DNA of 64,000 bases from assembly GCA_902789665.1 (NCBI GenBank), contig CADAOY010000006.1, positions 17,238-81,237 on the forward strand, read 5' to 3'. Shown piece by piece: positions 1 through 64,000 of this stretch. The position numbers and the translations under genes were made by a program. Within the stretch, counting starts at the first letter, position 1, and every line of letters begins with the position of its first letter. The notes below the pieces were generated by a model. That model did not search any database. It was not told where the DNA came from and saw only the letters and a list, made by a program, of their open reading frames with translations. This DNA comes from an uncultured Lachnospiraceae bacterium. Its GTDB lineage: Bacteria; Bacillota; Clostridia; Lachnospirales; Lachnospiraceae.

Positions 1-1
1 C

Positions 2-937
2 CAGTCGGAAGATGTGGAATTTGATTATAAATTTGAAACCAGAGTTCTTACCCTGGCAGAAGCTGTGGATAATTACCACTATGCCATGGGAGAGAGTTTC
101 GACCATACTATTTTCAGACGCCAGGAAGACATTATTTATACCAGGGAAGCTCTTGATTTACTTGATGAAATCATGAAAGAGGGAGATACTCTTGAAAGAC
201 TCAGAAACGGCGTCTACATGGATGAACTTGCAGACCTGTTTGACAGCATTCTTTTTACCAATGAGGACAAGAGAGCATATATGGAAATGCTCATGTATTC
301 CTTGGGACTTAAGTCTGAAGGCCTTGTGGTAGATGCGGCAGTAACCCTTGCAGTTACTGAAGAACTCGCTGCCAAAATCGGCATGCAGCAGGAAGATATG
401 GACATCCTTTATTATGCAGCGCTCGTTCATGACCTTGGAATGCTCACCATCCCAAGAGAGATTCTTGATGTGCGTCGTAAACTTACAAAAGATGAAAGAA
501 TGATAGTCAGAACTCATGTGGATGCCACAGAGAATCTGATTAAAAACAGGGTTGCTCCTGATATAGTAAAAGTGGCAGTTGCCCACCATGAAAGAATGGA
601 TGGTTCCGGTTATCCTAAGGGACTTAAGGAGCATCAGATGACCATGAGTCAGAGTATTCTGCAGGTAGCTGACACAGTTACAGCCCTTACAGATGAAAGA
701 GTACACCGTCCTCCTCTTAGCAAAGAGAAGATTATTGATGTACTTAAGGAAGAAACCAGAGATGGCAGATTCAAGAGCAGGGTAGTTTCCAATTTTATTG
801 ACTCCTATGATGAAATCATGGAAGTAGTTAAGGAAAGAACCAATGTCATCCTGGAGAATTATAAGAAATTACAGGCTAACTACGAAGCCGTCAGCAAGAT
901 GCTGACAAACCCAAAAGAAACAGAAGAAACGGAGTAA
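2..937 (+). CDS. HD-GYP domain protein, probable c-di-GMP phosphodiesterase (5' end cut by window)
   Basis: The reading frame is open to the left edge and the first possible start (GTG at 14) has no well-spaced ribosome binding site, so the N-terminus is probably missing. Counting from that GTG, the HD pair is at residues 139-140, a double His at 191-192, and the GYP-type motif HHERMDGSGYP at 191-201. HD-GYP enzymes hydrolyse cyclic di-GMP at a metal centre. The first 100 visible residues match no domain I recognise. It lies 4 bases before a DUF624 membrane protein. The GGDEF protein at 6883 could make the substrate. Activity is inferred from motifs only. Confidence 0.85.
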   Translation, partial: QSEDVEFDYKFETRVLTLAEAVDNYHYAMGESFDHTIFRRQEDIIYTREALDLLDEIMKEGDTLERLRNGVYMDELADLFDSILFTNEDKRAYMEMLMYSLGLKSEGLVVDAAVTLAVTEELAAKIGMQQEDMDILYYAALVHDLGMLTIPREILDVRRKLTKDERMIVRTHVDATENLIKNRVAPDIVKVAVAHHERMDGSGYPKGLKEHQMTMSQSILQVADTVTALTDERVHRPPLSKEKIIDVLKEETRDGRFKSRVVSNFIDSYDEIMEVVKERTNVILENYKKLQANYEAVSKMLTNPKETEETE

Positions 938-941
938 ATAA

Positions 942-1592
942 ATGGCTAAAATCGGCGAAGGGGCCATATCTTCAGGCCTTGGAAGATTTTTCGACATAAT
1001 TATTATAGGTATTCTTACCTTTGTATGTTCACTTCCTGTTATTACAATGGGAGCAGCCATTACAGCTGCATATGATGTTTATATAAGAATGGCGCTTGAT
1101 AAGGACAGCCATGTGGTAAGTACTTATTTCAGGGCTTTTGGCAAGAACTTTCTTAAAGCAACGGTTATTCATCTTATTGTTTTGGTGGCGGCAGCTTTTG
1201 TAGGGGCGTCAGCTTATCTTTTCTTTTTCGGAGTACTGGAAGTTAGTTCCGGCATGAGAACAGTAGGTCTTGTGCTTACTATTGTTATGGCTTTGGTAGT
1301 TGCCATGACCTTCCTTTATGTATATGCCCTTCAGGCAAGATTTGAAAATTCAGTCGTAAGAACAATTATAAATGCTTTCTTTATAGCACTTGCCCAGTTC
1401 CCAAAGACATTTGCAATGCTCCTTGCTAACGGCGTATGTGCTGCTCTTTGCGTGCTTTTATATGGCCTTGCTCCGCTTTGGCTTATCATAGATTTCTCAA
1501 TTATTTATTATTTCTCAGCCAAAGGAATGGTTAAGGCTTTCGGTCTTTATGGAGATAAGGAAGCAGCTGGTGAAGATTTGCACAAAGAATAA
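942..1592 (+). CDS. YesL-like (DUF624) membrane protein
   Basis: This 216-residue protein has about five hydrophobic segments. Its N-terminus resembles the YesL/DUF624 family: a short polar start, then a long first membrane helix with VCSLPVITMGAA at about residues 27-38. In Firmicutes, DUF624 proteins are often encoded beside carbohydrate ABC transporters, and an MsmK-type ATPase gene follows here, although it has its own promoter. The gene starts 4 bases after the HD-GYP stop, so the two are probably cotranscribed. The molecular function of the family is not established. Confidence 0.75.
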   Translation: MAKIGEGAISSGLGRFFDIIIIGILTFVCSLPVITMGAAITAAYDVYIRMALDKDSHVVSTYFRAFGKNFLKATVIHLIVLVAAAFVGASAYLFFFGVLEVSSGMRTVGLVLTIVMALVVAMTFLYVYALQARFENSVVRTIINAFFIALAQFPKTFAMLLANGVCAALCVLLYGLAPLWLIIDFSIIYYFSAKGMVKAFGLYGDKEAAGEDLHKE

Positions 1593-1602
1593 AATTAACC
1601 AA
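1593..1602. repeat. Left half of a 10-bp inverted repeat (AATTAACCAA)
   Basis: AATTAACCAA here is mirrored perfectly by TTGGTTAATT at 1664-1673. The right half lies just downstream of the predicted -10 box (1656-1661), about where transcription of the ABC ATPase gene would start. The pair could be a two-site operator, but no regulator is identified. Confidence 0.4.
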
Positions 1603-1632
1603 TGTGCAATCTGTATGCAAAATTGGGTTAAA

Positions 1633-1661
1633 TTGGCAATTTTTACAATGTGAAATAAAAT
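1633..1661 (+). promoter_or_regulatory. Promoter of the sugar ABC ATPase gene
   Basis: TTGGCA (1633-1638) and TAAAAT (1656-1661) are separated by 17 bases, each one mismatch from the SigA consensus. This leaves a leader of about 100 nt before the ATG at 1764. A second -10-like TATAAT at 1703-1708 lacks a convincing -35. Confidence 0.5.
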
Positions 1662-1763
1662 ATTTGGTTAATTGTGTTATGGCATTTTTGGGCTGTAACC
1701 TTTATAATTTTTGATAGTACGGTTGCTATGACCGAAACATTTATTTCTAGGAGGAAAATTAAT

Positions 1764-2876
1764 ATGGCAGGGTTATCTTTGAAGAACATCTGTAAGGTTT
1801 ATCCTAACGGTTATGAAGCTGTTAAGGATTTCAATCTTGAAATTGCAGATCAGGAATTCATAATTTTCGTAGGACCTTCAGGATGTGGTAAGTCTACTAC
1901 ACTTCGTATGATCGCAGGTCTTGAGGACATCAGTTCTGGTGAACTTAGAATCGGTGACAGACTTATCAATGATGTAGAGCCTAAGGATAGAGATATTGCG
2001 ATGGTATTCCAGAGCTACGCTCTTTATCCACATATGACAGTATATGAGAACATGGCATTTGGTCTTAAGTTACGTAAGGTACCTAAAGATGAAATCGATA
2101 AGATGGTTAAGGAAGCTGCAAAAATCCTTGACTTAACTCCACTTCTTGATCGTAAGCCAAAGGCTTTATCAGGTGGACAGAGACAGAGAGTTGCTATGGG
2201 ACGTGCTATCGTTCGTAATCCTAAGGTATTCCTTATGGACGAGCCTCTTTCAAACCTTGATGCAAAACTTCGTGTACAGATGAGAATTGAGATCGCTAAG
2301 CTTCATCAGAGACTTGGCACAACCATCATTTACGTTACACATGACCAGACAGAGGCTATGACTCTTGGTACAAGAATCGTAGTTATGAAGGATGGTGTTA
2401 TCCAGCAGGTTGATACACCTCAGAACCTTTATGATAAGCCATGCAACTTATTCGTTGCTGGTTTCATGGGATCACCACAGATGAACTTCTTAGACGCTAT
2501 CGTTGAAGTATCAGGTGAGACAGCTTACCTTAACGTAGCTGGACATCAGATTCCACTTCCACCAGCTAAATCAAAGAAGCTTATTGATGGCGGTTATGAT
2601 GGAAGATCCGTAACATTCGGTATCCGTCCTGAAGATGTATATGATTCAGAGATGTATGTTGAAACATCACCTATGAGCGTATTCGAATCAACAATTAAGG
2701 TTTACGAGCTTCTTGGTGCTGAAGTATTCTTATACTTCGATCTTGAGATGTTCCCAATGACAGCAAGAGTTGATTCAAGAACAACTGCTAGACCTGGTGA
2801 TACAATTAAGTTTGCTCTTGATGTTGAGAAGATTCACGTATTCGATAAGGAAACAGAGCAGATTATTACAAACTAG
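1764..2876 (+). CDS. msmK: Multiple-sugar ABC transporter ATP-binding protein, MsmK/UgpC type
   Basis: This 370-residue ATPase energises carbohydrate importers. It has Walker [10 protein letters not shown] (37-45), the Q-loop (about 83), the signature LSGGQ (135-139), Walker B VFLMDE (155-160) and the H-loop THD, followed by a C-terminal TOBE/MalK-like domain of about 130 residues. I chose the ATG at 1764 because GGAGG sits 8 bases before it; an in-frame ATG 30 codons upstream lies in the leader. No permease or binding-protein gene is nearby, which fits a shared ATPase serving several importers, as known for MsmK in Firmicutes. It has its own promoter and terminator. Confidence 0.93.
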
Positions 2877-2901
2877 TTTGTAATGTGGAATGAGACTTAA
2901 A

Positions 2902-2930
2902 GGGGTGCACAGTTTGTGCACCCTTTTTTT
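2902..2930 (+). terminator. Rho-independent terminator after the ABC ATPase gene
   Basis: GGGTGCAC and GTGCACCC form an 8-bp stem with a 4-base loop, followed by seven T residues. Confidence 0.9.
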
Positions 2931-2949
2931 CAAAGAATGAAAATATCCC

Positions 2950-3015
2950 CCTCCGGCCTTCGGCCGGAGGAGGATGAATGAGAAAAAAGCCATCCACTCC
3001 GGCCTTCGGCCGGAG
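2950..3015. repeat. Two copies of a REP-like palindrome
   Basis: CTCCGGCCTTCGGCCGGAG occurs at 2951-2969 and again at 2997-3015. It is a GC-rich palindrome with a TTCG-type apex, unlike the AT-rich surroundings. A looser related sequence (GGCCTTCGAGCGAAG..GGCC) follows at about 3048-3071, running into the next reading frame. The type is reminiscent of REP sequences; no mobilising gene is seen. Confidence 0.8.
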
Positions 3016-3080
3016 AGGACTGGCAGTAAGGAATGAAGGAAGGAATCGGCCTTCGAGCGAAGCGGATGGCCTGTATGTGT

Positions 3081-3473
3081 ATGAAAAGTATTGAAGAAAT
3101 CAGAGAGTTTTTCGCTAAGGATGCCTTTGCAACCAATGCGGGGGGATATATTGAAGAAGTAGGTGATAATTATTCAGTATGCTCTATGCCTGTGGATGAA
3201 AGACATGTTAATGCTGTTGGAAATGTAATGGGAGGCGTGTATTTCACGCTGGCGGATTTTGCCTTTGCTGTTGCAACCAACCATGAAAAGCCTAATGTGG
3301 TATCACTGGATTCCACCATTAATTTCCTTGGAATTGCAAAGGGAAAGAAAATTTTTGCGAAGGCTGAGTGCGTTAAGGATGGAAGAACCACCTGCGTATA
3401 TGTGATCACCATCACAGATGAAGGTGGTAAGGAAGTAGCGAGAGTTACAACTACAGGATATAAGTTTGTTTAA
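3081..3473 (+). CDS. PaaI-family hotdog-fold thioesterase
   Basis: From the ATG at 3081 the protein has 130 residues, typical for single-domain PaaI/YdiI thioesterases that hydrolyse acyl-CoA. The motif NAVGNVMGGVYFTLADFAFA matches the HG(G/A) helix region of the family, with Asn replacing the usual His, and VSLDSTINFL is the following strand. The frame extends back to ATGs at 3033 and 3066, but those 16 codons are encoded by repeat-like palindromic DNA, so 3081 is preferred. No strong ribosome binding site decides it. Substrate unknown. Confidence 0.8.
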   Translation: MKSIEEIREFFAKDAFATNAGGYIEEVGDNYSVCSMPVDERHVNAVGNVMGGVYFTLADFAFAVATNHEKPNVVSLDSTINFLGIAKGKKIFAKAECVKDGRTTCVYVITITDEGGKEVARVTTTGYKFV

Positions 3474-3481
3474 GGATATTC

Positions 3482-4876
3482 ATGAATAGAACGGACCTTC
3501 CAATAGAATATGCCAGAAAAATGGAAGAACTCTTAGGGGATGAATATGATGCTTATTTGGCATCTCTTGATAAGCCATTACATAAGGGGCTCAGGGTTAA
3601 TTCCCTTAAGGCGGATAGTGCCTCTGTGATGAAACTTCTTGGCAGGGATTTAAAGCCTGTACCCTGGGCATCTTTGGGATATTATTATAATGAGGATGAG
3701 ATTAAGCCCGGGAAAAGTCCTTATTTTGAGGCAGGACTTTATTATATTCAGGAGCCTTCGGCCATGTGCGTTGCAGAAATCGCCATGGATGCGATAAAGG
3801 AGATTGTGCCTGATAAGAGCGAACTTAAAGTGCTTGATTTATGTGCAGCTCCCGGCGGCAAGACTACCTATCTTGCGGCTTTGATGGAGAATAAGGGACT
3901 TCTTGTTGCTAATGAAATAAATGCAGGAAGAGCGGCTATTCTTTCGCAGAATGTTGAAAGATGCGGGATTACCAATACTGTTGTAATTTCGGAAAATCCC
4001 GTAAAACTTGCTGACAGGTTTGAGAATTTCTTCGATTTGATTGTAGTTGATGCACCGTGCTCCGGAGAGGGAATGTTCCGTAAGGAAGAAGATGCTCTTA
4101 GTATGTGGAGCCCTGATAATGTTAAGATGTGCGCTGACAGGCAGAAAGAGATAACCCATGCGGCGTCCAAAATGCTTAAAGGCACCGGAAGAATTGTTTA
4201 TTCAACCTGTACTTTTGCAATGGAAGAAGATGAGAATCTTATAAAGGATTTCCTGGATACGCATGAAGATTTCAAAACAATCCCAAGCCCTTATAAGAAA
4301 TATTTTAAAGAAGGCTTCGAACCTGTAGGGAACGGAATGAGACTTTTTCCACATTTAATAGACGGGGAAGGGCATTTTGCCTGCGTTCTTGGAAGAGATG
4401 AAGAAGTGGAAGAGACCAGGCCTTACAAGAAGAAGGGCAATGACAAGAATACACTTGCGATGATGCAGGTTGCAAAGAAGTTTTTTAAGGAAAACTTTAG
4501 TGAAGGTTTTTGGGAAAGATTTGAAGGCGGGGATTTTATCAGTTTTGGAGATAATTTATATCTGATGCCGATGGCCATGAATCTTGATAAATTAAAGGTT
4601 TTAAGGCCGGGACTGGAACTTGGAACGGTTGTGAAAGAAAGATTTATACCTTCTCACGCACTTTCTTTGATTATTAGTCCAAAAGATGTTAAAATTAGTT
4701 TGAGTATGGCCGAAGATGAGGTGACTAATTATCTGAAAGGTATTACCCTTAATGTGGATGAGCCGGGTAAGGACGGCTGGGCGCTTATGTGCGTGGACGG
4801 ATATTCAATTGGCTGGGGGAAAAAGGTCGGAAATACAATAAAGAACCACTATCCTAAGGGACTTAGGTGGAATTAG
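3482..4876 (+). CDS. RsmF-like rRNA/tRNA cytosine-5 methyltransferase (NOL1/NOP2/Sun family)
   Basis: This 464-residue protein has the SAM-binding motif LDLCAAPGGKT (118-128), the motif IV Cys in PCSGEGMF (Cys193) and the motif VI Cys in STCTF (Cys243). These two cysteines are the release and catalytic residues of RNA m5C methyltransferases. The GEGMFRK continuation and a C-terminal extension of about 180 residues are typical of RsmF/YebU-type enzymes rather than RsmB, which carries a NusB-like N-terminus. The gene begins 9 bases after the thioesterase stop. The target base is not predictable from the sequence. Confidence 0.88.
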   Translation: MNRTDLPIEYARKMEELLGDEYDAYLASLDKPLHKGLRVNSLKADSASVMKLLGRDLKPVPWASLGYYYNEDEIKPGKSPYFEAGLYYIQEPSAMCVAEIAMDAIKEIVPDKSELKVLDLCAAPGGKTTYLAALMENKGLLVANEINAGRAAILSQNVERCGITNTVVISENPVKLADRFENFFDLIVVDAPCSGEGMFRKEEDALSMWSPDNVKMCADRQKEITHAASKMLKGTGRIVYSTCTFAMEEDENLIKDFLDTHEDFKTIPSPYKKYFKEGFEPVGNGMRLFPHLIDGEGHFACVLGRDEEVEETRPYKKKGNDKNTLAMMQVAKKFFKENFSEGFWERFEGGDFISFGDNLYLMPMAMNLDKLKVLRPGLELGTVVKERFIPSHALSLIISPKDVKISLSMAEDEVTNYLKGITLNVDEPGKDGWALMCVDGYSIGWGKKVGNTIKNHYPKGLRWN

Positions 4877-4888
4877 AAAGGTTAATAA

Positions 4889-5839
4889 ATGAAAGTATAT
4901 ATTGATGGCAGTGAAGGCACAACAGGTCTTCGTATTAATGAAAGATTTACGGGAAGGGATGATATCGAGATTTTGAAGATTAATCCGGAACTTCGTAAGG
5001 ATCCTGAAGAAAGAAGGAAATTCATTAATGCATCTGATGTAACATTCCTTTGTCTGCCGGATGCAGCTTCCATTGAGGCTGTAACTCTTATAGATAAGGA
5101 TAATGACCATACAGTAATTATTGATGCTTCGACAGCTCACAGAACTGCTGAGGGCTGGGCTTATGGTCTTCCGGAACTTGGAAAGAATTTCCTTGAAAAT
5201 ATAAAGACAAGTAACCGAATTGCCAACCCGGGATGCTATGCAACAGGATTTTTGCTTGATGTATATCCGATGATTGCGATGGATTTAATTGGTAAGGATT
5301 ATCCTGTGTGCGTTAATGCTTTATCCGGTTATTCGGGAGCTGGCAAAAAGGGAATCGCGATGTATGAGGCTGAGGATAAGAGAGAGGATTTATATTCTCC
5401 AAGAATGTATGCTTTATCCCAGAATCATAAGCATCTTAAGGAAATGCAGGCTGTATCGGGCCTTTCGAAGACTCCGCTTTTCGTGCCTGTTGTAGATGAT
5501 TATTACTGCGGAATGATAGTAACATTCCCGGTTTATGCTGACCTTATGAAGAAGAAAATGACTCCGGCTGAGGTGAGGGATGCGTTCGCCGGGTATTTTG
5601 ACTCTCAGGAATTCATCCATGTTATGCCTTATGGTTCAGAGGAAGAATATGGTTCATTCCTTGCAGCCAATATGATGGCGGGAAGAGATGATGCTTTAAT
5701 ATATGTAACCGGTAATGATGACAGAATACTCGTTTCCACAGTTATTGATAACCTTGGTAAAGGCGCATCAGGCGCCGCCATTGAATGCATGAATATCCGT
5801 ATGGGCTTACCGGCCGCTACGGGATTAAATATAAAATAA
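4889..5839 (+). CDS. argC: N-acetyl-gamma-glutamyl-phosphate reductase, type 2 (short form)
   Basis: It catalyses NADPH-dependent reduction of N-acetylglutamyl phosphate in arginine synthesis. The 316-residue length and the N-terminal IDGSEGTTGLRI nucleotide-binding motif are those of the type 2 ArgC family rather than the longer type 1. The active-site Cys is Cys116 in NPGCYATG. AGGTTAATAA precedes the ATG. No other arginine gene is in the window, so argC here is separated from the rest of its pathway. Confidence 0.93.
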   Translation: MKVYIDGSEGTTGLRINERFTGRDDIEILKINPELRKDPEERRKFINASDVTFLCLPDAASIEAVTLIDKDNDHTVIIDASTAHRTAEGWAYGLPELGKNFLENIKTSNRIANPGCYATGFLLDVYPMIAMDLIGKDYPVCVNALSGYSGAGKKGIAMYEAEDKREDLYSPRMYALSQNHKHLKEMQAVSGLSKTPLFVPVVDDYYCGMIVTFPVYADLMKKKMTPAEVRDAFAGYFDSQEFIHVMPYGSEEEYGSFLAANMMAGRDDALIYVTGNDDRILVSTVIDNLGKGASGAAIECMNIRMGLPAATGLNIK

Positions 5840-5852
5840 GGACTTAAGGATA

Positions 5853-6671
5853 ATGATTGAGATTATACTAATTGTGTCTGCATTATGCGGCATCGGCATT
5901 CCTTTTATTATCTGGGGAATTACGCCGTGGCTTATCCTTTGGATTCCTCTTTTTGGAATAGGCATATATGCAGTGCTTCTTGCTTTGTACTTTATTGTGC
6001 TGATTATTATGGGGCTGTTTTTTGACAGCAAGAAGGAATTTTATGAGCCCAATGATTTTATCTATGCGGTTTTAAGGGATTTAGGACATACTCTTAACAG
6101 ACTTTCAAGAATCAAAATTCATGTTGAGGGCAAGGAACTGATTCCAAAAGACCAGAAATATCTGCTTATATCCAATCACATTTCCAATTATGATCCGATT
6201 GTAAATGTGGACTGTTTTAAGGATAAGAATGTGGTTTATATTTCCAAGGAAGGAAATTTCAGAATTCCGATTGCAGGCAGACTTGCCAAAGGTTCGGGAT
6301 TCATGGCCATTGACAGGGAAGATGTAAGAAAGGCCATGGGCACAATTAATCAGGCCGCTGAATATATTAAATCAGGCAAGGCCAGCGTGTGCATATATCC
6401 TGAAGGCACAAGAAATAAAACAGATGAGAAACTTTTAGAGTTTAGAAACGGCGCTCTCAAAATCGCCACCAAGGCTAAGTGCCCTCTGGTTATCATGACG
6501 ATTCGAGGCACCAAAGATGTAGTTAAGAATTTTCCATTTAAGAGAACTCATGTATATGTGAAGGTGGGAGAAGTAATTCCAGCAGACAGGGTAGCTTCAA
6601 TGAAGACAAATGAGCTTTCGGATGAAGCAAGAAAGATTATGCTTGAGTTTTTGAATGAAGATATTAAGTAG
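5853..6671 (+). CDS. plsC: 1-acyl-sn-glycerol-3-phosphate acyltransferase
   Basis: It converts lysophosphatidic to phosphatidic acid at the membrane. The acyltransferase box NHISNYD (N108, H109, D114) and the EGTR motif (184-187) are intact. The first 55 residues form two hydrophobic helices that would anchor it. At 272 residues it is slightly longer than the minimal family because of this N-terminus. It begins 13 bases after argC and ends 8 bases before the DUF6472 gene, so these are likely cotranscribed. Confidence 0.92.
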   Translation: MIEIILIVSALCGIGIPFIIWGITPWLILWIPLFGIGIYAVLLALYFIVLIIMGLFFDSKKEFYEPNDFIYAVLRDLGHTLNRLSRIKIHVEGKELIPKDQKYLLISNHISNYDPIVNVDCFKDKNVVYISKEGNFRIPIAGRLAKGSGFMAIDREDVRKAMGTINQAAEYIKSGKASVCIYPEGTRNKTDEKLLEFRNGALKIATKAKCPLVIMTIRGTKDVVKNFPFKRTHVYVKVGEVIPADRVASMKTNELSDEARKIMLEFLNEDIK

Positions 6672-6679
6672 GTGATAAT

Positions 6680-6862
6680 ATGGGTAGTGCAACTTCCTGT
6701 GATACATGTCAGTATTATACATATGATGAGGATATGGAAGAATATGTATGCGACATGGATATGGATGAGGATGATTACGGCCGTTTGGTGGGCGGTAATT
6801 TTAAGGGGTGTCCTTATTATAAAGACGGGGATGAATATAAAGTTGTGAGACATCAAATGTAA
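6680..6862 (+). CDS. DUF6472 small acidic Cys-rich protein
   Basis: This 60-residue protein has a CDTC pair near the N-terminus, a central acidic stretch with Cys, a GCPYY motif and the ending EYKVVRHQM. This matches a small family (DUF6472) that I know from Lachnospiraceae and relatives. Four cysteines in CxxC..C..C order suggest a metal or redox site. AGGTGATAAT precedes the ATG. Function unknown. It is a taxonomic marker for the window. Confidence 0.8.
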   Translation: MGSATSCDTCQYYTYDEDMEEYVCDMDMDEDDYGRLVGGNFKGCPYYKDGDEYKVVRHQM

Positions 6863-6882
6863 TTGGGAAGCGGGAGAAGGTT

Positions 6883-8316
6883 ATGAAGTCAGATTTAATC
6901 ATTAAGGAAAATGAGTTAATTGATCCTAAAGATTATCCGGAAAGTGAAGGGGATTTAATCGAGGATTTTAACCAAAGGATTAAGAAATGTATGGGTATCA
7001 TTACGGCCTTAAGTAAGGAATATCACACAATCTGGATTGTGCGTATTTCCGATATGGCCATGAGCCTTTATCGTACCACGGGTGAGAATACTTCAAGAAC
7101 CGTGGTGGAACTTGGTCTTAAATATCAGAAATATGACAAGTACATCAAGGAATATATAGACAGATATGTGGTTAGCCGCAACGAGACCATGCTTGATGAG
7201 GTTGGTCCTGAAACTATTTTGAGCCACATTAATGACGGAAGTCTTTATACCGTGGACTATATGAGAATGGCTGACGACAGTGAGATTACCTATCATCAGA
7301 TGGCTTTTGCCTTATCGGGTGCGCCGGGCGAGGCGGATAGTTTTGTATTTGCCTATAAGGATGTGGATTCTACCATTAAGAAACATATCGCTGACAAGAG
7401 ATATTTAAGAGATCAGCTTGATATGGTTCAGACTTTAAGCCGCGATTATTATAACGTTTTCAAGATTGATCCGACCACAGGCGATGTTGTTATCATCAAA
7501 CTTGATGGCTATGTAACCAAGGGTATGGAAGGCCCTGGTGCCAAGCTTTATCCTTATCCTGTGCTTTGCAAGCAGTACATTAAGGACAGGGCATACGAGG
7601 AAGACCAGCCTTGGCTTTATGATGCCATGAGCCTTGAGACCATTAAGGAGAAACTTAAGACTCAGGATGAATATGTATCAATTTACAGAGGTGTTGATAA
7701 GGGCGAGATTCACTACTATCAGTTCACCTACGTTAATATAAATCCTAATAATAGTGAAAGCGGTATTCTTGCCGGTTTCAAAAACGCCGACGACATTGTA
7801 GAGTCAACCCGTGAGAGAGAGTCTCTTCAGATTCAGGCCAAGATGGATATCATGTCAGGTCTTCTTAACCGTGGTACCGGTGAGAAGATGGTTATTGAAG
7901 CTATCAAGGCTAAGAAAGACGGTATGCTCTGCATCCTGGACATTGATAAGTTTAAAGGTATCAATGATAAATTCGGACACCTTGCAGGTGACAGGGTTAT
8001 CTGTGGAATTGCTGATATTCTTAATGAAGTCTTTACCGGAAACGCTGTTGTATTCAGGCTTGGTGGCGACGAATATGCGGTATATGCCATGAATGTTGGA
8101 GATGAACCTACAGGTACAAAGCTTATTCAGGAAGTATTCGACAAGATTAAGCAGCTTGAGATTGAAGAAATCGGCGACCTAAGCATCTTCGTCAGCGCAG
8201 GCGCAGTTATGGTTAAGAGTGCTGACAGTACTGAATTCGAAGAGTGGTATAAGAAAGCAGATACCGGCGTATATGAAAGCAAGAAGCAATATGGTTATGC
8301 TTTGACATTTATGTAA
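6883..8316 (+). CDS. Diguanylate cyclase with tandem PAS-like sensory regions (GGDEF)
   Basis: The C-terminal third carries the GGDEF domain: MDIMSGLLNR (321-330), LDIDKFKGINDKFGH and the active site GGDEY (394-398), so synthesis of cyclic di-GMP is likely. No RxxD inhibitory site precedes the motif. Residues about 40-165 and 185-305 look like two related PAS-like halves, each ending in an F..YKDVD / F..FKNADD type strand. There are no membrane helices, so it is cytoplasmic. Its stop overlaps the next start (TAATG), implying translational coupling to the radical SAM gene. Confidence 0.88.
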   Translation: MKSDLIIKENELIDPKDYPESEGDLIEDFNQRIKKCMGIITALSKEYHTIWIVRISDMAMSLYRTTGENTSRTVVELGLKYQKYDKYIKEYIDRYVVSRNETMLDEVGPETILSHINDGSLYTVDYMRMADDSEITYHQMAFALSGAPGEADSFVFAYKDVDSTIKKHIADKRYLRDQLDMVQTLSRDYYNVFKIDPTTGDVVIIKLDGYVTKGMEGPGAKLYPYPVLCKQYIKDRAYEEDQPWLYDAMSLETIKEKLKTQDEYVSIYRGVDKGEIHYYQFTYVNINPNNSESGILAGFKNADDIVESTRERESLQIQAKMDIMSGLLNRGTGEKMVIEAIKAKKDGMLCILDIDKFKGINDKFGHLAGDRVICGIADILNEVFTGNAVVFRLGGDEYAVYAMNVGDEPTGTKLIQEVFDKIKQLEIEEIGDLSIFVSAGAVMVKSADSTEFEEWYKKADTGVYESKKQYGYALTFM

Positions 8317-9200
8317 TGGAATATACATCAGTAAACGAATATTTAAAAACCAAATATGGGCACAAAATGTACAAAATTGCCGTCGACGCAGGTTTTACCT
8401 GTCCTAATCGTGACGGCTCCATTGGGATGGGAGGATGTATCTTCTGCTCAGGGAGAGGGAGCGGGGATTTTGCCTCCGACAGGTTAATGAGTGTACATAA
8501 GCAGATTGAGGAAGGGAAGAAACTCATCCTTAATAAGATGCCCAAAGTTAGAAATGAAGGGCCTGAATTTATAGCATATTTTCAGGCCTTTACTAATACT
8601 TATGCTCCTGTTCCGGTGCTTAGGGAGAAATACATGGAGGCGGTTAATCATCCGGATATCGCAATAATCGATATTGCAACAAGGCCGGACTGCCTTGGGG
8701 ACGAGGTTCTGGATCTGCTTGCTGAGATTAATGAGATTAAGCCTGTGTGGGTGGAACTTGGGCTTCAGAGTATTCATGAATCGACGGCTAAATATATAAG
8801 AAGAGGATATGAACTGCCGGTTTATGATGATGCAGTTGAGGCGCTGGCAGAAACAGGCATTGAGCAGATTATAACCCATCTAATTCTGGGGCTTCCCGGG
8901 GAGACTAAGGAGATGATGCTAAAAAGTGTAGACTATGTGGCAGCGTCAAAGTCTAACGGAATCAAGCTTCAGCTTCTTCATGTGCTTAAGGGTACGGACC
9001 TGGCTTTAGAATATGAGAGCGGGGCTTTCAAGTGCCTTGAGTTTGAAGAATATGTGGAACTGGTGAAGGAGTGTGTTTCTCATATACCTAAGGACATGGT
9101 TGTGCACCGTCTTACTGGTGACGGATCTAAGAAAGATTTGATAGCGCCACTTTGGAGTGGGGATAAGAAGAGGGTAATTAATGCATTAAAATCGGTTTAA
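8316..9200 (+). CDS. TIGR01212/YhcC-family radical SAM protein
   Basis: The 294-residue protein has the family's unusual iron-sulfur ligand spacing: Cys29 in FTCPNRDG, then Cys41 and Cys44 in GGCIFC (C-x11-C-x2-C). VELGLQSIHE and HLILGLPGET are the later barrel strands typical of this family. YhcC-type proteins have no settled function. The ATG overlaps the stop of the GGDEF gene by one base. Confidence 0.88.
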   Translation: MEYTSVNEYLKTKYGHKMYKIAVDAGFTCPNRDGSIGMGGCIFCSGRGSGDFASDRLMSVHKQIEEGKKLILNKMPKVRNEGPEFIAYFQAFTNTYAPVPVLREKYMEAVNHPDIAIIDIATRPDCLGDEVLDLLAEINEIKPVWVELGLQSIHESTAKYIRRGYELPVYDDAVEALAETGIEQIITHLILGLPGETKEMMLKSVDYVAASKSNGIKLQLLHVLKGTDLALEYESGAFKCLEFEEYVELVKECVSHIPKDMVVHRLTGDGSKKDLIAPLWSGDKKRVINALKSV

Positions 9201-9256
9201 TTTACTCTTGTTAGGTGGTTTAAGTTGAGATAAAGTAATAGTAGGGGGTGATGCAA

Positions 9257-9982
9257 ATGGATGAAAACATTCAGACTTTAAAAGAGTGGATTGATGGCAG
9301 TGACAATATAGTATTTTTCGGGGGCGCGGGTGTGTCAACGGAAAGCGGAATCAAGGATTTCAGGTCGGTGGACGGACTGTATCATGAGAAATATGATTAT
9401 CCGCCTGAGACAATCTTAAGCCATACATTCTTTATGAGAAAGACTGAGGATTTCTATAAATTCTACAGAGACAAGCTTTTGCTTGAAGGCATTAAGCCTA
9501 ACAAAGCGCATGAGAGGCTGGCTCTTTTGGAACAGCGCGGCAAACTGAAGGCTGTGATTACCCAGAATATTGATGGTCTTCATCAGATGGCAGGCTCTAA
9601 AGAGGTAATGGAACTTCACGGAAGCGTGCTTAGAAATTACTGTATGAAGTGCGGTAAGTTCCATGATGTGGAAGATATCAAGGCCCAGAGCGGTGTACCT
9701 AAGTGCGAGTGCGGCGGCATCATTAAGCCTGATGTTGTACTTTACGAAGAAGGCCTTGATAATATGACAATTACCAAGTCAATTCAGTATATTTCAAATG
9801 CAGATGTACTTATTATAGGAGGAACCTCCCTGGTAGTATATCCGGCAGCAGGACTGATTGATTATTACCGCGGCAAGAAACTTGTATTAATTAATATGCA
9901 GCCAACTCCTCAGGATGACAGGGCAGACCTGGTTATCAGGGGCAAGATTGGCGAAATAATGAGCCAGGTGGTTGAGGAGTAG
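9257..9982 (+). CDS. cobB: NAD-dependent protein deacylase, sirtuin family
   Basis: It removes acyl groups from lysines while consuming NAD. The NAD-binding motif GAGVSTESG is followed by IKDFRS, where Lys replaces the usual Pro of GIPDFR. TQNIDGLH and the catalytic His in ELHGS follow, then a zinc site CMKC..CECGG. GTG (9248) and ATG (9251) starts are also in frame, but the AGGGGG at 9243-9248 is best spaced for the ATG at 9257, giving 241 residues. The dispersed hairpin repeat lies directly downstream. Confidence 0.92.
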   Translation: MDENIQTLKEWIDGSDNIVFFGGAGVSTESGIKDFRSVDGLYHEKYDYPPETILSHTFFMRKTEDFYKFYRDKLLLEGIKPNKAHERLALLEQRGKLKAVITQNIDGLHQMAGSKEVMELHGSVLRNYCMKCGKFHDVEDIKAQSGVPKCECGGIIKPDVVLYEEGLDNMTITKSIQYISNADVLIIGGTSLVVYPAAGLIDYYRGKKLVLINMQPTPQDDRADLVIRGKIGEIMSQVVEE

Positions 9983-9990
9983 TCTAAAAA

Positions 9991-10162
9991 CCGCCCCTCA
10001 CCAAAAACTACTCTTCGAAGCTCATTGCAGCAAGCTGCACAGGATCGCTTCTCAGAGCATTTTTGTCTCGGGGCGTGGGTTGTGAGAGCAAGGACAAAAT
10101 GCTCTCCAAAAAGCGATTTGGTGACTTGCACCACTGAGCTTTTGGGAGAGTAGTTTTGGACG
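9991..10162. repeat. Dispersed hairpin repeat, locus A: two copies in inverted orientation
   Basis: Copy A1 (10001-10066, forward) and copy A2 (10093-10160, reverse) are about 67 bases each and face each other, so the locus is itself a long imperfect inverted repeat. Each copy folds alone: an outer stem of CAAAA..TTTTG and CTCT-type segments, and an apical hairpin (A1: TGCAGC-AA-GCTGCA; A2: TGGTG-CAAGT-CACCA). A1 has an 11-base arm segment on both sides where other copies have 13. A 100-codon open frame across it on the - strand is taken as chance. Confidence 0.85.
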
Positions 10163-10186
10163 AAGCTCGAGCTATGAAAGGGACAA

Positions 10187-10363
10187 ATGTTAGATATAAA
10201 AGTAGACGACATAGTTACATTTAAGAAAAAACACCCTTGCGGGGGAAAAGAGTGGAAGGTGCTGAGGACGGGAGCTGATTATAAGCTTGAGTGCACCACA
10301 TGTAATCATCAGATTATGATTACGAGAGCCACTCTGGAAAAAAGCCTTGCAAGAAAAGGATGA
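10187..10363 (+). CDS. DUF951 small protein
   Basis: This 58-residue gene starts MLDIKVDDIV and carries the family hallmark KKHPCGGKEW at about residues 14-23, then CTTCNHQIM. DUF951 proteins occur across Firmicutes, commonly just before rpsF, as here. The cysteines (Cys18, then Cys36-x2-Cys39) may bind metal. AAAGGG precedes the ATG by 5 bases. Function unknown. Confidence 0.88.
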   Translation: MLDIKVDDIVTFKKKHPCGGKEWKVLRTGADYKLECTTCNHQIMITRATLEKSLARKG

Positions 10364-10381
10364 ATGTGATATATTTAAAGT

Positions 10382-10418
10382 CCGTAGTGTAATTTCCTTG
10401 CTCGTATTATGTGTACGG
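10382..10418 (+). promoter_or_regulatory. Possible leader hairpin before rpsF
   Basis: CCGTA (10382-10386) and TACGG (10414-10418) can pair 27 bases before the rpsF start. In many bacteria the S6-S18 complex binds a leader hairpin in this place; I cannot confirm that motif here. Confidence 0.25.
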
Positions 10419-10444
10419 GCCAGAGACCAAAAGGAGGTAAACAG

Positions 10445-10735
10445 ATGAACAAGTATGAATTAGCCGTTGTTATTAGCGCTAAGGCTGATGACGAAGCGAG
10501 GGCTGCATCTTTAGAGAAGTGTAAAAAACTTATCGAAAGATTCCAGGGTACAATTACTGACGTAAATGATGCCGGAAAGAAGAAATTAGCTTACGAGATT
10601 CAGAAGATGAACGAAGCTTACTATTACTTCATCCAGTTCGAAGCTCCAGCAACAGCTCCAGCTGAGATTGAGCATCGTGTTCGTATTGTTGAAAATGTCA
10701 TCAGATTCTTAGTTGTTAAAGCAGACGAAGAATAA
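10445..10735 (+). CDS. rpsF: 30S ribosomal protein S6
   Basis: The 96-residue sequence begins MNKYELAVVIS and has the S6 ferredoxin-like pattern, with YYFIQFEAP and a final IRFLVVK strand. AAGGAGG lies 8 bases before the ATG at 10445; an in-frame upstream ATG at 10409 would read through this site and is rejected. It heads the classic rpsF-ssb-rpsR operon. Confidence 0.97.
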   Translation: MNKYELAVVISAKADDEARAASLEKCKKLIERFQGTITDVNDAGKKKLAYEIQKMNEAYYYFIQFEAPATAPAEIEHRVRIVENVIRFLVVKADEE

Positions 10736-10749
10736 GAAATGAGGCAATT

Positions 10750-11181
10750 ATGAACAAAGTAATTTTAATGGGTCGTCTTACTAAGGACCCAGTTGTAAAT
10801 AGTTCAGCAAACGGTAGTGTAGTAAGATATACTTTAGCAGTAGACAGGAGATTCACAAAGAAGGATGATCCTAATGCTCAGACTGCTGATTTTATCGGCA
10901 TTGTTGCTTTTGGCAAGAGCGCTGAATTTGCTGAAAAGTATTTTCACAAAGGAACTAAAGTAGTTGTTACCGGACGTATTCAGACCGGTAGCTATCAGAA
11001 AGATGGTCAGACCATCTATACAACTGACGTAGTAGCAGAAGATCAGGAATTCGCAGAGAGCAAGAATGCTCAGGGCGCTTCCGGAGCAGCAGCACCTTCA
11101 CAGGGCGGCGGCGCACCGGTTGACGATGCAGGATTTATGAATGTTACAGACGGAGCAGTTGATGATGTGCCTTTCATCTAA
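10750..11181 (+). CDS. ssb: Single-stranded DNA-binding protein
   Basis: The 143-residue protein has the OB-fold N-terminus (MNKVILMGRLTKDP..) and a Gly/Ala/Pro-rich linker. SSB C-termini normally end in an acidic tip closing with Pro-Phe, used to recruit repair and replication proteins. Here the tip reads VDDVPFI, so one Ile follows the Phe. It lies between the S6 and S18 genes, as is usual. Confidence 0.96.
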   Translation: MNKVILMGRLTKDPVVNSSANGSVVRYTLAVDRRFTKKDDPNAQTADFIGIVAFGKSAEFAEKYFHKGTKVVVTGRIQTGSYQKDGQTIYTTDVVAEDQEFAESKNAQGASGAAAPSQGGGAPVDDAGFMNVTDGAVDDVPFI

Positions 11182-11202
11182 GGATTAATATAGGAGGCAA
11201 TT

Positions 11203-11466
11203 ATGGCATTCGTTAAAGCAGATAAAGCAGATGCTTCTCAGAGAAGAAGAGGCAATGCACATAGAAGAAAAAAAGTATGTGTATTCTGCGGTAAAGATAA
11301 TGTAATTGATTATAAGGATGTAGCTAAGCTTAAAAGATACGTATCAGAGAACGGTAAGATTCTTCCTAGAAGAGTAACCGGTAACTGTGCTAAGCATCAG
11401 AGAGCAATCACAGTAGCTATCAAGAGAGCTCGTCATATCGCTCTTATGCCTTATGTTTGTGATTAA
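11203..11466 (+). CDS. rpsR: 30S ribosomal protein S18
   Basis: The 87-residue basic protein contains [14 protein letters not shown] and the C-terminal [11 protein letters not shown] typical of S18. It retains a CxxC pair, so it is the zinc-binding (C+) type at that site. AGGAGG precedes the ATG. It closes the rpsF operon and is followed by a terminator. Confidence 0.97.
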
Positions 11467-11489
11467 TTAATTTGATTAATAGGAATATA

Positions 11490-11522
11490 GACCATTGCTT
11501 TATGCAATGGTCTTATTTTTTT
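11490..11522 (+). terminator. Rho-independent terminator after rpsR
   Basis: GACCATTGC and GCAATGGTC form a 9-bp stem with a 5-base loop, followed by a T-rich tract. Confidence 0.9.
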
Positions 11523-11596
11523 ATTAGAGGGTAGAACAATTATAAGAAAAATGCTATAATAAATTTGATTTTGTTGTTTTTCTTAAGGAGAAATTA

Positions 11597-13633
11597 ATGG
11601 CAAGAAGCAATAAGATAAAAACAAGAATGCATTCTTATATAGTGATATCTGTTTTGCTGGGGATTTTGCTTGGTGTAATAGATTTCTGGTTATATGTGCT
11701 TGATTACAAGGCCGGAATAATGGTTTCCATCTTTCTGGTGATTTATTTCGTGGCAATTTTATCATTCTTTGCATATTCCAAGAAGTTTATCATTAAGGAA
11801 ATGGTTGATTTTGCCACCCAGTACGGGCAGGTACAGAAGCAGATTCTTAATAAACTGGAACTTCCGCATGCTTTATTAGACACTACGGGCCGTATACTTT
11901 GGATGAATGAGGAATTCCAGAAGATTACAGAGAAACAGGCTTCATATCATAAGAATATAGCGACGATTTTCCCTGAGATTAATGAGGATGTGCTTGACAA
12001 GGAAAGAAGCAATACAGAAATCGAGTACGAGACTCAGGATTTCAGAATCGTAACACAGCGTATTGTGGTTGACGATTATGTGGATAATGAATTTTTGGAA
12101 GAGACAGATGATTACAATGTAATTATCGGAATATATCTCTTTAATGAGACAGCTCTTAAAGTTGCCTTAAGAGAGAATGATAACCAGTCTCTTGCAGTAG
12201 GACTTTTATATCTGGATAACTGCGACGAAGTTTTGGAGGGTATTCCGGATGTTAAGCAGAGCCTGCTTCTTGCTTTGATAGACAGACGTATCAATAAGTG
12301 TATTGCAAACCTTGATGGTATTGTAAGAAAACTGGAGAAGGATAAGTATATTATTATTCTTCGTAAGCAGTCAGTTAATCTCTTGAAAGAGAAGAAGTTT
12401 GAGATTTTAGAGGAAGTTAAAACTGTTACTATCGGTAACGAAAGACCGATTACTCTTAGTATTGGTATTGGACTTGACGGACTTAGTTATGCTCAGAATG
12501 CGGAATTCGCAAGAGCGGCTATCGACCTTGCTCTCGGCCGTGGTGGTGACCAGGCGGTTGTTAAGGTTCCAAATCAGGTTCAGTATTTCGGTGGTAAGAG
12601 AGAACAGATGGAGAAGAGTACAAGAGTTAAGGCGAGAGTTAAAGCCCAGGCTCTTGAAGAGATTCTTACCAATAAAGATCAGATATTTGTAATGGGACAC
12701 AGACTTGGTGATGTGGACAGCTTCGGTTCAGCCGTAGGTATTGCATGTATCGCAAGACATATGCAAAAAGAGATACATATCGTACTTAACGATATCACTC
12801 CTTCACTGGCGCCGGTTGTTGATTTATATAAGTCACAGCCTGATTATCTTGAAGGCACAATCATGACAAGTCAGCAGGCTTTGGAAGCAGTTGGTTCCAA
12901 TGCGGTACTGGTTGTTGTGGATATTAATAAGCCGTCCATTACTGAATGTCCGGATCTTTTGAAGAAATGTAAAGCAATTGTAGTTTTGGATCACCACAGA
13001 CAGGGAACCGAAGTAATTGATAATGCGACTCTTTCATATATTGAGCCATATGCATCATCAGCCTGCGAAATGGTATCCGAAATTCTGCAGTATATAGCAA
13101 ATGGAATCAAAATCAGCGGCATCGAAGCTGACTGTATGTATTCAGGTATCGTAATTGATACCAATAATTTCACAACCAAGACCGGTGTAAGAACTTTTGA
13201 AGCAGCAGCTTATCTTAGAAGAACCGGTGCAGATGTTACCAGAGTTCGTAAGCTTTTCAGGGAAGATGCTTCAGAATATATGGCCAAGGCCAGAACCATC
13301 AGGGATGCATATATTTACAAGAACGATTATGCCATCTCAATCTGTGATGGAAGCACATGTCAGAGTCCTACAATTGTTGCGGCTCAGGCAGCAAATGAAT
13401 TACTTAATATCATTGGCGTTAAGGCAAGTTTCGTATTCGTTGAATACCAGAGCAGGATATACTTAAGCGCCAGATCAATTGATGAACTTAATGTTCAGGT
13501 TATTACAGAAAAACTTGGAGGCGGCGGACACATGAACGTTGCCGGTGCTCAGTTTACAGGTATTACCTGTGAAGAAGCAGCAGAAAAATTAAAAGAAGTA
13601 CTTGATAAAGAAATCGAGAGTGATGAGGTGTAA
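11597..13633 (+). CDS. gdpP: GdpP/YybT-type cyclic-di-AMP phosphodiesterase
   Basis: This 678-residue membrane enzyme hydrolyses cyclic di-AMP. Two membrane helices lie within residues 12-60, then a PAS-like region (about 85-155), a degenerate GGDEF-like domain (about 195-325), and a DHH/DHHA1 unit. Metal ligands include GHRLGDVDS (367-375) and DHH (465-467); GGGGHMNVAGAQ is the DHHA1 signature near the C-terminus. Length and order match B. subtilis GdpP. It ends 3 bases before rplI, an order conserved in Firmicutes. Confidence 0.95.
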   Translation: MARSNKIKTRMHSYIVISVLLGILLGVIDFWLYVLDYKAGIMVSIFLVIYFVAILSFFAYSKKFIIKEMVDFATQYGQVQKQILNKLELPHALLDTTGRILWMNEEFQKITEKQASYHKNIATIFPEINEDVLDKERSNTEIEYETQDFRIVTQRIVVDDYVDNEFLEETDDYNVIIGIYLFNETALKVALRENDNQSLAVGLLYLDNCDEVLEGIPDVKQSLLLALIDRRINKCIANLDGIVRKLEKDKYIIILRKQSVNLLKEKKFEILEEVKTVTIGNERPITLSIGIGLDGLSYAQNAEFARAAIDLALGRGGDQAVVKVPNQVQYFGGKREQMEKSTRVKARVKAQALEEILTNKDQIFVMGHRLGDVDSFGSAVGIACIARHMQKEIHIVLNDITPSLAPVVDLYKSQPDYLEGTIMTSQQALEAVGSNAVLVVVDINKPSITECPDLLKKCKAIVVLDHHRQGTEVIDNATLSYIEPYASSACEMVSEILQYIANGIKISGIEADCMYSGIVIDTNNFTTKTGVRTFEAAAYLRRTGADVTRVRKLFREDASEYMAKARTIRDAYIYKNDYAISICDGSTCQSPTIVAAQAANELLNIIGVKASFVFVEYQSRIYLSARSIDELNVQVITEKLGGGGHMNVAGAQFTGITCEEAAEKLKEVLDKEIESDEV

Positions 13634-13636
13634 GTT

Positions 13637-14083
13637 ATGCAGGTTATTTTATTACAGGATGTTAAATCTTTAGGCAAAAAAGGTGACATGCTTGAAATCA
13701 ATGACGGATATGCAAGAAATTATATAATTCCAAAGAAACTGGGAGTTCCGGCTAATGAGGCCAACAAGAACGACCTTAAACTTCATAAAGCCAACGAGGC
13801 CAAAATCGCAAAGGAAAATCTTGAGGCAGCCAAAGAACTTGGTGCAAAGATTGAGAAGGTCAGCGTAAGCGTTCCGATTAAGGTTGGTGAAAACGGCAGG
13901 GCTTTTGGCGCAGTTACAGCTAAGGAAATCAGTGATGCTCTGGATAAACAGTGTGGCATTAAAGTTGATAAGAAGAAGATTCAGCTTAAAGAAGCAATCA
14001 AAGCGGTCAGCGAGGCAGATGTACCTGTTAAGTTACACCCTGAAGTAACTGCCTTACTTAAAGTTAAGGTAGTGGCAGAATAA
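13637..14083 (+). CDS. rplI: 50S ribosomal protein L9
   Basis: The 148-residue protein has the L9 N-terminal signature (MQVILLQDVKSLGKKGD..), DGYARNYIIPKKL at about residues 24-36, a long central helix and a C-terminal domain with FGAVTAKEI. Full length for the family. It lies between gdpP and dnaB in the conserved order. Confidence 0.97.
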   Translation: MQVILLQDVKSLGKKGDMLEINDGYARNYIIPKKLGVPANEANKNDLKLHKANEAKIAKENLEAAKELGAKIEKVSVSVPIKVGENGRAFGAVTAKEISDALDKQCGIKVDKKKIQLKEAIKAVSEADVPVKLHPEVTALLKVKVVAE

Positions 14084-14106
14084 TAACATTTCGGGGGATA
14101 AATGAA

Positions 14107-15450
14107 ATGGATGACAATGTAGTAAACAGGGTGATTCCTCACTCTACGGAAGCCGAGCAGAGTGTAATCGGCGCCATGATGGTTGATAATGAAGTTATCT
14201 CTGTGGCAGCAGATCTGATTACGGGAAGCGACTTCTATAATAAACAATATGGAATAATTTTTGATACAATAGTTGAGCTGAGTGCCCAGCATACTGATAT
14301 AGATATAGTAACATTAAGGGAAGCACTGAAAGCCAAACAGCTTCCGGAGGATGTTTGTTCAGTAGAATATATTAAGGACTTTGTAGTTAATGTACCGACA
14401 GCAGTTAATATAAAGTCATATGCCGAAATAGTCAGGGAAAAGAGTGACAGAAGACGTGTTATTCGTGCGGCTGAGAAGGTAGTCACAAGGGGCTACGAAG
14501 ATAATGACAGCATCATGGATTATAAGGCAGAGTCCGAGAAGGCTTTATTCGAAGTTTTTCAGGACAGGGGCAATGCTGAATTTGAGAGTATAACATCTGT
14601 AGTTTCAAGAGCTCTGGATGATATATATAAAAGATATAAGAATGATGGTGAACTTACCGGTCTTAATACCGGCTTTACCAAACTTAATTCAATGACAGCA
14701 GGTCTTCAGAAGTCAGACCTCATTCTTATTGCGGCAAGACCTTCAATGGGTAAAACCGCCTTCGCTCTTAATATTGCACTTAATGTGGCATTAAGAGAGA
14801 GAAAGACGGTTGCATTATTCTCTTTGGAAATGTCCAAGGTTCAGCTGGTTAACCGTCTTATTGCCATGGAGTCCAAGGTAGATTCCAAGAAGATAAGAGA
14901 AGGTTCAATATCAGATGAATCTGAGTGGGCAAAACTGGTTGAAGGTAGTGCTGAGGTTGGAACGGCAAAGCTTTTTGTAGATGATACAAGTAGTATCAGT
15001 GCTCAGGAAATCAGATCAAAGTGTCGTAAGTTAAAACTTGAACAAGATTTGTCACTGGTAGTAATCGACTACTTACAGCTTATGTCAGGTAATGGCAAGT
15101 CAGACAGCAGACAGCAGGAAATCTCAGAGATATCAAGATCCCTTAAGTCTTTGGCAAGAGAACTGGACATTCCTGTAATTGCACTTTCGCAGCTTAATCG
15201 TGCAGTTGACTCGAGAGCTGATCACATTCCTGTACTTGCAGACCTCCGTGAATCCGGTGCCATCGAGCAGGATGCGGACGTTGTAATGTTTATTTACAGG
15301 GATGATTATTATACAAAAGAAAAGTCAGAAAGACCTAATGTGGCAGATATTATTATAGCTAAACAGCGTAACGGCCCGGTAGGAACCGTATCACTGGCAT
15401 GGCTTCCAAGTTTCACTCAGTTCTGCGATCTGGAAGTTGATAAAAGCTAA
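14107..15450 (+). CDS. dnaB: Replicative DNA helicase
   Basis: The 447-residue hexameric helicase unwinds DNA at the fork. It has the N-terminal domain beginning IPHSTEAEQSVIGAM, Walker A ARPSMGKTAFAL, and the RecA-like segments VVIDYLQLM and ALSQLNRAV with an arginine-finger region near the C-terminus. GGGGGAT lies before the ATG. Its probable loaders (DnaD- and DnaI-like) are encoded at 52.1-54.2 kb. A bidirectional terminator follows. Confidence 0.97.
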   Translation: MDDNVVNRVIPHSTEAEQSVIGAMMVDNEVISVAADLITGSDFYNKQYGIIFDTIVELSAQHTDIDIVTLREALKAKQLPEDVCSVEYIKDFVVNVPTAVNIKSYAEIVREKSDRRRVIRAAEKVVTRGYEDNDSIMDYKAESEKALFEVFQDRGNAEFESITSVVSRALDDIYKRYKNDGELTGLNTGFTKLNSMTAGLQKSDLILIAARPSMGKTAFALNIALNVALRERKTVALFSLEMSKVQLVNRLIAMESKVDSKKIREGSISDESEWAKLVEGSAEVGTAKLFVDDTSSISAQEIRSKCRKLKLEQDLSLVVIDYLQLMSGNGKSDSRQQEISEISRSLKSLARELDIPVIALSQLNRAVDSRADHIPVLADLRESGAIEQDADVVMFIYRDDYYTKEKSERPNVADIIIAKQRNGPVGTVSLAWLPSFTQFCDLEVDKS

Positions 15451-15474
15451 TAAAATTTAACAAATTTTAAATAC

Positions 15475-15501
15475 AAAAAAAGCAGCCTTACGGCTGCTTT
15501 T
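15475..15501. terminator. Bidirectional terminator between dnaB and the ferredoxin gene
   Basis: AAAAGCAGCC and GGCTGCTTTT pair around a 4-base loop, with A and T tracts on the two sides, so it can stop both convergent transcripts. Confidence 0.88.
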
Positions 15502-15522
15502 AAATTTAACTTTATTAATTAA

Positions 15523-15693
15523 TTATGCTTCTGTGATAGCACCTGCTGGACATCCGTCTGCACATGCGCCACAACCTAAACAAGCGTCTGCATCGATAAC
15601 GTACTTATCTTCGCCTTCTGAAATAGCTTCTGCAGGACACTGAGCTGCGCAAGCACCACACTGAATACACTCATCTCCGATTTGATATGCCAT
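15523..15693 (-). CDS. 2[4Fe-4S] ferredoxin
   Basis: This 56-residue electron carrier has two perfect CxxCxxCxxxCP clusters, with ligands Cys9/12/15/19 and Cys38/41/44/48. It begins MAYQIGDECI and ends PAGAITEA, the usual clostridial 8-iron form. GGAGGTATTTACC precedes the ATG. It is transcribed divergently from the DUF1858 gene and convergently with dnaB. Confidence 0.96.
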   Translation of the reverse strand: MAYQIGDECIQCGACAAQCPAEAISEGEDKYVIDADACLGCGACADGCPAGAITEA

Positions 15694-15750
15694 GGTAAAT
15701 ACCTCCTTATAAAAGTATTATAAATCAACTTCGCCAATCTACGGTTACAT

Positions 15751-15778
15751 AATATATCAAAAGTTTCGAGTTAGTCAA
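15751..15778 (-). promoter_or_regulatory. Promoter of the ferredoxin gene
   Basis: On the - strand, TTGACT (15773-15778) and TATATT (15751-15756) are 16 bases apart, about 58 bases before the start codon. Confidence 0.55.
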
Positions 15779-15788
15779 CGCTAATTGC

Positions 15789-15816
15789 TTGACTTATGGC
15801 TTTTTTTTCATATAAT
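15789..15816 (+). promoter_or_regulatory. Promoter of the DUF1858 gene
   Basis: TTGACT (15789-15794) and a perfect TATAAT (15811-15816) are 16 bases apart, 42 bases before the start codon. It is back to back with the ferredoxin promoter. Confidence 0.7.
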
Positions 15817-15857
15817 TATTCATTAGGGAATGGGGACTGAGGAAAGGAGATAAAGAC

Positions 15858-16052
15858 ATGATATTTACTAAAGATATGACAATCGCTGAAATGATTACTG
15901 CAAATCCTGATGTGGTGCCTATTTTACTTAATGCTGGTATGCATTGTATTGGCTGCCCGTCTGCTATGGGTGAGACAATTGAGGAAGCTGCAATGGTTCA
16001 CGGACTGGATGCTGATATGCTTCTTGAAGATATAAATGAACTTTTAAAATAA
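15858..16052 (+). CDS. DUF1858 redox-disulfide domain protein
   Basis: The 64-residue protein is a complete stand-alone DUF1858 domain. [22 protein letters not shown] is followed by a CxxC pair (Cys30, Cys33) in HCIGCP. The family is described as a hybrid-cluster-protein-associated redox disulfide domain. GGAGATAAAG precedes the ATG. Its divergent pairing with a ferredoxin suggests a redox role, but no partner is proven. Confidence 0.85.
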
Positions 16053-16073
16053 TAAATCTTTATTTATAAATAA

Positions 16074-16105
16074 AAAGAGAGTAGGAAATGATAATCCTAC
16101 TCTCT
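16074..16105. terminator. Bidirectional terminator between the DUF1858 gene and the MecA-like gene
   Basis: AAGAGAGTAGGA and TCCTACTCTCTT form a perfect 12-bp stem with an 8-base loop. T residues flank both ends, between convergent genes. Confidence 0.9.
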
Positions 16106-16130
16106 TTTATGTTTCAGGCTTAAGCCTATT

Positions 16131-17171
16131 TTACAACTGGCTTAGGACTTCGAGCGCATTTTCTTCAATCATTAAAGTATAATTGTTCTTGTTGAAGTTT
16201 GCTAATCTGTCCTTGTATGAATATTTGACGGAGCGGGCATTTTTCAAAAATCTTGAAAAATTCGCATTCTGGTTTAACTGCACTGTAGGGCAGTAAACAT
16301 CGAGTACGTATAATTTCTCGTTCTCGTCCTTGTAAAGATTGGAACGATAATGTATAACTTCAGAATTCTTTAACTTGCCGGCTCTGTCGATGAGCTCGCT
16401 TAAGATGCCGTATCTGATGGTAACTATCATCTTGTAGTCGCGGCTGTCGTCTAAAAGTACGTTGGCCTGCTCGCTGGTGGCAGCGTTGGCAACATTATAG
16501 GCAGCCTCTAAATTCTCTTTGCTGATGGACTGATTTCTGTCTTCAGCAGGAGGCATGAAATCAAGTTTTGACGGACGCTTAAGAGCGCTTATGGATTCTG
16601 AATCATTATCATCTTCATCATCGTCCTCGAAGTCGTCATCATAATCGTCATCATCTTCATCGTCTTCGTCATCTTCAAATGGAAGTTTGAAGGACTCGTT
16701 CAAAATATTCGCCAGGGTTTCCAATATTGCATTTATGCTTTCTCCGATAAGATTCGGATCCAAGTTTGATAAATCTCCCGGATTAATTGGAATTGCCTGT
16801 TTATTGTTACCATCAAAAAGCTCTATTTTAATATTAGGTATTATTTCGCCTGTTTTTGCTGAATTATCGTTAAGATTATTTAAGTTAAGCTTGGTTCTGT
16901 TAAGGCATCTCGCCAAATCCGCAGGCGAGTTGATTCTTGTAAATGTAAGCTTAAATGATAATTCATCCTGAGGTTTCATCTCGATGACCAGGTTGTTGGT
17001 GGACATATCTGTTCCGTATTTCTCGCTGGCCTTCTGAAGAATTGTCTTAACCAGGCTCTGAACACCTTCGTTATCCATACTCAGATTGTTAGGAGTAAGC
17101 CCGTAATCAGCCAGTTCTTCAATACTAATAATGCATACAACAGTATTGGAATTTTCTAATGAAATTTGCAT
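16131..17171 (-). CDS. MecA-like adaptor protein with a large acidic insertion
   Basis: From the ATG at 17171 (AAAGGAGG 8 bases before it) the protein has 346 residues. The N-terminal 80 residues and the C-terminal 90 (about VIHYRSNLY to EENALEVLSQL) resemble the two halves of MecA, the adaptor that brings substrates to ClpC. MecA proteins are usually 220-250 residues; here a central low-complexity segment of about 30 nearly continuous Asp/Glu residues and extra linker account for the difference. The assignment rests on pattern similarity and is moderate. It has its own promoter and a shared terminator. An upstream in-frame ATG at 17249 lies in the promoter. Confidence 0.6.
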   Translation of the reverse strand: MQISLENSNTVVCIISIEELADYGLTPNNLSMDNEGVQSLVKTILQKASEKYGTDMSTNNLVIEMKPQDELSFKLTFTRINSPADLARCLNRTKLNLNNLNDNSAKTGEIIPNIKIELFDGNNKQAIPINPGDLSNLDPNLIGESINAILETLANILNESFKLPFEDDEDDEDDDDYDDDFEDDDEDDNDSESISALKRPSKLDFMPPAEDRNQSISKENLEAAYNVANAATSEQANVLLDDSRDYKMIVTIRYGILSELIDRAGKLKNSEVIHYRSNLYKDENEKLYVLDVYCPTVQLNQNANFSRFLKNARSVKYSYKDRLANFNKNNYTLMIEENALEVLSQL

Positions 17172-17220
17172 TGGACATCCTCCTTTATTTTTTTTGGTAG
17201 TATTTGATATACGCGAGTAC

Positions 17221-17249
17221 ATTTTACCATAAAAAAGGCCTCTAAACAA
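17221..17249 (-). promoter_or_regulatory. Promoter of the MecA-like gene
   Basis: On the - strand, TTGTTT (17244-17249) and TAAAAT (17221-17226) are 17 bases apart, and TGG directly before the -10 makes it an extended -10. Confidence 0.6.
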
Positions 17250-17759
17250 TACTATATTTGTTTTTTAAAGTGCCGGAAAGTCCCGTAAATCAAGGCTTTG
17301 AGAGAATGCTTAAAAAAATTGGTAATTTTTACCATAGATTCTAAAAAGTGTAACTGATATATTGATTATGCAAGGCCTCTGAAATCCATGTGCCGGAAAG
17401 GAGGTCGATATTAATCTATTTAAAATTCACAATTTATTAGGTTGTCTTACTAAACTTAAAATATAGTAATGCCAATCCTAATACTAATCAACAATTAACT
17501 ATCATACAAAAATTAACTATCATACAAATCGTTTTTTATATATAATTAATTATTTTATATTATTTTTTTGTCTAAATGCGTAAGCATTCATTTTTCAGAT
17601 TCGATTCAGAATTTGAGATCCCAAATTAAAATTAGCATTCAGAGTCCTTGTGATGTTGTCAAAAAAGGAAATTTTACTACGAAGTCCTTTTGGTATTTTA
17701 AGGCTGCACCAAGAAAACCCTCGAGTTGTGTAGCAGTAAAAAATTAAAAAATAAATATA
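17250..17759. other. Gene-free AT-rich region with local duplications
   Basis: No coding frame is supported here. A segment with AAGGCCTCT followed by GTGCCGGAAAG occurs twice (17235-17280 and 17372-17400) with different spacing between the two words. A perfect 18-bp tandem repeat (AATTAACTATCATACAAA) occupies 17493-17528. A small hairpin AATGC-GTAA-GCATT lies near 17575. It may be the remnant of a lost element; nothing identifies which. Confidence 0.6.
17493..17528. repeat. Perfect 18-bp tandem repeat, two units
   Basis: AATTAACTATCATACAAA occurs at 17493-17510 and immediately again at 17511-17528 without mismatch. Confidence 0.9.
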
Positions 17760-17788
17760 ATGACGATATCCTGATTATTTGTTATAAT
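17760..17788 (+). promoter_or_regulatory. Promoter of the GH18-like gene
   Basis: ATGACG (17760-17765) and a perfect TATAAT (17783-17788) are 17 bases apart, 45 bases before the start codon. Confidence 0.5.
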
Positions 17789-17833
17789 GGGGACGGTTGG
17801 TTTTAGACCGGAATTGATAGGAGGAGAATTATA

Positions 17834-19612
17834 ATGGCTAAAGGAAGCAAGGCGGCTCGCAAGAAAATACGCGCCAGAAAGGCTGCAGCCTTTATGAAAA
17901 AACTCATTCCAGTACTGGTTGCAATTGTCCTCATTGTAACTATAGTTGGAATTTTTTATGGTAAGGATATATACGAAAGATTTACTGAGAGTAAAGAAAG
18001 AGCAGATAAATTTGAATATTTTGGCATAGCAGGTGAAGACAGCGTGGCTCTTATAATTAATGAGGATCACTCTGAATATGTCGGCTATGAATATGAAGGA
18101 GAATGTTATCTTCCTTTGGATGTGGTAAGAGAGGCTTTTAACAGTAACTTCTACTATAATGTAGATGATCAGGTTCTGATTAATACCACAGGCAAAGAGA
18201 ATATAGTATATAACGTATCTTCTGCTGCAAAAAGCTATGATGTGGACGGCTCCCCCGTTTCCACAACTTTCGCTCCTGCAGTTCTGAAGGACGGAGAATT
18301 ATATGTATCCCTTGAGTATGTTAGTCTTTTTGCGGATATGACTTATACAGAATATGATGACCCTAACCATGTGGTTATATATACAAAGGGATCAAAGGCT
18401 GAGGAAGCATCAGTCATAAAGGATACAGCGGTAAGATACAGAGGCGGTATCAAGAGTCCTATACTTGAGGACCTTACTGAGGGCGAGGAAGTATATGTCT
18501 TAGAGGAACTTGATGACTGGACCAAGGTTCTTACAGATGAAGGCTATATTGGTTATGTAATGAGTAAGCGTCTTAATATGAGCGGATCTGCATATACTGT
18601 GGACATTAAGAGTGCAACATATACAGTATCAATTGCAAGCCTTACAAAAGAAGAAAAAGAAAATGTATTATTCGTTCAGGTTATGAATCAGGCAGCCAAT
18701 GTTGCAATTGACAGCGTGCTTGAGCAGGATCCGGGAGTTGCTACTTTAACTTCAGGAGTTAAGACTATTGCACCAACCTGGTTCAGACTTGTTGATAATG
18801 AAGGAAATATTGAGAATATTTCCGATAAGGCATATGTTGACAAAATAAATGCATATGGCATAGACGTGTGGGGAGTATGGACTGATGTGGATTATTCCGT
18901 AGACCTGGGCGCAATCTTAAGAAATACTTCAAAGAGAAATAAACTTGTGGACAGCATTGTATCCGATGCCAAGGCAGCAGGCCTTCAGGGTGTAAATATT
19001 GACTTTGAGACACTTAAGTCTGATTACGGCCAGGATTTTGTACAGTTTATCAGAGAGTTGTCAGTTAAGACTCATGATGCAGGTCTGATTCTTTCAGTAG
19101 ATAACTATGTTCCTGCAGCTTACAATTCATTCTATGGAATAGACCAGCAGGGTGTATTTGCTGATTATGTAATTATCATGGGATATGATGAGCATTATGC
19201 AGGCTCACAAGAAGCAGGTTCAGTAGCTTCCATAGATTATGTGGAGCAGGGTATTATTCAGGCAACCAATGTTATGCCGGCTAATAAAGTAATTAATGCA
19301 ATTCCATTCTATACAAGAGCGTGGACAACAGCAGCAGGCGAGGTATCATCCAAGACCCTTGGTATGACTGAGGCGAAAGAATGGGCTAATGCCAACGGCA
19401 TTGCACTTGAATGGGATAATGAGACATGTCAGCAATATGGTCAGATTGAAAAAGGTGGAACCTTATATCAGATCTGGCTTGAAGACGCTGAATCCATTCA
19501 GGTTAAGTTAAGTGTAATGCAGTCTTATAATGTTGGAGGCGTGGCTGAGTGGAAAGCCGGACTTGAAAGTAACGATGTATGGCTTTACATCGACAACTTC
19601 TGTTATGAATAA
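17834..19612 (+). CDS. Membrane-anchored glycoside hydrolase family 18 protein (YaaH/SleL-like)
   Basis: The 592-residue protein starts with a strongly basic segment and one membrane helix (about residues 22-43), so the rest is outside the cell. Residues about 50-190 look like copper-amine-oxidase-N-like repeats (YLPLDVVREAF, YVSLEYVSLF). About 195-255 is an SH3-like module (VRYRGGIKSPIL..W..V). The rest is a GH18-type barrel with GVNIDFETL, where the Glu fits the catalytic acid, and IMGYDEHYAG. Such proteins cut peptidoglycan or chitin-like glycans. Only 2 bases separate it from tsaC. AGGAGGAG precedes the ATG. Confidence 0.85.
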   Translation: MAKGSKAARKKIRARKAAAFMKKLIPVLVAIVLIVTIVGIFYGKDIYERFTESKERADKFEYFGIAGEDSVALIINEDHSEYVGYEYEGECYLPLDVVREAFNSNFYYNVDDQVLINTTGKENIVYNVSSAAKSYDVDGSPVSTTFAPAVLKDGELYVSLEYVSLFADMTYTEYDDPNHVVIYTKGSKAEEASVIKDTAVRYRGGIKSPILEDLTEGEEVYVLEELDDWTKVLTDEGYIGYVMSKRLNMSGSAYTVDIKSATYTVSIASLTKEEKENVLFVQVMNQAANVAIDSVLEQDPGVATLTSGVKTIAPTWFRLVDNEGNIENISDKAYVDKINAYGIDVWGVWTDVDYSVDLGAILRNTSKRNKLVDSIVSDAKAAGLQGVNIDFETLKSDYGQDFVQFIRELSVKTHDAGLILSVDNYVPAAYNSFYGIDQQGVFADYVIIMGYDEHYAGSQEAGSVASIDYVEQGIIQATNVMPANKVINAIPFYTRAWTTAAGEVSSKTLGMTEAKEWANANGIALEWDNETCQQYGQIEKGGTLYQIWLEDAESIQVKLSVMQSYNVGGVAEWKAGLESNDVWLYIDNFCYE

Positions 19613-19614
19613 AT

Positions 19615-20694
19615 ATGAATGCAGAAATATGTGAATTAACTAAAAATAACATAGACAGTGATGCCATTAAAAGAGCAGGAGAGATTATCAAAAATGGCGG
19701 CCTGGTAGTATTTCCGACAGAGACTGTATATGGTCTTGGAGGAGATGGTCTTAATCCTTTATCAAGTAAGAAGATATATGCTGCCAAAGGCAGACCGTCT
19801 GACAATCCTTTAATAGTTCATATAAGTGATATTAAGGATATTGATAAGATTGCCGTAGATATACCGAAGACATTTTATGTACTGGCAGAAGAATTCTGGC
19901 CGGGACCTCTTACCATGATACTTAAGGCATCTGATAATGTTCCAAGGGAAACCACGGGCGGCCTTGATACAGTAGCAGTGAGATTCCCGTCTCACCCGAT
20001 AGCCAAAGCTTTTATAGAGGCGGCGGGCTCTTATATAGCAGCGCCGAGTGCCAATTTATCCGGAAGACCAAGTCCAACCAAATCATCTCATGTTATTGAA
20101 GATTTGTCGGACAGAGTGGATATGATTCTGACCTGTGATGACATTGAAATAGGTCTCGAGTCCACAATAGTGGATTTGACAGCTGAAAAACCAATGATAT
20201 TAAGGCCTGGCTTTATAACAAAGGAAATGCTTGAAGAAGTGCTTGGTGAGGTGCAGGTTGACCCTACTTTGATGGATGCCAATTGTACGGCCAGACCAAA
20301 GGCTCCCGGAATGAGGTACAGACATTATGCTCCAAAGGGAGATATGATTTTATATAAAGGCAGCGTTCAGTGGGTTAAAGAGGAAATAGTCAAAGCCACG
20401 AATAAAGCCATTGGTGAAGGGCATAAATGCGGCATAATGACTGCCCATGAAGACTACGATTATTACAGGGATAATCTTCCATTTGATGAGGAAAAACTGG
20501 TAATAGTTGATCTTGGCTCCATAAGTAATATGGAGGCAATTGCATCTAACGTATATAAGGCTTTAAGATATTTTGATACCGTTAAAGCAGATATTATATC
20601 TTCAGAATATTTTGACAGACATGGCCTTGGAGAGGCGGTTATGAATCGCTTGCTTAAAGCAGCAGGTCATCATATAATAGAGGAAGTTTTATAA
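19615..20694 (+). CDS. tsaC: Threonylcarbamoyl-AMP synthase (Sua5/YwlC type)
   Basis: It makes threonylcarbamoyl-AMP for the t6A modification of tRNAs decoding ANN. The N-terminal YrdC domain has FPTETVYGLGGD and the KGRPSDNPL motif; a C-terminal Sua5 domain follows a MRYRHYAPKGD linker. The 359-residue length is that of the two-domain Sua5 form rather than the short TsaC/YrdC. It is packed between the GH18-like gene and rpiB. Confidence 0.93.
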   Translation: MNAEICELTKNNIDSDAIKRAGEIIKNGGLVVFPTETVYGLGGDGLNPLSSKKIYAAKGRPSDNPLIVHISDIKDIDKIAVDIPKTFYVLAEEFWPGPLTMILKASDNVPRETTGGLDTVAVRFPSHPIAKAFIEAAGSYIAAPSANLSGRPSPTKSSHVIEDLSDRVDMILTCDDIEIGLESTIVDLTAEKPMILRPGFITKEMLEEVLGEVQVDPTLMDANCTARPKAPGMRYRHYAPKGDMILYKGSVQWVKEEIVKATNKAIGEGHKCGIMTAHEDYDYYRDNLPFDEEKLVIVDLGSISNMEAIASNVYKALRYFDTVKADIISSEYFDRHGLGEAVMNRLLKAAGHHIIEEVL

Positions 20695-20707
20695 GGAGAT
20701 TAGTAAA

Positions 20708-21139
20708 ATGAAGATTTCAATTGGATGTGATCACGGCGGATATGATTTAAAGGAAGCTGTTAAGGCTCATTTAACAGAGGCAGGACATGAAGTAATAGAT
20801 GTAGGATGCTATGACAAGTCTTCCTGCGATTATCCTGTATTTGGCAAGGCAGCTGCTAAAAAAGTAGCTGATGGCGAGTGCGACAGAGGCGTTCTTATCT
20901 GTACTACAGGAATTGGAATGAGCATGGTAGCCAACAAGGTTAAAGGTGTAAGAGCAGCTCTTTGTTCTGATTCCTTATCTGCAAGACTTACAAGAGAACA
21001 TAATAATGCCAACATGCTGGTACTTGGTGCAGGAATTGTGGGAACCAATCTTGCGCTTAATATTGTTGATGTGTTTATGGGCACTGATTTTTCCAATGCT
21101 GAGAGACATCTTAAGAGAGTAAATATGATAGAAGATTAA
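20708..21139 (+). CDS. rpiB: Ribose-5-phosphate isomerase B
   Basis: It interconverts ribose 5-phosphate and ribulose 5-phosphate. The 143-residue protein has GCDHGGYDLK at the N-terminus, the base Cys65 in LICTTGIGMSM, and NMLVLGAGIVG. In most RpiB proteins the Cys is followed by Gly; here it is Thr. AAGGAGATTAGTAA precedes the ATG. Confidence 0.95.
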   Translation: MKISIGCDHGGYDLKEAVKAHLTEAGHEVIDVGCYDKSSCDYPVFGKAAAKKVADGECDRGVLICTTGIGMSMVANKVKGVRAALCSDSLSARLTREHNNANMLVLGAGIVGTNLALNIVDVFMGTDFSNAERHLKRVNMIED

Positions 21140-21162
21140 TTTGTAAATGGGGGATTAAGGCT

Positions 21163-21648
21163 ATGATGAAGAAGAGAACGGATTATATTAACTGGGACGA
21201 GTATTTTACAGCACTGGCAATTCTGTCAGGACAGCGTTCCAAAGATCCTAATACTCAGGTGGGAAGCTGTATCGTGGATAAGAATAATCGTATTTTATCT
21301 GTAGGATACAATGGACTTCCTAACGGATGTGATGATGATGACTTCCCTTGGGACAGAGAAGGAGAAGATATCAATACCAAGTATCCATATGTTGCTCATA
21401 GCGAACTTAATGCAATTTTGAATTACAGAGGCGGTTCTTTGGAAGGGTCTAAGTTATATGTTTCCCTGTTCCCTTGCAATGAGTGCGCCAAGGCGATTAT
21501 TCAGGCGGGTATCAAGGAAGTTGTTTATGATTCCGATAAATATGCTGGAACCCCTATGAATATAGCAAGTAAAAGAATGTTTGATGCTGCAGGTGTTAAA
21601 TATACCAAATATGAACACACCGGGCGAAAGATAACCATAGAATTATAA
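21163..21648 (+). CDS. dCMP deaminase family protein (ComEB-like)
   Basis: The 161-residue zinc enzyme would convert dCMP to dUMP for thymidylate supply. Zinc ligands are in HSELNAI and PCNEC. The conserved start (YINWDEYFTALAILSGQRSK) and SVGYNGLPNGCDDDDF are diagnostic for the dCMP deaminase/ComEB group. A second in-frame ATG follows directly at 21166. Confidence 0.92.
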   Translation: MMKKRTDYINWDEYFTALAILSGQRSKDPNTQVGSCIVDKNNRILSVGYNGLPNGCDDDDFPWDREGEDINTKYPYVAHSELNAILNYRGGSLEGSKLYVSLFPCNECAKAIIQAGIKEVVYDSDKYAGTPMNIASKRMFDAAGVKYTKYEHTGRKITIEL

Positions 21649-21663
21649 CAATCTAAAAGGTGT

Positions 21664-22863
21664 ATGAAGAAAGAAAGACTGTTTAAGAATATCATAGTAT
21701 CCATATTGATTGTGTCTTCCCTGATAAGCGTTACTGTTAAGGCGACAAGCGCTACACAGCAGCAGATACATCAGGCTGAAGAACATCGCCAGGATCTGGT
21801 GGATGAGAAAACAGATATGGAAGATGATAAGACTGACGTACAGAGTCAGCTTTCTTCTTATGCCACATCACAGGCATCCTATCAGGAACAGTTGAAGCAG
21901 TTTACTGCAAGTCTGGAGGATGCAACCAATAATCTTACCTCTCTCGAGGAGCAAATCGTTTCAAAGGAAAGTGAAATAGAAATAACAGAGGGCGAACTGG
22001 AGGAAGCAATAGCCGTAAGAGACGCTCAGTATGAGGCCATGAAGAAGAGGCTTCAGACTTCCTATGAGATGAGCCAGAGTGCTTATCTTGAACTCCTTTT
22101 GTCCAAGGAAACTCTTGCAGAGATTCTTAATACTGCTGATTATATCAATCAGATGGCAGCTTATGATGATAAGAAGATGCAGGAATATATGGATGTAACG
22201 AGACAGGTTGAAGAGAAGAAGACCACTCTTCTTGCAGAGAGAGAAGAACTTGAGAATCTTCATACTCAGGCTGAACTTGAAAAGGAGAGAATCTCTGAAC
22301 TTGTTCAGACGGCTCAGGCCAATGTGGATGCATATAATGCCAAGATAAGTGAGGCCCAGGGAGAGTTAAATCAGATTAATGCCCAGATATCGGCCAAAGA
22401 GGCAGAAATAGCAGCGGCTGAGTCTGACATTGAGGCTCTTAAAAAGAAATATGAAGAAGAACTTGCTCTTTCAAGACTGGCGGCTCAGTCTGCCCACAGG
22501 GATATTTCAGAGGTATCGATAGGAGATGGAGACAGATATCTTCTTGCCAATCTTATATACTGTGAAGCAGGTGGAGAACCCTATGAAGGAAAACTTGCAG
22601 TTGCATCTGTTGTGATGAACAGAGTGCTTTCGTCCTGCTATCCTGATACCATATCAGGCGTTATATATCAGAATAAGCAGTTTTCTCCTGTTGCCAGCGG
22701 AAGGCTTGCCCTTGCTCTTCAAAGAGGAGATGCAACGGACAGTTGTTATCAGGCAGCAGATGAAGCCATGAGCGGAGTTAATAATATTGGAACCTGCGTA
22801 TATTTCAGAACTCCTATAGAAGGCTTAACGGGCACCCAGATTGGAGGACATATTTTTTATTAG
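21664..22863 (+). CDS. Secreted coiled-coil cell-wall hydrolase (SleB/Hydrolase_2 domain)
   Basis: Residues 1-28 form a signal peptide. About 30-275 is a long coiled coil of the PcsB/CwlO type, which can bind the FtsEX complex. The C-terminal 125 residues carry the Hydrolase_2 (SleB-like) domain with [17 protein letters not shown], where the Glu is the likely catalytic residue, and VVMNRVLS. The architecture suggests a regulated muralytic enzyme. Whether it acts in division or sporulation is unclear. The coil is complete, with no frameshift. Confidence 0.9.
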
Positions 22864-22887
22864 TGTGTTGCACTTTTGTTTACACCG

Positions 22888-22932
22888 GCGAACTATATTG
22901 TATGAGTGATATGCAATTAGTTCGCTTTTTTT
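22888..22932 (+). terminator. Terminator-like hairpin just before the next ribosome binding site
   Basis: GCGAACTA and TAGTTCGC form an 8-bp stem with a 22-base loop and then seven T residues. The AAAGGAGG of the next gene follows within 2 bases, so it could end the operon or act as an attenuator. Confidence 0.75.
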
Positions 22933-22949
22933 AAAGGAGGAATCTTCAA

Positions 22950-24398
22950 ATGCCAAAGAAGAAAAATGGTCTTAATCAGATAATCAGAGAAGATAACGTT
23001 AACAGAAATTATATTACCGAGGCTTATTGGAATAGTGTAAAGACTGTCCAGAATACAGCCAAGATAAATGTGGCTGCGGAAGCCTACAAGAGTCTTGCAG
23101 CTAATAAAGGTTTTGTTGTTAATCTGAAACTTTTTCTTGAGGACTTAAAGAGATTCCATTATGACTGCCAAAATAACACCGAACCGCTGGAGCCTATTGT
23201 GGCAAATTCGCTGCAGCATACAGATGATTATTTGAGCAAAAGGCGTGCGGTTATAAAGGATGGCAAGATTACACTTCCGTTTGATCCAAATAATGTGGTG
23301 GAAGACGGATTGTGCGAAAAAATAGATGACTTCTTATTTAACCTGGACGAGTTGGGAAATTATAAACCTGATAGTAAAGACGGAGAGAAGAAATATAAGG
23401 ACGTATTCTCTTCACAGTCTAAGGATGGTTTTATCGATATAATGGAAATCATTAAGAAAATGCAGGCTGATGAAATGGTTCCGGATGCTCTTAGGAAAAA
23501 GTGTGCGACTGTTTTAAAAAGTTTTGACAAGATAATTGATAAAGCCTTTGAAGGTCTTCAGCCAAATACTGAAACTACTTATGTGGCAAGGAATACCGGT
23601 GTGTTTAATGTGGGAACAGGCGAACAGCTTATGGATGGTATTGCCAAAACAACCGCTGTATATGAGTGGAAGAGAAAAAATGTGCAGCTTGGAGAAAATG
23701 CTACTGAATTTAACAAAGAACAGATGGACGCTGATGCAAAAGCCCTGAAGGAAAATCCTATATTTAAGACCTTTTACTATAATGAAGTTAACGGCAAACT
23801 GAGTCCAAAGACGGGCGAAATGAATACATCCGGAAAGCGTTGCAAGGAGTGGAGAGTTAATAACAAAATTGAAAGACCGTTCTACTATGCCGAGAAGAAT
23901 AAGATGATTGACAGTCTTACAAAGTTGCAGGAATTAGGAAATGCCATTCCGGAACCTCAGGATGGTGCAAGTGAAGATTATCATAGATTTAATTTCGTGT
24001 TAAAAGATCTTAGCGACAGGAATTTTGCAGAAATGACTCCGGAGAGCATGGGTACTTTGCTTAATGATATTTATACTGAAACTGAAAGATACATGAAGGG
24101 ACGAAAGAGTGAGAGATATAAGAATGTATCAAAGGAACATTTCGAAGAAGCTCTTGATGTTCTTGCAGTATTAAGCGCACATAATGAATATGGAAAGGCA
24201 CTGGCTAAGAAACTTGTGGACAGAACCAATGAAGTGCGTACCCACAGATGGCATCATTTGTCGAGCCAGCCTACAGTTACACTTGAAGGAAGAGGAATTG
24301 AGGCAACAAAGGCGAGACTTGAAGACTTAAATGCAGGAAGAAATGTTCAGCACAGGCCGGTTATTAAGGAGAAGGCTTCTGCTGTTAAGGGTAAATAA
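22950..24398 (+). CDS. Unrecognised 482-residue protein
   Basis: I do not recognise this protein. It is hydrophilic with no signal peptide or membrane segment, so it is probably cytoplasmic. It is mostly helical in character with many Lys and Asp/Glu, including MPKKKNGLNQIIRED at the start and a basic C-terminus. No enzyme motif is evident. Codon use matches its neighbours, and AAAGGAGG 10 bases before the ATG plus a terminator on each side mark it as a real single-gene unit. Confidence 0.85.
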   Translation: MPKKKNGLNQIIREDNVNRNYITEAYWNSVKTVQNTAKINVAAEAYKSLAANKGFVVNLKLFLEDLKRFHYDCQNNTEPLEPIVANSLQHTDDYLSKRRAVIKDGKITLPFDPNNVVEDGLCEKIDDFLFNLDELGNYKPDSKDGEKKYKDVFSSQSKDGFIDIMEIIKKMQADEMVPDALRKKCATVLKSFDKIIDKAFEGLQPNTETTYVARNTGVFNVGTGEQLMDGIAKTTAVYEWKRKNVQLGENATEFNKEQMDADAKALKENPIFKTFYYNEVNGKLSPKTGEMNTSGKRCKEWRVNNKIERPFYYAEKNKMIDSLTKLQELGNAIPEPQDGASEDYHRFNFVLKDLSDRNFAEMTPESMGTLLNDIYTETERYMKGRKSERYKNVSKEHFEEALDVLAVLSAHNEYGKALAKKLVDRTNEVRTHRWHHLSSQPTVTLEGRGIEATKARLEDLNAGRNVQHRPVIKEKASAVKGK

Positions 24399-24425
24399 TT
24401 ATTTGTGTAAAAGATAAATTATAAA

Positions 24426-24460
24426 AGGCCTTAAGAAACAAATCTTAAGGCCTGATTTTT
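24426..24460. terminator. Bidirectional terminator between convergent genes
   Basis: AGGCCTTAAGA and TCTTAAGGCCT form a perfect 11-bp stem with a 6-base loop, with a T tract to the right and an A-rich tract to the left. Confidence 0.9.
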
Positions 24461-24502
24461 GTCTGGCTGCGGAGCCTATGCCATCAAATCTTTCCTAAGG
24501 GC

Positions 24503-24982
24503 TTACTGTATGTATTTGTCTATGATGACCTGGAATTTATCGAAGTTTTCCTTGATATCTCCGGATACCAGAATGTTGGTGATCTCAAGTGCTTTATGAA
24601 GCTGGTCATCATTTATTAAGCCGGTTTTGTGGGCTTCGGATAACTCGTCTAAGTCCATAACCTTTACAAAATAGTTGGGATAGACGATTACATCGGCCAG
24701 TAAATCGATGGTGGTGACGTTGTTTTGCTCTTTATCAATAACATAATCCACCACATCACAGTACCAGTAGAGAAAATCCCCGTTGTTGGAATAGAATTTA
24801 CTTGCTTTGATGCCCTGGTTCATAAGATATAAAGAAATGCCGGTTCCGATGTCTTTTCGCTTCTTAAGACTGTGCCATGTGGTAACAATGACATCATTGT
24901 CAGCATGCACAATAATATCGTCTTTCAGAAGAATACACTCATCAGGAATCAGCCTTTTGCGATATAAAGTAAGATTATTCAT
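24503..24982 (-). CDS. DUF402 domain protein
   Basis: From the ATG at 24982 (GGGGGTG 3 bases before it) the protein has 159 residues. LYRKRLIPDECILLKDD, an IVTTW strand, FLYWYCDVVDY and LLADVIVYPN form the DUF402 core, which in studied members is a nucleoside-phosphate phosphatase fold. The ending LDELSEAHKTGLI is also family-typical. An in-frame ATG 20 codons earlier lacks a ribosome binding site. Function here is unknown. Confidence 0.82.
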   Translation of the reverse strand: MNNLTLYRKRLIPDECILLKDDIIVHADNDVIVTTWHSLKKRKDIGTGISLYLMNQGIKASKFYSNNGDFLYWYCDVVDYVIDKEQNNVTTIDLLADVIVYPNYFVKVMDLDELSEAHKTGLINDDQLHKALEITNILVSGDIKENFDKFQVIIDKYIQ

Positions 24983-25087
24983 AACACCCCCATAGGTAAA
25001 ACCCCTTAAGTAAATCTTAAGGTTGGGAAGCATAAAAGTCAACGAAAAAACCTAAATAGTAAAATGTTTCTAAAATATAGATTTTCC

Positions 25088-25116
25088 TAGACTTTTTGGC
25101 AATTTGCTAGTATAAT
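25088..25116 (+). promoter_or_regulatory. Promoter of the atp operon
   Basis: TAGACT (25088-25093) and a perfect TATAAT (25111-25116) are 17 bases apart, directly upstream of the first small membrane-protein gene. Confidence 0.65.
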
Positions 25117-25140
25117 TAATGAGATAATGTGGTAAAGATA

Positions 25141-25344
25141 ATGGCCAGGATTTTTAAGTATATTGTATATATAACCCAGTTTGCACTACTTATGTTGGTT
25201 CCCATATTTTTATGTTTTTTTGGAGGACTGTACATAGATAAGATTTTGGGCACCAGTTTTATAAGCATAATAATGTTCTTTGTTGGGGCTCTGGCAGGTG
25301 GAACTGCTGTATACAGAACGATAAAAAAGAACCATAAGGATTAA
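25141..25344 (+). CDS. AtpZ/AtpI-type small membrane protein of the ATP synthase operon
   Basis: The 67-residue protein has two membrane helices with GGLYIDKILGTS between them, the pattern of the AtpZ/AtpI family (F0F1-ATPase subunit, putative ion transporter). An in-frame GTG at 25129 would add four residues; neither start has a strong ribosome binding site. It is the first gene of the atp operon, the usual place for this family. It may help assemble the c ring. Confidence 0.8.
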   Translation: MARIFKYIVYITQFALLMLVPIFLCFFGGLYIDKILGTSFISIIMFFVGALAGGTAVYRTIKKNHKD

Positions 25345-25346
25345 GT

Positions 25347-25865
25347 ATGAGTATCAAATATGCAGCACATAAAGAGATGATATTTACTCTCGCCGTATTG
25401 GATGTGTGTATGCTCTTAATCGGAATATGGTTTGTGCCAGGTAAAATCGTATGGTGTTTAAGCATACTTCTTGGTTTTGTGGCATCTGCCTGTTATGTCA
25501 GCGGAATGATGACAGCAATTGAGAAGTCGGTGGCAGTATATGAGAAGGGTGGCAATCCCGATAAACTCTACAGACTTCATACGGTGCTCAGATATCTGAT
25601 TATGGCTCTGGTTTTGGTAGTGGCCTGTATATCGGATTACTTAAGTCCAATTGTTGTTTTTGTCTGCATCATCTTTGTGAAGATTGCCGCATATTTAAAT
25701 CCGGTAGTGCATCGCATGTTTAATAAGGGCGAAGAACCTTCGGGGGATGTGCCAGATGGCTCTGGCGCAGGAACTTCTGCGGATGCTGTGGATGATAATG
25801 AAGAAATAAGAGGTGTCTTCGGACTTAGAGAAGATCCGAGCGAAGACCCGGCTGAAGATAAATAG
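25347..25865 (+). CDS. ATP synthase subunit I-like membrane protein
   Basis: The 172-residue protein has four predicted membrane helices within residues 10-125 and an acidic hydrophilic tail rich in Glu, Asp, Ser and Pro. Position (2 bases after the AtpZ-like gene and before atpB) and topology fit the AtpI/subunit I family involved in assembly of the membrane sector. The assignment relies partly on context. Confidence 0.7.
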   Translation: MSIKYAAHKEMIFTLAVLDVCMLLIGIWFVPGKIVWCLSILLGFVASACYVSGMMTAIEKSVAVYEKGGNPDKLYRLHTVLRYLIMALVLVVACISDYLSPIVVFVCIIFVKIAAYLNPVVHRMFNKGEEPSGDVPDGSGAGTSADAVDDNEEIRGVFGLREDPSEDPAEDK

Positions 25866-25884
25866 TTCTTAGGAGGTAATAGTA

Positions 25885-26643
25885 ATGTACGAAGGCTTAA
25901 TGTTAACAAGCCAAAATGACGTGGATTTCATGATCCATGGATTATTTTCGTATAATTTTTTCGGACAGGAACTCTGGATTACAACATCTCATGTATATCT
26001 TTTAATTGTTGTTATTTCCCTGATTATATTTTTTATAGTAGGCGGACAGGTATTCAGAAAAGCGGATAAGATTCCGGGAGTATTTCAGAATATTCTTGAA
26101 TTAATCGTTGAATTTCTTGATGGAATTGTTAAAGGTTCCATGGGAAGAAATGCAGATGGATTTAAGAATTATATCGGTGTGCTTTTCATATTCATCCTGT
26201 TTTCCAATATATCAGGTCTTTTCGGATTGAGACCTCCAACAGCAGATTATGGCGTAACATTGCCACTTGGTATTATTACATTCATGCTGATTCATATTAA
26301 TCAGTTCAGATTTAATTCCATTGGCAGTATCTGGAAAGATATGTGTTCACCGCTTCCACCATGGCTTCCAATCTGGTTGCCAATCAATATCATAAGTGAG
26401 ATTGCGGTACCTATATCACTTTCCCTTCGTTTGTTTGCCAACGTGCTTTCAGGAACAGTTATGATGGCTCTTGTATATGGACTCCTTAAATGGATTGCCG
26501 TTATCTGGCCTGCAGCACTTCATGCATATTTCGATTTGTTCTCCGGAGCAATTCAGACATATGTATTCTGTATGTTAACAATGACGTATATTAATAATGC
26601 TATTGGTGAAAGAGAAGATGTAGCCAAGGAAGAAGGCATTTAA
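25885..26643 (+). CDS. atpB: F0F1 ATP synthase subunit a
   Basis: The 252-residue subunit forms the ion half-channels against the c ring. It has five to six membrane helices and the essential Arg in SLSLRLFANVLSG at about residues 175-187. The C-terminal helix FCMLTMTYINNAIGE is also typical. AGGAGG precedes the ATG at 25885. Confidence 0.96.
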   Translation: MYEGLMLTSQNDVDFMIHGLFSYNFFGQELWITTSHVYLLIVVISLIIFFIVGGQVFRKADKIPGVFQNILELIVEFLDGIVKGSMGRNADGFKNYIGVLFIFILFSNISGLFGLRPPTADYGVTLPLGIITFMLIHINQFRFNSIGSIWKDMCSPLPPWLPIWLPINIISEIAVPISLSLRLFANVLSGTVMMALVYGLLKWIAVIWPAALHAYFDLFSGAIQTYVFCMLTMTYINNAIGEREDVAKEEGI

Positions 26644-26665
26644 GATAAAACAAATAAATTCTTAA

Positions 26666-26929
<264 letters not shown>

Positions 26930-26963
26930 GATTAAAGGTTATTAAACTACAGGAGGTAGAAAG

Positions 26964-27524
26964 GTGAACATAGCACCACAGATTAATTTGATGCTATCTG
27001 GTGATGTGATGACCCGTCTTTTTGACCTGGATTTGCAGCTGTTGCAGGATTCAGTCCTGACGTTAATCGCTGTCTTTGTACTGTTTTTAGCAGGCTCCTT
27101 CTTCTTCTTTAAGCCGGCCAGAAAATTCTTAGAGAATCGTAAAAAAGGCATAGCGGAAGATATTGAGAGCGCTAAGAAAGATAAAGAAGAGGCTATGAAG
27201 CTTAAAGAAGAGTATGCTTCAAAGCTTAAAGAAGCCGATAAGGAAGTAGAAGCAATTCTTGCAGACGCCAGAAAGAAAGGTATCGCCAGTGAAGAAAAGA
27301 TCATTGGAGATGCTAAAGCTGAAGCGGGACGCATTATGGAGAATGCTCATCATGAGGCAGAACTTTCCAAGCAGAGAGTTGTTAATGAAGTCAAGGACGA
27401 GATTATCGACGTTGCTTCAGTTATGGCAGGTAAAATTGTTAAAGCTGGCGTAGATGACTCAGTTAAGAAACAGTTACTTGACGAGACACTTAAGGAAATG
27501 GGTGATGATACATGGGTAGAGTAG
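26964..27524 (+). CDS. atpF: F0F1 ATP synthase subunit b
   Basis: The 186-residue stator subunit has one membrane helix (about 29-50) followed by a long charged coiled coil. The start is a GTG with AGGAGG 8 bases upstream. It overlaps atpH by 13 bases, suggesting translational coupling. Confidence 0.94.
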   Translation: MNIAPQINLMLSGDVMTRLFDLDLQLLQDSVLTLIAVFVLFLAGSFFFFKPARKFLENRKKGIAEDIESAKKDKEEAMKLKEEYASKLKEADKEVEAILADARKKGIASEEKIIGDAKAEAGRIMENAHHEAELSKQRVVNEVKDEIIDVASVMAGKIVKAGVDDSVKKQLLDETLKEMGDDTWVE

Positions 27525-28060
27525 CGGCAAATGCCTATGGCGAGGCACTTATGGAAGTTGCCAAAGACAAAGGTAATATGCAGGATATGCTTGATGAGGC
27601 AGTAGCCCTTACAGAAGTACTGAAAGCAAATGGTGATTTGGTCACATTGCTTAACAGCCCAAAAGTGGAAAGTGAAGAAAAGAAGGTAATTCTTAGGAGA
27701 ATATTTGAAAACAGATGCTCTGATGAAATGTTATCTTTTCTTCTGCTTCTTATAGACAAGAGCAGATTTGTCTATGTGGAAGAGATTTTGGAGTACTTCA
27801 TAGCTCAGGCCAGAGAAGGTCTGGGAATTGGTACTGCGTATGTTACTACAGCTGAGACCTTAAGCCAGGATGATAAGAACAGAATCAAAGCCAGACTTTT
27901 GGAAACAACCAAGTACAAGGATATCGATGTTATATATGATATAGATGAGTCTCTTATTGCGGGAGTTAAAGTGCGCATCAAGGACAGAGTCATAGATAAT
28001 ACTATCAGAAATAAGCTTGATATTATGGAGAAGGGACTCCATGACATTCAGCTTTCATAA
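27512..28060 (+). CDS. atpH: F0F1 ATP synthase subunit delta
   Basis: The 182-residue stator subunit joins b to the F1 head. Its N-terminal helical domain starts RVAANAYGEALMEVAK and the C-terminal part holds AGVKVRIKDRVIDNTIRNKL, the conserved delta ending. The start lies inside the end of atpF. Confidence 0.94.
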   Translation: MGRVAANAYGEALMEVAKDKGNMQDMLDEAVALTEVLKANGDLVTLLNSPKVESEEKKVILRRIFENRCSDEMLSFLLLLIDKSRFVYVEEILEYFIAQAREGLGIGTAYVTTAETLSQDDKNRIKARLLETTKYKDIDVIYDIDESLIAGVKVRIKDRVIDNTIRNKLDIMEKGLHDIQLS

Positions 28061-28089
28061 AGTTTTAGGAAAGGTACGGACTCTTAGTT

Positions 28090-29595
28090 ATGAATTTAAA
28101 ACCGGAAGAGATCAGTTCTGTAATTAAAGAACAAATTGAGAGATACGAAGATCGCTTAGAGATTTCTAACGTGGGTAACGTAATTCAGGTAGCTGACGGT
28201 ATTGCCAGAGTTCATGGTCTTGAACAGGCCATGCAGGGCGAACTTCTTCAGTTCCCTGGTGATGTATACGGAATGGTTATGAACCTCGAGGAAGACAACG
28301 TTGGTGTTGTTCTTCTTGGTGATCATAAGAATATTAACGAGGGCGATGTGGTTAAGACCACCGGCCGTGTTGTTGAGGTGCCTGTTGGTGACGCTCTTTT
28401 AGGAAGAGTTGTTAATGCATTAGGTCAGCCAATCGACGGCAAGGGCGTTATCGTAACAGATAAGCATCGTCAGATTGAAAGAGTTGCTTCAGGCGTTATT
28501 ACCAGAAAGAGTGTTGATACTCCTCTTCAGACTGGTATTAAGGCTATCGACTCAATGGTTCCTATTGGTAGAGGACAAAGAGAACTTATTATCGGTGACA
28601 GACAGACTGGTAAAACAGCCATCGCCATCGATACCATCATCAACCAGAAGGGCCAGGGTGTTAAATGTATTTATGTAGCAATCGGACAGAAGGCTTCAAC
28701 AGTTGCTTCAATTGTTAAGACTTTGGATGAGTTCGGTGCTATGGCATATACAACTGTAGTTGCGGCTACAGCCAGTGAACTTGCACCACTTCAGTACATC
28801 GCTCCATATTCAGGATGTGCTATTGGTGAAGAGTGGATGGAAAACGGAGAAGATGTTCTTGTTATCTACGATGACTTAACAAAGCATGCAGCAGCATACA
28901 GAACACTGTCACTTCTTCTTAGAAGACCACCAGGAAGAGAAGCTTACCCGGGTGATGTTTTCTACCTTCATTCAAGACTTTTGGAGAGAGCTGTTCGTAT
29001 GAGCGAAGAATACGGCGGAGGTTCTCTTACAGCCCTTCCTATCATTGAGACACAGGCAGGCGACGTATCAGCATATATTCCTACCAATGTAATTTCTATT
29101 ACTGATGGTCAGATTTATCTTGAAACAGAAATGTTCAATGCAGGTTTCCGTCCTGCTGTTAATGCTGGTTTGTCTGTATCAAGAGTTGGTGGCGCTGCTC
29201 AGATTAAGGCTATGAAGAAGATTGCAGCTCCTATCAGAGTTGAGCTGGCACAGTACAGAGAGCTGGCGGCTTTTGCACAGTTTGGTTCTGAACTTGATGA
29301 CGATACCAAAGAGAAACTTGCTCAGGGTGAAAGAATCAGAGAGATTCTTAAACAGCCTCAGTATAAGCCAATGCCTGTACAGTATCAGGTTATCATTATC
29401 TTCGTGGCAACCAAAAAATATCTTCTTGATGTTCCTACATCAGAGATTACAAGATTTGAGAGTGAATTCTTCGAATTCCTTGATACACAGTATCCTGAAT
29501 TAGTTACATCAATTGCAGATAATAAGGTTATATCTGAGGATGATGAGGCTAAACTTATCAGAGCTATTGAAGATTTTAAGAAAGATTTTTCATAA
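28090..29595 (+). CDS. atpA: F0F1 ATP synthase subunit alpha
   Basis: The 501-residue non-catalytic F1 subunit starts with [14 protein letters not shown]. It has Walker [12 protein letters not shown] and the family signature [14 protein letters not shown]. It is of full length with no insertion. The N-terminal segment that docks to delta is present. Confidence 0.98.
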
Positions 29596-29618
29596 AATTA
29601 AGAGACGGGTAAAATAAT

Positions 29619-30485
29619 ATGGCGTCAATGAGAGACATAAAGAGGCGCAGGGCCAGTGTACAAAGCACAGGTCAGATTACAAAGGCCATGAAGCTTGTTG
29701 CAACTGTTAAGCTTCAGAAAGCCAAGAACCGCGCCCTTCAGTCAAAAGAATATTTTAATTGTATGTATAAGACGGTGATTTCGCTTTTAGCCAAGTCAGC
29801 CAATACCAACAATATATATACGAAAGAGTCCGAGTCCAAGCGTAAGGCTATCGTGGTTATCACATCTAACAGAGGTCTTGCAGGCGGATATAACTCAAAT
29901 GTTGTAAAGTTAATTACACAAAATGAGGAACTCATTAAGGAAGATCTGGACATATATGCAATTGGTAAGAAAGGTCAGGAATTCCTGGCAAGACGCGGCT
30001 ACAATATCGTGGAAGACCGTTCAGAACTCATGGAAGAGTTCACTTATGCAGATGCAATTAAGCTTTGTAATAAGCTCCTTGCTTCCTATGAGAAGGGAGA
30101 AGTTGGGGAAATATATATTGCTTACACCAATTTCAAGAATACAGTAAGTCATATACCAACCCTGCTTAAATTACTTCCGATTCTGGAAACAGATGATGAC
30201 TCAATGGATGAAGGCAAGAATGATGATTTAATTATGAATTTTGAGCCGGATGACGAGGAAGCATTAAAATTGATTATTCCTAAGTATGTGGCAAGCCTTC
30301 TTCACGGTGCTTTAATTGAAGCAACCGCAGCCGAGAACGGCGCGAGAATGCAGGCCATGGATTCAGCTACCAACAATGCTGAAGAAATGATAGACAAGTT
30401 AACCCTTAAGTATAACAGAGCAAGACAGGGCTCTATCACTCAGGAATTAACAGAAATTATTGCAGGTGCGGAAGCAATTTCATAA
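29619..30485 (+). CDS. atpG: F0F1 ATP synthase subunit gamma
   Basis: The 288-residue central stalk has the N-terminal helix MRDIKRRRASVQSTGQITKAM and a C-terminal helix with ENGARMQAMDSATNNAEEMI, the standard family ends. ITSNRGLAGGYN is the conserved central motif. It lies between alpha and beta, as expected. Confidence 0.97.
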   Translation: MASMRDIKRRRASVQSTGQITKAMKLVATVKLQKAKNRALQSKEYFNCMYKTVISLLAKSANTNNIYTKESESKRKAIVVITSNRGLAGGYNSNVVKLITQNEELIKEDLDIYAIGKKGQEFLARRGYNIVEDRSELMEEFTYADAIKLCNKLLASYEKGEVGEIYIAYTNFKNTVSHIPTLLKLLPILETDDDSMDEGKNDDLIMNFEPDDEEALKLIIPKYVASLLHGALIEATAAENGARMQAMDSATNNAEEMIDKLTLKYNRARQGSITQELTEIIAGAEAIS

Positions 30486-30495
30486 GCACCTTTAA

Positions 30496-31920
<1,425 letters not shown>

Positions 31921-31932
31921 TCGGAGTAATAT

Positions 31933-32337
31933 ATGAGTGATAATGATTTATTCGACTTAAGAGTCGTTACCCCGGAAAGAGTTTTCTACGAGGGTAAGGT
32001 TCGAATGGTTGAGTTTAATACAACAGAAGGTGAGATAGGTATTTATAAGAATCATATTCCTCTCACCTGTATAGTAGATCCGGGTATTCTGACAATTACG
32101 GAGCCGGAGGGTCCTAAGAATGCAGCCCTTCATGCAGGTTTCGCCCAGATAATGCCAGACAAGGTAACTATTCTAGCTGAGATTATAGAGTGGCCGGCAG
32201 AAATCGACAGGGAAAGAGCTGAAAAAGCTAAAGAGAGAGCTACCGAAAGACTTGCCAGCAAGTCACCGGATATTGATGAACTTAGGGCTGAAGTTGCACT
32301 TAAAAAAGCTTTATGCCGTTTGAATTCACTTGGTTAA
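31933..32337 (+). CDS. atpC: F0F1 ATP synthase subunit epsilon
   Basis: The 134-residue rotor subunit has the N-terminal beta sandwich (FDLRVVTPERVFYEG, TTEGEIGIYKNHIPL) and a C-terminal helical pair (RERAEKAKERATERL), so the inhibitory form is possible. It is the last gene of the complete atp operon and is followed by a hairpin. Confidence 0.96.
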   Translation: MSDNDLFDLRVVTPERVFYEGKVRMVEFNTTEGEIGIYKNHIPLTCIVDPGILTITEPEGPKNAALHAGFAQIMPDKVTILAEIIEWPAEIDRERAEKAKERATERLASKSPDIDELRAEVALKKALCRLNSLG

Positions 32338-32341
32338 ATAT

Positions 32342-32368
32342 ATGGGGATGTATAATCTACATCCCCAT
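32342..32368 (+). terminator. Probable terminator of the atp operon
   Basis: ATGGGGATGTA and TACATCCCCAT form a perfect 11-bp stem with a 5-base loop. The following T tract is broken (CTTTGACTTTTTC), so termination may be partial. Confidence 0.7.
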
Positions 32369-32404
32369 CTTTGACTTTTTCTTCCTGTTTGAGGACACAC
32401 CTTT

Positions 32405-34939
32405 ATGAAGATGAAGAGATATATAATCATAAGCCTTAGAGTGCTTCTGGCTATAGTGACTTTCACAGGTGGGCTGTTATTTTTCGATATGTTATTTAAC
32501 CATTCACACGTATCGGAATATGCTTATCTTGGGTCACCGACTCTGCCGGTACTTGATTTCGTTTATGAGGGAATTGACTGCAACAGAGTCCAGGGCTGTA
32601 AGAAAAAAATGGATGTATCTTATATGCGTTCATATCTTACACCTATAAATGAAGACAGAACTTTAAGTGTAAAGATTGATAAAAAAGAACAGAAAATAGC
32701 ACATATAAGTTATGAGGTAAGGTCATTAGATGGAGAGAGACTTATTGAAGACCATGAAGTGACGGAATATTCAGACCTTAATAACCTTGTGACTTTTAAT
32801 ATATTATTTCAGGATCTGTATGAAGAGGGAAAAGAATATTCCCTTATGATAGTATTATCTACAGTGGATATGGGAGATGTTTACTATTATACGCAGATAA
32901 CAAAACTCCCTGATAATGGATTTATGGAGAAAGTTAAATTTGCCAACTTCTTCTCAGATACCATATATGAAGGAGTTAATAATCCTGAAGATTTAATAGT
33001 TTACTTAGAGAGTGATTCTACGGGCGATAATTCAAGTTATGGTTACGTGGACATTCACAGTTCCTATAATCAGGTAATCATGAAAGATCTGGATGTATTC
33101 AGATATCCGGATGTGGTTACCTATATTGAGGATATTAACGGGGATATAGTTAATGTTTCTCTTGAGTACTTAACAACAATTGGAGAGAGTAAGGATACCA
33201 GGTATTTTAAAACAAAGGAGTCCTTTAGAATAAAAACAGGTATCGAAAGATTATATCTTTTGGACTATACCAGAATCATGGATGAGATTATTCAGAAGGA
33301 CAGGGAACTTTATTATGGCAGCACCATAGTAATAGGTATTGAATCCCATACACCGGAACTTATTTTATCCGACAATGAAGACATAGTAGCCTTTGTGCAT
33401 GAGGGCGCGCTCTTTACATGTCACAGTAAAGACAATAATATATCGGAAGTTTTCTCTTTATATGATGAAGAGATGGACTTAAGAACCTTAAGGGATGATG
33501 TGGATATCAAGGTCCTTCGCCTTGGTGAAAACGGGGACATGATTTTTGCCGTATATGGCTATATCCCAAGAGGAGTTCATGAAGGAGAGGTGGGAATAAT
33601 CCTTTATTCCTATACTGCGGAATATAATGTGGCAGACGAAATCCTATTTATTCCATATAATAAGTCGCCATCACTTCTTAAAGACAACGTGGGACGCGGC
33701 CTGTTTCTTGCAGACAATGAGGAACTCTTCTGTTACATGGACAGAACCATGTACAGCATCAATCTTTCAAATCTTGATGTGACAGAACTTATTACCGAGA
33801 TTGATGACCAGGGCTTCAAAATGTCCGTCGACGGCTCCATGATAAGCTACCTCGTTAAGCCTGTTAATGGCAAAAGCTCCGAGGTGAAACTCTTAAATCT
33901 TCGAACCGGAGGTATCTCTTCCATAAAGGTTAAGGATACGGAAGCAGTTTATCCCCTTGGCTTTATGGAGAATGACCTGATATACGGAATTGCCAACAGG
34001 GCGGAGATTTATACAGACAGTTATGGCAATGAAACTGCTCCGATGTATGCAATCAGAATCAGAGGAACCGATGGTAAAATCATTAAGAGTTATGAAGAGC
34101 CGGGCAAATATGTTACCAATATAGAAATAAATGGTAATATGATTGTACTTGAAAGAGTAGAGATGCAGGGCGGGGCTTTTGGCAAAGCTTCTCCTGATAC
34201 TATTGTAAATAATTATTCCGAAGAGGTAAGTAATAACTTCTTTGAAAAAATTGTTACGGAAAACTATGAAACAATAGTTCAGCTTCACCTGGCAAATGAG
34301 CTTAATGCCACATCATTAAAGAAGATGACGGCAGAGCATCAGCTCCATGATGGCGTTAAGGCCATAAATATAGACTTAAGTTCTGACATTACCAACTACT
34401 ATGTATATCATGGAGGTCTGGTAAAAGGCGTATATTCAGATATCTCCCAGGCGGTAAGAAAAGCCTATGAACTGGGTGGCCTGGTGGTTGATGATAAAGG
34501 CGCCTACATATGGAGAAAGGGAAATCTTCATAAGTCTAATCAGATAATGGCAATTGAGGCCAAGTCAGTTAATGATGATGAGGGTGATTTGGAAGTTTGC
34601 CTTGAACAGATGCTTGCCCTTGAAGGTTATACGGCTGACATAGGCTATATGATAGACAGGGGTGACAAGGCAGGAGACATCCTTTCTGAAAAACTTAAGG
34701 ATGTGACGGTTCTTGATTTAACACTTTGTTCCATGGATATGGTACTTTACTATGTAAATCAGGACATTCCTGTACTGGCAGTCGGAGATAATAATCAGTC
34801 ATTTTTGATTATTGGTTTTAATGAATATAATGTGGTCCTTTTAGATCCGGTTGAGGGCAGCATATATAAAATGGGCATGGGGGATGCAACCGCCATGTTC
34901 GTAAGAAACGGCAACAAATTCATGACATACGTTAGATAA
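32405..34939 (+). CDS. Large extracytoplasmic protein with propeller-like repeats and a C39-like C-terminal domain
   Basis: I do not recognise the 844-residue protein as a whole. One membrane helix near residues 8-27 anchors it with the rest outside. About residues 290-590 contain recurring beta strands that look like a propeller (LILSDNEDIVAFVHEGALF, SVDGSMISYLV). The last 115 residues resemble a C39-type papain fold: Cys732 in EVCLEQML, IPVLAVGDNNQSFLIIGFN, and LLDP with Asp814. The usual catalytic His position reads Ser799, so this domain may bind peptides rather than cut them. It follows the atp operon by 67 bases. Confidence 0.8.
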   Translation: MKMKRYIIISLRVLLAIVTFTGGLLFFDMLFNHSHVSEYAYLGSPTLPVLDFVYEGIDCNRVQGCKKKMDVSYMRSYLTPINEDRTLSVKIDKKEQKIAHISYEVRSLDGERLIEDHEVTEYSDLNNLVTFNILFQDLYEEGKEYSLMIVLSTVDMGDVYYYTQITKLPDNGFMEKVKFANFFSDTIYEGVNNPEDLIVYLESDSTGDNSSYGYVDIHSSYNQVIMKDLDVFRYPDVVTYIEDINGDIVNVSLEYLTTIGESKDTRYFKTKESFRIKTGIERLYLLDYTRIMDEIIQKDRELYYGSTIVIGIESHTPELILSDNEDIVAFVHEGALFTCHSKDNNISEVFSLYDEEMDLRTLRDDVDIKVLRLGENGDMIFAVYGYIPRGVHEGEVGIILYSYTAEYNVADEILFIPYNKSPSLLKDNVGRGLFLADNEELFCYMDRTMYSINLSNLDVTELITEIDDQGFKMSVDGSMISYLVKPVNGKSSEVKLLNLRTGGISSIKVKDTEAVYPLGFMENDLIYGIANRAEIYTDSYGNETAPMYAIRIRGTDGKIIKSYEEPGKYVTNIEINGNMIVLERVEMQGGAFGKASPDTIVNNYSEEVSNNFFEKIVTENYETIVQLHLANELNATSLKKMTAEHQLHDGVKAINIDLSSDITNYYVYHGGLVKGVYSDISQAVRKAYELGGLVVDDKGAYIWRKGNLHKSNQIMAIEAKSVNDDEGDLEVCLEQMLALEGYTADIGYMIDRGDKAGDILSEKLKDVTVLDLTLCSMDMVLYYVNQDIPVLAVGDNNQSFLIIGFNEYNVVLLDPVEGSIYKMGMGDATAMFVRNGNKFMTYVR

Positions 34940-34957
34940 ATTTAAGGAGGAGAAGAT

Positions 34958-36409
34958 ATGCAAAGCAATCTTACTTTATTAACAGATTTGTATGAATTAA
35001 CAATGATGCAGGGTTATTTTAAGCACGAGGAGCAGAATGTGGAGGTTATTTTTGATGCCTTCTTCAGAACCAACCCGATGGAGAGTGGTTACGCTATTTC
35101 TGCAGGTCTTGACCAGGTTATCGAGCTTATTAACAACCTTCACTTCGAAGAAGATGACATTAATTATTTAAGGGGGCTGGGGATTTTTGAAGAGGATTTC
35201 CTTGATTATTTAAAGGATTTCAAGTTCACCGGCGACATCTATGCTATTGAAGAGGGTTCGGTAATGTTCCCAAGAGAGCCGATGATTAAGGTTATTGCAC
35301 CTATTATGCAGGCTCAGCTTATTGAAACCGCAGTCCTTAATATTATTAACCACCAGAGCCTGATTGCCACCAAGGCAAGCCGTGTATGCTATGCAGCTGA
35401 GGGCGATGGAATCATGGAATTTGGTTTAAGAAGAGCTCAGGGTCCGGATGCCGGCGTATATGGCGCAAGGGCAGCAGTTATCGGTGGCTGCATTGGAACA
35501 TCATGCGTGCTTACAGGCCAGATGTTTGACATTCCGGTTAAGGGCACACATGCTCACAGCTGGATTATGAGCTTCCCTGATGAATATACAGCATTCAGGG
35601 CATATTCAAAGATTTATCCGAATGCCTGCCTGCTTTTGGTAGATACATATGATACCCTTAAATCCGGCGTTCCAAATGCCATCAGGGTATTCAAGGAAAT
35701 GAGAGAGGAAGGCATCGAACTTAAGAATTACGGTATCAGACTTGACTCCGGCGACCTTGCTTATCTTTCCAAGGAAGCAAGAAAGATGCTTGATGCAGAA
35801 GGCTTTACAGATGCAATCATCTCAGCATCCAATGACCTTGACGAATTCTTAATTGCATCTCTCAAGACGCAGGGCTGCAAAATCACCTCCTGGGGTGTTG
35901 GTACACATCTTATCACATCCAAGGACTGGCCATCATTTGGCGGTGTATATAAACTTGCAGCAATTAAGGGCGAGGACGGAAGATTCATTCCAAAGATTAA
36001 GTTATCAGAAAATACAGAGAAGATTACAAACCCTGGCAACAAGACAATCTACAGAATCTACGACAAGGAAACCGGCAAAATCAGAGCCGACCTTATCGCA
36101 CTTGTGGATGAAGTATATGATGAGAGCAAGAACCTGCTTTTGTTTGACCCACAGGAGCCATGGAAGAAGACAGTGCTTAAGGGTGGCACATATACAATGA
36201 GAGAGATGATGGTTCAGGTATTCAAGGGCGGCGAGTGTGTATACAAGACTCCTAAGGTAATGGATATCAGAGCATACTGCCAGAGAGAACTTGAAACTTT
36301 ATGGCCTGAGACCAGACGTCTCGTTAATCCTCATCAGGTACACGTTGACTTATCAGGCAGATTATATGATATCAAGATGGCACTGCTTGATGAGATGAGT
36401 ATGCAATAA
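34958..36409 (+). CDS. pncB: Nicotinate phosphoribosyltransferase
   Basis: It salvages nicotinate to nicotinate mononucleotide for NAD synthesis. The 483-residue protein begins NLTLLTDLYELTMMQGYF and contains GTHAHSWIMSF with the catalytic His region, plus GIRLDSGDLAYLSKEAR for PRPP binding. AAGGAGGAG precedes the ATG. The dispersed hairpin repeat lies 38 bases downstream, as it also does behind the NAD-consuming sirtuin. Confidence 0.95.
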   Translation: MQSNLTLLTDLYELTMMQGYFKHEEQNVEVIFDAFFRTNPMESGYAISAGLDQVIELINNLHFEEDDINYLRGLGIFEEDFLDYLKDFKFTGDIYAIEEGSVMFPREPMIKVIAPIMQAQLIETAVLNIINHQSLIATKASRVCYAAEGDGIMEFGLRRAQGPDAGVYGARAAVIGGCIGTSCVLTGQMFDIPVKGTHAHSWIMSFPDEYTAFRAYSKIYPNACLLLVDTYDTLKSGVPNAIRVFKEMREEGIELKNYGIRLDSGDLAYLSKEARKMLDAEGFTDAIISASNDLDEFLIASLKTQGCKITSWGVGTHLITSKDWPSFGGVYKLAAIKGEDGRFIPKIKLSENTEKITNPGNKTIYRIYDKETGKIRADLIALVDEVYDESKNLLLFDPQEPWKKTVLKGGTYTMREMMVQVFKGGECVYKTPKVMDIRAYCQRELETLWPETRRLVNPHQVHVDLSGRLYDIKMALLDEMSMQ

Positions 36410-36439
36410 AGAGGCGAGTGCAATACAGCCTGGCTACGA

Positions 36440-36563
36440 GCGCCAGGACAAAATGCTCTTACCAAAGCGATTTGGTGACTTGCACCACTGAGCTTTGGGA
36501 AGAGTAGTTTTGGACGACGCGCGAGTATCGCAGAATGGAGAGCATTTTGTCCTTGCGGTCGTT
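36440..36563. repeat. Dispersed hairpin repeat, locus B: one full copy and a fragment
   Basis: Copy B1 (36447-36513) is in reverse orientation and folds like the others. Its outer stem uses CTCTT with AAGAG where locus C has CTCTC with GAGAG, and its apical hairpin is TGGTG-CAAGT-CACCA. A fragment (36536-36561) repeats only the right arm, GGAGAGCATTTTGTCCTTGC, in forward orientation. The locus fills most of the 242-base gap between pncB and ileS. Confidence 0.85.
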
Positions 36564-36651
36564 TCGTACTGTATCAATTGACATTATCGCAAGATAAAAG
36601 TAAAATATAAAAGGTTTTTTATAAGTTAAGTAGCTTTTTAAGGAAGGTGTA

Positions 36652-39600
36652 ATGATGTATTCTAAGGTAGAAACGGACCTTAAGTTCGTAGAAAGAGAAA
36701 AAGAAATTGAGAAATTCTGGCGGGATAATGATATATTCCGTAAGAGTATGGAAAATAGAAAAGAGGGCGAGGTTTATACATTCTATGACGGACCTCCAAC
36801 TGCCAACGGCAAGCCTCATATCGGCCATGTTTTAACAAGAGTTATCAAGGACATGATTCCAAGATACCGTACAATGAAGGGCTATATGGTTCCTCGTAAA
36901 GCGGGATGGGATACTCATGGACTTCCTGTTGAATTGGAAGTTGAGAAGGCTCTTGGTTTAAATGGTAAAGAGCAGATTGAAGAATACGGAATTGAACCTT
37001 TCATTAAACAGTGTAAAGAATCTGTATGGAAATATAAGGGAATGTGGGAAGATTTCTCAGGAACAGTAGGTTTCTGGGCTGATATGGACGACCCTTATGT
37101 AACATATCATGATGATTATATTGAGTCAGAGTGGTGGGCTCTTAAGGAAATCTGGAATAAAGGCCTTCTTTACAAAGGCTTTAAAATCGTGCCTTACTGC
37201 CCTAGATGTGGAACACCTTTATCTTCAGCAGAAGTTTCCCAGGGTTATAAGACTGTTAAGGAAAGATCTGCAATTGTAAGATTTAAGGTTGTTGGCGAGG
37301 ATGCTTTCTTCCTTGCATGGACAACAACACCTTGGACATTACCATCCAACGTGGCTCTTTGCGTTAACCCTTCAGATACATACTGCAAGGTTAAGGCAGC
37401 AGACGGATATACATATTATATGGCAAAGGCTCTTCTGGATACTGTTTTGGGTAAACTTAAAACAGAGGAAGCTGAAGCTTATGAAATTTTAGAGACATAT
37501 ACAGGTAAGGACCTTGAATATAAGGAATATGAACCACTTTTTGCATGCGCCAAGGCTGTAGCTGATAAGCAGAACAAGAAGGGCTTCTTCGTAACCTGTG
37601 ATAACTATGTAACTATGTCAGATGGTACCGGTATCGTACATATTGCACCTGCTTTCGGTGAAGATGATGCCAATGTAGGACGTAATTACGACCTTCCATT
37701 TGTACAGTTCGTTAACGGCAAGGGTGAGATGACAGAAGAGACACCTTATGCCGGCAAGTTTGTTAAGGATGCTGATAAGGATGTACTTGTAGACCTTGAT
37801 AAGGAAGGCAAGTTATATGATGCTCCTAAGTTTGAGCATGAATATCCACACTGCTGGAGATGCGATACTCCACTTATCTACTATGCAAGAGAGTCATGGT
37901 ATATTAAGGAAACAGCAGTTAAGGACGACCTTATCCGCAATAATAATACAGTTAACTGGATTCCTGAATCAATTGGTAAGGGACGTTTCGGTAACTGGCT
38001 TGAGAACATTCAGGACTGGGCTATCAGCCGTAACAGATACTGGGGAACTCCTCTTAATATCTGGGAGTGCGAGTGCGGTAACTTCGAATGTATCGGTTCA
38101 AGAGAAGAATTAAAGGAAAAATCAGGTAAGGAAGAGGCTCTCAGCGTAGAACTTCACAGACCTTATATTGATGAAATAACAATTACATGCCCTAAGTGCG
38201 GCAAGACAATGAAGAGAGTACCGGAAGTTATCGACTGCTGGTTTGACTCAGGTGCAATGCCATTTGCTCAGCATCATTATCCATTTGAGAATAAGGATTT
38301 ATTTGAGCAGCAGTTCCCTGCACAGTTCATCTCTGAAGCTGTTGACCAGACAAGAGGCTGGTTCCATTCACTTATGGCAGAATCGACACTGCTTTTCAAC
38401 AAGGCTCCTTATGAGAACGTTATCGTTTTAGGTCACGTTCAGGATAAAGACGGCCAGAAGATGAGTAAGAGTAAGGGCAATGCGGTTGATCCTTTCGAAA
38501 GCCTTGAGCAGTACGGCGCTGATGCCATCAGATGGTATTTCTACATTAACTCAGCACCATGGCTTCCTAACAGATTCCACGGTGACGCAGTAGTTGAGGG
38601 ACAGCGTAAGTTCATGGGTACTTTATGGAATACATATGCATTCTTCGTACTCTATGCAAATATTGATGAATTTGACGCAACCAAATATACACTTGATTAC
38701 GATAACCTTCCTGTAATGGATAAGTGGTTATTGTCCAAGATGAATACAGTTATTAAGGAAGTAGATGATAATCTCTTTAATTACAGAATACCGGAAGCAG
38801 CAAGAGCACTTCAGGATTTCGTGGATGAGATGAGTAACTGGTATGTTCGTCGTGGCCGTGAGAGATTCTGGGCTAAGGGCATGGAACAGGACAAAATCAA
38901 TGCCTACATGACTTTATATACAGCTCTTGTTAATATAGCCAAGATCTCTGCTCCAATGATTCCATTCATGGCAGATGAGATTTATCGTAACCTGGTATGC
39001 TCTATTGACAAGGATGCTCCTATCAGCGTTCATCTTTGCGACTTCCCTAAGGCAGATGAGACTAAGGTTGATAAGAAACTTGAAGAGAATATGGAAGCAG
39101 TTCTTAAGATGGTTGTACTTGGCAGAGCATGCCGTAATACATCCAATGTTAAGAACCGTCAGCCTGTAAGCAAGATGTATATTGCATCTGATGTTACATT
39201 AGACAGCTTCTATACAGATATAATTAAGGATGAGCTGAATGTTAAGGAGGTGATTTTTACAGATGATTTATCTAACCTCACAACATACAGTTTTAAGCCA
39301 CAGCTTCGTACTGTAGGTCCTAAGTATGGAAAGAGCCTCGGCGGCATTAAGGAATATCTTGCTAATGTTGATGGCAACAAGGCAATGGCTGAACTTGAGG
39401 CTGAAGGCGCACTTAAGTTTGATGTGGCAGGTGAAGCAATTGAACTTACCAAGGATGACCTTCTTATTGAGATGCAGCAGCAGGAAGGATATCAGGTAGC
39501 TTCAGATAATAAGATTACAGTTGCTCTTGATATTAACCTTACAAAGGAACTCATTGAAGAAGGTTATGTGCTTGAGATAATCAGTAAGATTCAGACAATG

Positions 39601-39807
39601 CGTAAGGATTCAGGCTTCGAGGTTATGGACCATATTAAGGTTTATATTACAGGAAGCGATGAACTCGCCAAGGTTGTTACAGATAATAAGGACAGCATTT
39701 CTGCCAAGGTTCTTGCAGAAGATGTAATCCTGGATTCTAACATTTCGGCAGCAAAAGATTGGAATATTAACGGTATTGATGTTCAAATCGGTGTTGAAAA
39801 GATATAA
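36652..39807 (+). CDS. ileS: Isoleucyl-tRNA synthetase, IleS2 (eukaryote-like) type
   Basis: The 1051-residue enzyme charges tRNA-Ile. The HIGH motif reads PTANGKPHIGH and the KMSKS motif KMSKSKGNAVDPF, with GWDTHGLPVELEVEK between. Sequence style and length (about 120 residues longer than the usual bacterial form) are those of the IleS2 class, whose members are typically little affected by mupirocin. An editing domain and the C-terminal extension are present. AAGGAAGGTG precedes tandem ATGs (36652, 36655). I see no T-box leader. Confidence 0.95.
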   Translation: MMYSKVETDLKFVEREKEIEKFWRDNDIFRKSMENRKEGEVYTFYDGPPTANGKPHIGHVLTRVIKDMIPRYRTMKGYMVPRKAGWDTHGLPVELEVEKALGLNGKEQIEEYGIEPFIKQCKESVWKYKGMWEDFSGTVGFWADMDDPYVTYHDDYIESEWWALKEIWNKGLLYKGFKIVPYCPRCGTPLSSAEVSQGYKTVKERSAIVRFKVVGEDAFFLAWTTTPWTLPSNVALCVNPSDTYCKVKAADGYTYYMAKALLDTVLGKLKTEEAEAYEILETYTGKDLEYKEYEPLFACAKAVADKQNKKGFFVTCDNYVTMSDGTGIVHIAPAFGEDDANVGRNYDLPFVQFVNGKGEMTEETPYAGKFVKDADKDVLVDLDKEGKLYDAPKFEHEYPHCWRCDTPLIYYARESWYIKETAVKDDLIRNNNTVNWIPESIGKGRFGNWLENIQDWAISRNRYWGTPLNIWECECGNFECIGSREELKEKSGKEEALSVELHRPYIDEITITCPKCGKTMKRVPEVIDCWFDSGAMPFAQHHYPFENKDLFEQQFPAQFISEAVDQTRGWFHSLMAESTLLFNKAPYENVIVLGHVQDKDGQKMSKSKGNAVDPFESLEQYGADAIRWYFYINSAPWLPNRFHGDAVVEGQRKFMGTLWNTYAFFVLYANIDEFDATKYTLDYDNLPVMDKWLLSKMNTVIKEVDDNLFNYRIPEAARALQDFVDEMSNWYVRRGRERFWAKGMEQDKINAYMTLYTALVNIAKISAPMIPFMADEIYRNLVCSIDKDAPISVHLCDFPKADETKVDKKLEENMEAVLKMVVLGRACRNTSNVKNRQPVSKMYIASDVTLDSFYTDIIKDELNVKEVIFTDDLSNLTTYSFKPQLRTVGPKYGKSLGGIKEYLANVDGNKAMAELEAEGALKFDVAGEAIELTKDDLLIEMQQQEGYQVASDNKITVALDINLTKELIEEGYVLEIISKIQTMRKDSGFEVMDHIKVYITGSDELAKVVTDNKDSISAKVLAEDVILDSNISAAKDWNINGIDVQIGVEKI

Positions 39808-39832
39808 TTTTTAATTTGATGGAGGATTAGTA

Positions 39833-42502
39833 ATGGCAGCAAGTAAAGATGCACCAAAGAAGACACAGGCTAAGAGCGCAGCAAAGAAAACTGTAGCAAA
39901 GAAGACAACTGCTACAGCTAAGAAGACTGCAACAACAAAGAGCGCAGCAAAGAAGACTACAACTGCGAAGAAAGCTGTAACTACAAAGAAGGCTGCAACT
40001 GCAAAGAAGACAACAGCTCCTAAGACAAGAAAGAGCCCTGTTGCAAAGCCGGTAAGCACTTTTGATAAAGAATTATTCAAAAGAAGTGTCTTATATAATG
40101 TTAAAACAATTTATCGTAAGGATATTGAAGAGGCTAATCCTCAGCAGATATTCCAGGCAACAGCTTATGCCATTAAAGATCAGATAATTGACAGATGGCA
40201 GAAGACTCAGAAAGAGTATGAAGCTAAAGATCCTAAGACAGTTTACTATCTTTCAATGGAATTCTTAATGGGTAGAGCTTTAGGTAACTCAATGATTAAC
40301 CTTTTAGCTTATGATGACGCTAAGGAAGCACTTGAAGAACTCGGTGTTGATCTTAATGTTATTGAAGATCAGGAGCCGGATGCAGCTTTAGGTAATGGTG
40401 GTCTTGGAAGACTTGCAGCATGTTTCCTTGATTCACTTGCAACACTTGGATATTCAGCATATGGCTGTGGTATCCGTTACCGTTATGGTATGTTCAAGCA
40501 GGAAATCAGAGACGGATATCAGGTAGAGGTTCCGGATAACTGGCTTGCAGACGGTAACCCATTCGAACTCAGAAGACCTGAATATACAAAGGAAGTTAAG
40601 TTCGGCGGTTATGTAAGCGTAAGAGTTGATGAAAACGGACGTAATAACTACTATCAGGAAGGATATCAGGCAGTTAAGGCTGTTCCTTATGACCTTCCAA
40701 TCGTAGGTTATGGCAATGGTATCGTTAATACACTTCGTATCTGGGATGCTCAGCCAATCGACTGCTTCAGACTTGATTCTTTTGACAAGGGTGATTATCA
40801 GAAGGCAGTTGAGCAGGAGAACCTTGCACGTAATATCGTAGAAGTTCTTTATCCAAACGATAACCACTATGCAGGTAAGGAATTAAGACTTAAACAGCAG
40901 TATTTCTTCATCTCAGCTTCAGTACAGGAAGCAATTGAGAAATACATGAGAACACATAATGATATCAGGAAGTTCTATGAGAAGGTTACCTTCCAGCTTA
41001 ATGATACACATCCAACTGTAGCAGTAGCAGAACTTATGAGAATCCTTATGGATGAATATTATCTTACATGGGATGAGGCATGGGATGTAACAACCAAGAC
41101 CTGTGCTTATACTAACCATACAATCATGGCAGAGGCTCTTGAAAAATGGCCAATCGAGTTATTCTCAAGACTTCTTCCAAGAGTTTATCAGATCGTTGAA
41201 GAAATCAACAGAAGATTCATCGCTGAAATCGAGAGAAGATATCCTGGAAATCAGGAGAAGGTTCGCAAGATGGCAATCATTTATGATGGCCAGGTTAAGA
41301 TGGCACACCTTGCAATTGCAGCCGGCTACTCAGTAAATGGTGTTGCAAGACTTCATACGGAGATTTTGAAAAATCAGGAGCTTAAAGATTTCTACGAGAT
41401 GATGCCTGAGAAGTTCAATAACAAGACCAATGGTATTACACAGCGTAGATTCCTTCTTCACGGTAATCCACTTCTTGCAAGCTGGGTAACAGACCATATT
41501 GGTGATGACTGGATTGTAGACCTTCCTGCTATTTCAGGACTTAAGGTTTATGCAGATGATGCCAAGGCTCAGGCTGAGTTCATGAATATTAAATATCAGA
41601 ACAAGGTAAGACTCGCTAAATATATTAAAGAGCATAACGGAATCGATGTAGATCCTCGTTCAATCTTTGATGTACAGGTTAAGAGATTACATGAATACAA
41701 GAGACAGCTTCTTAATATCCTTCATGTAATGTACCTTTACAATGACCTTAAGGAGCATCCAACCAAGAAGTTCTATCCAAGAACATTTATCTTCGGTGCC
41801 AAGGCTGCTGCAGGTTACAGAAATGCAAAACTTACAATTAAGTTAATTAACTCAGTTGCTGATGTAATTAATAATGACCCGTCAATCGATGGCAAGATTA
41901 AAGTTGTATTTATTGAGAACTACAATGTATCAAATGCAGAGATTATCTTTGCTGCAGCTGACGTATCTGAACAGATTTCCACAGCAAGTAAGGAAGCCAG
42001 CGGTACAGGTAACATGAAGTTCATGCTTAACGGCGCTGTAACAATTGGTACAATGGACGGCGCAAACGTTGAAATCGTTGAAGAAGTTGGTAAGCAGAAC
42101 GCATTTATCTTCGGTCTTTCATCAGATGAAGTTATTAATTATGAGAATAATGGCGGATATGACCCGATGGAGATTTTTAACTCTGATCCTGACATTCGTA
42201 AGGTGCTTATGCAACTTATTAATGGTACATATTCACCGGATGATCCGGAGAGATTCCGTCATCTTTACAATTCACTTCTTAATACAGAGAGCACATCAAA
42301 GGCTGATACATATTTCATCCTTAAGGACTTCAAGTCTTATGCTGAGGCTCAGAAGAAGGTTGAGAAGGCTTACATGGACGAGAAGAAGTGGGCTAAGATG
42401 TCAATGCTCAATGTAGCATGCTCAGGTAAGTTCACATCAGACAGAACAATTCAGCAGTATGTTGATGAAATCTGGCATTTGGACAAGGTTGTTTTAAAAT
42501 AA
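39833..42502 (+). CDS. glgP: Glycogen phosphorylase with a lysine/alanine-rich N-terminal tail
   Basis: It releases glucose 1-phosphate from glycogen using pyridoxal phosphate. From residue about 77 the protein is a standard phosphorylase (YYLSMEFLMGRALGNS; PLP Lys in EASGTGNMKFMLNG). Residues 1-72 are an extension built of AKK/TKK/AAKK units with 22 Lys and one Arg and no acidic residue after Asp6, resembling bacterial histone-H1-like tails. The ATG at 39833 has GGAGGATTAGTA before it, and the extension is in frame with no internal stop. What the tail binds is unknown. Confidence 0.95.
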   Translation: MAASKDAPKKTQAKSAAKKTVAKKTTATAKKTATTKSAAKKTTTAKKAVTTKKAATAKKTTAPKTRKSPVAKPVSTFDKELFKRSVLYNVKTIYRKDIEEANPQQIFQATAYAIKDQIIDRWQKTQKEYEAKDPKTVYYLSMEFLMGRALGNSMINLLAYDDAKEALEELGVDLNVIEDQEPDAALGNGGLGRLAACFLDSLATLGYSAYGCGIRYRYGMFKQEIRDGYQVEVPDNWLADGNPFELRRPEYTKEVKFGGYVSVRVDENGRNNYYQEGYQAVKAVPYDLPIVGYGNGIVNTLRIWDAQPIDCFRLDSFDKGDYQKAVEQENLARNIVEVLYPNDNHYAGKELRLKQQYFFISASVQEAIEKYMRTHNDIRKFYEKVTFQLNDTHPTVAVAELMRILMDEYYLTWDEAWDVTTKTCAYTNHTIMAEALEKWPIELFSRLLPRVYQIVEEINRRFIAEIERRYPGNQEKVRKMAIIYDGQVKMAHLAIAAGYSVNGVARLHTEILKNQELKDFYEMMPEKFNNKTNGITQRRFLLHGNPLLASWVTDHIGDDWIVDLPAISGLKVYADDAKAQAEFMNIKYQNKVRLAKYIKEHNGIDVDPRSIFDVQVKRLHEYKRQLLNILHVMYLYNDLKEHPTKKFYPRTFIFGAKAAAGYRNAKLTIKLINSVADVINNDPSIDGKIKVVFIENYNVSNAEIIFAAADVSEQISTASKEASGTGNMKFMLNGAVTIGTMDGANVEIVEEVGKQNAFIFGLSSDEVINYENNGGYDPMEIFNSDPDIRKVLMQLINGTYSPDDPERFRHLYNSLLNTESTSKADTYFILKDFKSYAEAQKKVEKAYMDEKKWAKMSMLNVACSGKFTSDRTIQQYVDEIWHLDKVVLK

Positions 42503-42519
42503 TTAATTGCAAAATATAT

Positions 42520-42541
42520 GCCCGGAGTGGTTGCTCCGGGC
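42520..42541 (+). other. GC-rich hairpin after glgP
   Basis: GCCCGGAG and CTCCGGGC form a perfect 8-bp stem with a 6-base loop. No T tract follows, so it may stabilise the 3' end rather than terminate. Confidence 0.5.
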
Positions 42542-42574
42542 GTAGTGCGTAAATAGACAGTAAGGAGACAGTAA

Positions 42575-44854
42575 ATGGTAGAGTTATTTGATAATGGCGC
42601 TTACCTCATTAAGGGCCAGTTAATTGATGAAAAGAACCAGGCTGAAGTTAATGCAGCTGCAGGAGTGGAAGTTAATAAGGAAGAGGCTAAGAAGAATACA
42701 ATCGCTTATGGTATTCTTAATTCTCATAATACTTCAGGTAACATGGACAAGCTTAAAATCAAATTCGATAAGCTTACAAGCCATGATATTACTTTCGTAG
42801 GTATTATTCAGACAGCAAGAGCATCAGGTCTTGAGAAATTCCCAATCCCTTATGTTCTTACAAACTGCCATAACTCTCTTTGCGCAGTAGGTGGAACAAT
42901 TAATGAAGATGACCACATGTTTGGTCTTACATGTGCCAAGAAATATGGCGGTGTATATGTACCACCTCATCAGGCTGTTATTCACCAGTTTGCAAGAGAA
43001 ATGCTTGCAGGCGGTGGCAAGATGATTTTAGGTTCTGACTCACATACCAGATATGGTGCGCTTGGTACCATGGCAATGGGTGAGGGTGGCCCTGAACTTG
43101 TTAAACAGCTTCTTAATCAGACATATGATATTAATATGCCGGGCGTGGTTGCAGTATATCTTGAAGGCGAGCCTGTTAAGGGTGTAGGTCCTCAGGACGT
43201 TGCCATTGCCATTATCGGAGCAGTATTCAAAAATGGATATGTAAAGAATAAAGTAATGGAATTCGTAGGCCCTGGTGTTGGTAAACTGTCGGCAGATTTC
43301 CGAATCGGTGTTGATGTAATGACAACAGAGACAACCTGTCTTTCATCAATCTGGCAGACAGATGAGATAATCGAGGAATTCTACGATATCCACGGAAGAA
43401 GAGATGATTATAAATATCTCACACCTGGCGATGTTGCATACTATGATGGCGTAATTAAGATTGACTTATCAACCATCAGACCTATGATTGCAATGCCATT
43501 CCATCCAAGCAATGCTTATACAATTGAAGAGTTCAATGCAAATATGATGGATATCATTGATATTACAGAGAAGAAGGCGCTTGAGAGCCTTGATGGCGCT
43601 GTAGAATACAGCTTAAAGGATAAGGTTAGAAACGGTAAGTTCTATGTAGAACAGGGTATTATCGCAGGCTGTGCAGGCGGTGGATTCGAGAATATCTGTG
43701 CTGCGGCGGATATTTTGGAAGGCAATTATATCGGAAGCGATGCCTTTACAATGAGCGTTTATCCTGCATCAATGCCAATTTACATGGAATTAATCAAAAA
43801 TGGCACAGCGGCCAAAATCCTTGCTTCAGGTGCTGTGCTTAAGACTGCATTCTGTGGTCCTTGCTTCGGCGCCGGTGATACACCTGCCAATAATGCATTC
43901 AGTATCAGACATTCTACAAGAAACTTCCCTAACAGAGAAGGTTCCAAACTTCAGAATGGTCAGATTTCTTCTGTAGCATTAATGGATGCCAGATCAATTG
44001 CTGCAACAGCTGCCAATAAGGGCGAACTTACTGCGGCTACTGATTTTGCAGGAGATTTCAAAAAATATAAATATTACTTTGATTCAAGCATCTATGCTAA
44101 CAGAGTATATGATTCCAAGGGCGTGGCTCATCCTGAGGTTGAGATTCAGTTTGGTCCAAATATCAAGGACTGGCCGGCAATGTCACCACTTCCGGAGAAT
44201 CTTTTACTTAAGGTTGTTTCAGAGATTCATGACAGCGTAACAACAACTGATGAGCTTATTCCATCAGGTGAGACATCTTCATACCGTTCCAATCCTATTG
44301 GTCTTGCTGAGTTTGCATTATCAAGAAAAGACCCTGAATATGTAGGCAGGGCAAAAGCTATCCAGGTAGCTCAGAAGGCGCTTGAAAAGGGCGAGTGTGC
44401 AGGTAAGGCTGTACCTGAGGTTGCTGAGGTTATGAAGGTTGTTAAGGAGATGTTCCCTAATGTGGATCATGATAATCTTGGCATTGGTTCCACAATCTTC
44501 GCAGTTAAGCCGGGTGACGGTTCTGCTAGAGAGCAGGCTGCAAGCTGCCAGAAAGTACTGGGCGGCTGGGCTAATATTGCCAATGAATATGCTACAAAGA
44601 GATACCGCTCCAACCTCATTAACTGGGGTATGATTCCATTCTTAATTAAGGAAGGTGAACTTCCATTTAAGAACCTGGATTTCATCTTTGTACCTGATGT
44701 TAAGAACGCAATTCTGGAAAATAGAAGCGAAATTCAAGCATTTGTGGTTAAAGACGGCAAAATGAACGAATTTACACTAGGTCTTGGGGAACTCACAAAT
44801 GAAGAGAGACAGATTATTCTTAAAGGCTGTTTAATTAATTACAACAGAATTTAG
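42575..44854 (+). CDS. Aconitase-family hydratase (YbhJ-like)
   Basis: The 759-residue protein has aconitase-type iron-sulfur ligands: NCHNSLC near residue 107, and the CxxC pair in [19 protein letters not shown] and the C-terminal swivel domain are also present. It differs from citrate-cycle aconitase in start and motif detail and resembles YbhJ-type hydratases of unknown substrate. AAGGAGACAG precedes the ATG. A role in the citrate pathway should not be assumed. Confidence 0.85.
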
Positions 44855-44911
44855 AGTTCGTGTCATAATTTTCTTAATTCGTGTTTATACTATTTTAATA
44901 TTTTTAAAAAG

Positions 44912-45275
44912 TGGTATAGTAGTAAATGTAAACAGAACATTGATAATTTAACCAAGATATTTTTCTTAAGATTTAATTAGAAGAAGTTATTGGATAGAAG
45001 GAATAAGTAATATTCTTAGAACGGATTTTGATCTTCCACCCATTCAAATGTTAGTGACCATTCAAAATTCTGTACCGGAAGAAAGAATGAAGTAATAAGA
45101 ATAGAACTTAGGAATTCTTGAAGGAATGGATTTTAGTTAAACTTAAGAATGATTTCTAAAGTTTAAGTTATTAATGTAAATATTTTTAACCGGTGACCTA
45201 ATCCGTATCGCCGGTTGTAAAAAGGAAACAGCAATAGATCCTTGATGATCATCTCTAGTGCCGTTTCCTTTTTCC
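44912..45275 (+). ncRNA. Candidate structured non-coding RNA (about 350 nt)
   Basis: An extended -10 (TGG then TATAGT, 44912-44920) is followed by about 300 bases with no supported reading frame and then three successive hairpins: TTAAACTT/AAGTTTAA (45137-45166), AACCGG/CCGGTT (45188-45216), and a perfect 11-bp stem AAAAAGGAAAC/GTTTCCTTTTT (45219-45273) ending in a T-rich tract. A stem TCTTCC/GGAAGA near 45033-45085 and a direct repeat CCATTCAAA (45040, 45058) lie inside. No known RNA family is recognised; a long leader of the serpin gene is the alternative. Confidence 0.4.
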
Positions 45276-45424
45276 TTTTCACTATTTCTTTGTCAGCCGC
45301 CAGCTATCGTCTTACTGGCCCCACGAGATGTCATAAATAAATATTTAAAAATTTCCCCATAAATTTTAATATAATATTCGTATATGTAATAGATGATACG
45401 AAAAACCTTTGTTTAGGAGGAATT

Positions 45425-46798
45425 ATGAAGAAAAAAATATTAATGGGCATGACAGCAATGATGGTATTAATGTCACTTACAGGATGCAGGCTTACTCCAC
45501 CGCAGCCACTTAATCAGCAGTCAAATCAGCAGGCTGTAGTAAATCCGTCTATTGATGATGAATTAGATGAAACCGATCTCAGACCTGATGTGCTTACAGA
45601 TGATGAAGAAAAAATGATGGGTGATGTAGATACTTATCATGATAATGATCCGGATATTAATAAATGTCTGTCAAACGCAGCTTTCAGACTTCTTAGTGAG
45701 GTGGAGCCAAACGATGCCGGTAATGTGCTGATTTCTCCATATTCAATTGATTCAGCCCTTGGCATGACAGAGTTCGGTGCTGAAGGTGAGACAATGAGAC
45801 AGCTTGAGGCCACTGTTAATGGAAATGCAGATGTTTATGGCATGGCTCAGTCATTAAATATAATCAGAGAGAAAATGGAATCCCAGGAAGATGCAAAGTG
45901 GAATATTGCAAACTCCATCTGGATGAAAGACAGGGATGATGTAAGTTTAAGAGACGGATTCTTAAAGGATGTAGATGTATTTTATGGCGCGGAGATTTAT
46001 ACAGAGCCTTTTGACAATAGCACTAAAGATAAAATCAACGGCTGGGTTGATGAACAGACCAATCACATGATTCCTCAAATTATTGAGGAGATTAATCCTA
46101 ATGCAATCAGCTATCTGGTTAATGCAGTTGCTTTCGAGAGCGAATGGTATGAACAGTATGAAGAAAGCGCAATCAGAGATAATATGGAATTTACCAACGC
46201 TGACGGCAGCGTAAGCGATGTTACAATGCTCTATAGTACAGAATCTGACAGCTTTGAATATGCAGGTTCCCTTGCTTTTGCAAAGCCGTATAAAGGTGGA
46301 GATTACTACTTCGTGGGAATAGTACCTGGTAATGACGGATATGAAATTAAAGATGAAAGCGTTGAGGAATATTTACAGAAAATGGTTGAATGTCCGGATG
46401 ATTTTACCAGAGCTTTCCTTAACCGTACATCCGATCCACAGGTTGATGTAATGATTCCGGAGTTCACAATGGATTACGATACAAAGTTGGCTGATACATA
46501 TAAGGAAATGGGCATGACAGTTCCATTTGACGAAAATCAGGCTAACTTCCGTAACATGTTTGATGCAGAGGGTGAGCATTATTTCTGGATTAATGAGATT
46601 ATCCACAAGACACACATAGAAGTTGACAGACAAGGCACAAAGGCTGCGGCAGCCACAGTAGTTGAGATGGCTGAATGCTCAGCAGTTTACGAGCCTGTTC
46701 AGAATTACAGAGTATATATGGACAGACCTTTCGTTTATGCAATCGTTGACGGCGAAACAGGAATGCCAATATTTGTAGGATATGTAAATAATCTTTAA
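45425..46798 (+). CDS. Serpin-family lipoprotein
   Basis: The 457-residue protein has a lipoprotein signal (MKKKILMG.., lipobox LTGC, Cys21) and a serpin fold (VLISPYSIDSALGMTEFGA; FVYAIVDGETGMPIFVGYV). The reactive-loop hinge GTKAAAAT (404-411) has small residues, as in inhibitory serpins. If the standard 17-residue count holds, P1-P1' would be Cys418-Ser419. Such a protein would sit on the outside of the membrane and trap serine or cysteine proteases. AGGAGG precedes the ATG. Confidence 0.92.
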   Translation: MKKKILMGMTAMMVLMSLTGCRLTPPQPLNQQSNQQAVVNPSIDDELDETDLRPDVLTDDEEKMMGDVDTYHDNDPDINKCLSNAAFRLLSEVEPNDAGNVLISPYSIDSALGMTEFGAEGETMRQLEATVNGNADVYGMAQSLNIIREKMESQEDAKWNIANSIWMKDRDDVSLRDGFLKDVDVFYGAEIYTEPFDNSTKDKINGWVDEQTNHMIPQIIEEINPNAISYLVNAVAFESEWYEQYEESAIRDNMEFTNADGSVSDVTMLYSTESDSFEYAGSLAFAKPYKGGDYYFVGIVPGNDGYEIKDESVEEYLQKMVECPDDFTRAFLNRTSDPQVDVMIPEFTMDYDTKLADTYKEMGMTVPFDENQANFRNMFDAEGEHYFWINEIIHKTHIEVDRQGTKAAAATVVEMAECSAVYEPVQNYRVYMDRPFVYAIVDGETGMPIFVGYVNNL

Positions 46799-46826
46799 TC
46801 AGCCAGTAACCCCCATTTCACAAAAT

Positions 46827-46869
46827 AAGAAGGACCCCCGTACCTTAGGTATCGGAGGCCCTTCTTTTT
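46827..46869. terminator. Bidirectional terminator between the serpin gene and thiT
   Basis: AAGAAGG..CCGTACC and GGTATCGG..CCTTCTT form a long stem with a TTAG-type loop and T tracts on both sides, between convergent genes. Confidence 0.85.
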
Positions 46870-46885
46870 AGTTTCGTATTATTAA

Positions 46886-47746
46886 TTATTTTTCGCCCTT
46901 AGCTTCTTCAAGCGCTTTCTTTTGCTGCTTGAAATGAGCTAATGTTAATGTTGCTGTAGCAATTACTGCACATACAACTGTTACAATAAGGATAAGCATC
47001 CAGTTGGTGCTTGCAAGACCTGAAAAATCAAACTTACCTGTATCAGGATTCTGAAGATTTGCAAAAATCATTCTAACGTCAAAAATCAGTGCCGCAGCGA
47101 TAGCTAAACCGCCTGTCCACTTGAGCATAGGAACTTTGGTCTTCTCTGTCTGCTTCATGTGCTTGATGGTTGGCTCTCTGAAATCAAGGAGTGAGCCGAG
47201 GTAGAATGCCATAATTGCGGTAACTACTGTCTCAGGAAGCATATATGTTGCATTGTATCCGAAGGAATACAGAAGTGCGGCGCTGTCAGGAATTGATAAT
47301 CCTGCCCATACCGTTGCACCTGAGATAACGTGGCATGCATATCTTAAAATACATACGAAGATTGTGCCGGCAACAAGGGCTGCAGGCTGTGATTTGATCA
47401 ACTTTCTGAAGATACCTCCAAGACCCAGTACGGTAAAAGCGATGATATAATCTAGGAAAATAACCGCCAGTACAGACTGCCAGGTTGTTACATATGAAAG
47501 ATTCTTAAGTCCCAGTAACTGCTGAATAATAGCAAAAGCCAGGCCGGTAATAAGACCGTTTTTAATGCCGTGACGGTAGGAAATAAGAATGATTGGCAGC
47601 ATGGATGCCACCGTAACCGAACCGCCGTATGGCAGGTCGAGAATCTTAACAAAGGAAAGTACTGTTGCCACAGCCAGCATCAGGCCGGCTTCAGTCAGTA
47701 CTCTTGTGGTTGAAATAGGTGAATTGTTGTCTTTCTCTTTTGACAT
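46886..47746 (-). CDS. thiT: Energy-coupling-factor thiamine transporter substrate subunit
   Basis: ThiT binds thiamine in the membrane and works with the shared ECF module. The protein has about six core helices with the family start TEAGLMLAVATVLSFVKIL and a YGGSVTVASMLPI loop, and further on WAGL and YNATYMLPE, which contribute to thiamine binding. At 286 residues it is longer than usual ThiT (about 190), with an extra C-terminal helix and a charged tail. A TPP riboswitch lies upstream. AAGGAGG precedes the ATG. Confidence 0.9.
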   Translation of the reverse strand: MSKEKDNNSPISTTRVLTEAGLMLAVATVLSFVKILDLPYGGSVTVASMLPIILISYRHGIKNGLITGLAFAIIQQLLGLKNLSYVTTWQSVLAVIFLDYIIAFTVLGLGGIFRKLIKSQPAALVAGTIFVCILRYACHVISGATVWAGLSIPDSAALLYSFGYNATYMLPETVVTAIMAFYLGSLLDFREPTIKHMKQTEKTKVPMLKWTGGLAIAAALIFDVRMIFANLQNPDTGKFDFSGLASTNWMLILIVTVVCAVIATATLTLAHFKQQKKALEEAKGEK

Positions 47747-47769
47747 AAAAAAACCTCCTTAACATATGG

Positions 47770-47867
47770 AGGGGACTGTAAAGAATGCTTCCTTACGCCG
47801 GAATTACCCGGTTCAAGTGATGAGGGTTAGATAGGTATTTCTATCAGTCTCAGCAGATGCTCCCCTA
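47770..47867 (-). promoter_or_regulatory. TPP (THI-box) riboswitch of thiT
   Basis: Read on the - strand, it has P1 AGGGGA, the CTGAGA element, an extra stem with GAAATACC, ACCCT, then TTGAACCGGGTAATTCCGGC and GGAA, closing with TCCCCT. These are the conserved TPP-binding segments. It lies directly before the ribosome binding site of thiT, so thiamine pyrophosphate probably represses the transporter. Confidence 0.95.
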
Positions 47868-47962
47868 GCTAAATAATATTTGGTTATTACCAAATGATAT
47901 TATATGTAAATACAGGGAAAAAAACAAGTATAAAATTTCATTATTTATTTTTTGTTATTTTC

Positions 47963-47991
47963 TTGACAAACTTCCTTAATTATGGGATTAT
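47963..47991 (+). promoter_or_regulatory. Promoter of the DegV gene
   Basis: A perfect TTGACA (47963-47968) and GATTAT (47986-47991) are 17 bases apart. Confidence 0.55.
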
Positions 47992-48036
47992 GTGAGTGCT
48001 TGTCGTATTGTTTGAATAATATAAAAAGGGGCTTTT

Positions 48037-48894
48037 ATGAATAATTATAAAATTTTCATTGATGCATCATGTGATGTTGATCCGGAAGTAATAAAAAAAG
48101 AAGACATAGGCGTTATTCCTATGAGTTATATTTTAGGCGAAGAGGAAAAAGTAAGTTACGCCAATGAGACACCTGAGGAGATTCATGCTTTTTATGATGC
48201 ATTAAGAGAAGGTGTTAATGTTTCCACCAGTCAGATTTCACCAATAGTATATGTTGATATGTTTAAACCTGTACTGGAGGCTGGTCAGGATATTCTATAT
48301 ATATGCTTATCAAGCGGTTTGACCGGTACTTATTCTGCAGTTAATGTAGTAGTTGAAGATCTTAAGGAAGATTATCCGGACAGAACCATCGTAGCTTACG
48401 ACAGCCTTGCTGCAACAATTGCAACAGGTTTAATTGTAGAAGAAGCTGTTAAAAACAGAGCTGCAGGTATGGGCCCTGTGGAGAATGCAGAAGCCCTTAA
48501 GGTTAAGAGAGAATCATTATTCACCATGTTCCTGGTTGAAGATTTAATGCATCTCAAGAGAGGCGGACGTATCTCAGAGGTATCAGCTGTACTTGGTACC
48601 GCTCTTAAAATTTGCCCTATCCTCAATATCGGTCTTGATGGAAAACTTAATGTAATTGCCAAGAAAAGAGGAGAGATGGCAATTAAATATCTTCAGAGCG
48701 AATTTAATGCAAGCTGCGCTCCTGACTGTAAGAGAATATATGTAACTCATGCAGATAATACAGAGAGAGTTAATAAGCTTGTTGAACTTGTTAAGGAATC
48801 CCGTCCGGATATTGATGTGGTTGTCAGCACTCTGTGCCCAATTATCGGTGCTCATACAGGTCCTGACATGACAGCGGTTATTTGCTGGAAATAA
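48037..48894 (+). CDS. DegV family fatty-acid-binding protein
   Basis: The 285-residue protein has the DegV pattern: IFIDASCDVDPEV, then VSTSQISP with the fatty-acid carboxylate loop, SSGLTGTYSA, and LKRGGRIS. FakB/DegV proteins present fatty acids to the FakA kinase. No FakA is in the window. It is a single gene with its own promoter and terminator. Confidence 0.93.
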   Translation: MNNYKIFIDASCDVDPEVIKKEDIGVIPMSYILGEEEKVSYANETPEEIHAFYDALREGVNVSTSQISPIVYVDMFKPVLEAGQDILYICLSSGLTGTYSAVNVVVEDLKEDYPDRTIVAYDSLAATIATGLIVEEAVKNRAAGMGPVENAEALKVKRESLFTMFLVEDLMHLKRGGRISEVSAVLGTALKICPILNIGLDGKLNVIAKKRGEMAIKYLQSEFNASCAPDCKRIYVTHADNTERVNKLVELVKESRPDIDVVVSTLCPIIGAHTGPDMTAVICWK

Positions 48895-48913
48895 TAAAAT
48901 TTAGTATAATATA

Positions 48914-48947
48914 AACGTCCATCACATACAGGTGAATGGGCGTTTTT
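48914..48947 (+). terminator. Terminator after the DegV gene
   Basis: ACGTCCAT..CA and TG..ATGGGCGT pair with one G-T pair and a bulge, followed by TTTTTT. Confidence 0.8.
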
Positions 48948-48975
48948 TATAAATTTGGGAAAGGAGGTTTAACCA

Positions 48976-49641
48976 TTGAGCAAAATAAAATATAAACAAA
49001 TAAGTAAAGGTTTTAAACGTTTTTTCTGGGGACAGAATACAGCTGTTATTGCGGCTATAGTCAGTATTGTGCTGGTGCCGGTGATTTTTATATTTGGTAA
49101 CAGATGCGGAGCTCTTGACATGCCGGGTGCTTTCAACTTTCTCATAAGGTTGATTTTAATTGCGACTTTATTTTATGCTTTTACAACACACAAGTTATTC
49201 CTCCTTCAGGCAGCAACAGTAGGACTTTTGTTCTGCATGCTCAGCGCGCAGTCACAGTATGCTCTGGGGGCTTTGGCCACAACAGATTCGGAAGTGTACA
49301 TTACCATGGGTCTTCAGGGATTTATATTTTTAGCCGGTGAAAGAATGCTGTTATTTATTCAGTGTTTTATCTGCGTCGGTCATTTTGTCATACATTCTGC
49401 CAAGAGGCAGGTTGCAATCAGAGTTTCATTAAATCAGATAGCCCTTTTATTCCTGCTGGGGCTTTCCTTTGTTCAATTGGTGATTTCGCCATTTCTTACA
49501 TTTGCACCAACATATGTATTCTATATTTGGACATCTCACCTGGAGGAATTCTTTATCTTCCTTCTTATTGCGTGTGCTGAACTTGTTCTGGTAGTTGATG
49601 GAAAAGAACTGGGAGGAGGAATGTCGAATGTCAGCAAATAA
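48976..49641 (+). CDS. Unrecognised six-helix membrane protein
   Basis: The 221-residue protein has about six hydrophobic segments and a basic N-terminus (MSKIKYKQISKGFKR). The start is a TTG with AAGGAGG 8 bases before it; no ATG is suitably placed. I do not recognise a family. It overlaps the next gene by 14 bases, so the two products are probably made together and may form a membrane complex. Confidence 0.75.
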   Translation: MSKIKYKQISKGFKRFFWGQNTAVIAAIVSIVLVPVIFIFGNRCGALDMPGAFNFLIRLILIATLFYAFTTHKLFLLQAATVGLLFCMLSAQSQYALGALATTDSEVYITMGLQGFIFLAGERMLLFIQCFICVGHFVIHSAKRQVAIRVSLNQIALLFLLGLSFVQLVISPFLTFAPTYVFYIWTSHLEEFFIFLLIACAELVLVVDGKELGGGMSNVSK

Positions 49642-50608
49642 GCCAAAGGCAATCTGGTTTCTCTTTACCACAATGCTTTCCATTTTCAATATATGTACAA
49701 TTCAGATTTTTGCTGGGCTGACATGGTCATTCTATGCGGTGACAATTAATGCGCTCCTGTCCTTGGGAGGTCTTATTCTGCAGCTTCATGTAGAACCTAA
49801 AGACCAGAAGAGAAAGGCGTTGATTCCACTGCATGTAATTTTATGGGTTAATTCCGTTTCCGTATTCCTGATGATGGGATTAAGTCTCTTTACACTTGAA
49901 AGCCAGTATCATAACTTCCTTAGAACTGATGCGAAGATGACTGGTCCTGTTGACATGGAGGCTTTGCATGCGGCTTCCGATGATCCGGTAACATTAGTGG
50001 AAACTGATGATTTTTATGTTTTTTTGGTAGAAGATTATAATGATATAGATTTTGTGGCAGGTGACAGACCATCCAGAAAAGATGAGTCGATTCAGCTTTG
50101 CATTGCCGCTGCTTTCCAGGCTTCATATGAAGTAGGTTTCAGACATGATAATGTTGTAGGCTGGCATACATCTGATGAGGGTCTGCAGCAGGGTACTCCT
50201 TTGGATGGTCTTGGCGGATTTACCTACGTGGACGGAGTCGGGGCTATCTGGGATACAGATGAGTCTGCAGATGCAATAAAAGAAGCCTCCGAAAAGGGAG
50301 GCTGTGGTTTTCAGCAGTTTATTGTTTTGTGCGATGGAGTGCACGGAAGTCATACCACCGGAGAATTCAGATGCTTCCGCGTTGTTGCAGTTGTGGACGG
50401 AGAGGTTCTTGTTATTGATTCCCGTACACAGATGCATTACGAGGAATTCGTTGATGCGCTGATAGATTATGGCATTAAGGATGCCATTTACTGTGATATG
50501 GGAAGTGGCTGGAATTATTCGTGGTATCGTTCCAGAAGCGGAAGACCTCTTGAAATCATAGGCTCTCCGTGGCCATTCTCACATAACTGGCTGGTATTTA
50601 AGAAATAG
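49628..50608 (+). CDS. Membrane protein with a phosphodiester-glycosidase-like (NAGPA) domain
   Basis: From the ATG at 49628 (GGAGGA 7 bases before it) the protein has 326 residues. Three membrane helices lie in the first 100, then an extracellular domain. Segments such as FRCFRVVAVVDGEVLVIDSR, then MHYEEFVDALIDYGIKDAIYCDMGSG, resemble the strand-helix-strand with DGGGS of the NAGPA/phosphodiester glycosidase family, with MGSG instead. The similarity is distant. It overlaps the preceding membrane-protein gene. The hairpin repeat lies downstream. Confidence 0.6.
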   Translation: MSANKPKAIWFLFTTMLSIFNICTIQIFAGLTWSFYAVTINALLSLGGLILQLHVEPKDQKRKALIPLHVILWVNSVSVFLMMGLSLFTLESQYHNFLRTDAKMTGPVDMEALHAASDDPVTLVETDDFYVFLVEDYNDIDFVAGDRPSRKDESIQLCIAAAFQASYEVGFRHDNVVGWHTSDEGLQQGTPLDGLGGFTYVDGVGAIWDTDESADAIKEASEKGGCGFQQFIVLCDGVHGSHTTGEFRCFRVVAVVDGEVLVIDSRTQMHYEEFVDALIDYGIKDAIYCDMGSGWNYSWYRSRSGRPLEIIGSPWPFSHNWLVFKK

Positions 50609-50629
50609 TATATTCGCCCAAAACTTGCA

Positions 50630-50835
50630 CTACGCTACTCGCACTGCCTCCAAAACTACTCTCCCCAAAGCTCATTACAGCAAGCTGTACAGGTTCGCTT
50701 TGTGGAGAGCATTTTGTCGTTGTGCTCGTTATCACATTTTGACCTCGCGCTTCCTCCAAAACTACTCTCCCCGAAGCTCATTACAGCAAGCTGTACAGGT
50801 TCGCTTCGTGGAGAGCATTTTGTCCTCGCGCTCGG
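50630..50835. repeat. Dispersed hairpin repeat, locus C: two copies in direct orientation
   Basis: Copies C1 (50649-50718) and C2 (50755-50835) are 106 bases apart and nearly identical. Both have the apical hairpin TACAGC-AA-GCTGTA. In the outer stem C1 has AAAGC with GCTTT, and C2 has GAAGC with GCTTC, a compensated base-pair change. CCTCGCGCT flanks C2 on both sides (50743-50751 and 50824-50832). An open frame across the locus is considered chance. Confidence 0.88.
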
Positions 50836-50843
50836 AGAAAAAT

Positions 50844-50893
50844 AAAAGCAGCCATCCTTAGGGCACTAAATGGTCTCAAAGCTGGCTGCTTTT
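50844..50893. terminator. Bidirectional terminator next to repeat locus C
   Basis: AAAAGCAGCC and GGCTGCTTTT form a perfect 10-bp stem with a 30-base loop. The stem is the same as that of the dnaB terminator at 15475. It lies between convergent genes. Confidence 0.8.
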
Positions 50894-50921
50894 AAATTTA
50901 TATTTTACATTGTCGGATTAA

Positions 50922-52106
50922 TTATGCTTGTTTAGCATTGTGCTCAGCTAATAATCTCTGGATTCTGTCGCTAGGATCGAGAAGATCGCTGATGGAGCTG
51001 TCATGGTTAAGTGTATCGATGATATATGCGATATACTTACTCATGTCGCAGTTAATGTACCAAGGCTTCTCAAGAAGCTCTGGTGTCTGATATACAAGGT
51101 TTGTTGTAAGAATTCTGTAAATCTTGCCTTCTTCGAATGCTTTGTCAAATTTCTCAAGACCGTTGGTGAAAAGACCAAAGGTTGTAGCAACAAAGATTCT
51201 TCCGGCATTCTTCTTCTTAAGAAGTTCAGCAACTTCGATAACGCTTTCACCTGATGAAATCATATCATCGATGATAAGCATATCCTTGCCTTCAACATCT
51301 GTTCCGAGGAACTCATGAGCAACGATAGGATTACGTCCGTTTACAATCTTGGTATAATCTCTTCTCTTGTAGAACATACCTATATCTACGCCAAGAACGT
51401 TTGCCATGTAGATTGCTCTTCCCATACCACCTTCATCAGGAGAGATAATCATCATATGCTCTGCATCTAACTTGATGTCCGGAACGTTCTTAACAAGGCC
51501 TTTAATAAACTGATATGCAGGCTGTACAGTTTCGAATCCGTGAAGTGGAATAGCATTCTGTACTCTAGGATCATGAGCATCAAAAGTGATGATTGAATCT
51601 ACACCGATATCAATAAGTTCCTGAAGAGCATTTGCACAGTCAAGTGACTCTCTCTGAGTTCTTCTGTGCTGACGGCTTTCATAAAGGAATGGCATGATAA
51701 CTGTAATTCTTCTTGCCTTACCGCCGATAGCAGCGATGATACGCTTTAAATCCTGATAATGGTCATCCGGTGACATTCTGTTAGTATATCCACAAAGTGA
51801 ATAAGTAAGAGAGTAATTACAAACATCTACCATAATGTAGATATCAGCACCTCTTACAGATTCATTGATGATACCCTTTGCTTCTCCTGAACCGAATCTT
51901 GGAACCTTGGCATCGATAATGTAGCTTTCCTTGTGGTAGCCAACATAAGCCAGGCTGTTCTTGTGCTCGCTTTCTCTTTCAGCTCTCCACTTAACCAGGT
52001 ACTTGTCTACCTTGGAACCTAATTCCTCGCAGCTTTTCATGGAGACTAATTTGAGAGGGCCTACAGGAATTGTGTCCAGAGCTCTTACTTCTTGTTTGTC
52101 AGACAT
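50922..52106 (-). CDS. prs: Ribose-phosphate pyrophosphokinase (long form)
   Basis: It makes PRPP for nucleotide, NAD, His and Trp synthesis. The PRPP loop DMLIIDDMISSGES, the FDAHDPR region and the ATP segment MPFLYESRQHRR are intact. The protein has 394 residues, about 80 more than classical PrsA, with an extra N-terminal segment and a longer C-terminus. Its product feeds pncB. It follows dnaI by 33 bases on the same strand. Confidence 0.94.
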   Translation of the reverse strand: MSDKQEVRALDTIPVGPLKLVSMKSCEELGSKVDKYLVKWRAERESEHKNSLAYVGYHKESYIIDAKVPRFGSGEAKGIINESVRGADIYIMVDVCNYSLTYSLCGYTNRMSPDDHYQDLKRIIAAIGGKARRITVIMPFLYESRQHRRTQRESLDCANALQELIDIGVDSIITFDAHDPRVQNAIPLHGFETVQPAYQFIKGLVKNVPDIKLDAEHMMIISPDEGGMGRAIYMANVLGVDIGMFYKRRDYTKIVNGRNPIVAHEFLGTDVEGKDMLIIDDMISSGESVIEVAELLKKKNAGRIFVATTFGLFTNGLEKFDKAFEEGKIYRILTTNLVYQTPELLEKPWYINCDMSKYIAYIIDTLNHDSSISDLLDPSDRIQRLLAEHNAKQA

Positions 52107-52139
52107 GGAATAATCCTCACTTTCTTGTATATGGTTATT

Positions 52140-53114
52140 TTATTTATTACCGATTCTCTTAAGCTGAATTCTCACATCTGTTCCGGTTAACTTGCAGATG
52201 GAGAAATTGCTTGTAATCCTGGAGAAAATTCTGTCATCGTAATGTTCTCTTAAATCCTTAAAATCGATATTTGTCGAGATTATGGTGGCCTTGCTCCTTA
52301 TATATCTTTCATTCAGACAGTCAAAAAGCGCCGATACGATAAATGAATTCGTCAGCTCCGTGCCTAAATCATCAATAATAAGAAGGTCACAGTTATATAT
52401 ATCATTAAGAATGACAGAACCGTCATTATCCTTATTTCTGAACTTATTATCAGAGAGCACATCAAAGAAATTAATGGCGCTGAAATATATGCAGGAATAA
52501 CCTTTCCTTAAAACCTCATTGGCCACGCAGTTGGTAAGAAGAGTCTTGCCTGTACCCACATTGCCGTACAGAAGGATATTGTTATTCTTTGTCTCGGTTT
52601 CACCAAACCTTTCGGCAAAATCCCTGCACAGATCATATGCCTTAATCAGTCTCTGTTTATCCTCATCTTCAAACTGACAGTCAAAATCAATGTCGTCAAA
52701 ACTTGTATTTCTGAGTTCTTCCTTGATATTGCTCTGTCTGTAGTACTGATCTAATAATTTCTGCTTAAAACAGTGGCATTTCTCACCGTTGATAAAGCCT
52801 GTATCCTTGCAGTCCTGACACTCGAAAACCGGATCCAAGTAATTAACTGAATATCCGTTTTCAACTAAGATAAGTTTCTTCTTTGTTGCAAGTTCATCCA
52901 GGGCTTCATTTAAATCATCAAGGGCTCCCTTGTCACCCTTAAGGGCTTCCTGAGCCTTACGCACGCTGATGTCAGCCACTAAATCATCAAGCTCCTTATA
53001 TTCAGGAAGAGCGTCTCTTATTTCCTTACGCCTTTCCCTGATTAGCAAATCATTATCAACCTGCTTTTGTGTATAATACTGTAATATTGAATTATAAGCG
53101 TTACTTTCTGCCAT
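52140..53114 (-). CDS. dnaI: Helicase loader-like ATPase (DnaI/DnaC family)
   Basis: The 324-residue AAA+ protein has a zinc-binding segment CQDCKDTGFINGEKCHC, then Walker A GNVGTGKT and Walker B LLIIDDLG, ending with an Arg-rich sensor region (YDDRIFSRI). This order is that of B. subtilis DnaI, which loads DnaB helicase. It starts 8 bases after the DnaD-like gene. Confidence 0.9.
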   Translation of the reverse strand: MAESNAYNSILQYYTQKQVDNDLLIRERRKEIRDALPEYKELDDLVADISVRKAQEALKGDKGALDDLNEALDELATKKKLILVENGYSVNYLDPVFECQDCKDTGFINGEKCHCFKQKLLDQYYRQSNIKEELRNTSFDDIDFDCQFEDEDKQRLIKAYDLCRDFAERFGETETKNNNILLYGNVGTGKTLLTNCVANEVLRKGYSCIYFSAINFFDVLSDNKFRNKDNDGSVILNDIYNCDLLIIDDLGTELTNSFIVSALFDCLNERYIRSKATIISTNIDFKDLREHYDDRIFSRITSNFSICKLTGTDVRIQLKRIGNK

Positions 53115-53122
53115 TATATCCC

Positions 53123-54217
53123 CTAGTTACTTAAGATATCTCTCTCAAGAGCGCTGATATCATAATCAGACTTCAGAATCTGGGCAAACTTATTATCATT
53201 TCTTTCAAACTTTCTGACCTGATTTCTGTTTCTGAAATTCTTTTCTGCTTCTTCTACTTCCTTAACGGTAGTATAGCCGGCTTCATGCCACTTCTTGAAG
53301 ATGCCCTCAGCATATTCGAATCTGTGAGAATCTGTGCTCATTACGCATCTTTCGCAGCCAGCCTTAATCATCTCAGGTGAGAAACCATAAGTAAGGGTCC
53401 ACTTGTTGATAAAATCAAGCTCCTTTAAAGAAGGATAGGTATTCTTGCCAAGAGCCGCCATAATATTGGATATCTTATTCTCATAAGTCTTAAGATATTT
53501 CTTTGCCTCGGTAGGAGTGTTGATTCCCTGCATATACCAGTCAATTGCAGTCTTCTCAATATAGGATATGTTCTTCTTGTTACTTGATACGCAGTACTCT
53601 AATAAAATATGCATAACCTTAAGTGAGAAGCCTAAATCTTTATTGATATAGATTAAACTCTGGATATCCTTGGCTGTCAGCTCTTTGCTAAGATACTGCT
53701 CTGTAACTGCCAGGAAATCCTGGAAATCTGTATTGCTTACATATTCAGAGAGGGCCTCTGAGGTAAGTTTGCTCTTTTCAGGAATAACCTTCTCGGCTGC
53801 CTTATCACTGTCTTTAATTGTCCTGTCAACTGTTGCTTTATTGGATAACTCTTTAACTGAGTTATTAATCGGAACTACTGTCAGGGCTACATTATTTGTA
53901 TTATTCTTTGGCTCTGTTTTCTCGCATCCCGGTGCAAGAAGTCTGATCCCCGTTATATTGTCTTTCTCTCCCTCTAAAACCAGAAGTTTTTCTTTTTCCC
54001 AATATTTAAGAGAGCGTATAATCTCTCTTTCTGTCTGATTGAAAGTATCGGCTACATCCGTAATTGTGAAGGACTTGCCGGCACTCATCATTCTAAGTAC
54101 GTAAAGATATGTCTTAAGCTGTGCATCGTTGGCTCCCGTCATATGATTATCGATAAAATCATTGGATACCAGCGTTACGCTTAAGGCTGATCCTCCGTAA
54201 ACATTAATTGTGTTCAT
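53123..54217 (-). CDS. dnaD: DnaD-domain replication initiation protein
   Basis: The 364-residue protein has an N-terminal winged-helix-like region (DAQLKTYLYVLRMMSAGKSFTITDVADTFNQ) and two later DnaD_C segments (SLKVMHILLEYCVSSNKKNISYIEKTAIDWYMQGI and the WTLTYGFSPEMI repeat). DnaD helps to recruit the helicase loader at the origin. The gene is the first of a dnaD-dnaI-prs transcript. The DnaA boxes lie in its upstream spacer. Confidence 0.88.
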   Translation of the reverse strand: MNTINVYGGSALSVTLVSNDFIDNHMTGANDAQLKTYLYVLRMMSAGKSFTITDVADTFNQTEREIIRSLKYWEKEKLLVLEGEKDNITGIRLLAPGCEKTEPKNNTNNVALTVVPINNSVKELSNKATVDRTIKDSDKAAEKVIPEKSKLTSEALSEYVSNTDFQDFLAVTEQYLSKELTAKDIQSLIYINKDLGFSLKVMHILLEYCVSSNKKNISYIEKTAIDWYMQGINTPTEAKKYLKTYENKISNIMAALGKNTYPSLKELDFINKWTLTYGFSPEMIKAGCERCVMSTDSHRFEYAEGIFKKWHEAGYTTVKEVEEAEKNFRNRNQVRKFERNDNKFAQILKSDYDISALERDILSN

Positions 54218-54253
54218 TGTATTTATCCCCTATACATGAATTTGTGTCTTAAG

Positions 54254-54271
54254 CGCAAAATCCCTTTTGCG
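54254..54271 (-). promoter_or_regulatory. Hairpin in the dnaD leader
   Basis: On the - strand CGCAAAA-GGGA-TTTTGCG is a perfect 7-bp stem with a 4-base loop, in the leader RNA of dnaD. There is no T tract. Confidence 0.5.
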
Positions 54272-54287
54272 TTTCAAGGCGATTATT

Positions 54288-54315
54288 ACTATAACACAAT
54301 TTTATCAAAAATCAA
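54288..54315 (-). promoter_or_regulatory. Promoter of the dnaD-dnaI-prs operon
   Basis: On the - strand TTGATT (54310-54315) and TATAGT (54288-54293) are 16 bases apart, with TGT before the -10 making it an extended -10. DnaA boxes begin about 50 bases upstream. Confidence 0.6.
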
Positions 54316-54362
54316 ACAGTAAAAATGACGAATTTGCCCGTAAAATCAAGGCTTCCGGCCCT

Positions 54363-54862
54363 TGTGGATAATGTGCATAACTTCCTAAAAATGATTTACA
54401 TAAAATCCCCGCCCCCACAAAAAAACCATTAAATTCGCCATTAAGAAAAAATATTATGTGAAACAAAATATCCACAATCATCAAATCATTATGTTGACCT
54501 GATAAATTGTGGATAATGTGCATATTTATTGTCCGAGTAGATTTTCACCGATTTTTACTACATCTCCGGCTCCCATAGTTATCAACAAATCCCCGGGTGT
54601 ACAATTTTTTAATAAAAATATTTCTATCTCCTGAAAAGTTGAAAAATATTTTGCATTTCCTCCAAGAGAATTAATTTTCTCCATCAAATCCCTGGAACTT
54701 ATTCCAAGGGTATCTGTCTCACGAGCCGCGTAAATATCAGCTAAAATAACATTTTCTGCCTTACACAGAGCCTTCGCAAAGTCATCCATGAAAGCCTTGG
54801 TTCTTGTGTAGGTATGGGGCTGGAAGACTACGTAGAGGTGCTCATGTGGATAATTATCCACA
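54363..54862. promoter_or_regulatory. Cluster of DnaA boxes upstream of dnaD and within murC
   Basis: TGTGGATAA (complement of the consensus TTATCCACA) occurs at 54363-54371, 54508-54516 and 54845-54853; the direct form TTATCCACA at 54854-54862 abuts the last. ATATCCACA at 54468-54476 has one mismatch. The first two lie in an identical 18-base context (TTGTGGATAATGTGCATA). The surrounding spacer is AT-rich. Two isolated copies elsewhere in the window (64 and 12079) are inside coding regions. Confidence 0.7.
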
Positions 54863-55902
54863 GCAGAGAGGGTAGCGGCAATCTCTGTAGGATGATGTGC
54901 ATAATCATCAACCACTGTAACTCCGCTTAAATCTCCCTTAATCTGGAAGCGCCTGTCGGAACCTGTATATTCCTTAAGTGCCTTAAGAATTATATCTGTC
55001 TCGATTCCAAGCTCTAACCCCTGGGCAAAAGCCGCCAGCGAATTATTCACATTGTGAAGACCAATAACGCTTAAACTAACCTGCCAGGTCTGCCCTTTGT
55101 GATTAAGCGTATATGTAGGACAACCCTTGTCGTTGTAACTTATATTGGTTGCATAAAAGTCAGCTGAATCGTCAAGTCCGAATGTAATGACCTTACCCTT
55201 GCAGCCGCTTACGATTTCCTTATAATTGTCTATTGCTGAATTAATGATTACAGCCCCATCGGAAGGAACTAAAGAAGCGAACCTTGTAAATGAAGCGCGG
55301 ATATCATTTATGTCCTTGAAGAAATCCAGATGGTCTTCCTCTATATTAAGAATGATTTCGTGAGTTGGATAGAAACTTAAGAAACTGTTGGTATATTCGC
55401 AGGCTTCTGTTACAAACATATCGCCGTTTCCTATCCTGACATTGCCTCCGATGCTTGGAAGGACACCGCCGATGGAAAGAGTCGGATCTGTATCAGCCTT
55501 CATAAGCATTTCGGATATCATTGAGGTGGTGGTGGTTTTACCATGGGTACCGCTGACTGCGATGGAAACCGGATATGTCTTCATGATAAGACCAAGAAGT
55601 TCAGCCCTTGTCATCATCGGAATATTGAGTTCCTTTGCTTTGGCGAATTCCGGATTATCCTCTTTGATGGCAGCAGTATATACGAAAACCTCGATGCCTT
55701 CAGTAACATTGGAAGAGGTCTGTCCTATGTGCACGATTGCCCCAAGAGCCTCCAACTCGTCTGTTAATTCTGAAGGCCTGTTATCGGAACCTTCTACCTT
55801 AAATCCCTTATTAAGCAGCATCTGGGCGATACCGCTCATGCTTATACCACCAATTCCGCAGAAATACACGTGTTTTGGCGTGTTAAAATCAATGTCTGTC
55901 AT
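54526..55902 (-). CDS. murC: UDP-N-acetylmuramate--L-alanine ligase
   Basis: It adds L-Ala to UDP-MurNAc in peptidoglycan synthesis. The 458-residue protein has the Rossmann start VYFCGIGGISMSGIAQ, the ATP site GTHGKTTTTSM and the C-terminal FQPHTYTRT. I chose the ATG at 55902 because GGAG lies 9 bases before it; two upstream in-frame ATGs (55911, 55968) lie on the ribosome binding site or in the promoter. Its stop is 10 bases from a DnaA box, and two more boxes lie inside its coding region. Confidence 0.95.
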   Translation of the reverse strand: MTDIDFNTPKHVYFCGIGGISMSGIAQMLLNKGFKVEGSDNRPSELTDELEALGAIVHIGQTSSNVTEGIEVFVYTAAIKEDNPEFAKAKELNIPMMTRAELLGLIMKTYPVSIAVSGTHGKTTTTSMISEMLMKADTDPTLSIGGVLPSIGGNVRIGNGDMFVTEACEYTNSFLSFYPTHEIILNIEEDHLDFFKDINDIRASFTRFASLVPSDGAVIINSAIDNYKEIVSGCKGKVITFGLDDSADFYATNISYNDKGCPTYTLNHKGQTWQVSLSVIGLHNVNNSLAAFAQGLELGIETDIILKALKEYTGSDRRFQIKGDLSGVTVVDDYAHHPTEIAATLSAVDNYPHEHLYVVFQPHTYTRTKAFMDDFAKALCKAENVILADIYAARETDTLGISSRDLMEKINSLGGNAKYFSTFQEIEIFLLKNCTPGDLLITMGAGDVVKIGENLLGQ

Positions 55903-55939
55903 TTTAATCATCTCCGTATGTTTAATAAAAACCTTCTTT

Positions 55940-55968
55940 ATTATATATACATATAAGATAAAATCCAA
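55940..55968 (-). promoter_or_regulatory. Promoter of murC
   Basis: On the - strand TTGGAT (55963-55968) and a perfect TATAAT (55940-55945) are 17 bases apart. Confidence 0.6.
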
Positions 55969-56146
55969 GATGAAAAAACTCCTTTTTGTGAAAAAATATA
56001 ATTATTTAAAATTTCCGAAAAATATTTTTCGTCATTTTTACCAAAAGACCACCCTTAAAATCCGTCAAAAACACAAAAAATAACTAAAAAAAATTGAAAA
56101 ATCGGGGTTTTTTGCCTTTCCGGTGGTTTATTTTTCACAAAACGGA

Positions 56147-56155
56147 TGATATACT
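56147..56155 (+). promoter_or_regulatory. Extended -10 promoter of glgC
   Basis: TGA followed by TATACT forms an extended -10. The -35 region is weak. Confidence 0.4.
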
Positions 56156-56182
56156 TATTAAGTAAGCTTGTGAAAATTGGAT

Positions 56183-56212
56183 AAAGGAATCTATTGGGGG
56201 ATAGATTCCTTT
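56183..56212 (+). promoter_or_regulatory. Hairpin in the glgC leader
   Basis: AAAGGAATCTAT and ATAGATTCCTTT form a perfect 12-bp stem with a 6-base loop (TGGGGG). Only a short T run follows, so it may be an attenuator or a stabilising hairpin. Confidence 0.5.
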
Positions 56213-56252
56213 TGATGTCTAATAAGCAAAAATATATGTTAAGGAGAAGAAT

Positions 56253-57527
56253 ATGATTAAGAAAGAAATGATTGCTATGCTTTTAGCTGGCGGTCAGGGA
56301 AGCCGTTTGGGCGTTCTGACAGCTAAGGTAGCTAAGCCGGCAGTTGCTTTCGGTGGTAAATACAGAATCATTGATTTTCCACTGAGTAACTGTATTAACT
56401 CTGGCGTTGATACCGTGGGCGTGCTTACTCAGTATCAGCCACTCAGACTCAACACACATATCGGTATCGGTATTCCTTGGGATCTGGATAGAAACATTGG
56501 TGGTGTTACAGTACTTCCACCTTATGAAAAGAGCACAAACAGTGAATGGTATACAGGTACAGCAAATGCCATTTACCAGAACTTAGACTACATGGAAAGC
56601 TTCAATCCTGATTATGTACTTATATTATCGGGGGATCATATATATAAGATGGATTATGAAGTAATGCTTGATTTCCATAAGCAGAATGGTGCGGGGGTAA
56701 CCATTGCTGCTATGCCTGTTCCTTTAGAGGAGGCCAAGAGATTCGGTATAGTAATAACTGATGAAAATCGTAAGATTGAGGATTTCGAGGAGAAACCTGA
56801 GAAACCACGTAGCAACCTGGCATCCATGGGTATCTACATCTTCGACTGGAAGGTACTTAAGGAAGCTCTGATTGCCAAGGCTGACCAGCCTAATCTCGAT
56901 TTCGGTAAGCATGTAATTCCATACTGCTTCGACAATGGTACACCAATGTATGCTTATGAATACAACGGATACTGGAAGGATGTAGGAACACTTCATTCAT
57001 ACTGGGAAGCTAATATGGAACTTGTTGATATCGTTCCTGTATTCAATCTTTATGAAGAATACTGGAAGATTTATACCAAGTCTGACACACTTCCACCTCA
57101 GTATGTATCTGAGAACAGCGTAATAGAGAAATGTCTGATTGGAGAAGGATCCACAATTTGTGGAGAGGTATACAATTCTGTAATTGGTTGTGGGGTAACC
57201 ATTGAAGAAGGTACAGTAGTTCGTGATTCCATTATTATGAACGAGACTGTAATCGGTAAGAACTGTAAGCTGGAAAAGGCCATTATTGCTGAGAACGTTG
57301 TAATTGGGGACGACGTAATCCTTGGCGAAGGCGAAGAAGTGGATAATGAAACAGATCCACATATTTATAATCATGGACTTGTCACTGTAGGTGAGAAGAG
57401 CGTGGTTCCGTCCGGAGTAACAGTAGGAAAGAACACAGTTATTTCAGGTAATACTGATTTGGCTGACTATCCTAACAAAGCTTTGGCAAGCGGAAAAACT
57501 TTGATTAAGGTAGGTGATGAGTCATGA
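56253..57527 (+). CDS. glgC: Glucose-1-phosphate adenylyltransferase, catalytic subunit
   Basis: It makes ADP-glucose for glycogen. The 424-residue protein has [14 protein letters not shown], then [15 protein letters not shown] at the nucleotide site, and [14 protein letters not shown] with the catalytic Asp. A C-terminal left-handed beta helix (repeated VIG, TICGEV) follows. It overlaps glgD by 4 bases, so the two subunits are coupled. AAGGAGAAG precedes the ATG. Confidence 0.96.
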
Positions 57528-58645
57528 GAGCGTTAGGTATTGTTTTAGCAGGTGGTAACAACCACAGAATGAGAGAGTTATCAGCTAAAAGAGCTATTTC
57601 AGCTATGCCTATAGTAGGTAGTTACAGAAGTATCGACTTCGCTCTTTCAAGTATGACTAATTCTCATATCCAGAAGGTGGCTGTACTTACTCAGTACAAT
57701 GCAAGAAGCCTTAATGAGCATTTGAGTTCATCCAAGTGGTGGGATTTCGGACGTAAGCAGGGTGGTTTATTCGTATTCACACCTATCGTTACAGCTGATA
57801 ATTCCAACTGGTACAGAGGAACTGCAGATGCTATTTATCAGAACCTGGATTTCCTTAAGCAGAGCCATGAGCCATATGTAGTTATTGCATCTGGTGACTG
57901 TATCTACAAGATGGATTATAACAAGGTTCTTGAATATCATATTAACAAGCAGGCAGATATTACAGTTGTATGTAAGGATATGCCAAAGGATGTTAATGTA
58001 GACAGATACGGTATCATTCGTATGAATGAGGAAAGCAGAATCGAAGAATTCGAAGAGAAGCCAATGGTTGCAAAGACCAATACTGTATCCTGTGGTATCT
58101 ATGTAATCAGACGTCGTCTCTTAATTGAGATGATTGAAAAGTCTAATGAAGAAGGCAGATATGATTTTGTAGCAGATATTCTTATTCGTTATAAATCAAT
58201 GAAGAAGATTTACGGTTACAAGATTAAGGATTACTGGAAGAATATCGCTTCAGTAGAAGATTATTACGAGACAAACATGGATTTCTTAAAGCCTGAAGTT
58301 CGTAATTACTTCTTCCATGAATATCCGGATATTTATTCCAAGATTGATGATCTTCCTCCAGCTAAATACAATGTAGGTTCCAAGGTTAGCAATTCCCTTG
58401 TTTCCTCAGGAAGTATTATTAACGGAACAGTTGAGAATTCAATTATCTTCAAGAAAGTATTCGTAGGAAATAACTGCCACATCAAGAATTCCATTATTCT
58501 TAATGATGTTTATATTGGCGACAATACCTACATTGAGAACTGTATCGTAGAAAGCCGCGATACAATCTGTGCCAACCTCAAGTATGTTGGTGAGGACGGC
58601 ATAAAAGTGCTTGTTGAACAGAACGAGCGCTACCAGGTTAGATAG
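57524..58645 (+). CDS. glgD: GlgD, regulatory paralogue of glucose-1-phosphate adenylyltransferase
   Basis: The 373-residue protein has the same fold as GlgC, but the N-terminal pyrophosphorylase loop reads [13 protein letters not shown] and the site equivalent to KPA is ISA, so it is probably weakly active or inactive. In Firmicutes the GlgC/GlgD heteromer is more active than GlgC alone. The ATG overlaps the glgC stop. A terminator follows. Confidence 0.94.
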
Positions 58646-58682
58646 ACACTTACTTCTTAACATATTTTTCAACCTTTCTTTT

Positions 58683-58720
58683 CGAAAAGACCGATTGCCT
58701 AAATCGGTCTTTTCGTTTTA
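58683..58720 (+). terminator. Rho-independent terminator after glgD
   Basis: GAAAAGACCGATT and AATCGGTCTTTTC form a 13-bp stem with a short loop and a TTTT tail. Confidence 0.9.
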
Positions 58721-58763
58721 TAATCTTTATTAAGCATTTTGCTTTAGAATAAGGAGAATTACT

Positions 58764-59339
58764 ATGTATATAATCGTTGGACTCGGTAACCCGGGAGCGG
58801 AATATGAGAAGACCAGACACAATATGGGTTTTCAGGTAATAGACAAACTGGCTGATAAATATAATATTGATGTTACAACATCAAAGCACAAGGGCTTAAT
58901 CGGTAAAGGCGTAATTGATGGACAGAAAGTTGTGCTTCTTAAGCCACAGACCTATATGAATTTAAGTGGCCAGAGTGTTGAAGACATATGCTCATATTAT
59001 AAAATAGATACCACTTCTGAACTTATTGTGGTATATGATGATATTTCCCTGCCTTGTGGCAATCTTAGAATCAGACCATCCGGCAGCGCCGGCGGACATA
59101 ATGGCATAAAGAATATTATCGGCATGCTCTCATCTCAGGATTTCTGGAGAATCAAAATCGGCGTCGGCGATAAGAAAAAAGGCATGGACCTTAAAGACCA
59201 CGTACTTGGAAGAATCCCTGAAGAAGAAAAACAAATCATTGACGAAGTCCAGGAAAAGGCTGTTGAAGCAATTAAATTAATGCTTGCCGGCAAGGGCGAT
59301 GAAGCAATGAATGTATATAATCGCAAAGCAAGCGAATAA
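58764..59339 (+). CDS. pth: Peptidyl-tRNA hydrolase
   Basis: It frees tRNA from stalled peptidyl-tRNA. The 191-residue protein has VGLGNPGAEYEKTRHNMGF (Asn9 and catalytic His19), then KPQTYMNLSGQSV and YDDISLPCGNLRIR, as in the family. AAGGAGAA precedes the ATG. mfd follows after 16 bases, a common order in Firmicutes. Confidence 0.97.
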   Translation: MYIIVGLGNPGAEYEKTRHNMGFQVIDKLADKYNIDVTTSKHKGLIGKGVIDGQKVVLLKPQTYMNLSGQSVEDICSYYKIDTTSELIVVYDDISLPCGNLRIRPSGSAGGHNGIKNIIGMLSSQDFWRIKIGVGDKKKGMDLKDHVLGRIPEEEKQIIDEVQEKAVEAIKLMLAGKGDEAMNVYNRKASE

Positions 59340-59355
59340 ATAAAGGAAAGTATTT

Positions 59356-62300
59356 ATGAAACTTTTCACCTCTGTTTTAGAAGAATTAGAGGAATACAAA
59401 TTAGCATTAGAAAAACTGCGTGAAGGTAAAAATGTGGAATTGACTTCCCTGGCGCCAAGCCAGGAATTCCATATGGTTTACGGTTTAGGCGGTGATTTTG
59501 ACGTGCGTCTTATTGTGACATATGACAATCAGAGGGCGCAGGAAATCGCAGAAGAATATTCATTTTTTGATCCAAATACAGTCTATTTTCCGGCGAAAGA
59601 TCTGATATTCTATCAGGCAGATCTTTACAGTAATCAGATTACAATTCAAAGAATCAAGGCGCTTGAGGCTATGACGAAGGGGGAAAAGGTTACGATTGTA
59701 ACTACAATTGACGCTCTTCTTAGTCCGATTACGCCTAAAGAAGTGCTGCTTGATAACGTGATTGAGATTGACAAGGGGCAGATTCTTTCGGAAGAGGCGG
59801 TAAGCAGGAAACTTGTGGATATGGGCTATGCCAATGTTACCAGGGTAGAGAACAGGGGCGAGTTCAGTATCCATGGCGGAATCGTGGATATTTATAATAT
59901 TACGGATGATAATCCTTACAGAATCGAACTTTGGGGCGATGAGGTGGATTCCATCAGAATGTTTGATGCCTTAAGTCAGAGGTCGATTCATGGCTCAGAT
60001 AATATTAAGAAGATTCGGATTGTGCCTGCAATGGAGATGATAGTGGATTCTGACCTTCTTCAAAAGGGACTTAAGAAAATCAAGAAGGAAGCCCAGGACA
60101 GAGAGAAGGAACTTCGTGATGAGTTCCATACAGCGGAGGCAAATCATCTTAAGAATTATATAGAAGAAGTTTTGGATAATGTGGAATATCTGGGTAACCA
60201 GGCAAATCTTGATTCTTTTATAAGATATTTTTATCCAAAGGCTGATAATTTCCTCTCACTGCTTGAAAGCCGAAAAGTGCTGGTGGTTATGGATGAGCGC
60301 CATAATCTTGATATTAAGGCAGACAGCGTAATCAAGGAATTCAAGGATGGCATGAAGGGCAGGGTTGAAAGCGGAGATGCGCTTCCTGGTCAGGCTAAAT
60401 TAATAGAAGATATTAAAAAGATATATAAGAGAATTGAGGAAATGGGGGCTTTGTACCTTACTACCTCAGACAGCAGAAATAATAAGGCTAACGTGGCACT
60501 GTCCATATCAATGGATGTATGCGGCGTAAGTTCATATAACAGCAATATAGCAACTTTGGTTAAAGACCTTGAGAAATATCGTAAGCAGGGCTATCGTATC
60601 CTGGTTACTTCCAGCTCAAAGACAAGGGCGAAGAGACTTGCGAAGGATATTTTTGATGAATATGATATTCCGATTTTTTATTCGGATAACATGAACAGGG
60701 AACTTCAGCCGAAGGAAATCATGACGGCAAATGTTCCTATAAGAAGCGGCTTTGAATACAGGGACGTAAGGTTCGTTGTACTGACAGACAGCGACATATT
60801 CGGCCGCAAGGTTAAGACTTCTCACAGAAAAAGATATTCAGGTGACCAGATCTCGTCCCTCGATGAACTTAAATATGGCGATTATGTGGTTCATGAGAAT
60901 TACGGAATCGGCATATACAGAGGAATTGAAAGTATCACATCTGAAGGCGTGACCAAGGATTATATCAAGATTGATTATGCGAAGGATGAGAAACTTTATG
61001 TGGTGGCCACGGATTTTAAGGTAGTGCAAAAATACGGCGCTGCAGAAGGTGCCAGGGTAAAGGTTAACTCCTTAAGCCGCAACGAAGTATGGAAAAATAC
61101 CAAGGCCAAAGTTCAGGAAGGTGCACAGGTTGTAGCGAAGGAACTGGTGAATCTTTATGCTGCAAGGCTTAATAAGAAGGGGCATGTTTATGCTCCTGAT
61201 ACTGCATGGCAGAATGAATTCGAAGAATTATTCCCTTATATAGAAACTGATGACCAGCTGCTTGCAATTAAAGATACCAAGACTGACCTCGAAGAGGGCA
61301 AAATCATGGACAGGCTTGTCTGTGGTGACGTAGGTTTTGGTAAGACGGAAGTTGCCCTAAGGGCGTCTTTTAAGGTAGTGATGGAAGGAAAGCAGGTTCT
61401 GTACTTAGTTCCGACAACAATCCTTGCAAAGCAGCATTTTGATACATTCGTTGAACGAATGAAGAATTTTGCAGTGAGGGTGGATTATCTTTCCAGATTT
61501 AAGAGTAAGAAGGACCAGGCTGAAACTGTCAGAAGATTTAAGGAAGGCAATATCGATATTTTAATAGGAACTCACAGAATTCTTTCTGAAGATGTGAAGC
61601 CTAGAGACTTAGGCCTTCTTATTATAGATGAAGAGCAGAGATTCGGGGTTAAGCATAAGGAGAAAATCAAGCAGCTTAAAACCGATGTCAATGTTCTGAC
61701 ACTGACTGCTACTCCTATTCCTAGAACTCTCCATATGAGCTTGATTGGAGTCAGGGATATGTCGCTTTTGGAAGAAGCGCCAAATGACAGACATCCAATC
61801 CAGACCTATGTTATGGCATATAATGATGAGATGGTAAGAGAGGCCATAAACCGCGAACTTGCCAGAGGCGGACAGGTGTACTATGTCCATAACAGGGTTA
61901 ATGATATAGACCTGGTAACAGACAAGGTGAAGGAACTTCTGCCTGACGCGAGGGTCAAATTCGCCCACGGTCAGATGAAGGAGACCGAGCTTGAAGATAT
62001 AATGTTTGAGTTCATTAATAAGGAAATAGATATTCTGGTTTCCACAACAATAATCGAAACAGGACTTGATATTCCTAATGTAAATACAATGATAATTGAT
62101 GATGCGGAGCGCTACGGCTTATCCCAGCTTTATCAGCTGCGTGGCAGAGTCGGAAGATCTGACAGAAATGCCTATGCTTTCCTTATGTATAATCCCGGAA
62201 GAATTCTTAAGGAAGAAGCGGCGAAGAGACTTGATGCGATTCGGGAATTTTCCGATTTGGGTTCAGGCTACAAAATCAGCATGCGAGACCTTGAGATAAG

Positions 62301-62898
62301 AGGCGCCGGCACAATGTTCGGCACATCCCAGTCGGGACATATAGAGGCAGTCGGTTATGACCTTTATCTTAAGATGTTATCAAATGCCATCTTGGAGGCC
62401 AGGGGCGAAGAGGTTAAGGAAGAGTTCCAGACCAAGGTTAATATTGCAGTTGGCGCCAATATTCCTGATTCCTATATAAGCGACGAAGGCACCAAACTTA
62501 CAATGTATAACAGAATTGCTTCCATAGAAGGTATGAAGGATTATCAGGAAGTATCTGATGAACTCGAAGACAGATTCGGTGAGATTCCGCATGAGGTGGC
62601 AGCTCTTCTTAAAGTTGCCTTAATCAAGGCCAAAGCCGGAAGATGCAAAATAACAGAGATTGAAAATAAAGGCAATAAGGTTATAATAACCTTTAGAAAT
62701 GATGCTCCGATTGATACGGAGAAATTTGTTTCTTATATAAATAGTAACCGAAATAGTATGAGATTCATTATGGCAGCAGAGCCTTATATTGAATGCAGCG
62801 TGAGTCTTACCAAAATTCCGTGGAAGGATGAGGACGAACTGCTTGGGCTGTGTGACCGCGTTGTTGATAATGTATCTCATATGCTGGTTGAAGGGTAG
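59356..62898 (+). CDS. mfd: Transcription-repair coupling factor
   Basis: The 1180-residue translocase removes stalled RNA polymerase and recruits excision repair. It has a UvrB-like N-terminus, an RNA-polymerase-interacting segment (about 480-560, ISSLDELKYGDYVVHENYGIG), Walker A GDVGFGKTEVA and the DEEQ box (IIDEEQRFGV), then a RecG-like helicase half and the TRCF C-terminal domain. Full length for the family. Confidence 0.97.
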   Translation: MKLFTSVLEELEEYKLALEKLREGKNVELTSLAPSQEFHMVYGLGGDFDVRLIVTYDNQRAQEIAEEYSFFDPNTVYFPAKDLIFYQADLYSNQITIQRIKALEAMTKGEKVTIVTTIDALLSPITPKEVLLDNVIEIDKGQILSEEAVSRKLVDMGYANVTRVENRGEFSIHGGIVDIYNITDDNPYRIELWGDEVDSIRMFDALSQRSIHGSDNIKKIRIVPAMEMIVDSDLLQKGLKKIKKEAQDREKELRDEFHTAEANHLKNYIEEVLDNVEYLGNQANLDSFIRYFYPKADNFLSLLESRKVLVVMDERHNLDIKADSVIKEFKDGMKGRVESGDALPGQAKLIEDIKKIYKRIEEMGALYLTTSDSRNNKANVALSISMDVCGVSSYNSNIATLVKDLEKYRKQGYRILVTSSSKTRAKRLAKDIFDEYDIPIFYSDNMNRELQPKEIMTANVPIRSGFEYRDVRFVVLTDSDIFGRKVKTSHRKRYSGDQISSLDELKYGDYVVHENYGIGIYRGIESITSEGVTKDYIKIDYAKDEKLYVVATDFKVVQKYGAAEGARVKVNSLSRNEVWKNTKAKVQEGAQVVAKELVNLYAARLNKKGHVYAPDTAWQNEFEELFPYIETDDQLLAIKDTKTDLEEGKIMDRLVCGDVGFGKTEVALRASFKVVMEGKQVLYLVPTTILAKQHFDTFVERMKNFAVRVDYLSRFKSKKDQAETVRRFKEGNIDILIGTHRILSEDVKPRDLGLLIIDEEQRFGVKHKEKIKQLKTDVNVLTLTATPIPRTLHMSLIGVRDMSLLEEAPNDRHPIQTYVMAYNDEMVREAINRELARGGQVYYVHNRVNDIDLVTDKVKELLPDARVKFAHGQMKETELEDIMFEFINKEIDILVSTTIIETGLDIPNVNTMIIDDAERYGLSQLYQLRGRVGRSDRNAYAFLMYNPGRILKEEAAKRLDAIREFSDLGSGYKISMRDLEIRGAGTMFGTSQSGHIEAVGYDLYLKMLSNAILEARGEEVKEEFQTKVNIAVGANIPDSYISDEGTKLTMYNRIASIEGMKDYQEVSDELEDRFGEIPHEVAALLKVALIKAKAGRCKITEIENKGNKVIITFRNDAPIDTEKFVSYINSNRNSMRFIMAAEPYIECSVSLTKIPWKDEDELLGLCDRVVDNVSHMLVEG

Positions 62899-62900
62899 GA

Positions 62901-63791
62901 ATGAATATGGAGAAAAAACTTATATTTATATACAATCCAAACTCTGGCCGTGAGTTAATAAGAGAATATCTTTCTTATATAGTAGAAACTTTCAATAATT
63001 CAGGATATGACGTGACTGTAAAGCCGACTCAGTATGCGGGCCAGGCCAGGGAAATTGCGAAGGAGCATGCTGACGACTTTAATATTATCGCCTGCGCAGG
63101 CGGCGACGGAACCTTGAATGAAGTGCTGGGCGGCGTATACTTATCCGGCAGCAAAACCCCCGTCGGATACATACCCACAGGCAGCACCAATGATTTTGCC
63201 AACACGCATCAGATGCATCAGGATGTACTTAAGGCAGCAAACAGAATAGTAAAGGGAAGAACCAAGGAAATCGACTTGGGGCTTTTTAACGGGAAACCTT
63301 TTGACTATGTGGCAGCTTTCGGATTATTTACAAGCATTGCATATAATACTCCTCATGACTTAAAGAGCGTTATGGGGCACTCCGCATATTTTCTTGAGAT
63401 AATGCGTTCCTTTGCAGAGATGAAGGAAGTGCTGATAAAGTGCGAGTTAGAGGATGGCGAGATTATTGAAGGCTATTACATCATCGGACTTATGAGTAAT
63501 TCCAATTATATCGGCGGCATGCAGTTCTTTATGGATAATGAACTTGCGCTTGATGACGGCGAGATGGAATTTACCTTAATTAAGAAAGGTAATGATCCGG
63601 TGCAGTTCGGAAATATCATTCGTGCCCTTATGGAAAATACTCAGACCAAGCACGTTGTAAGGCGTAAAACCTCCAAGGTACGAATCTCATTTGAGAATGT
63701 AATACCGTGGACTCTGGACGGAGAGTACGGCGGAAGTGTTAAGTATGTGGATCTGGAAGTGGTCAAAAAAGCCGTAAAAATCATAGTATAG
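62901..63791 (+). CDS. Diacylglycerol/lipid kinase family protein (YegS/DagK type)
   Basis: The 296-residue cytoplasmic enzyme has IFIYNPNSG, the catalytic GGDGTLNEVLGG and the PTGSTNDFA loop, where most members read PLGTGNDFA. It phosphorylates a lipid, probably diacylglycerol. ATGs at 62901 and 62907 are both possible. It starts 2 bases after the mfd stop. Confidence 0.9.
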   Translation: MNMEKKLIFIYNPNSGRELIREYLSYIVETFNNSGYDVTVKPTQYAGQAREIAKEHADDFNIIACAGGDGTLNEVLGGVYLSGSKTPVGYIPTGSTNDFANTHQMHQDVLKAANRIVKGRTKEIDLGLFNGKPFDYVAAFGLFTSIAYNTPHDLKSVMGHSAYFLEIMRSFAEMKEVLIKCELEDGEIIEGYYIIGLMSNSNYIGGMQFFMDNELALDDGEMEFTLIKKGNDPVQFGNIIRALMENTQTKHVVRRKTSKVRISFENVIPWTLDGEYGGSVKYVDLEVVKKAVKIIV

Positions 63792-63832
63792 AGGCAACGA
63801 AAAAAATATTTTTCAAAAAATAAAAAAAGTAG

Positions 63833-63861
63833 TTGACTTTGAATAGGTGTTTTGATATTAT
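63833..63861 (+). promoter_or_regulatory. Strong promoter at the window end
   Basis: TTGACT (63833-63838) and TATTAT (63856-63861) are 17 bases apart, after an A-rich stretch that resembles an UP element. Confidence 0.7.
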
Positions 63862-63863
63862 AA

Positions 63864-64000
63864 ATAAGCCGCACGAAAACAGCGGCTTATTTTAATAAGT
63901 TGTACCTTGACAAATAAACAGTAATGCAACCCTGAAACAATTCTAAATATTGAAGAAATTCAATGAGAGTTAATTTCAGAGAAAGACAAACCTTTAAAAT
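63864..64000 (+). other. Leader-like sequence after the last promoter
   Basis: AATAAGCCGC and GCGGCTTATT form a perfect 10-bp stem with a 9-base loop (63864-63893), right at the transcript start. The remaining 107 bases have no supported reading frame and resemble an rRNA-operon leader (TTGACAAATAAACAG, then A-rich DNA), but the window ends before any gene. Confidence 0.35.

Follow-up and report, generated by a model that had tools for sequence, protein, structure and literature searches.

A dispersed, covarying hairpin repeat that differs between two sister Lachnospiraceae species

The window analyzed here is a 64,000-nt stretch within contig C6 of the genome of an uncultured Lachnospiraceae bacterium (G000; 2.25 Mb in 10 contigs, judged 91.5% complete). 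A hairpin-forming sequence recurs between its genes, and the copies differ from one another by paired changes. A sequence-only reading had taken it for a REP/MITE-like or 3′-UTR RNA element of about 70 bases, with selection acting on the folded form. This raises the question of what kind of element it is and how it came to be dispersed. The copies were therefore located in this genome and its relatives, their fold and covariation were evaluated, and their sites were compared with those of a sister species (G022, assembly ~84% complete).

Copies in the Window and Subfamilies

Five copies and one fragment were confirmed at the positions first reported, all between open reading frames (ORFs). When the copies were aligned with their flanks, conservation extended past the ends first given. 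The size of ~70 bases missed the outer stem; the true unit was an imperfect hairpin of ~90–94 nt (~90–100 nt overall), comprising four stems with conserved internal loops between them. The outer stem occurred in three pairing types, GCGC/GCGC, GCAC/GTGC and GCCCC/GGGGC. Three subfamilies, whose names are our own, differed in stem sequence and kept their complementarity:

Subfamily A: CCAAAAC, mostly with a GCGC-type outer stem
Subfamily B: GCTCCCC..CAAAAAC, with a shorter inner stem
Subfamily C: GCTGCC..CTTAAAAC and GGCAGC

The copies in the window were as follows:

9990..10079, + strand: element copy of subfamily B type (shorter inner stem, GCCCC/GGGGC outer stem); not in the sister genome
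10080..10171, − strand: element copy of subfamily A type with a GGTG/CACC apical stem, inverted beside the 9990..10079 copy; not in the sister genome
36434..36525, − strand: element copy of subfamily A type with a GGTG/CACC apical stem; common to the sister genome
36536..36561, + strand: fragment, right arm alone; the site has no fragment in the sister genome
50638..50731, + strand: element copy of subfamily A type with a GCAC/GTGC outer stem; common to the sister genome
50744..50837, + strand: element copy of subfamily A type with a GCGC outer stem, a direct repeat of the 50638..50731 copy; common to the sister genome

The copy already described as having shortened arms was that at 9990–10079, whose inner stem lacked two bases per arm. 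The copies at 10093 and 36447, as first delimited, were inverted relative to the other three. On the alignment strand, all five copies folded with z values of −3.2 to −5.9, and 0 or 1 of 200 dinucleotide shuffles folded as well. The left-arm motif alone, with two mismatches allowed, was not rarer than chance (8 in the window vs. 7.1 expected), and the right-arm motif was found 7 times vs. 2.6 expected, a number reached by 1 of 100 shuffles.

Two other features were observed in the same region. The 337-aa ORF upstream of the last two copies (49595–50608, +) matched no Pfam or NCBIfam family at E 0.001. A TPP riboswitch over the Rfam gathering score was located at 47773–47876 (−), upstream of the same-strand ORF 46886–47746.

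Nested arrangements were found outside the window. At L089 and L093, a subfamily B element was nested within one of subfamily C. The two composites shared 88% identity over 142 nt, which cover the inner element and the outer arm on the right; their left outer arms also aligned. Another nested arrangement was present at L096.

Copy Number and Distribution

A BLAST search of the own genome with one copy gave 22 places, one of which was the fragment. The covariance-model search that had been proposed as a check did find further copies: there were 22 clear copies, 17 of them outside the window. Its 40 rows represented these 22 strong places, 17 readings of the same places on the opposite strand, and one divergent place (E 0.0024). 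At the divergent place, the AAAACTACTCT and AGAGCATTTT arms were retained around a middle part that differed, and the sister genome had a counterpart of this place. In the sister genome there were 18 strong places and eight opposite-strand readings, as well as the divergent place.

Strong matches were restricted to these two among the 31 genomes of the genus, and model R1, run over 41 relatives, likewise gave matches in G000 and G022. Weak single matches occurred in four other genus genomes (E 3.9e-4 to 0.09): those in G023, G004 and G044 had E values of 0.02–0.09, and the one in G009 (E 3.9e-4) read as an unrelated hairpin. Among 392 genomes of the order, searched with strict filters and 10 candidates scored per genome, nothing was recovered beyond the own genome and, in G211, a single weak match that also read as an unrelated hairpin. 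An exact-pattern scan of genome contigs, from which records resembling the own genome were possibly excluded, returned only Lachnospiraceae bacterium UBA4338, which matches G022, with 11 stretches. Phage and plasmid collections contained no match to window 50600–50860, and viral contigs had no exact pattern match. A word search of the open-access literature found no description of the element.

Covariation and Fold

Covariation between the arms was borne out in the 21 copies aligned from the own genome: 16 of 30 pairs had changed on both sides, and 88.7% of the 612 cells were paired. On each of five measures, all 500 shuffles fell short, a comparison to be read with the caveat that relatedness among sequences can be enough to outdo such shuffles even where there is no structure. 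When the 3′ partners were slid by 1–3 columns, pairing fell to 31–51%. The four-stem structure was drawn by hand after the predicted folds of the same 21 copies had been viewed; the fit is thus partly by construction, which the shuffles and slid registers answer only in part. When the copies of both genomes were aligned together (40, of which 39 were distinct), double changes appeared in 17 of 30 pairs and 106 cells, and again 0 of 500 shuffles reached any measure. The partial copy L080:3933 was dropped before this alignment (A5), and the divergent member and the fragment stood outside A3 and A5.

Some pairs spoke against a simple reading of the structure. Pairs 26–70, 27–69 and 28–68 were unpaired in 11/39, 21/39 and 11/29 distinct copies, and the outermost three pairs were unpaired in 18, 21 and 26 of the 39. 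Pairing of the arms was nevertheless copy-specific through the outer stem (−9.15 vs. −7.57 kcal/mol; 0 of 2000 permutations), and pairing of the flanks past it was tested and found unsupported. The ends of the unit were therefore placed at the outer stem.

One internal loop read CTA/CA in 38 of the 39 distinct copies and ATA/CA in the remaining one, so an A–C mismatch beside a T–A pair was invariant (39/39). On the other strand this mismatch is a G–U, and in the two copies tested the other strand folded more stably (−38.6 vs. −29.8 and −37.9 vs. −31.0 kcal/mol). Wobble cells in the stems (28 G–U vs. 17 A–C) left the strand unsettled.

Covariation stood, and selection as its forced conclusion did not, because paired changes can also arise through subfamily descent, conversion between copies and template switching. 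It is plausible that the covariation reflects selection on the folded form. The invariant mismatch speaks against arm-homogenizing processes acting alone, since those should erase mismatches. Taken together, the covarying stems and the invariant mismatch suggest that the fold is read by some factor, which may be a transposase or an RNA-binding one.

Comparison with the Sister Genome

Of the 31 aligned stretches longer than 250 nt between the two genomes, 27 had 90.9–98.9% identity, and the other four had 89.6, 86.6, 80.5, and 68.9%. Seventeen of the 23 own copies were compared; C3:60121, C3:197795, C3:207680, C3:210843, C8:44153, and C8:44305 were left out. Eight were common to both genomes (window 36434, 50638, and 50744; C9:35700, C3:273057, C2:80807, C2:243806, and C3:323225), three had a different version in the sister (C9:38284, C1:374351, and C1:30152), and six were missing from it (window 9990 and 10080; C6:15120, C9:37135, C3:294149, and C3:299845); at single sites, this comparison of two genomes without an outgroup does not distinguish loss from gain. 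The missing copies were often the only change at the site, and the inserted stretches often extended 7–25 nt beyond the hairpin. The C3:294149 copy was lacking together with ~1 kb adjoining it. The three sites with a different version could reflect conversion rather than insertion.

In the reverse comparison, C15:127504, C7:73126, C6:242467, C13:22754, and C14:109505 of the sister genome were left out, and three of its copies were absent here: C16:57030 and C11:70622 had empty counterparts, and C9:67069 corresponded to other repeats. Shared sites differed as well. The spacing between the 50638 and 50744 copies was smaller in the sister genome, and at C2:80807 the apical stem differed by a paired change, C–G here and A–T in the sister, a difference that may have come about by compensation at the site or by conversion.

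Some differences between the two genomes were noted in passing. A ~1 kb block at L088 (3996–5002), which includes ORF sequence and has an element copy at one of its ends, and a stretch of ~147 nt with inverted repeats at L087 (1671–1818), unlike the element in appearance, were present here and missing from the sister, the latter at the same site. A third repeat at L115 (3285–5132), consisting of CCCCGGSACCCCACCCA followed by variable sequence, formed an array of seven copies spaced in part by 40–58 nt, and the array differed between the two species. The region of query L095 had no long match in the sister genome.

Genomic Context and Rival Explanations

Across both genomes, 28 of 41 copies were located between tandem genes, 12 between convergent genes and one between divergent genes, and 20 of the 28 tandem copies were oriented as the upstream gene and eight the opposite way; these counts are from crude ORF calls, with orthologues counted twice. 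Such a placement behind genes, together with covarying stems and invariant loops, would suit a functional 3′-UTR RNA element, whose hairpin is kept to protect or process transcript ends and whose copies spread long ago. We consider this explanation unlikely. Six of the 17 compared copies were missing in a close sister, often as the sole change at the site, and the eight opposite tandem copies do not agree with it either. The wobble counts gave no transcript strand, and the invariant A–C becomes a G–U on the strand that was the more stable in two copies. No Rfam family was found at the copies, either over the window at the gathering threshold or at four loci with E up to 1, and the genes adjoining the window copies, among them those for a Sir2-family deacylase, a DUF951 protein, nicotinate phosphoribosyltransferase, isoleucine–tRNA ligase and a phosphoribosylpyrophosphate synthetase-like protein, showed no common theme. 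Among the forms that a mobile origin may take is a REP-type element whose mover is a RAYT (Y1 HUH transposase) encoded in these genomes now or formerly. The element is a folded palindrome with conserved mismatches, 38 of its 39 distinct copies have CTAC (GTAG on the other strand), and each genome contains one Y1_Tnp gene. The presumed link to a RAYT was not supported: in both genomes the gene was surrounded by a different repeat, of the GGGACGG type, and not by the element. This second dispersed repeat, GGGACGGGG..GTGCATC, often forms inverted pairs and flanks the RAYT gene (L098 2792–4795); it was found at 55 sites in the own genome and 37 in the sister at up to two mismatches (control 0), and it is probably that RAYT's own REP. 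The two Y1_Tnp genes were only 66% alike over 559 nt, their neighborhoods did not align, and Y1_Tnp genes occurred in 17 of the 31 genus genomes vs. two for the element. A RAYT is thus an unlikely mobilizer because the flanking repeat is different and the distributions do not match. The form of the element also departs from that of REPs: these are palindromes of 20–50 nt with GTAG (or CGTC) unpaired at the hairpin foot, whereas the element is ~90–94 nt long, two to four times that length, with CTAC/GTAG at an internal loop and, in many copies, CGTC at another. Both assemblies are incomplete (91.5 and ~84%), and hence a second RAYT gene may be missing from them; a RAYT may also act on the element in trans. 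The REP-type explanation as a whole seems improbable.

Small size, ends that are inverted repeats, and presence/absence differences are also what a classical MITE would show, i.e., an insertion sequence reduced by deletion that keeps the terminal inverted repeats of its parent and is moved by a DDE transposase. We regard this as very improbable. No element arm was found flanking a gene: apart from the copies already known and the fragment, matches to exact arm patterns (subfamily A only for the right arm) occurred at four places in the two genomes, each in a stop-free frame of 132–209 codons and apparently coding. Target-site duplication was not consistent at the polymorphic sites examined, with one possible imperfect case of ~12 nt at C9:37135. 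An integron attC-like recombination site would likewise lie behind genes and fold as an imperfect palindrome with some bases left unpaired, and one copy (L088) was present or absent jointly with an adjacent ~1 kb block. This identity was set aside as extremely improbable: neither genome has an integron integrase over the TIGR02249 cut-off, matches below it occurred here as in all 14 control genomes, and the copies are dispersed without a cassette array.

What remains of the earlier REP/MITE-like proposal is a dispersed, structured and covarying element that has many more copies and differs in presence or absence between sister species, without the RAYT link. We think it probable that this is a lineage-specific, non-autonomous mobile palindromic element, spread by a putative trans-acting mobilizer that reads the folded strand. 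Such a mobilizer would recognize the element as a folded single strand, making contact at the invariant mismatch, the bulge and the apical loop; for the stems, pairing would be the main requirement. New copies would land in intergenic DNA, where most of those that persist would lie shortly after stop codons. Once resident, a copy would probably be transcribed with the upstream gene and affect mRNA ends incidentally at most. Against this reading stand the inconsistent target-site duplications at the junctions and the failure to find a candidate mobilizer gene, the only Y1_Tnp gene of the own genome having a repeat of its own. A more speculative version, quite unlikely in our judgment, is that the mobilizer belongs to a class that has yet to be connected with palindromic repeats, sees only folded single strands and prefers existing hairpins, so that nested composites would spread as units.

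Relation to Known Repeats and Significance

The element is dispersed, intergenic, folded as a single long hairpin, restricted to one lineage and polymorphic between relatives, and by this description it is a new member of the palindromic intergenic repeats of the ERIC/bcr kind. The bcr1–3 repeats of the Bacillus cereus group are called similar to MITEs, with copies transcribed in UTRs (PMC3446304); as described there, they are interspersed, intergenic and belong to one bacterial group, and the present element, known from DNA alone, is likened to them by description. A survey of stem-loop families includes ERIC and the 93-bp Clop-1 of Clostridium perfringens (PMC2267715). The element resembles these in description, being a single long hairpin of ~100 nt, intergenic, with tens of copies, but it belongs to another genus and has subfamilies with alternative stems. 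In Escherichia coli REPs, stem mismatches are reported to be conserved and needed for recognition, and some REP dimers to lie inside longer palindromes (PMC3733652; PMC8266576). According to the same sources, REPs are palindromic and located near 3′ ends, mainly where the neighboring genes are in tandem or converge, as is the element; unlike them, it is ~90 nt long, has its GTAG off the hairpin foot and does not flank the resident RAYT genes.

In the collections searched, the family occurs in two sister species alone, and the two differ in their copies. With its separate subfamilies and nested arrangements, it offers a compact case for studying the spread of palindromic intergenic repeats that lack an obvious transposase, and the same case bears on whether paired changes reflect recognition of the folded strand.
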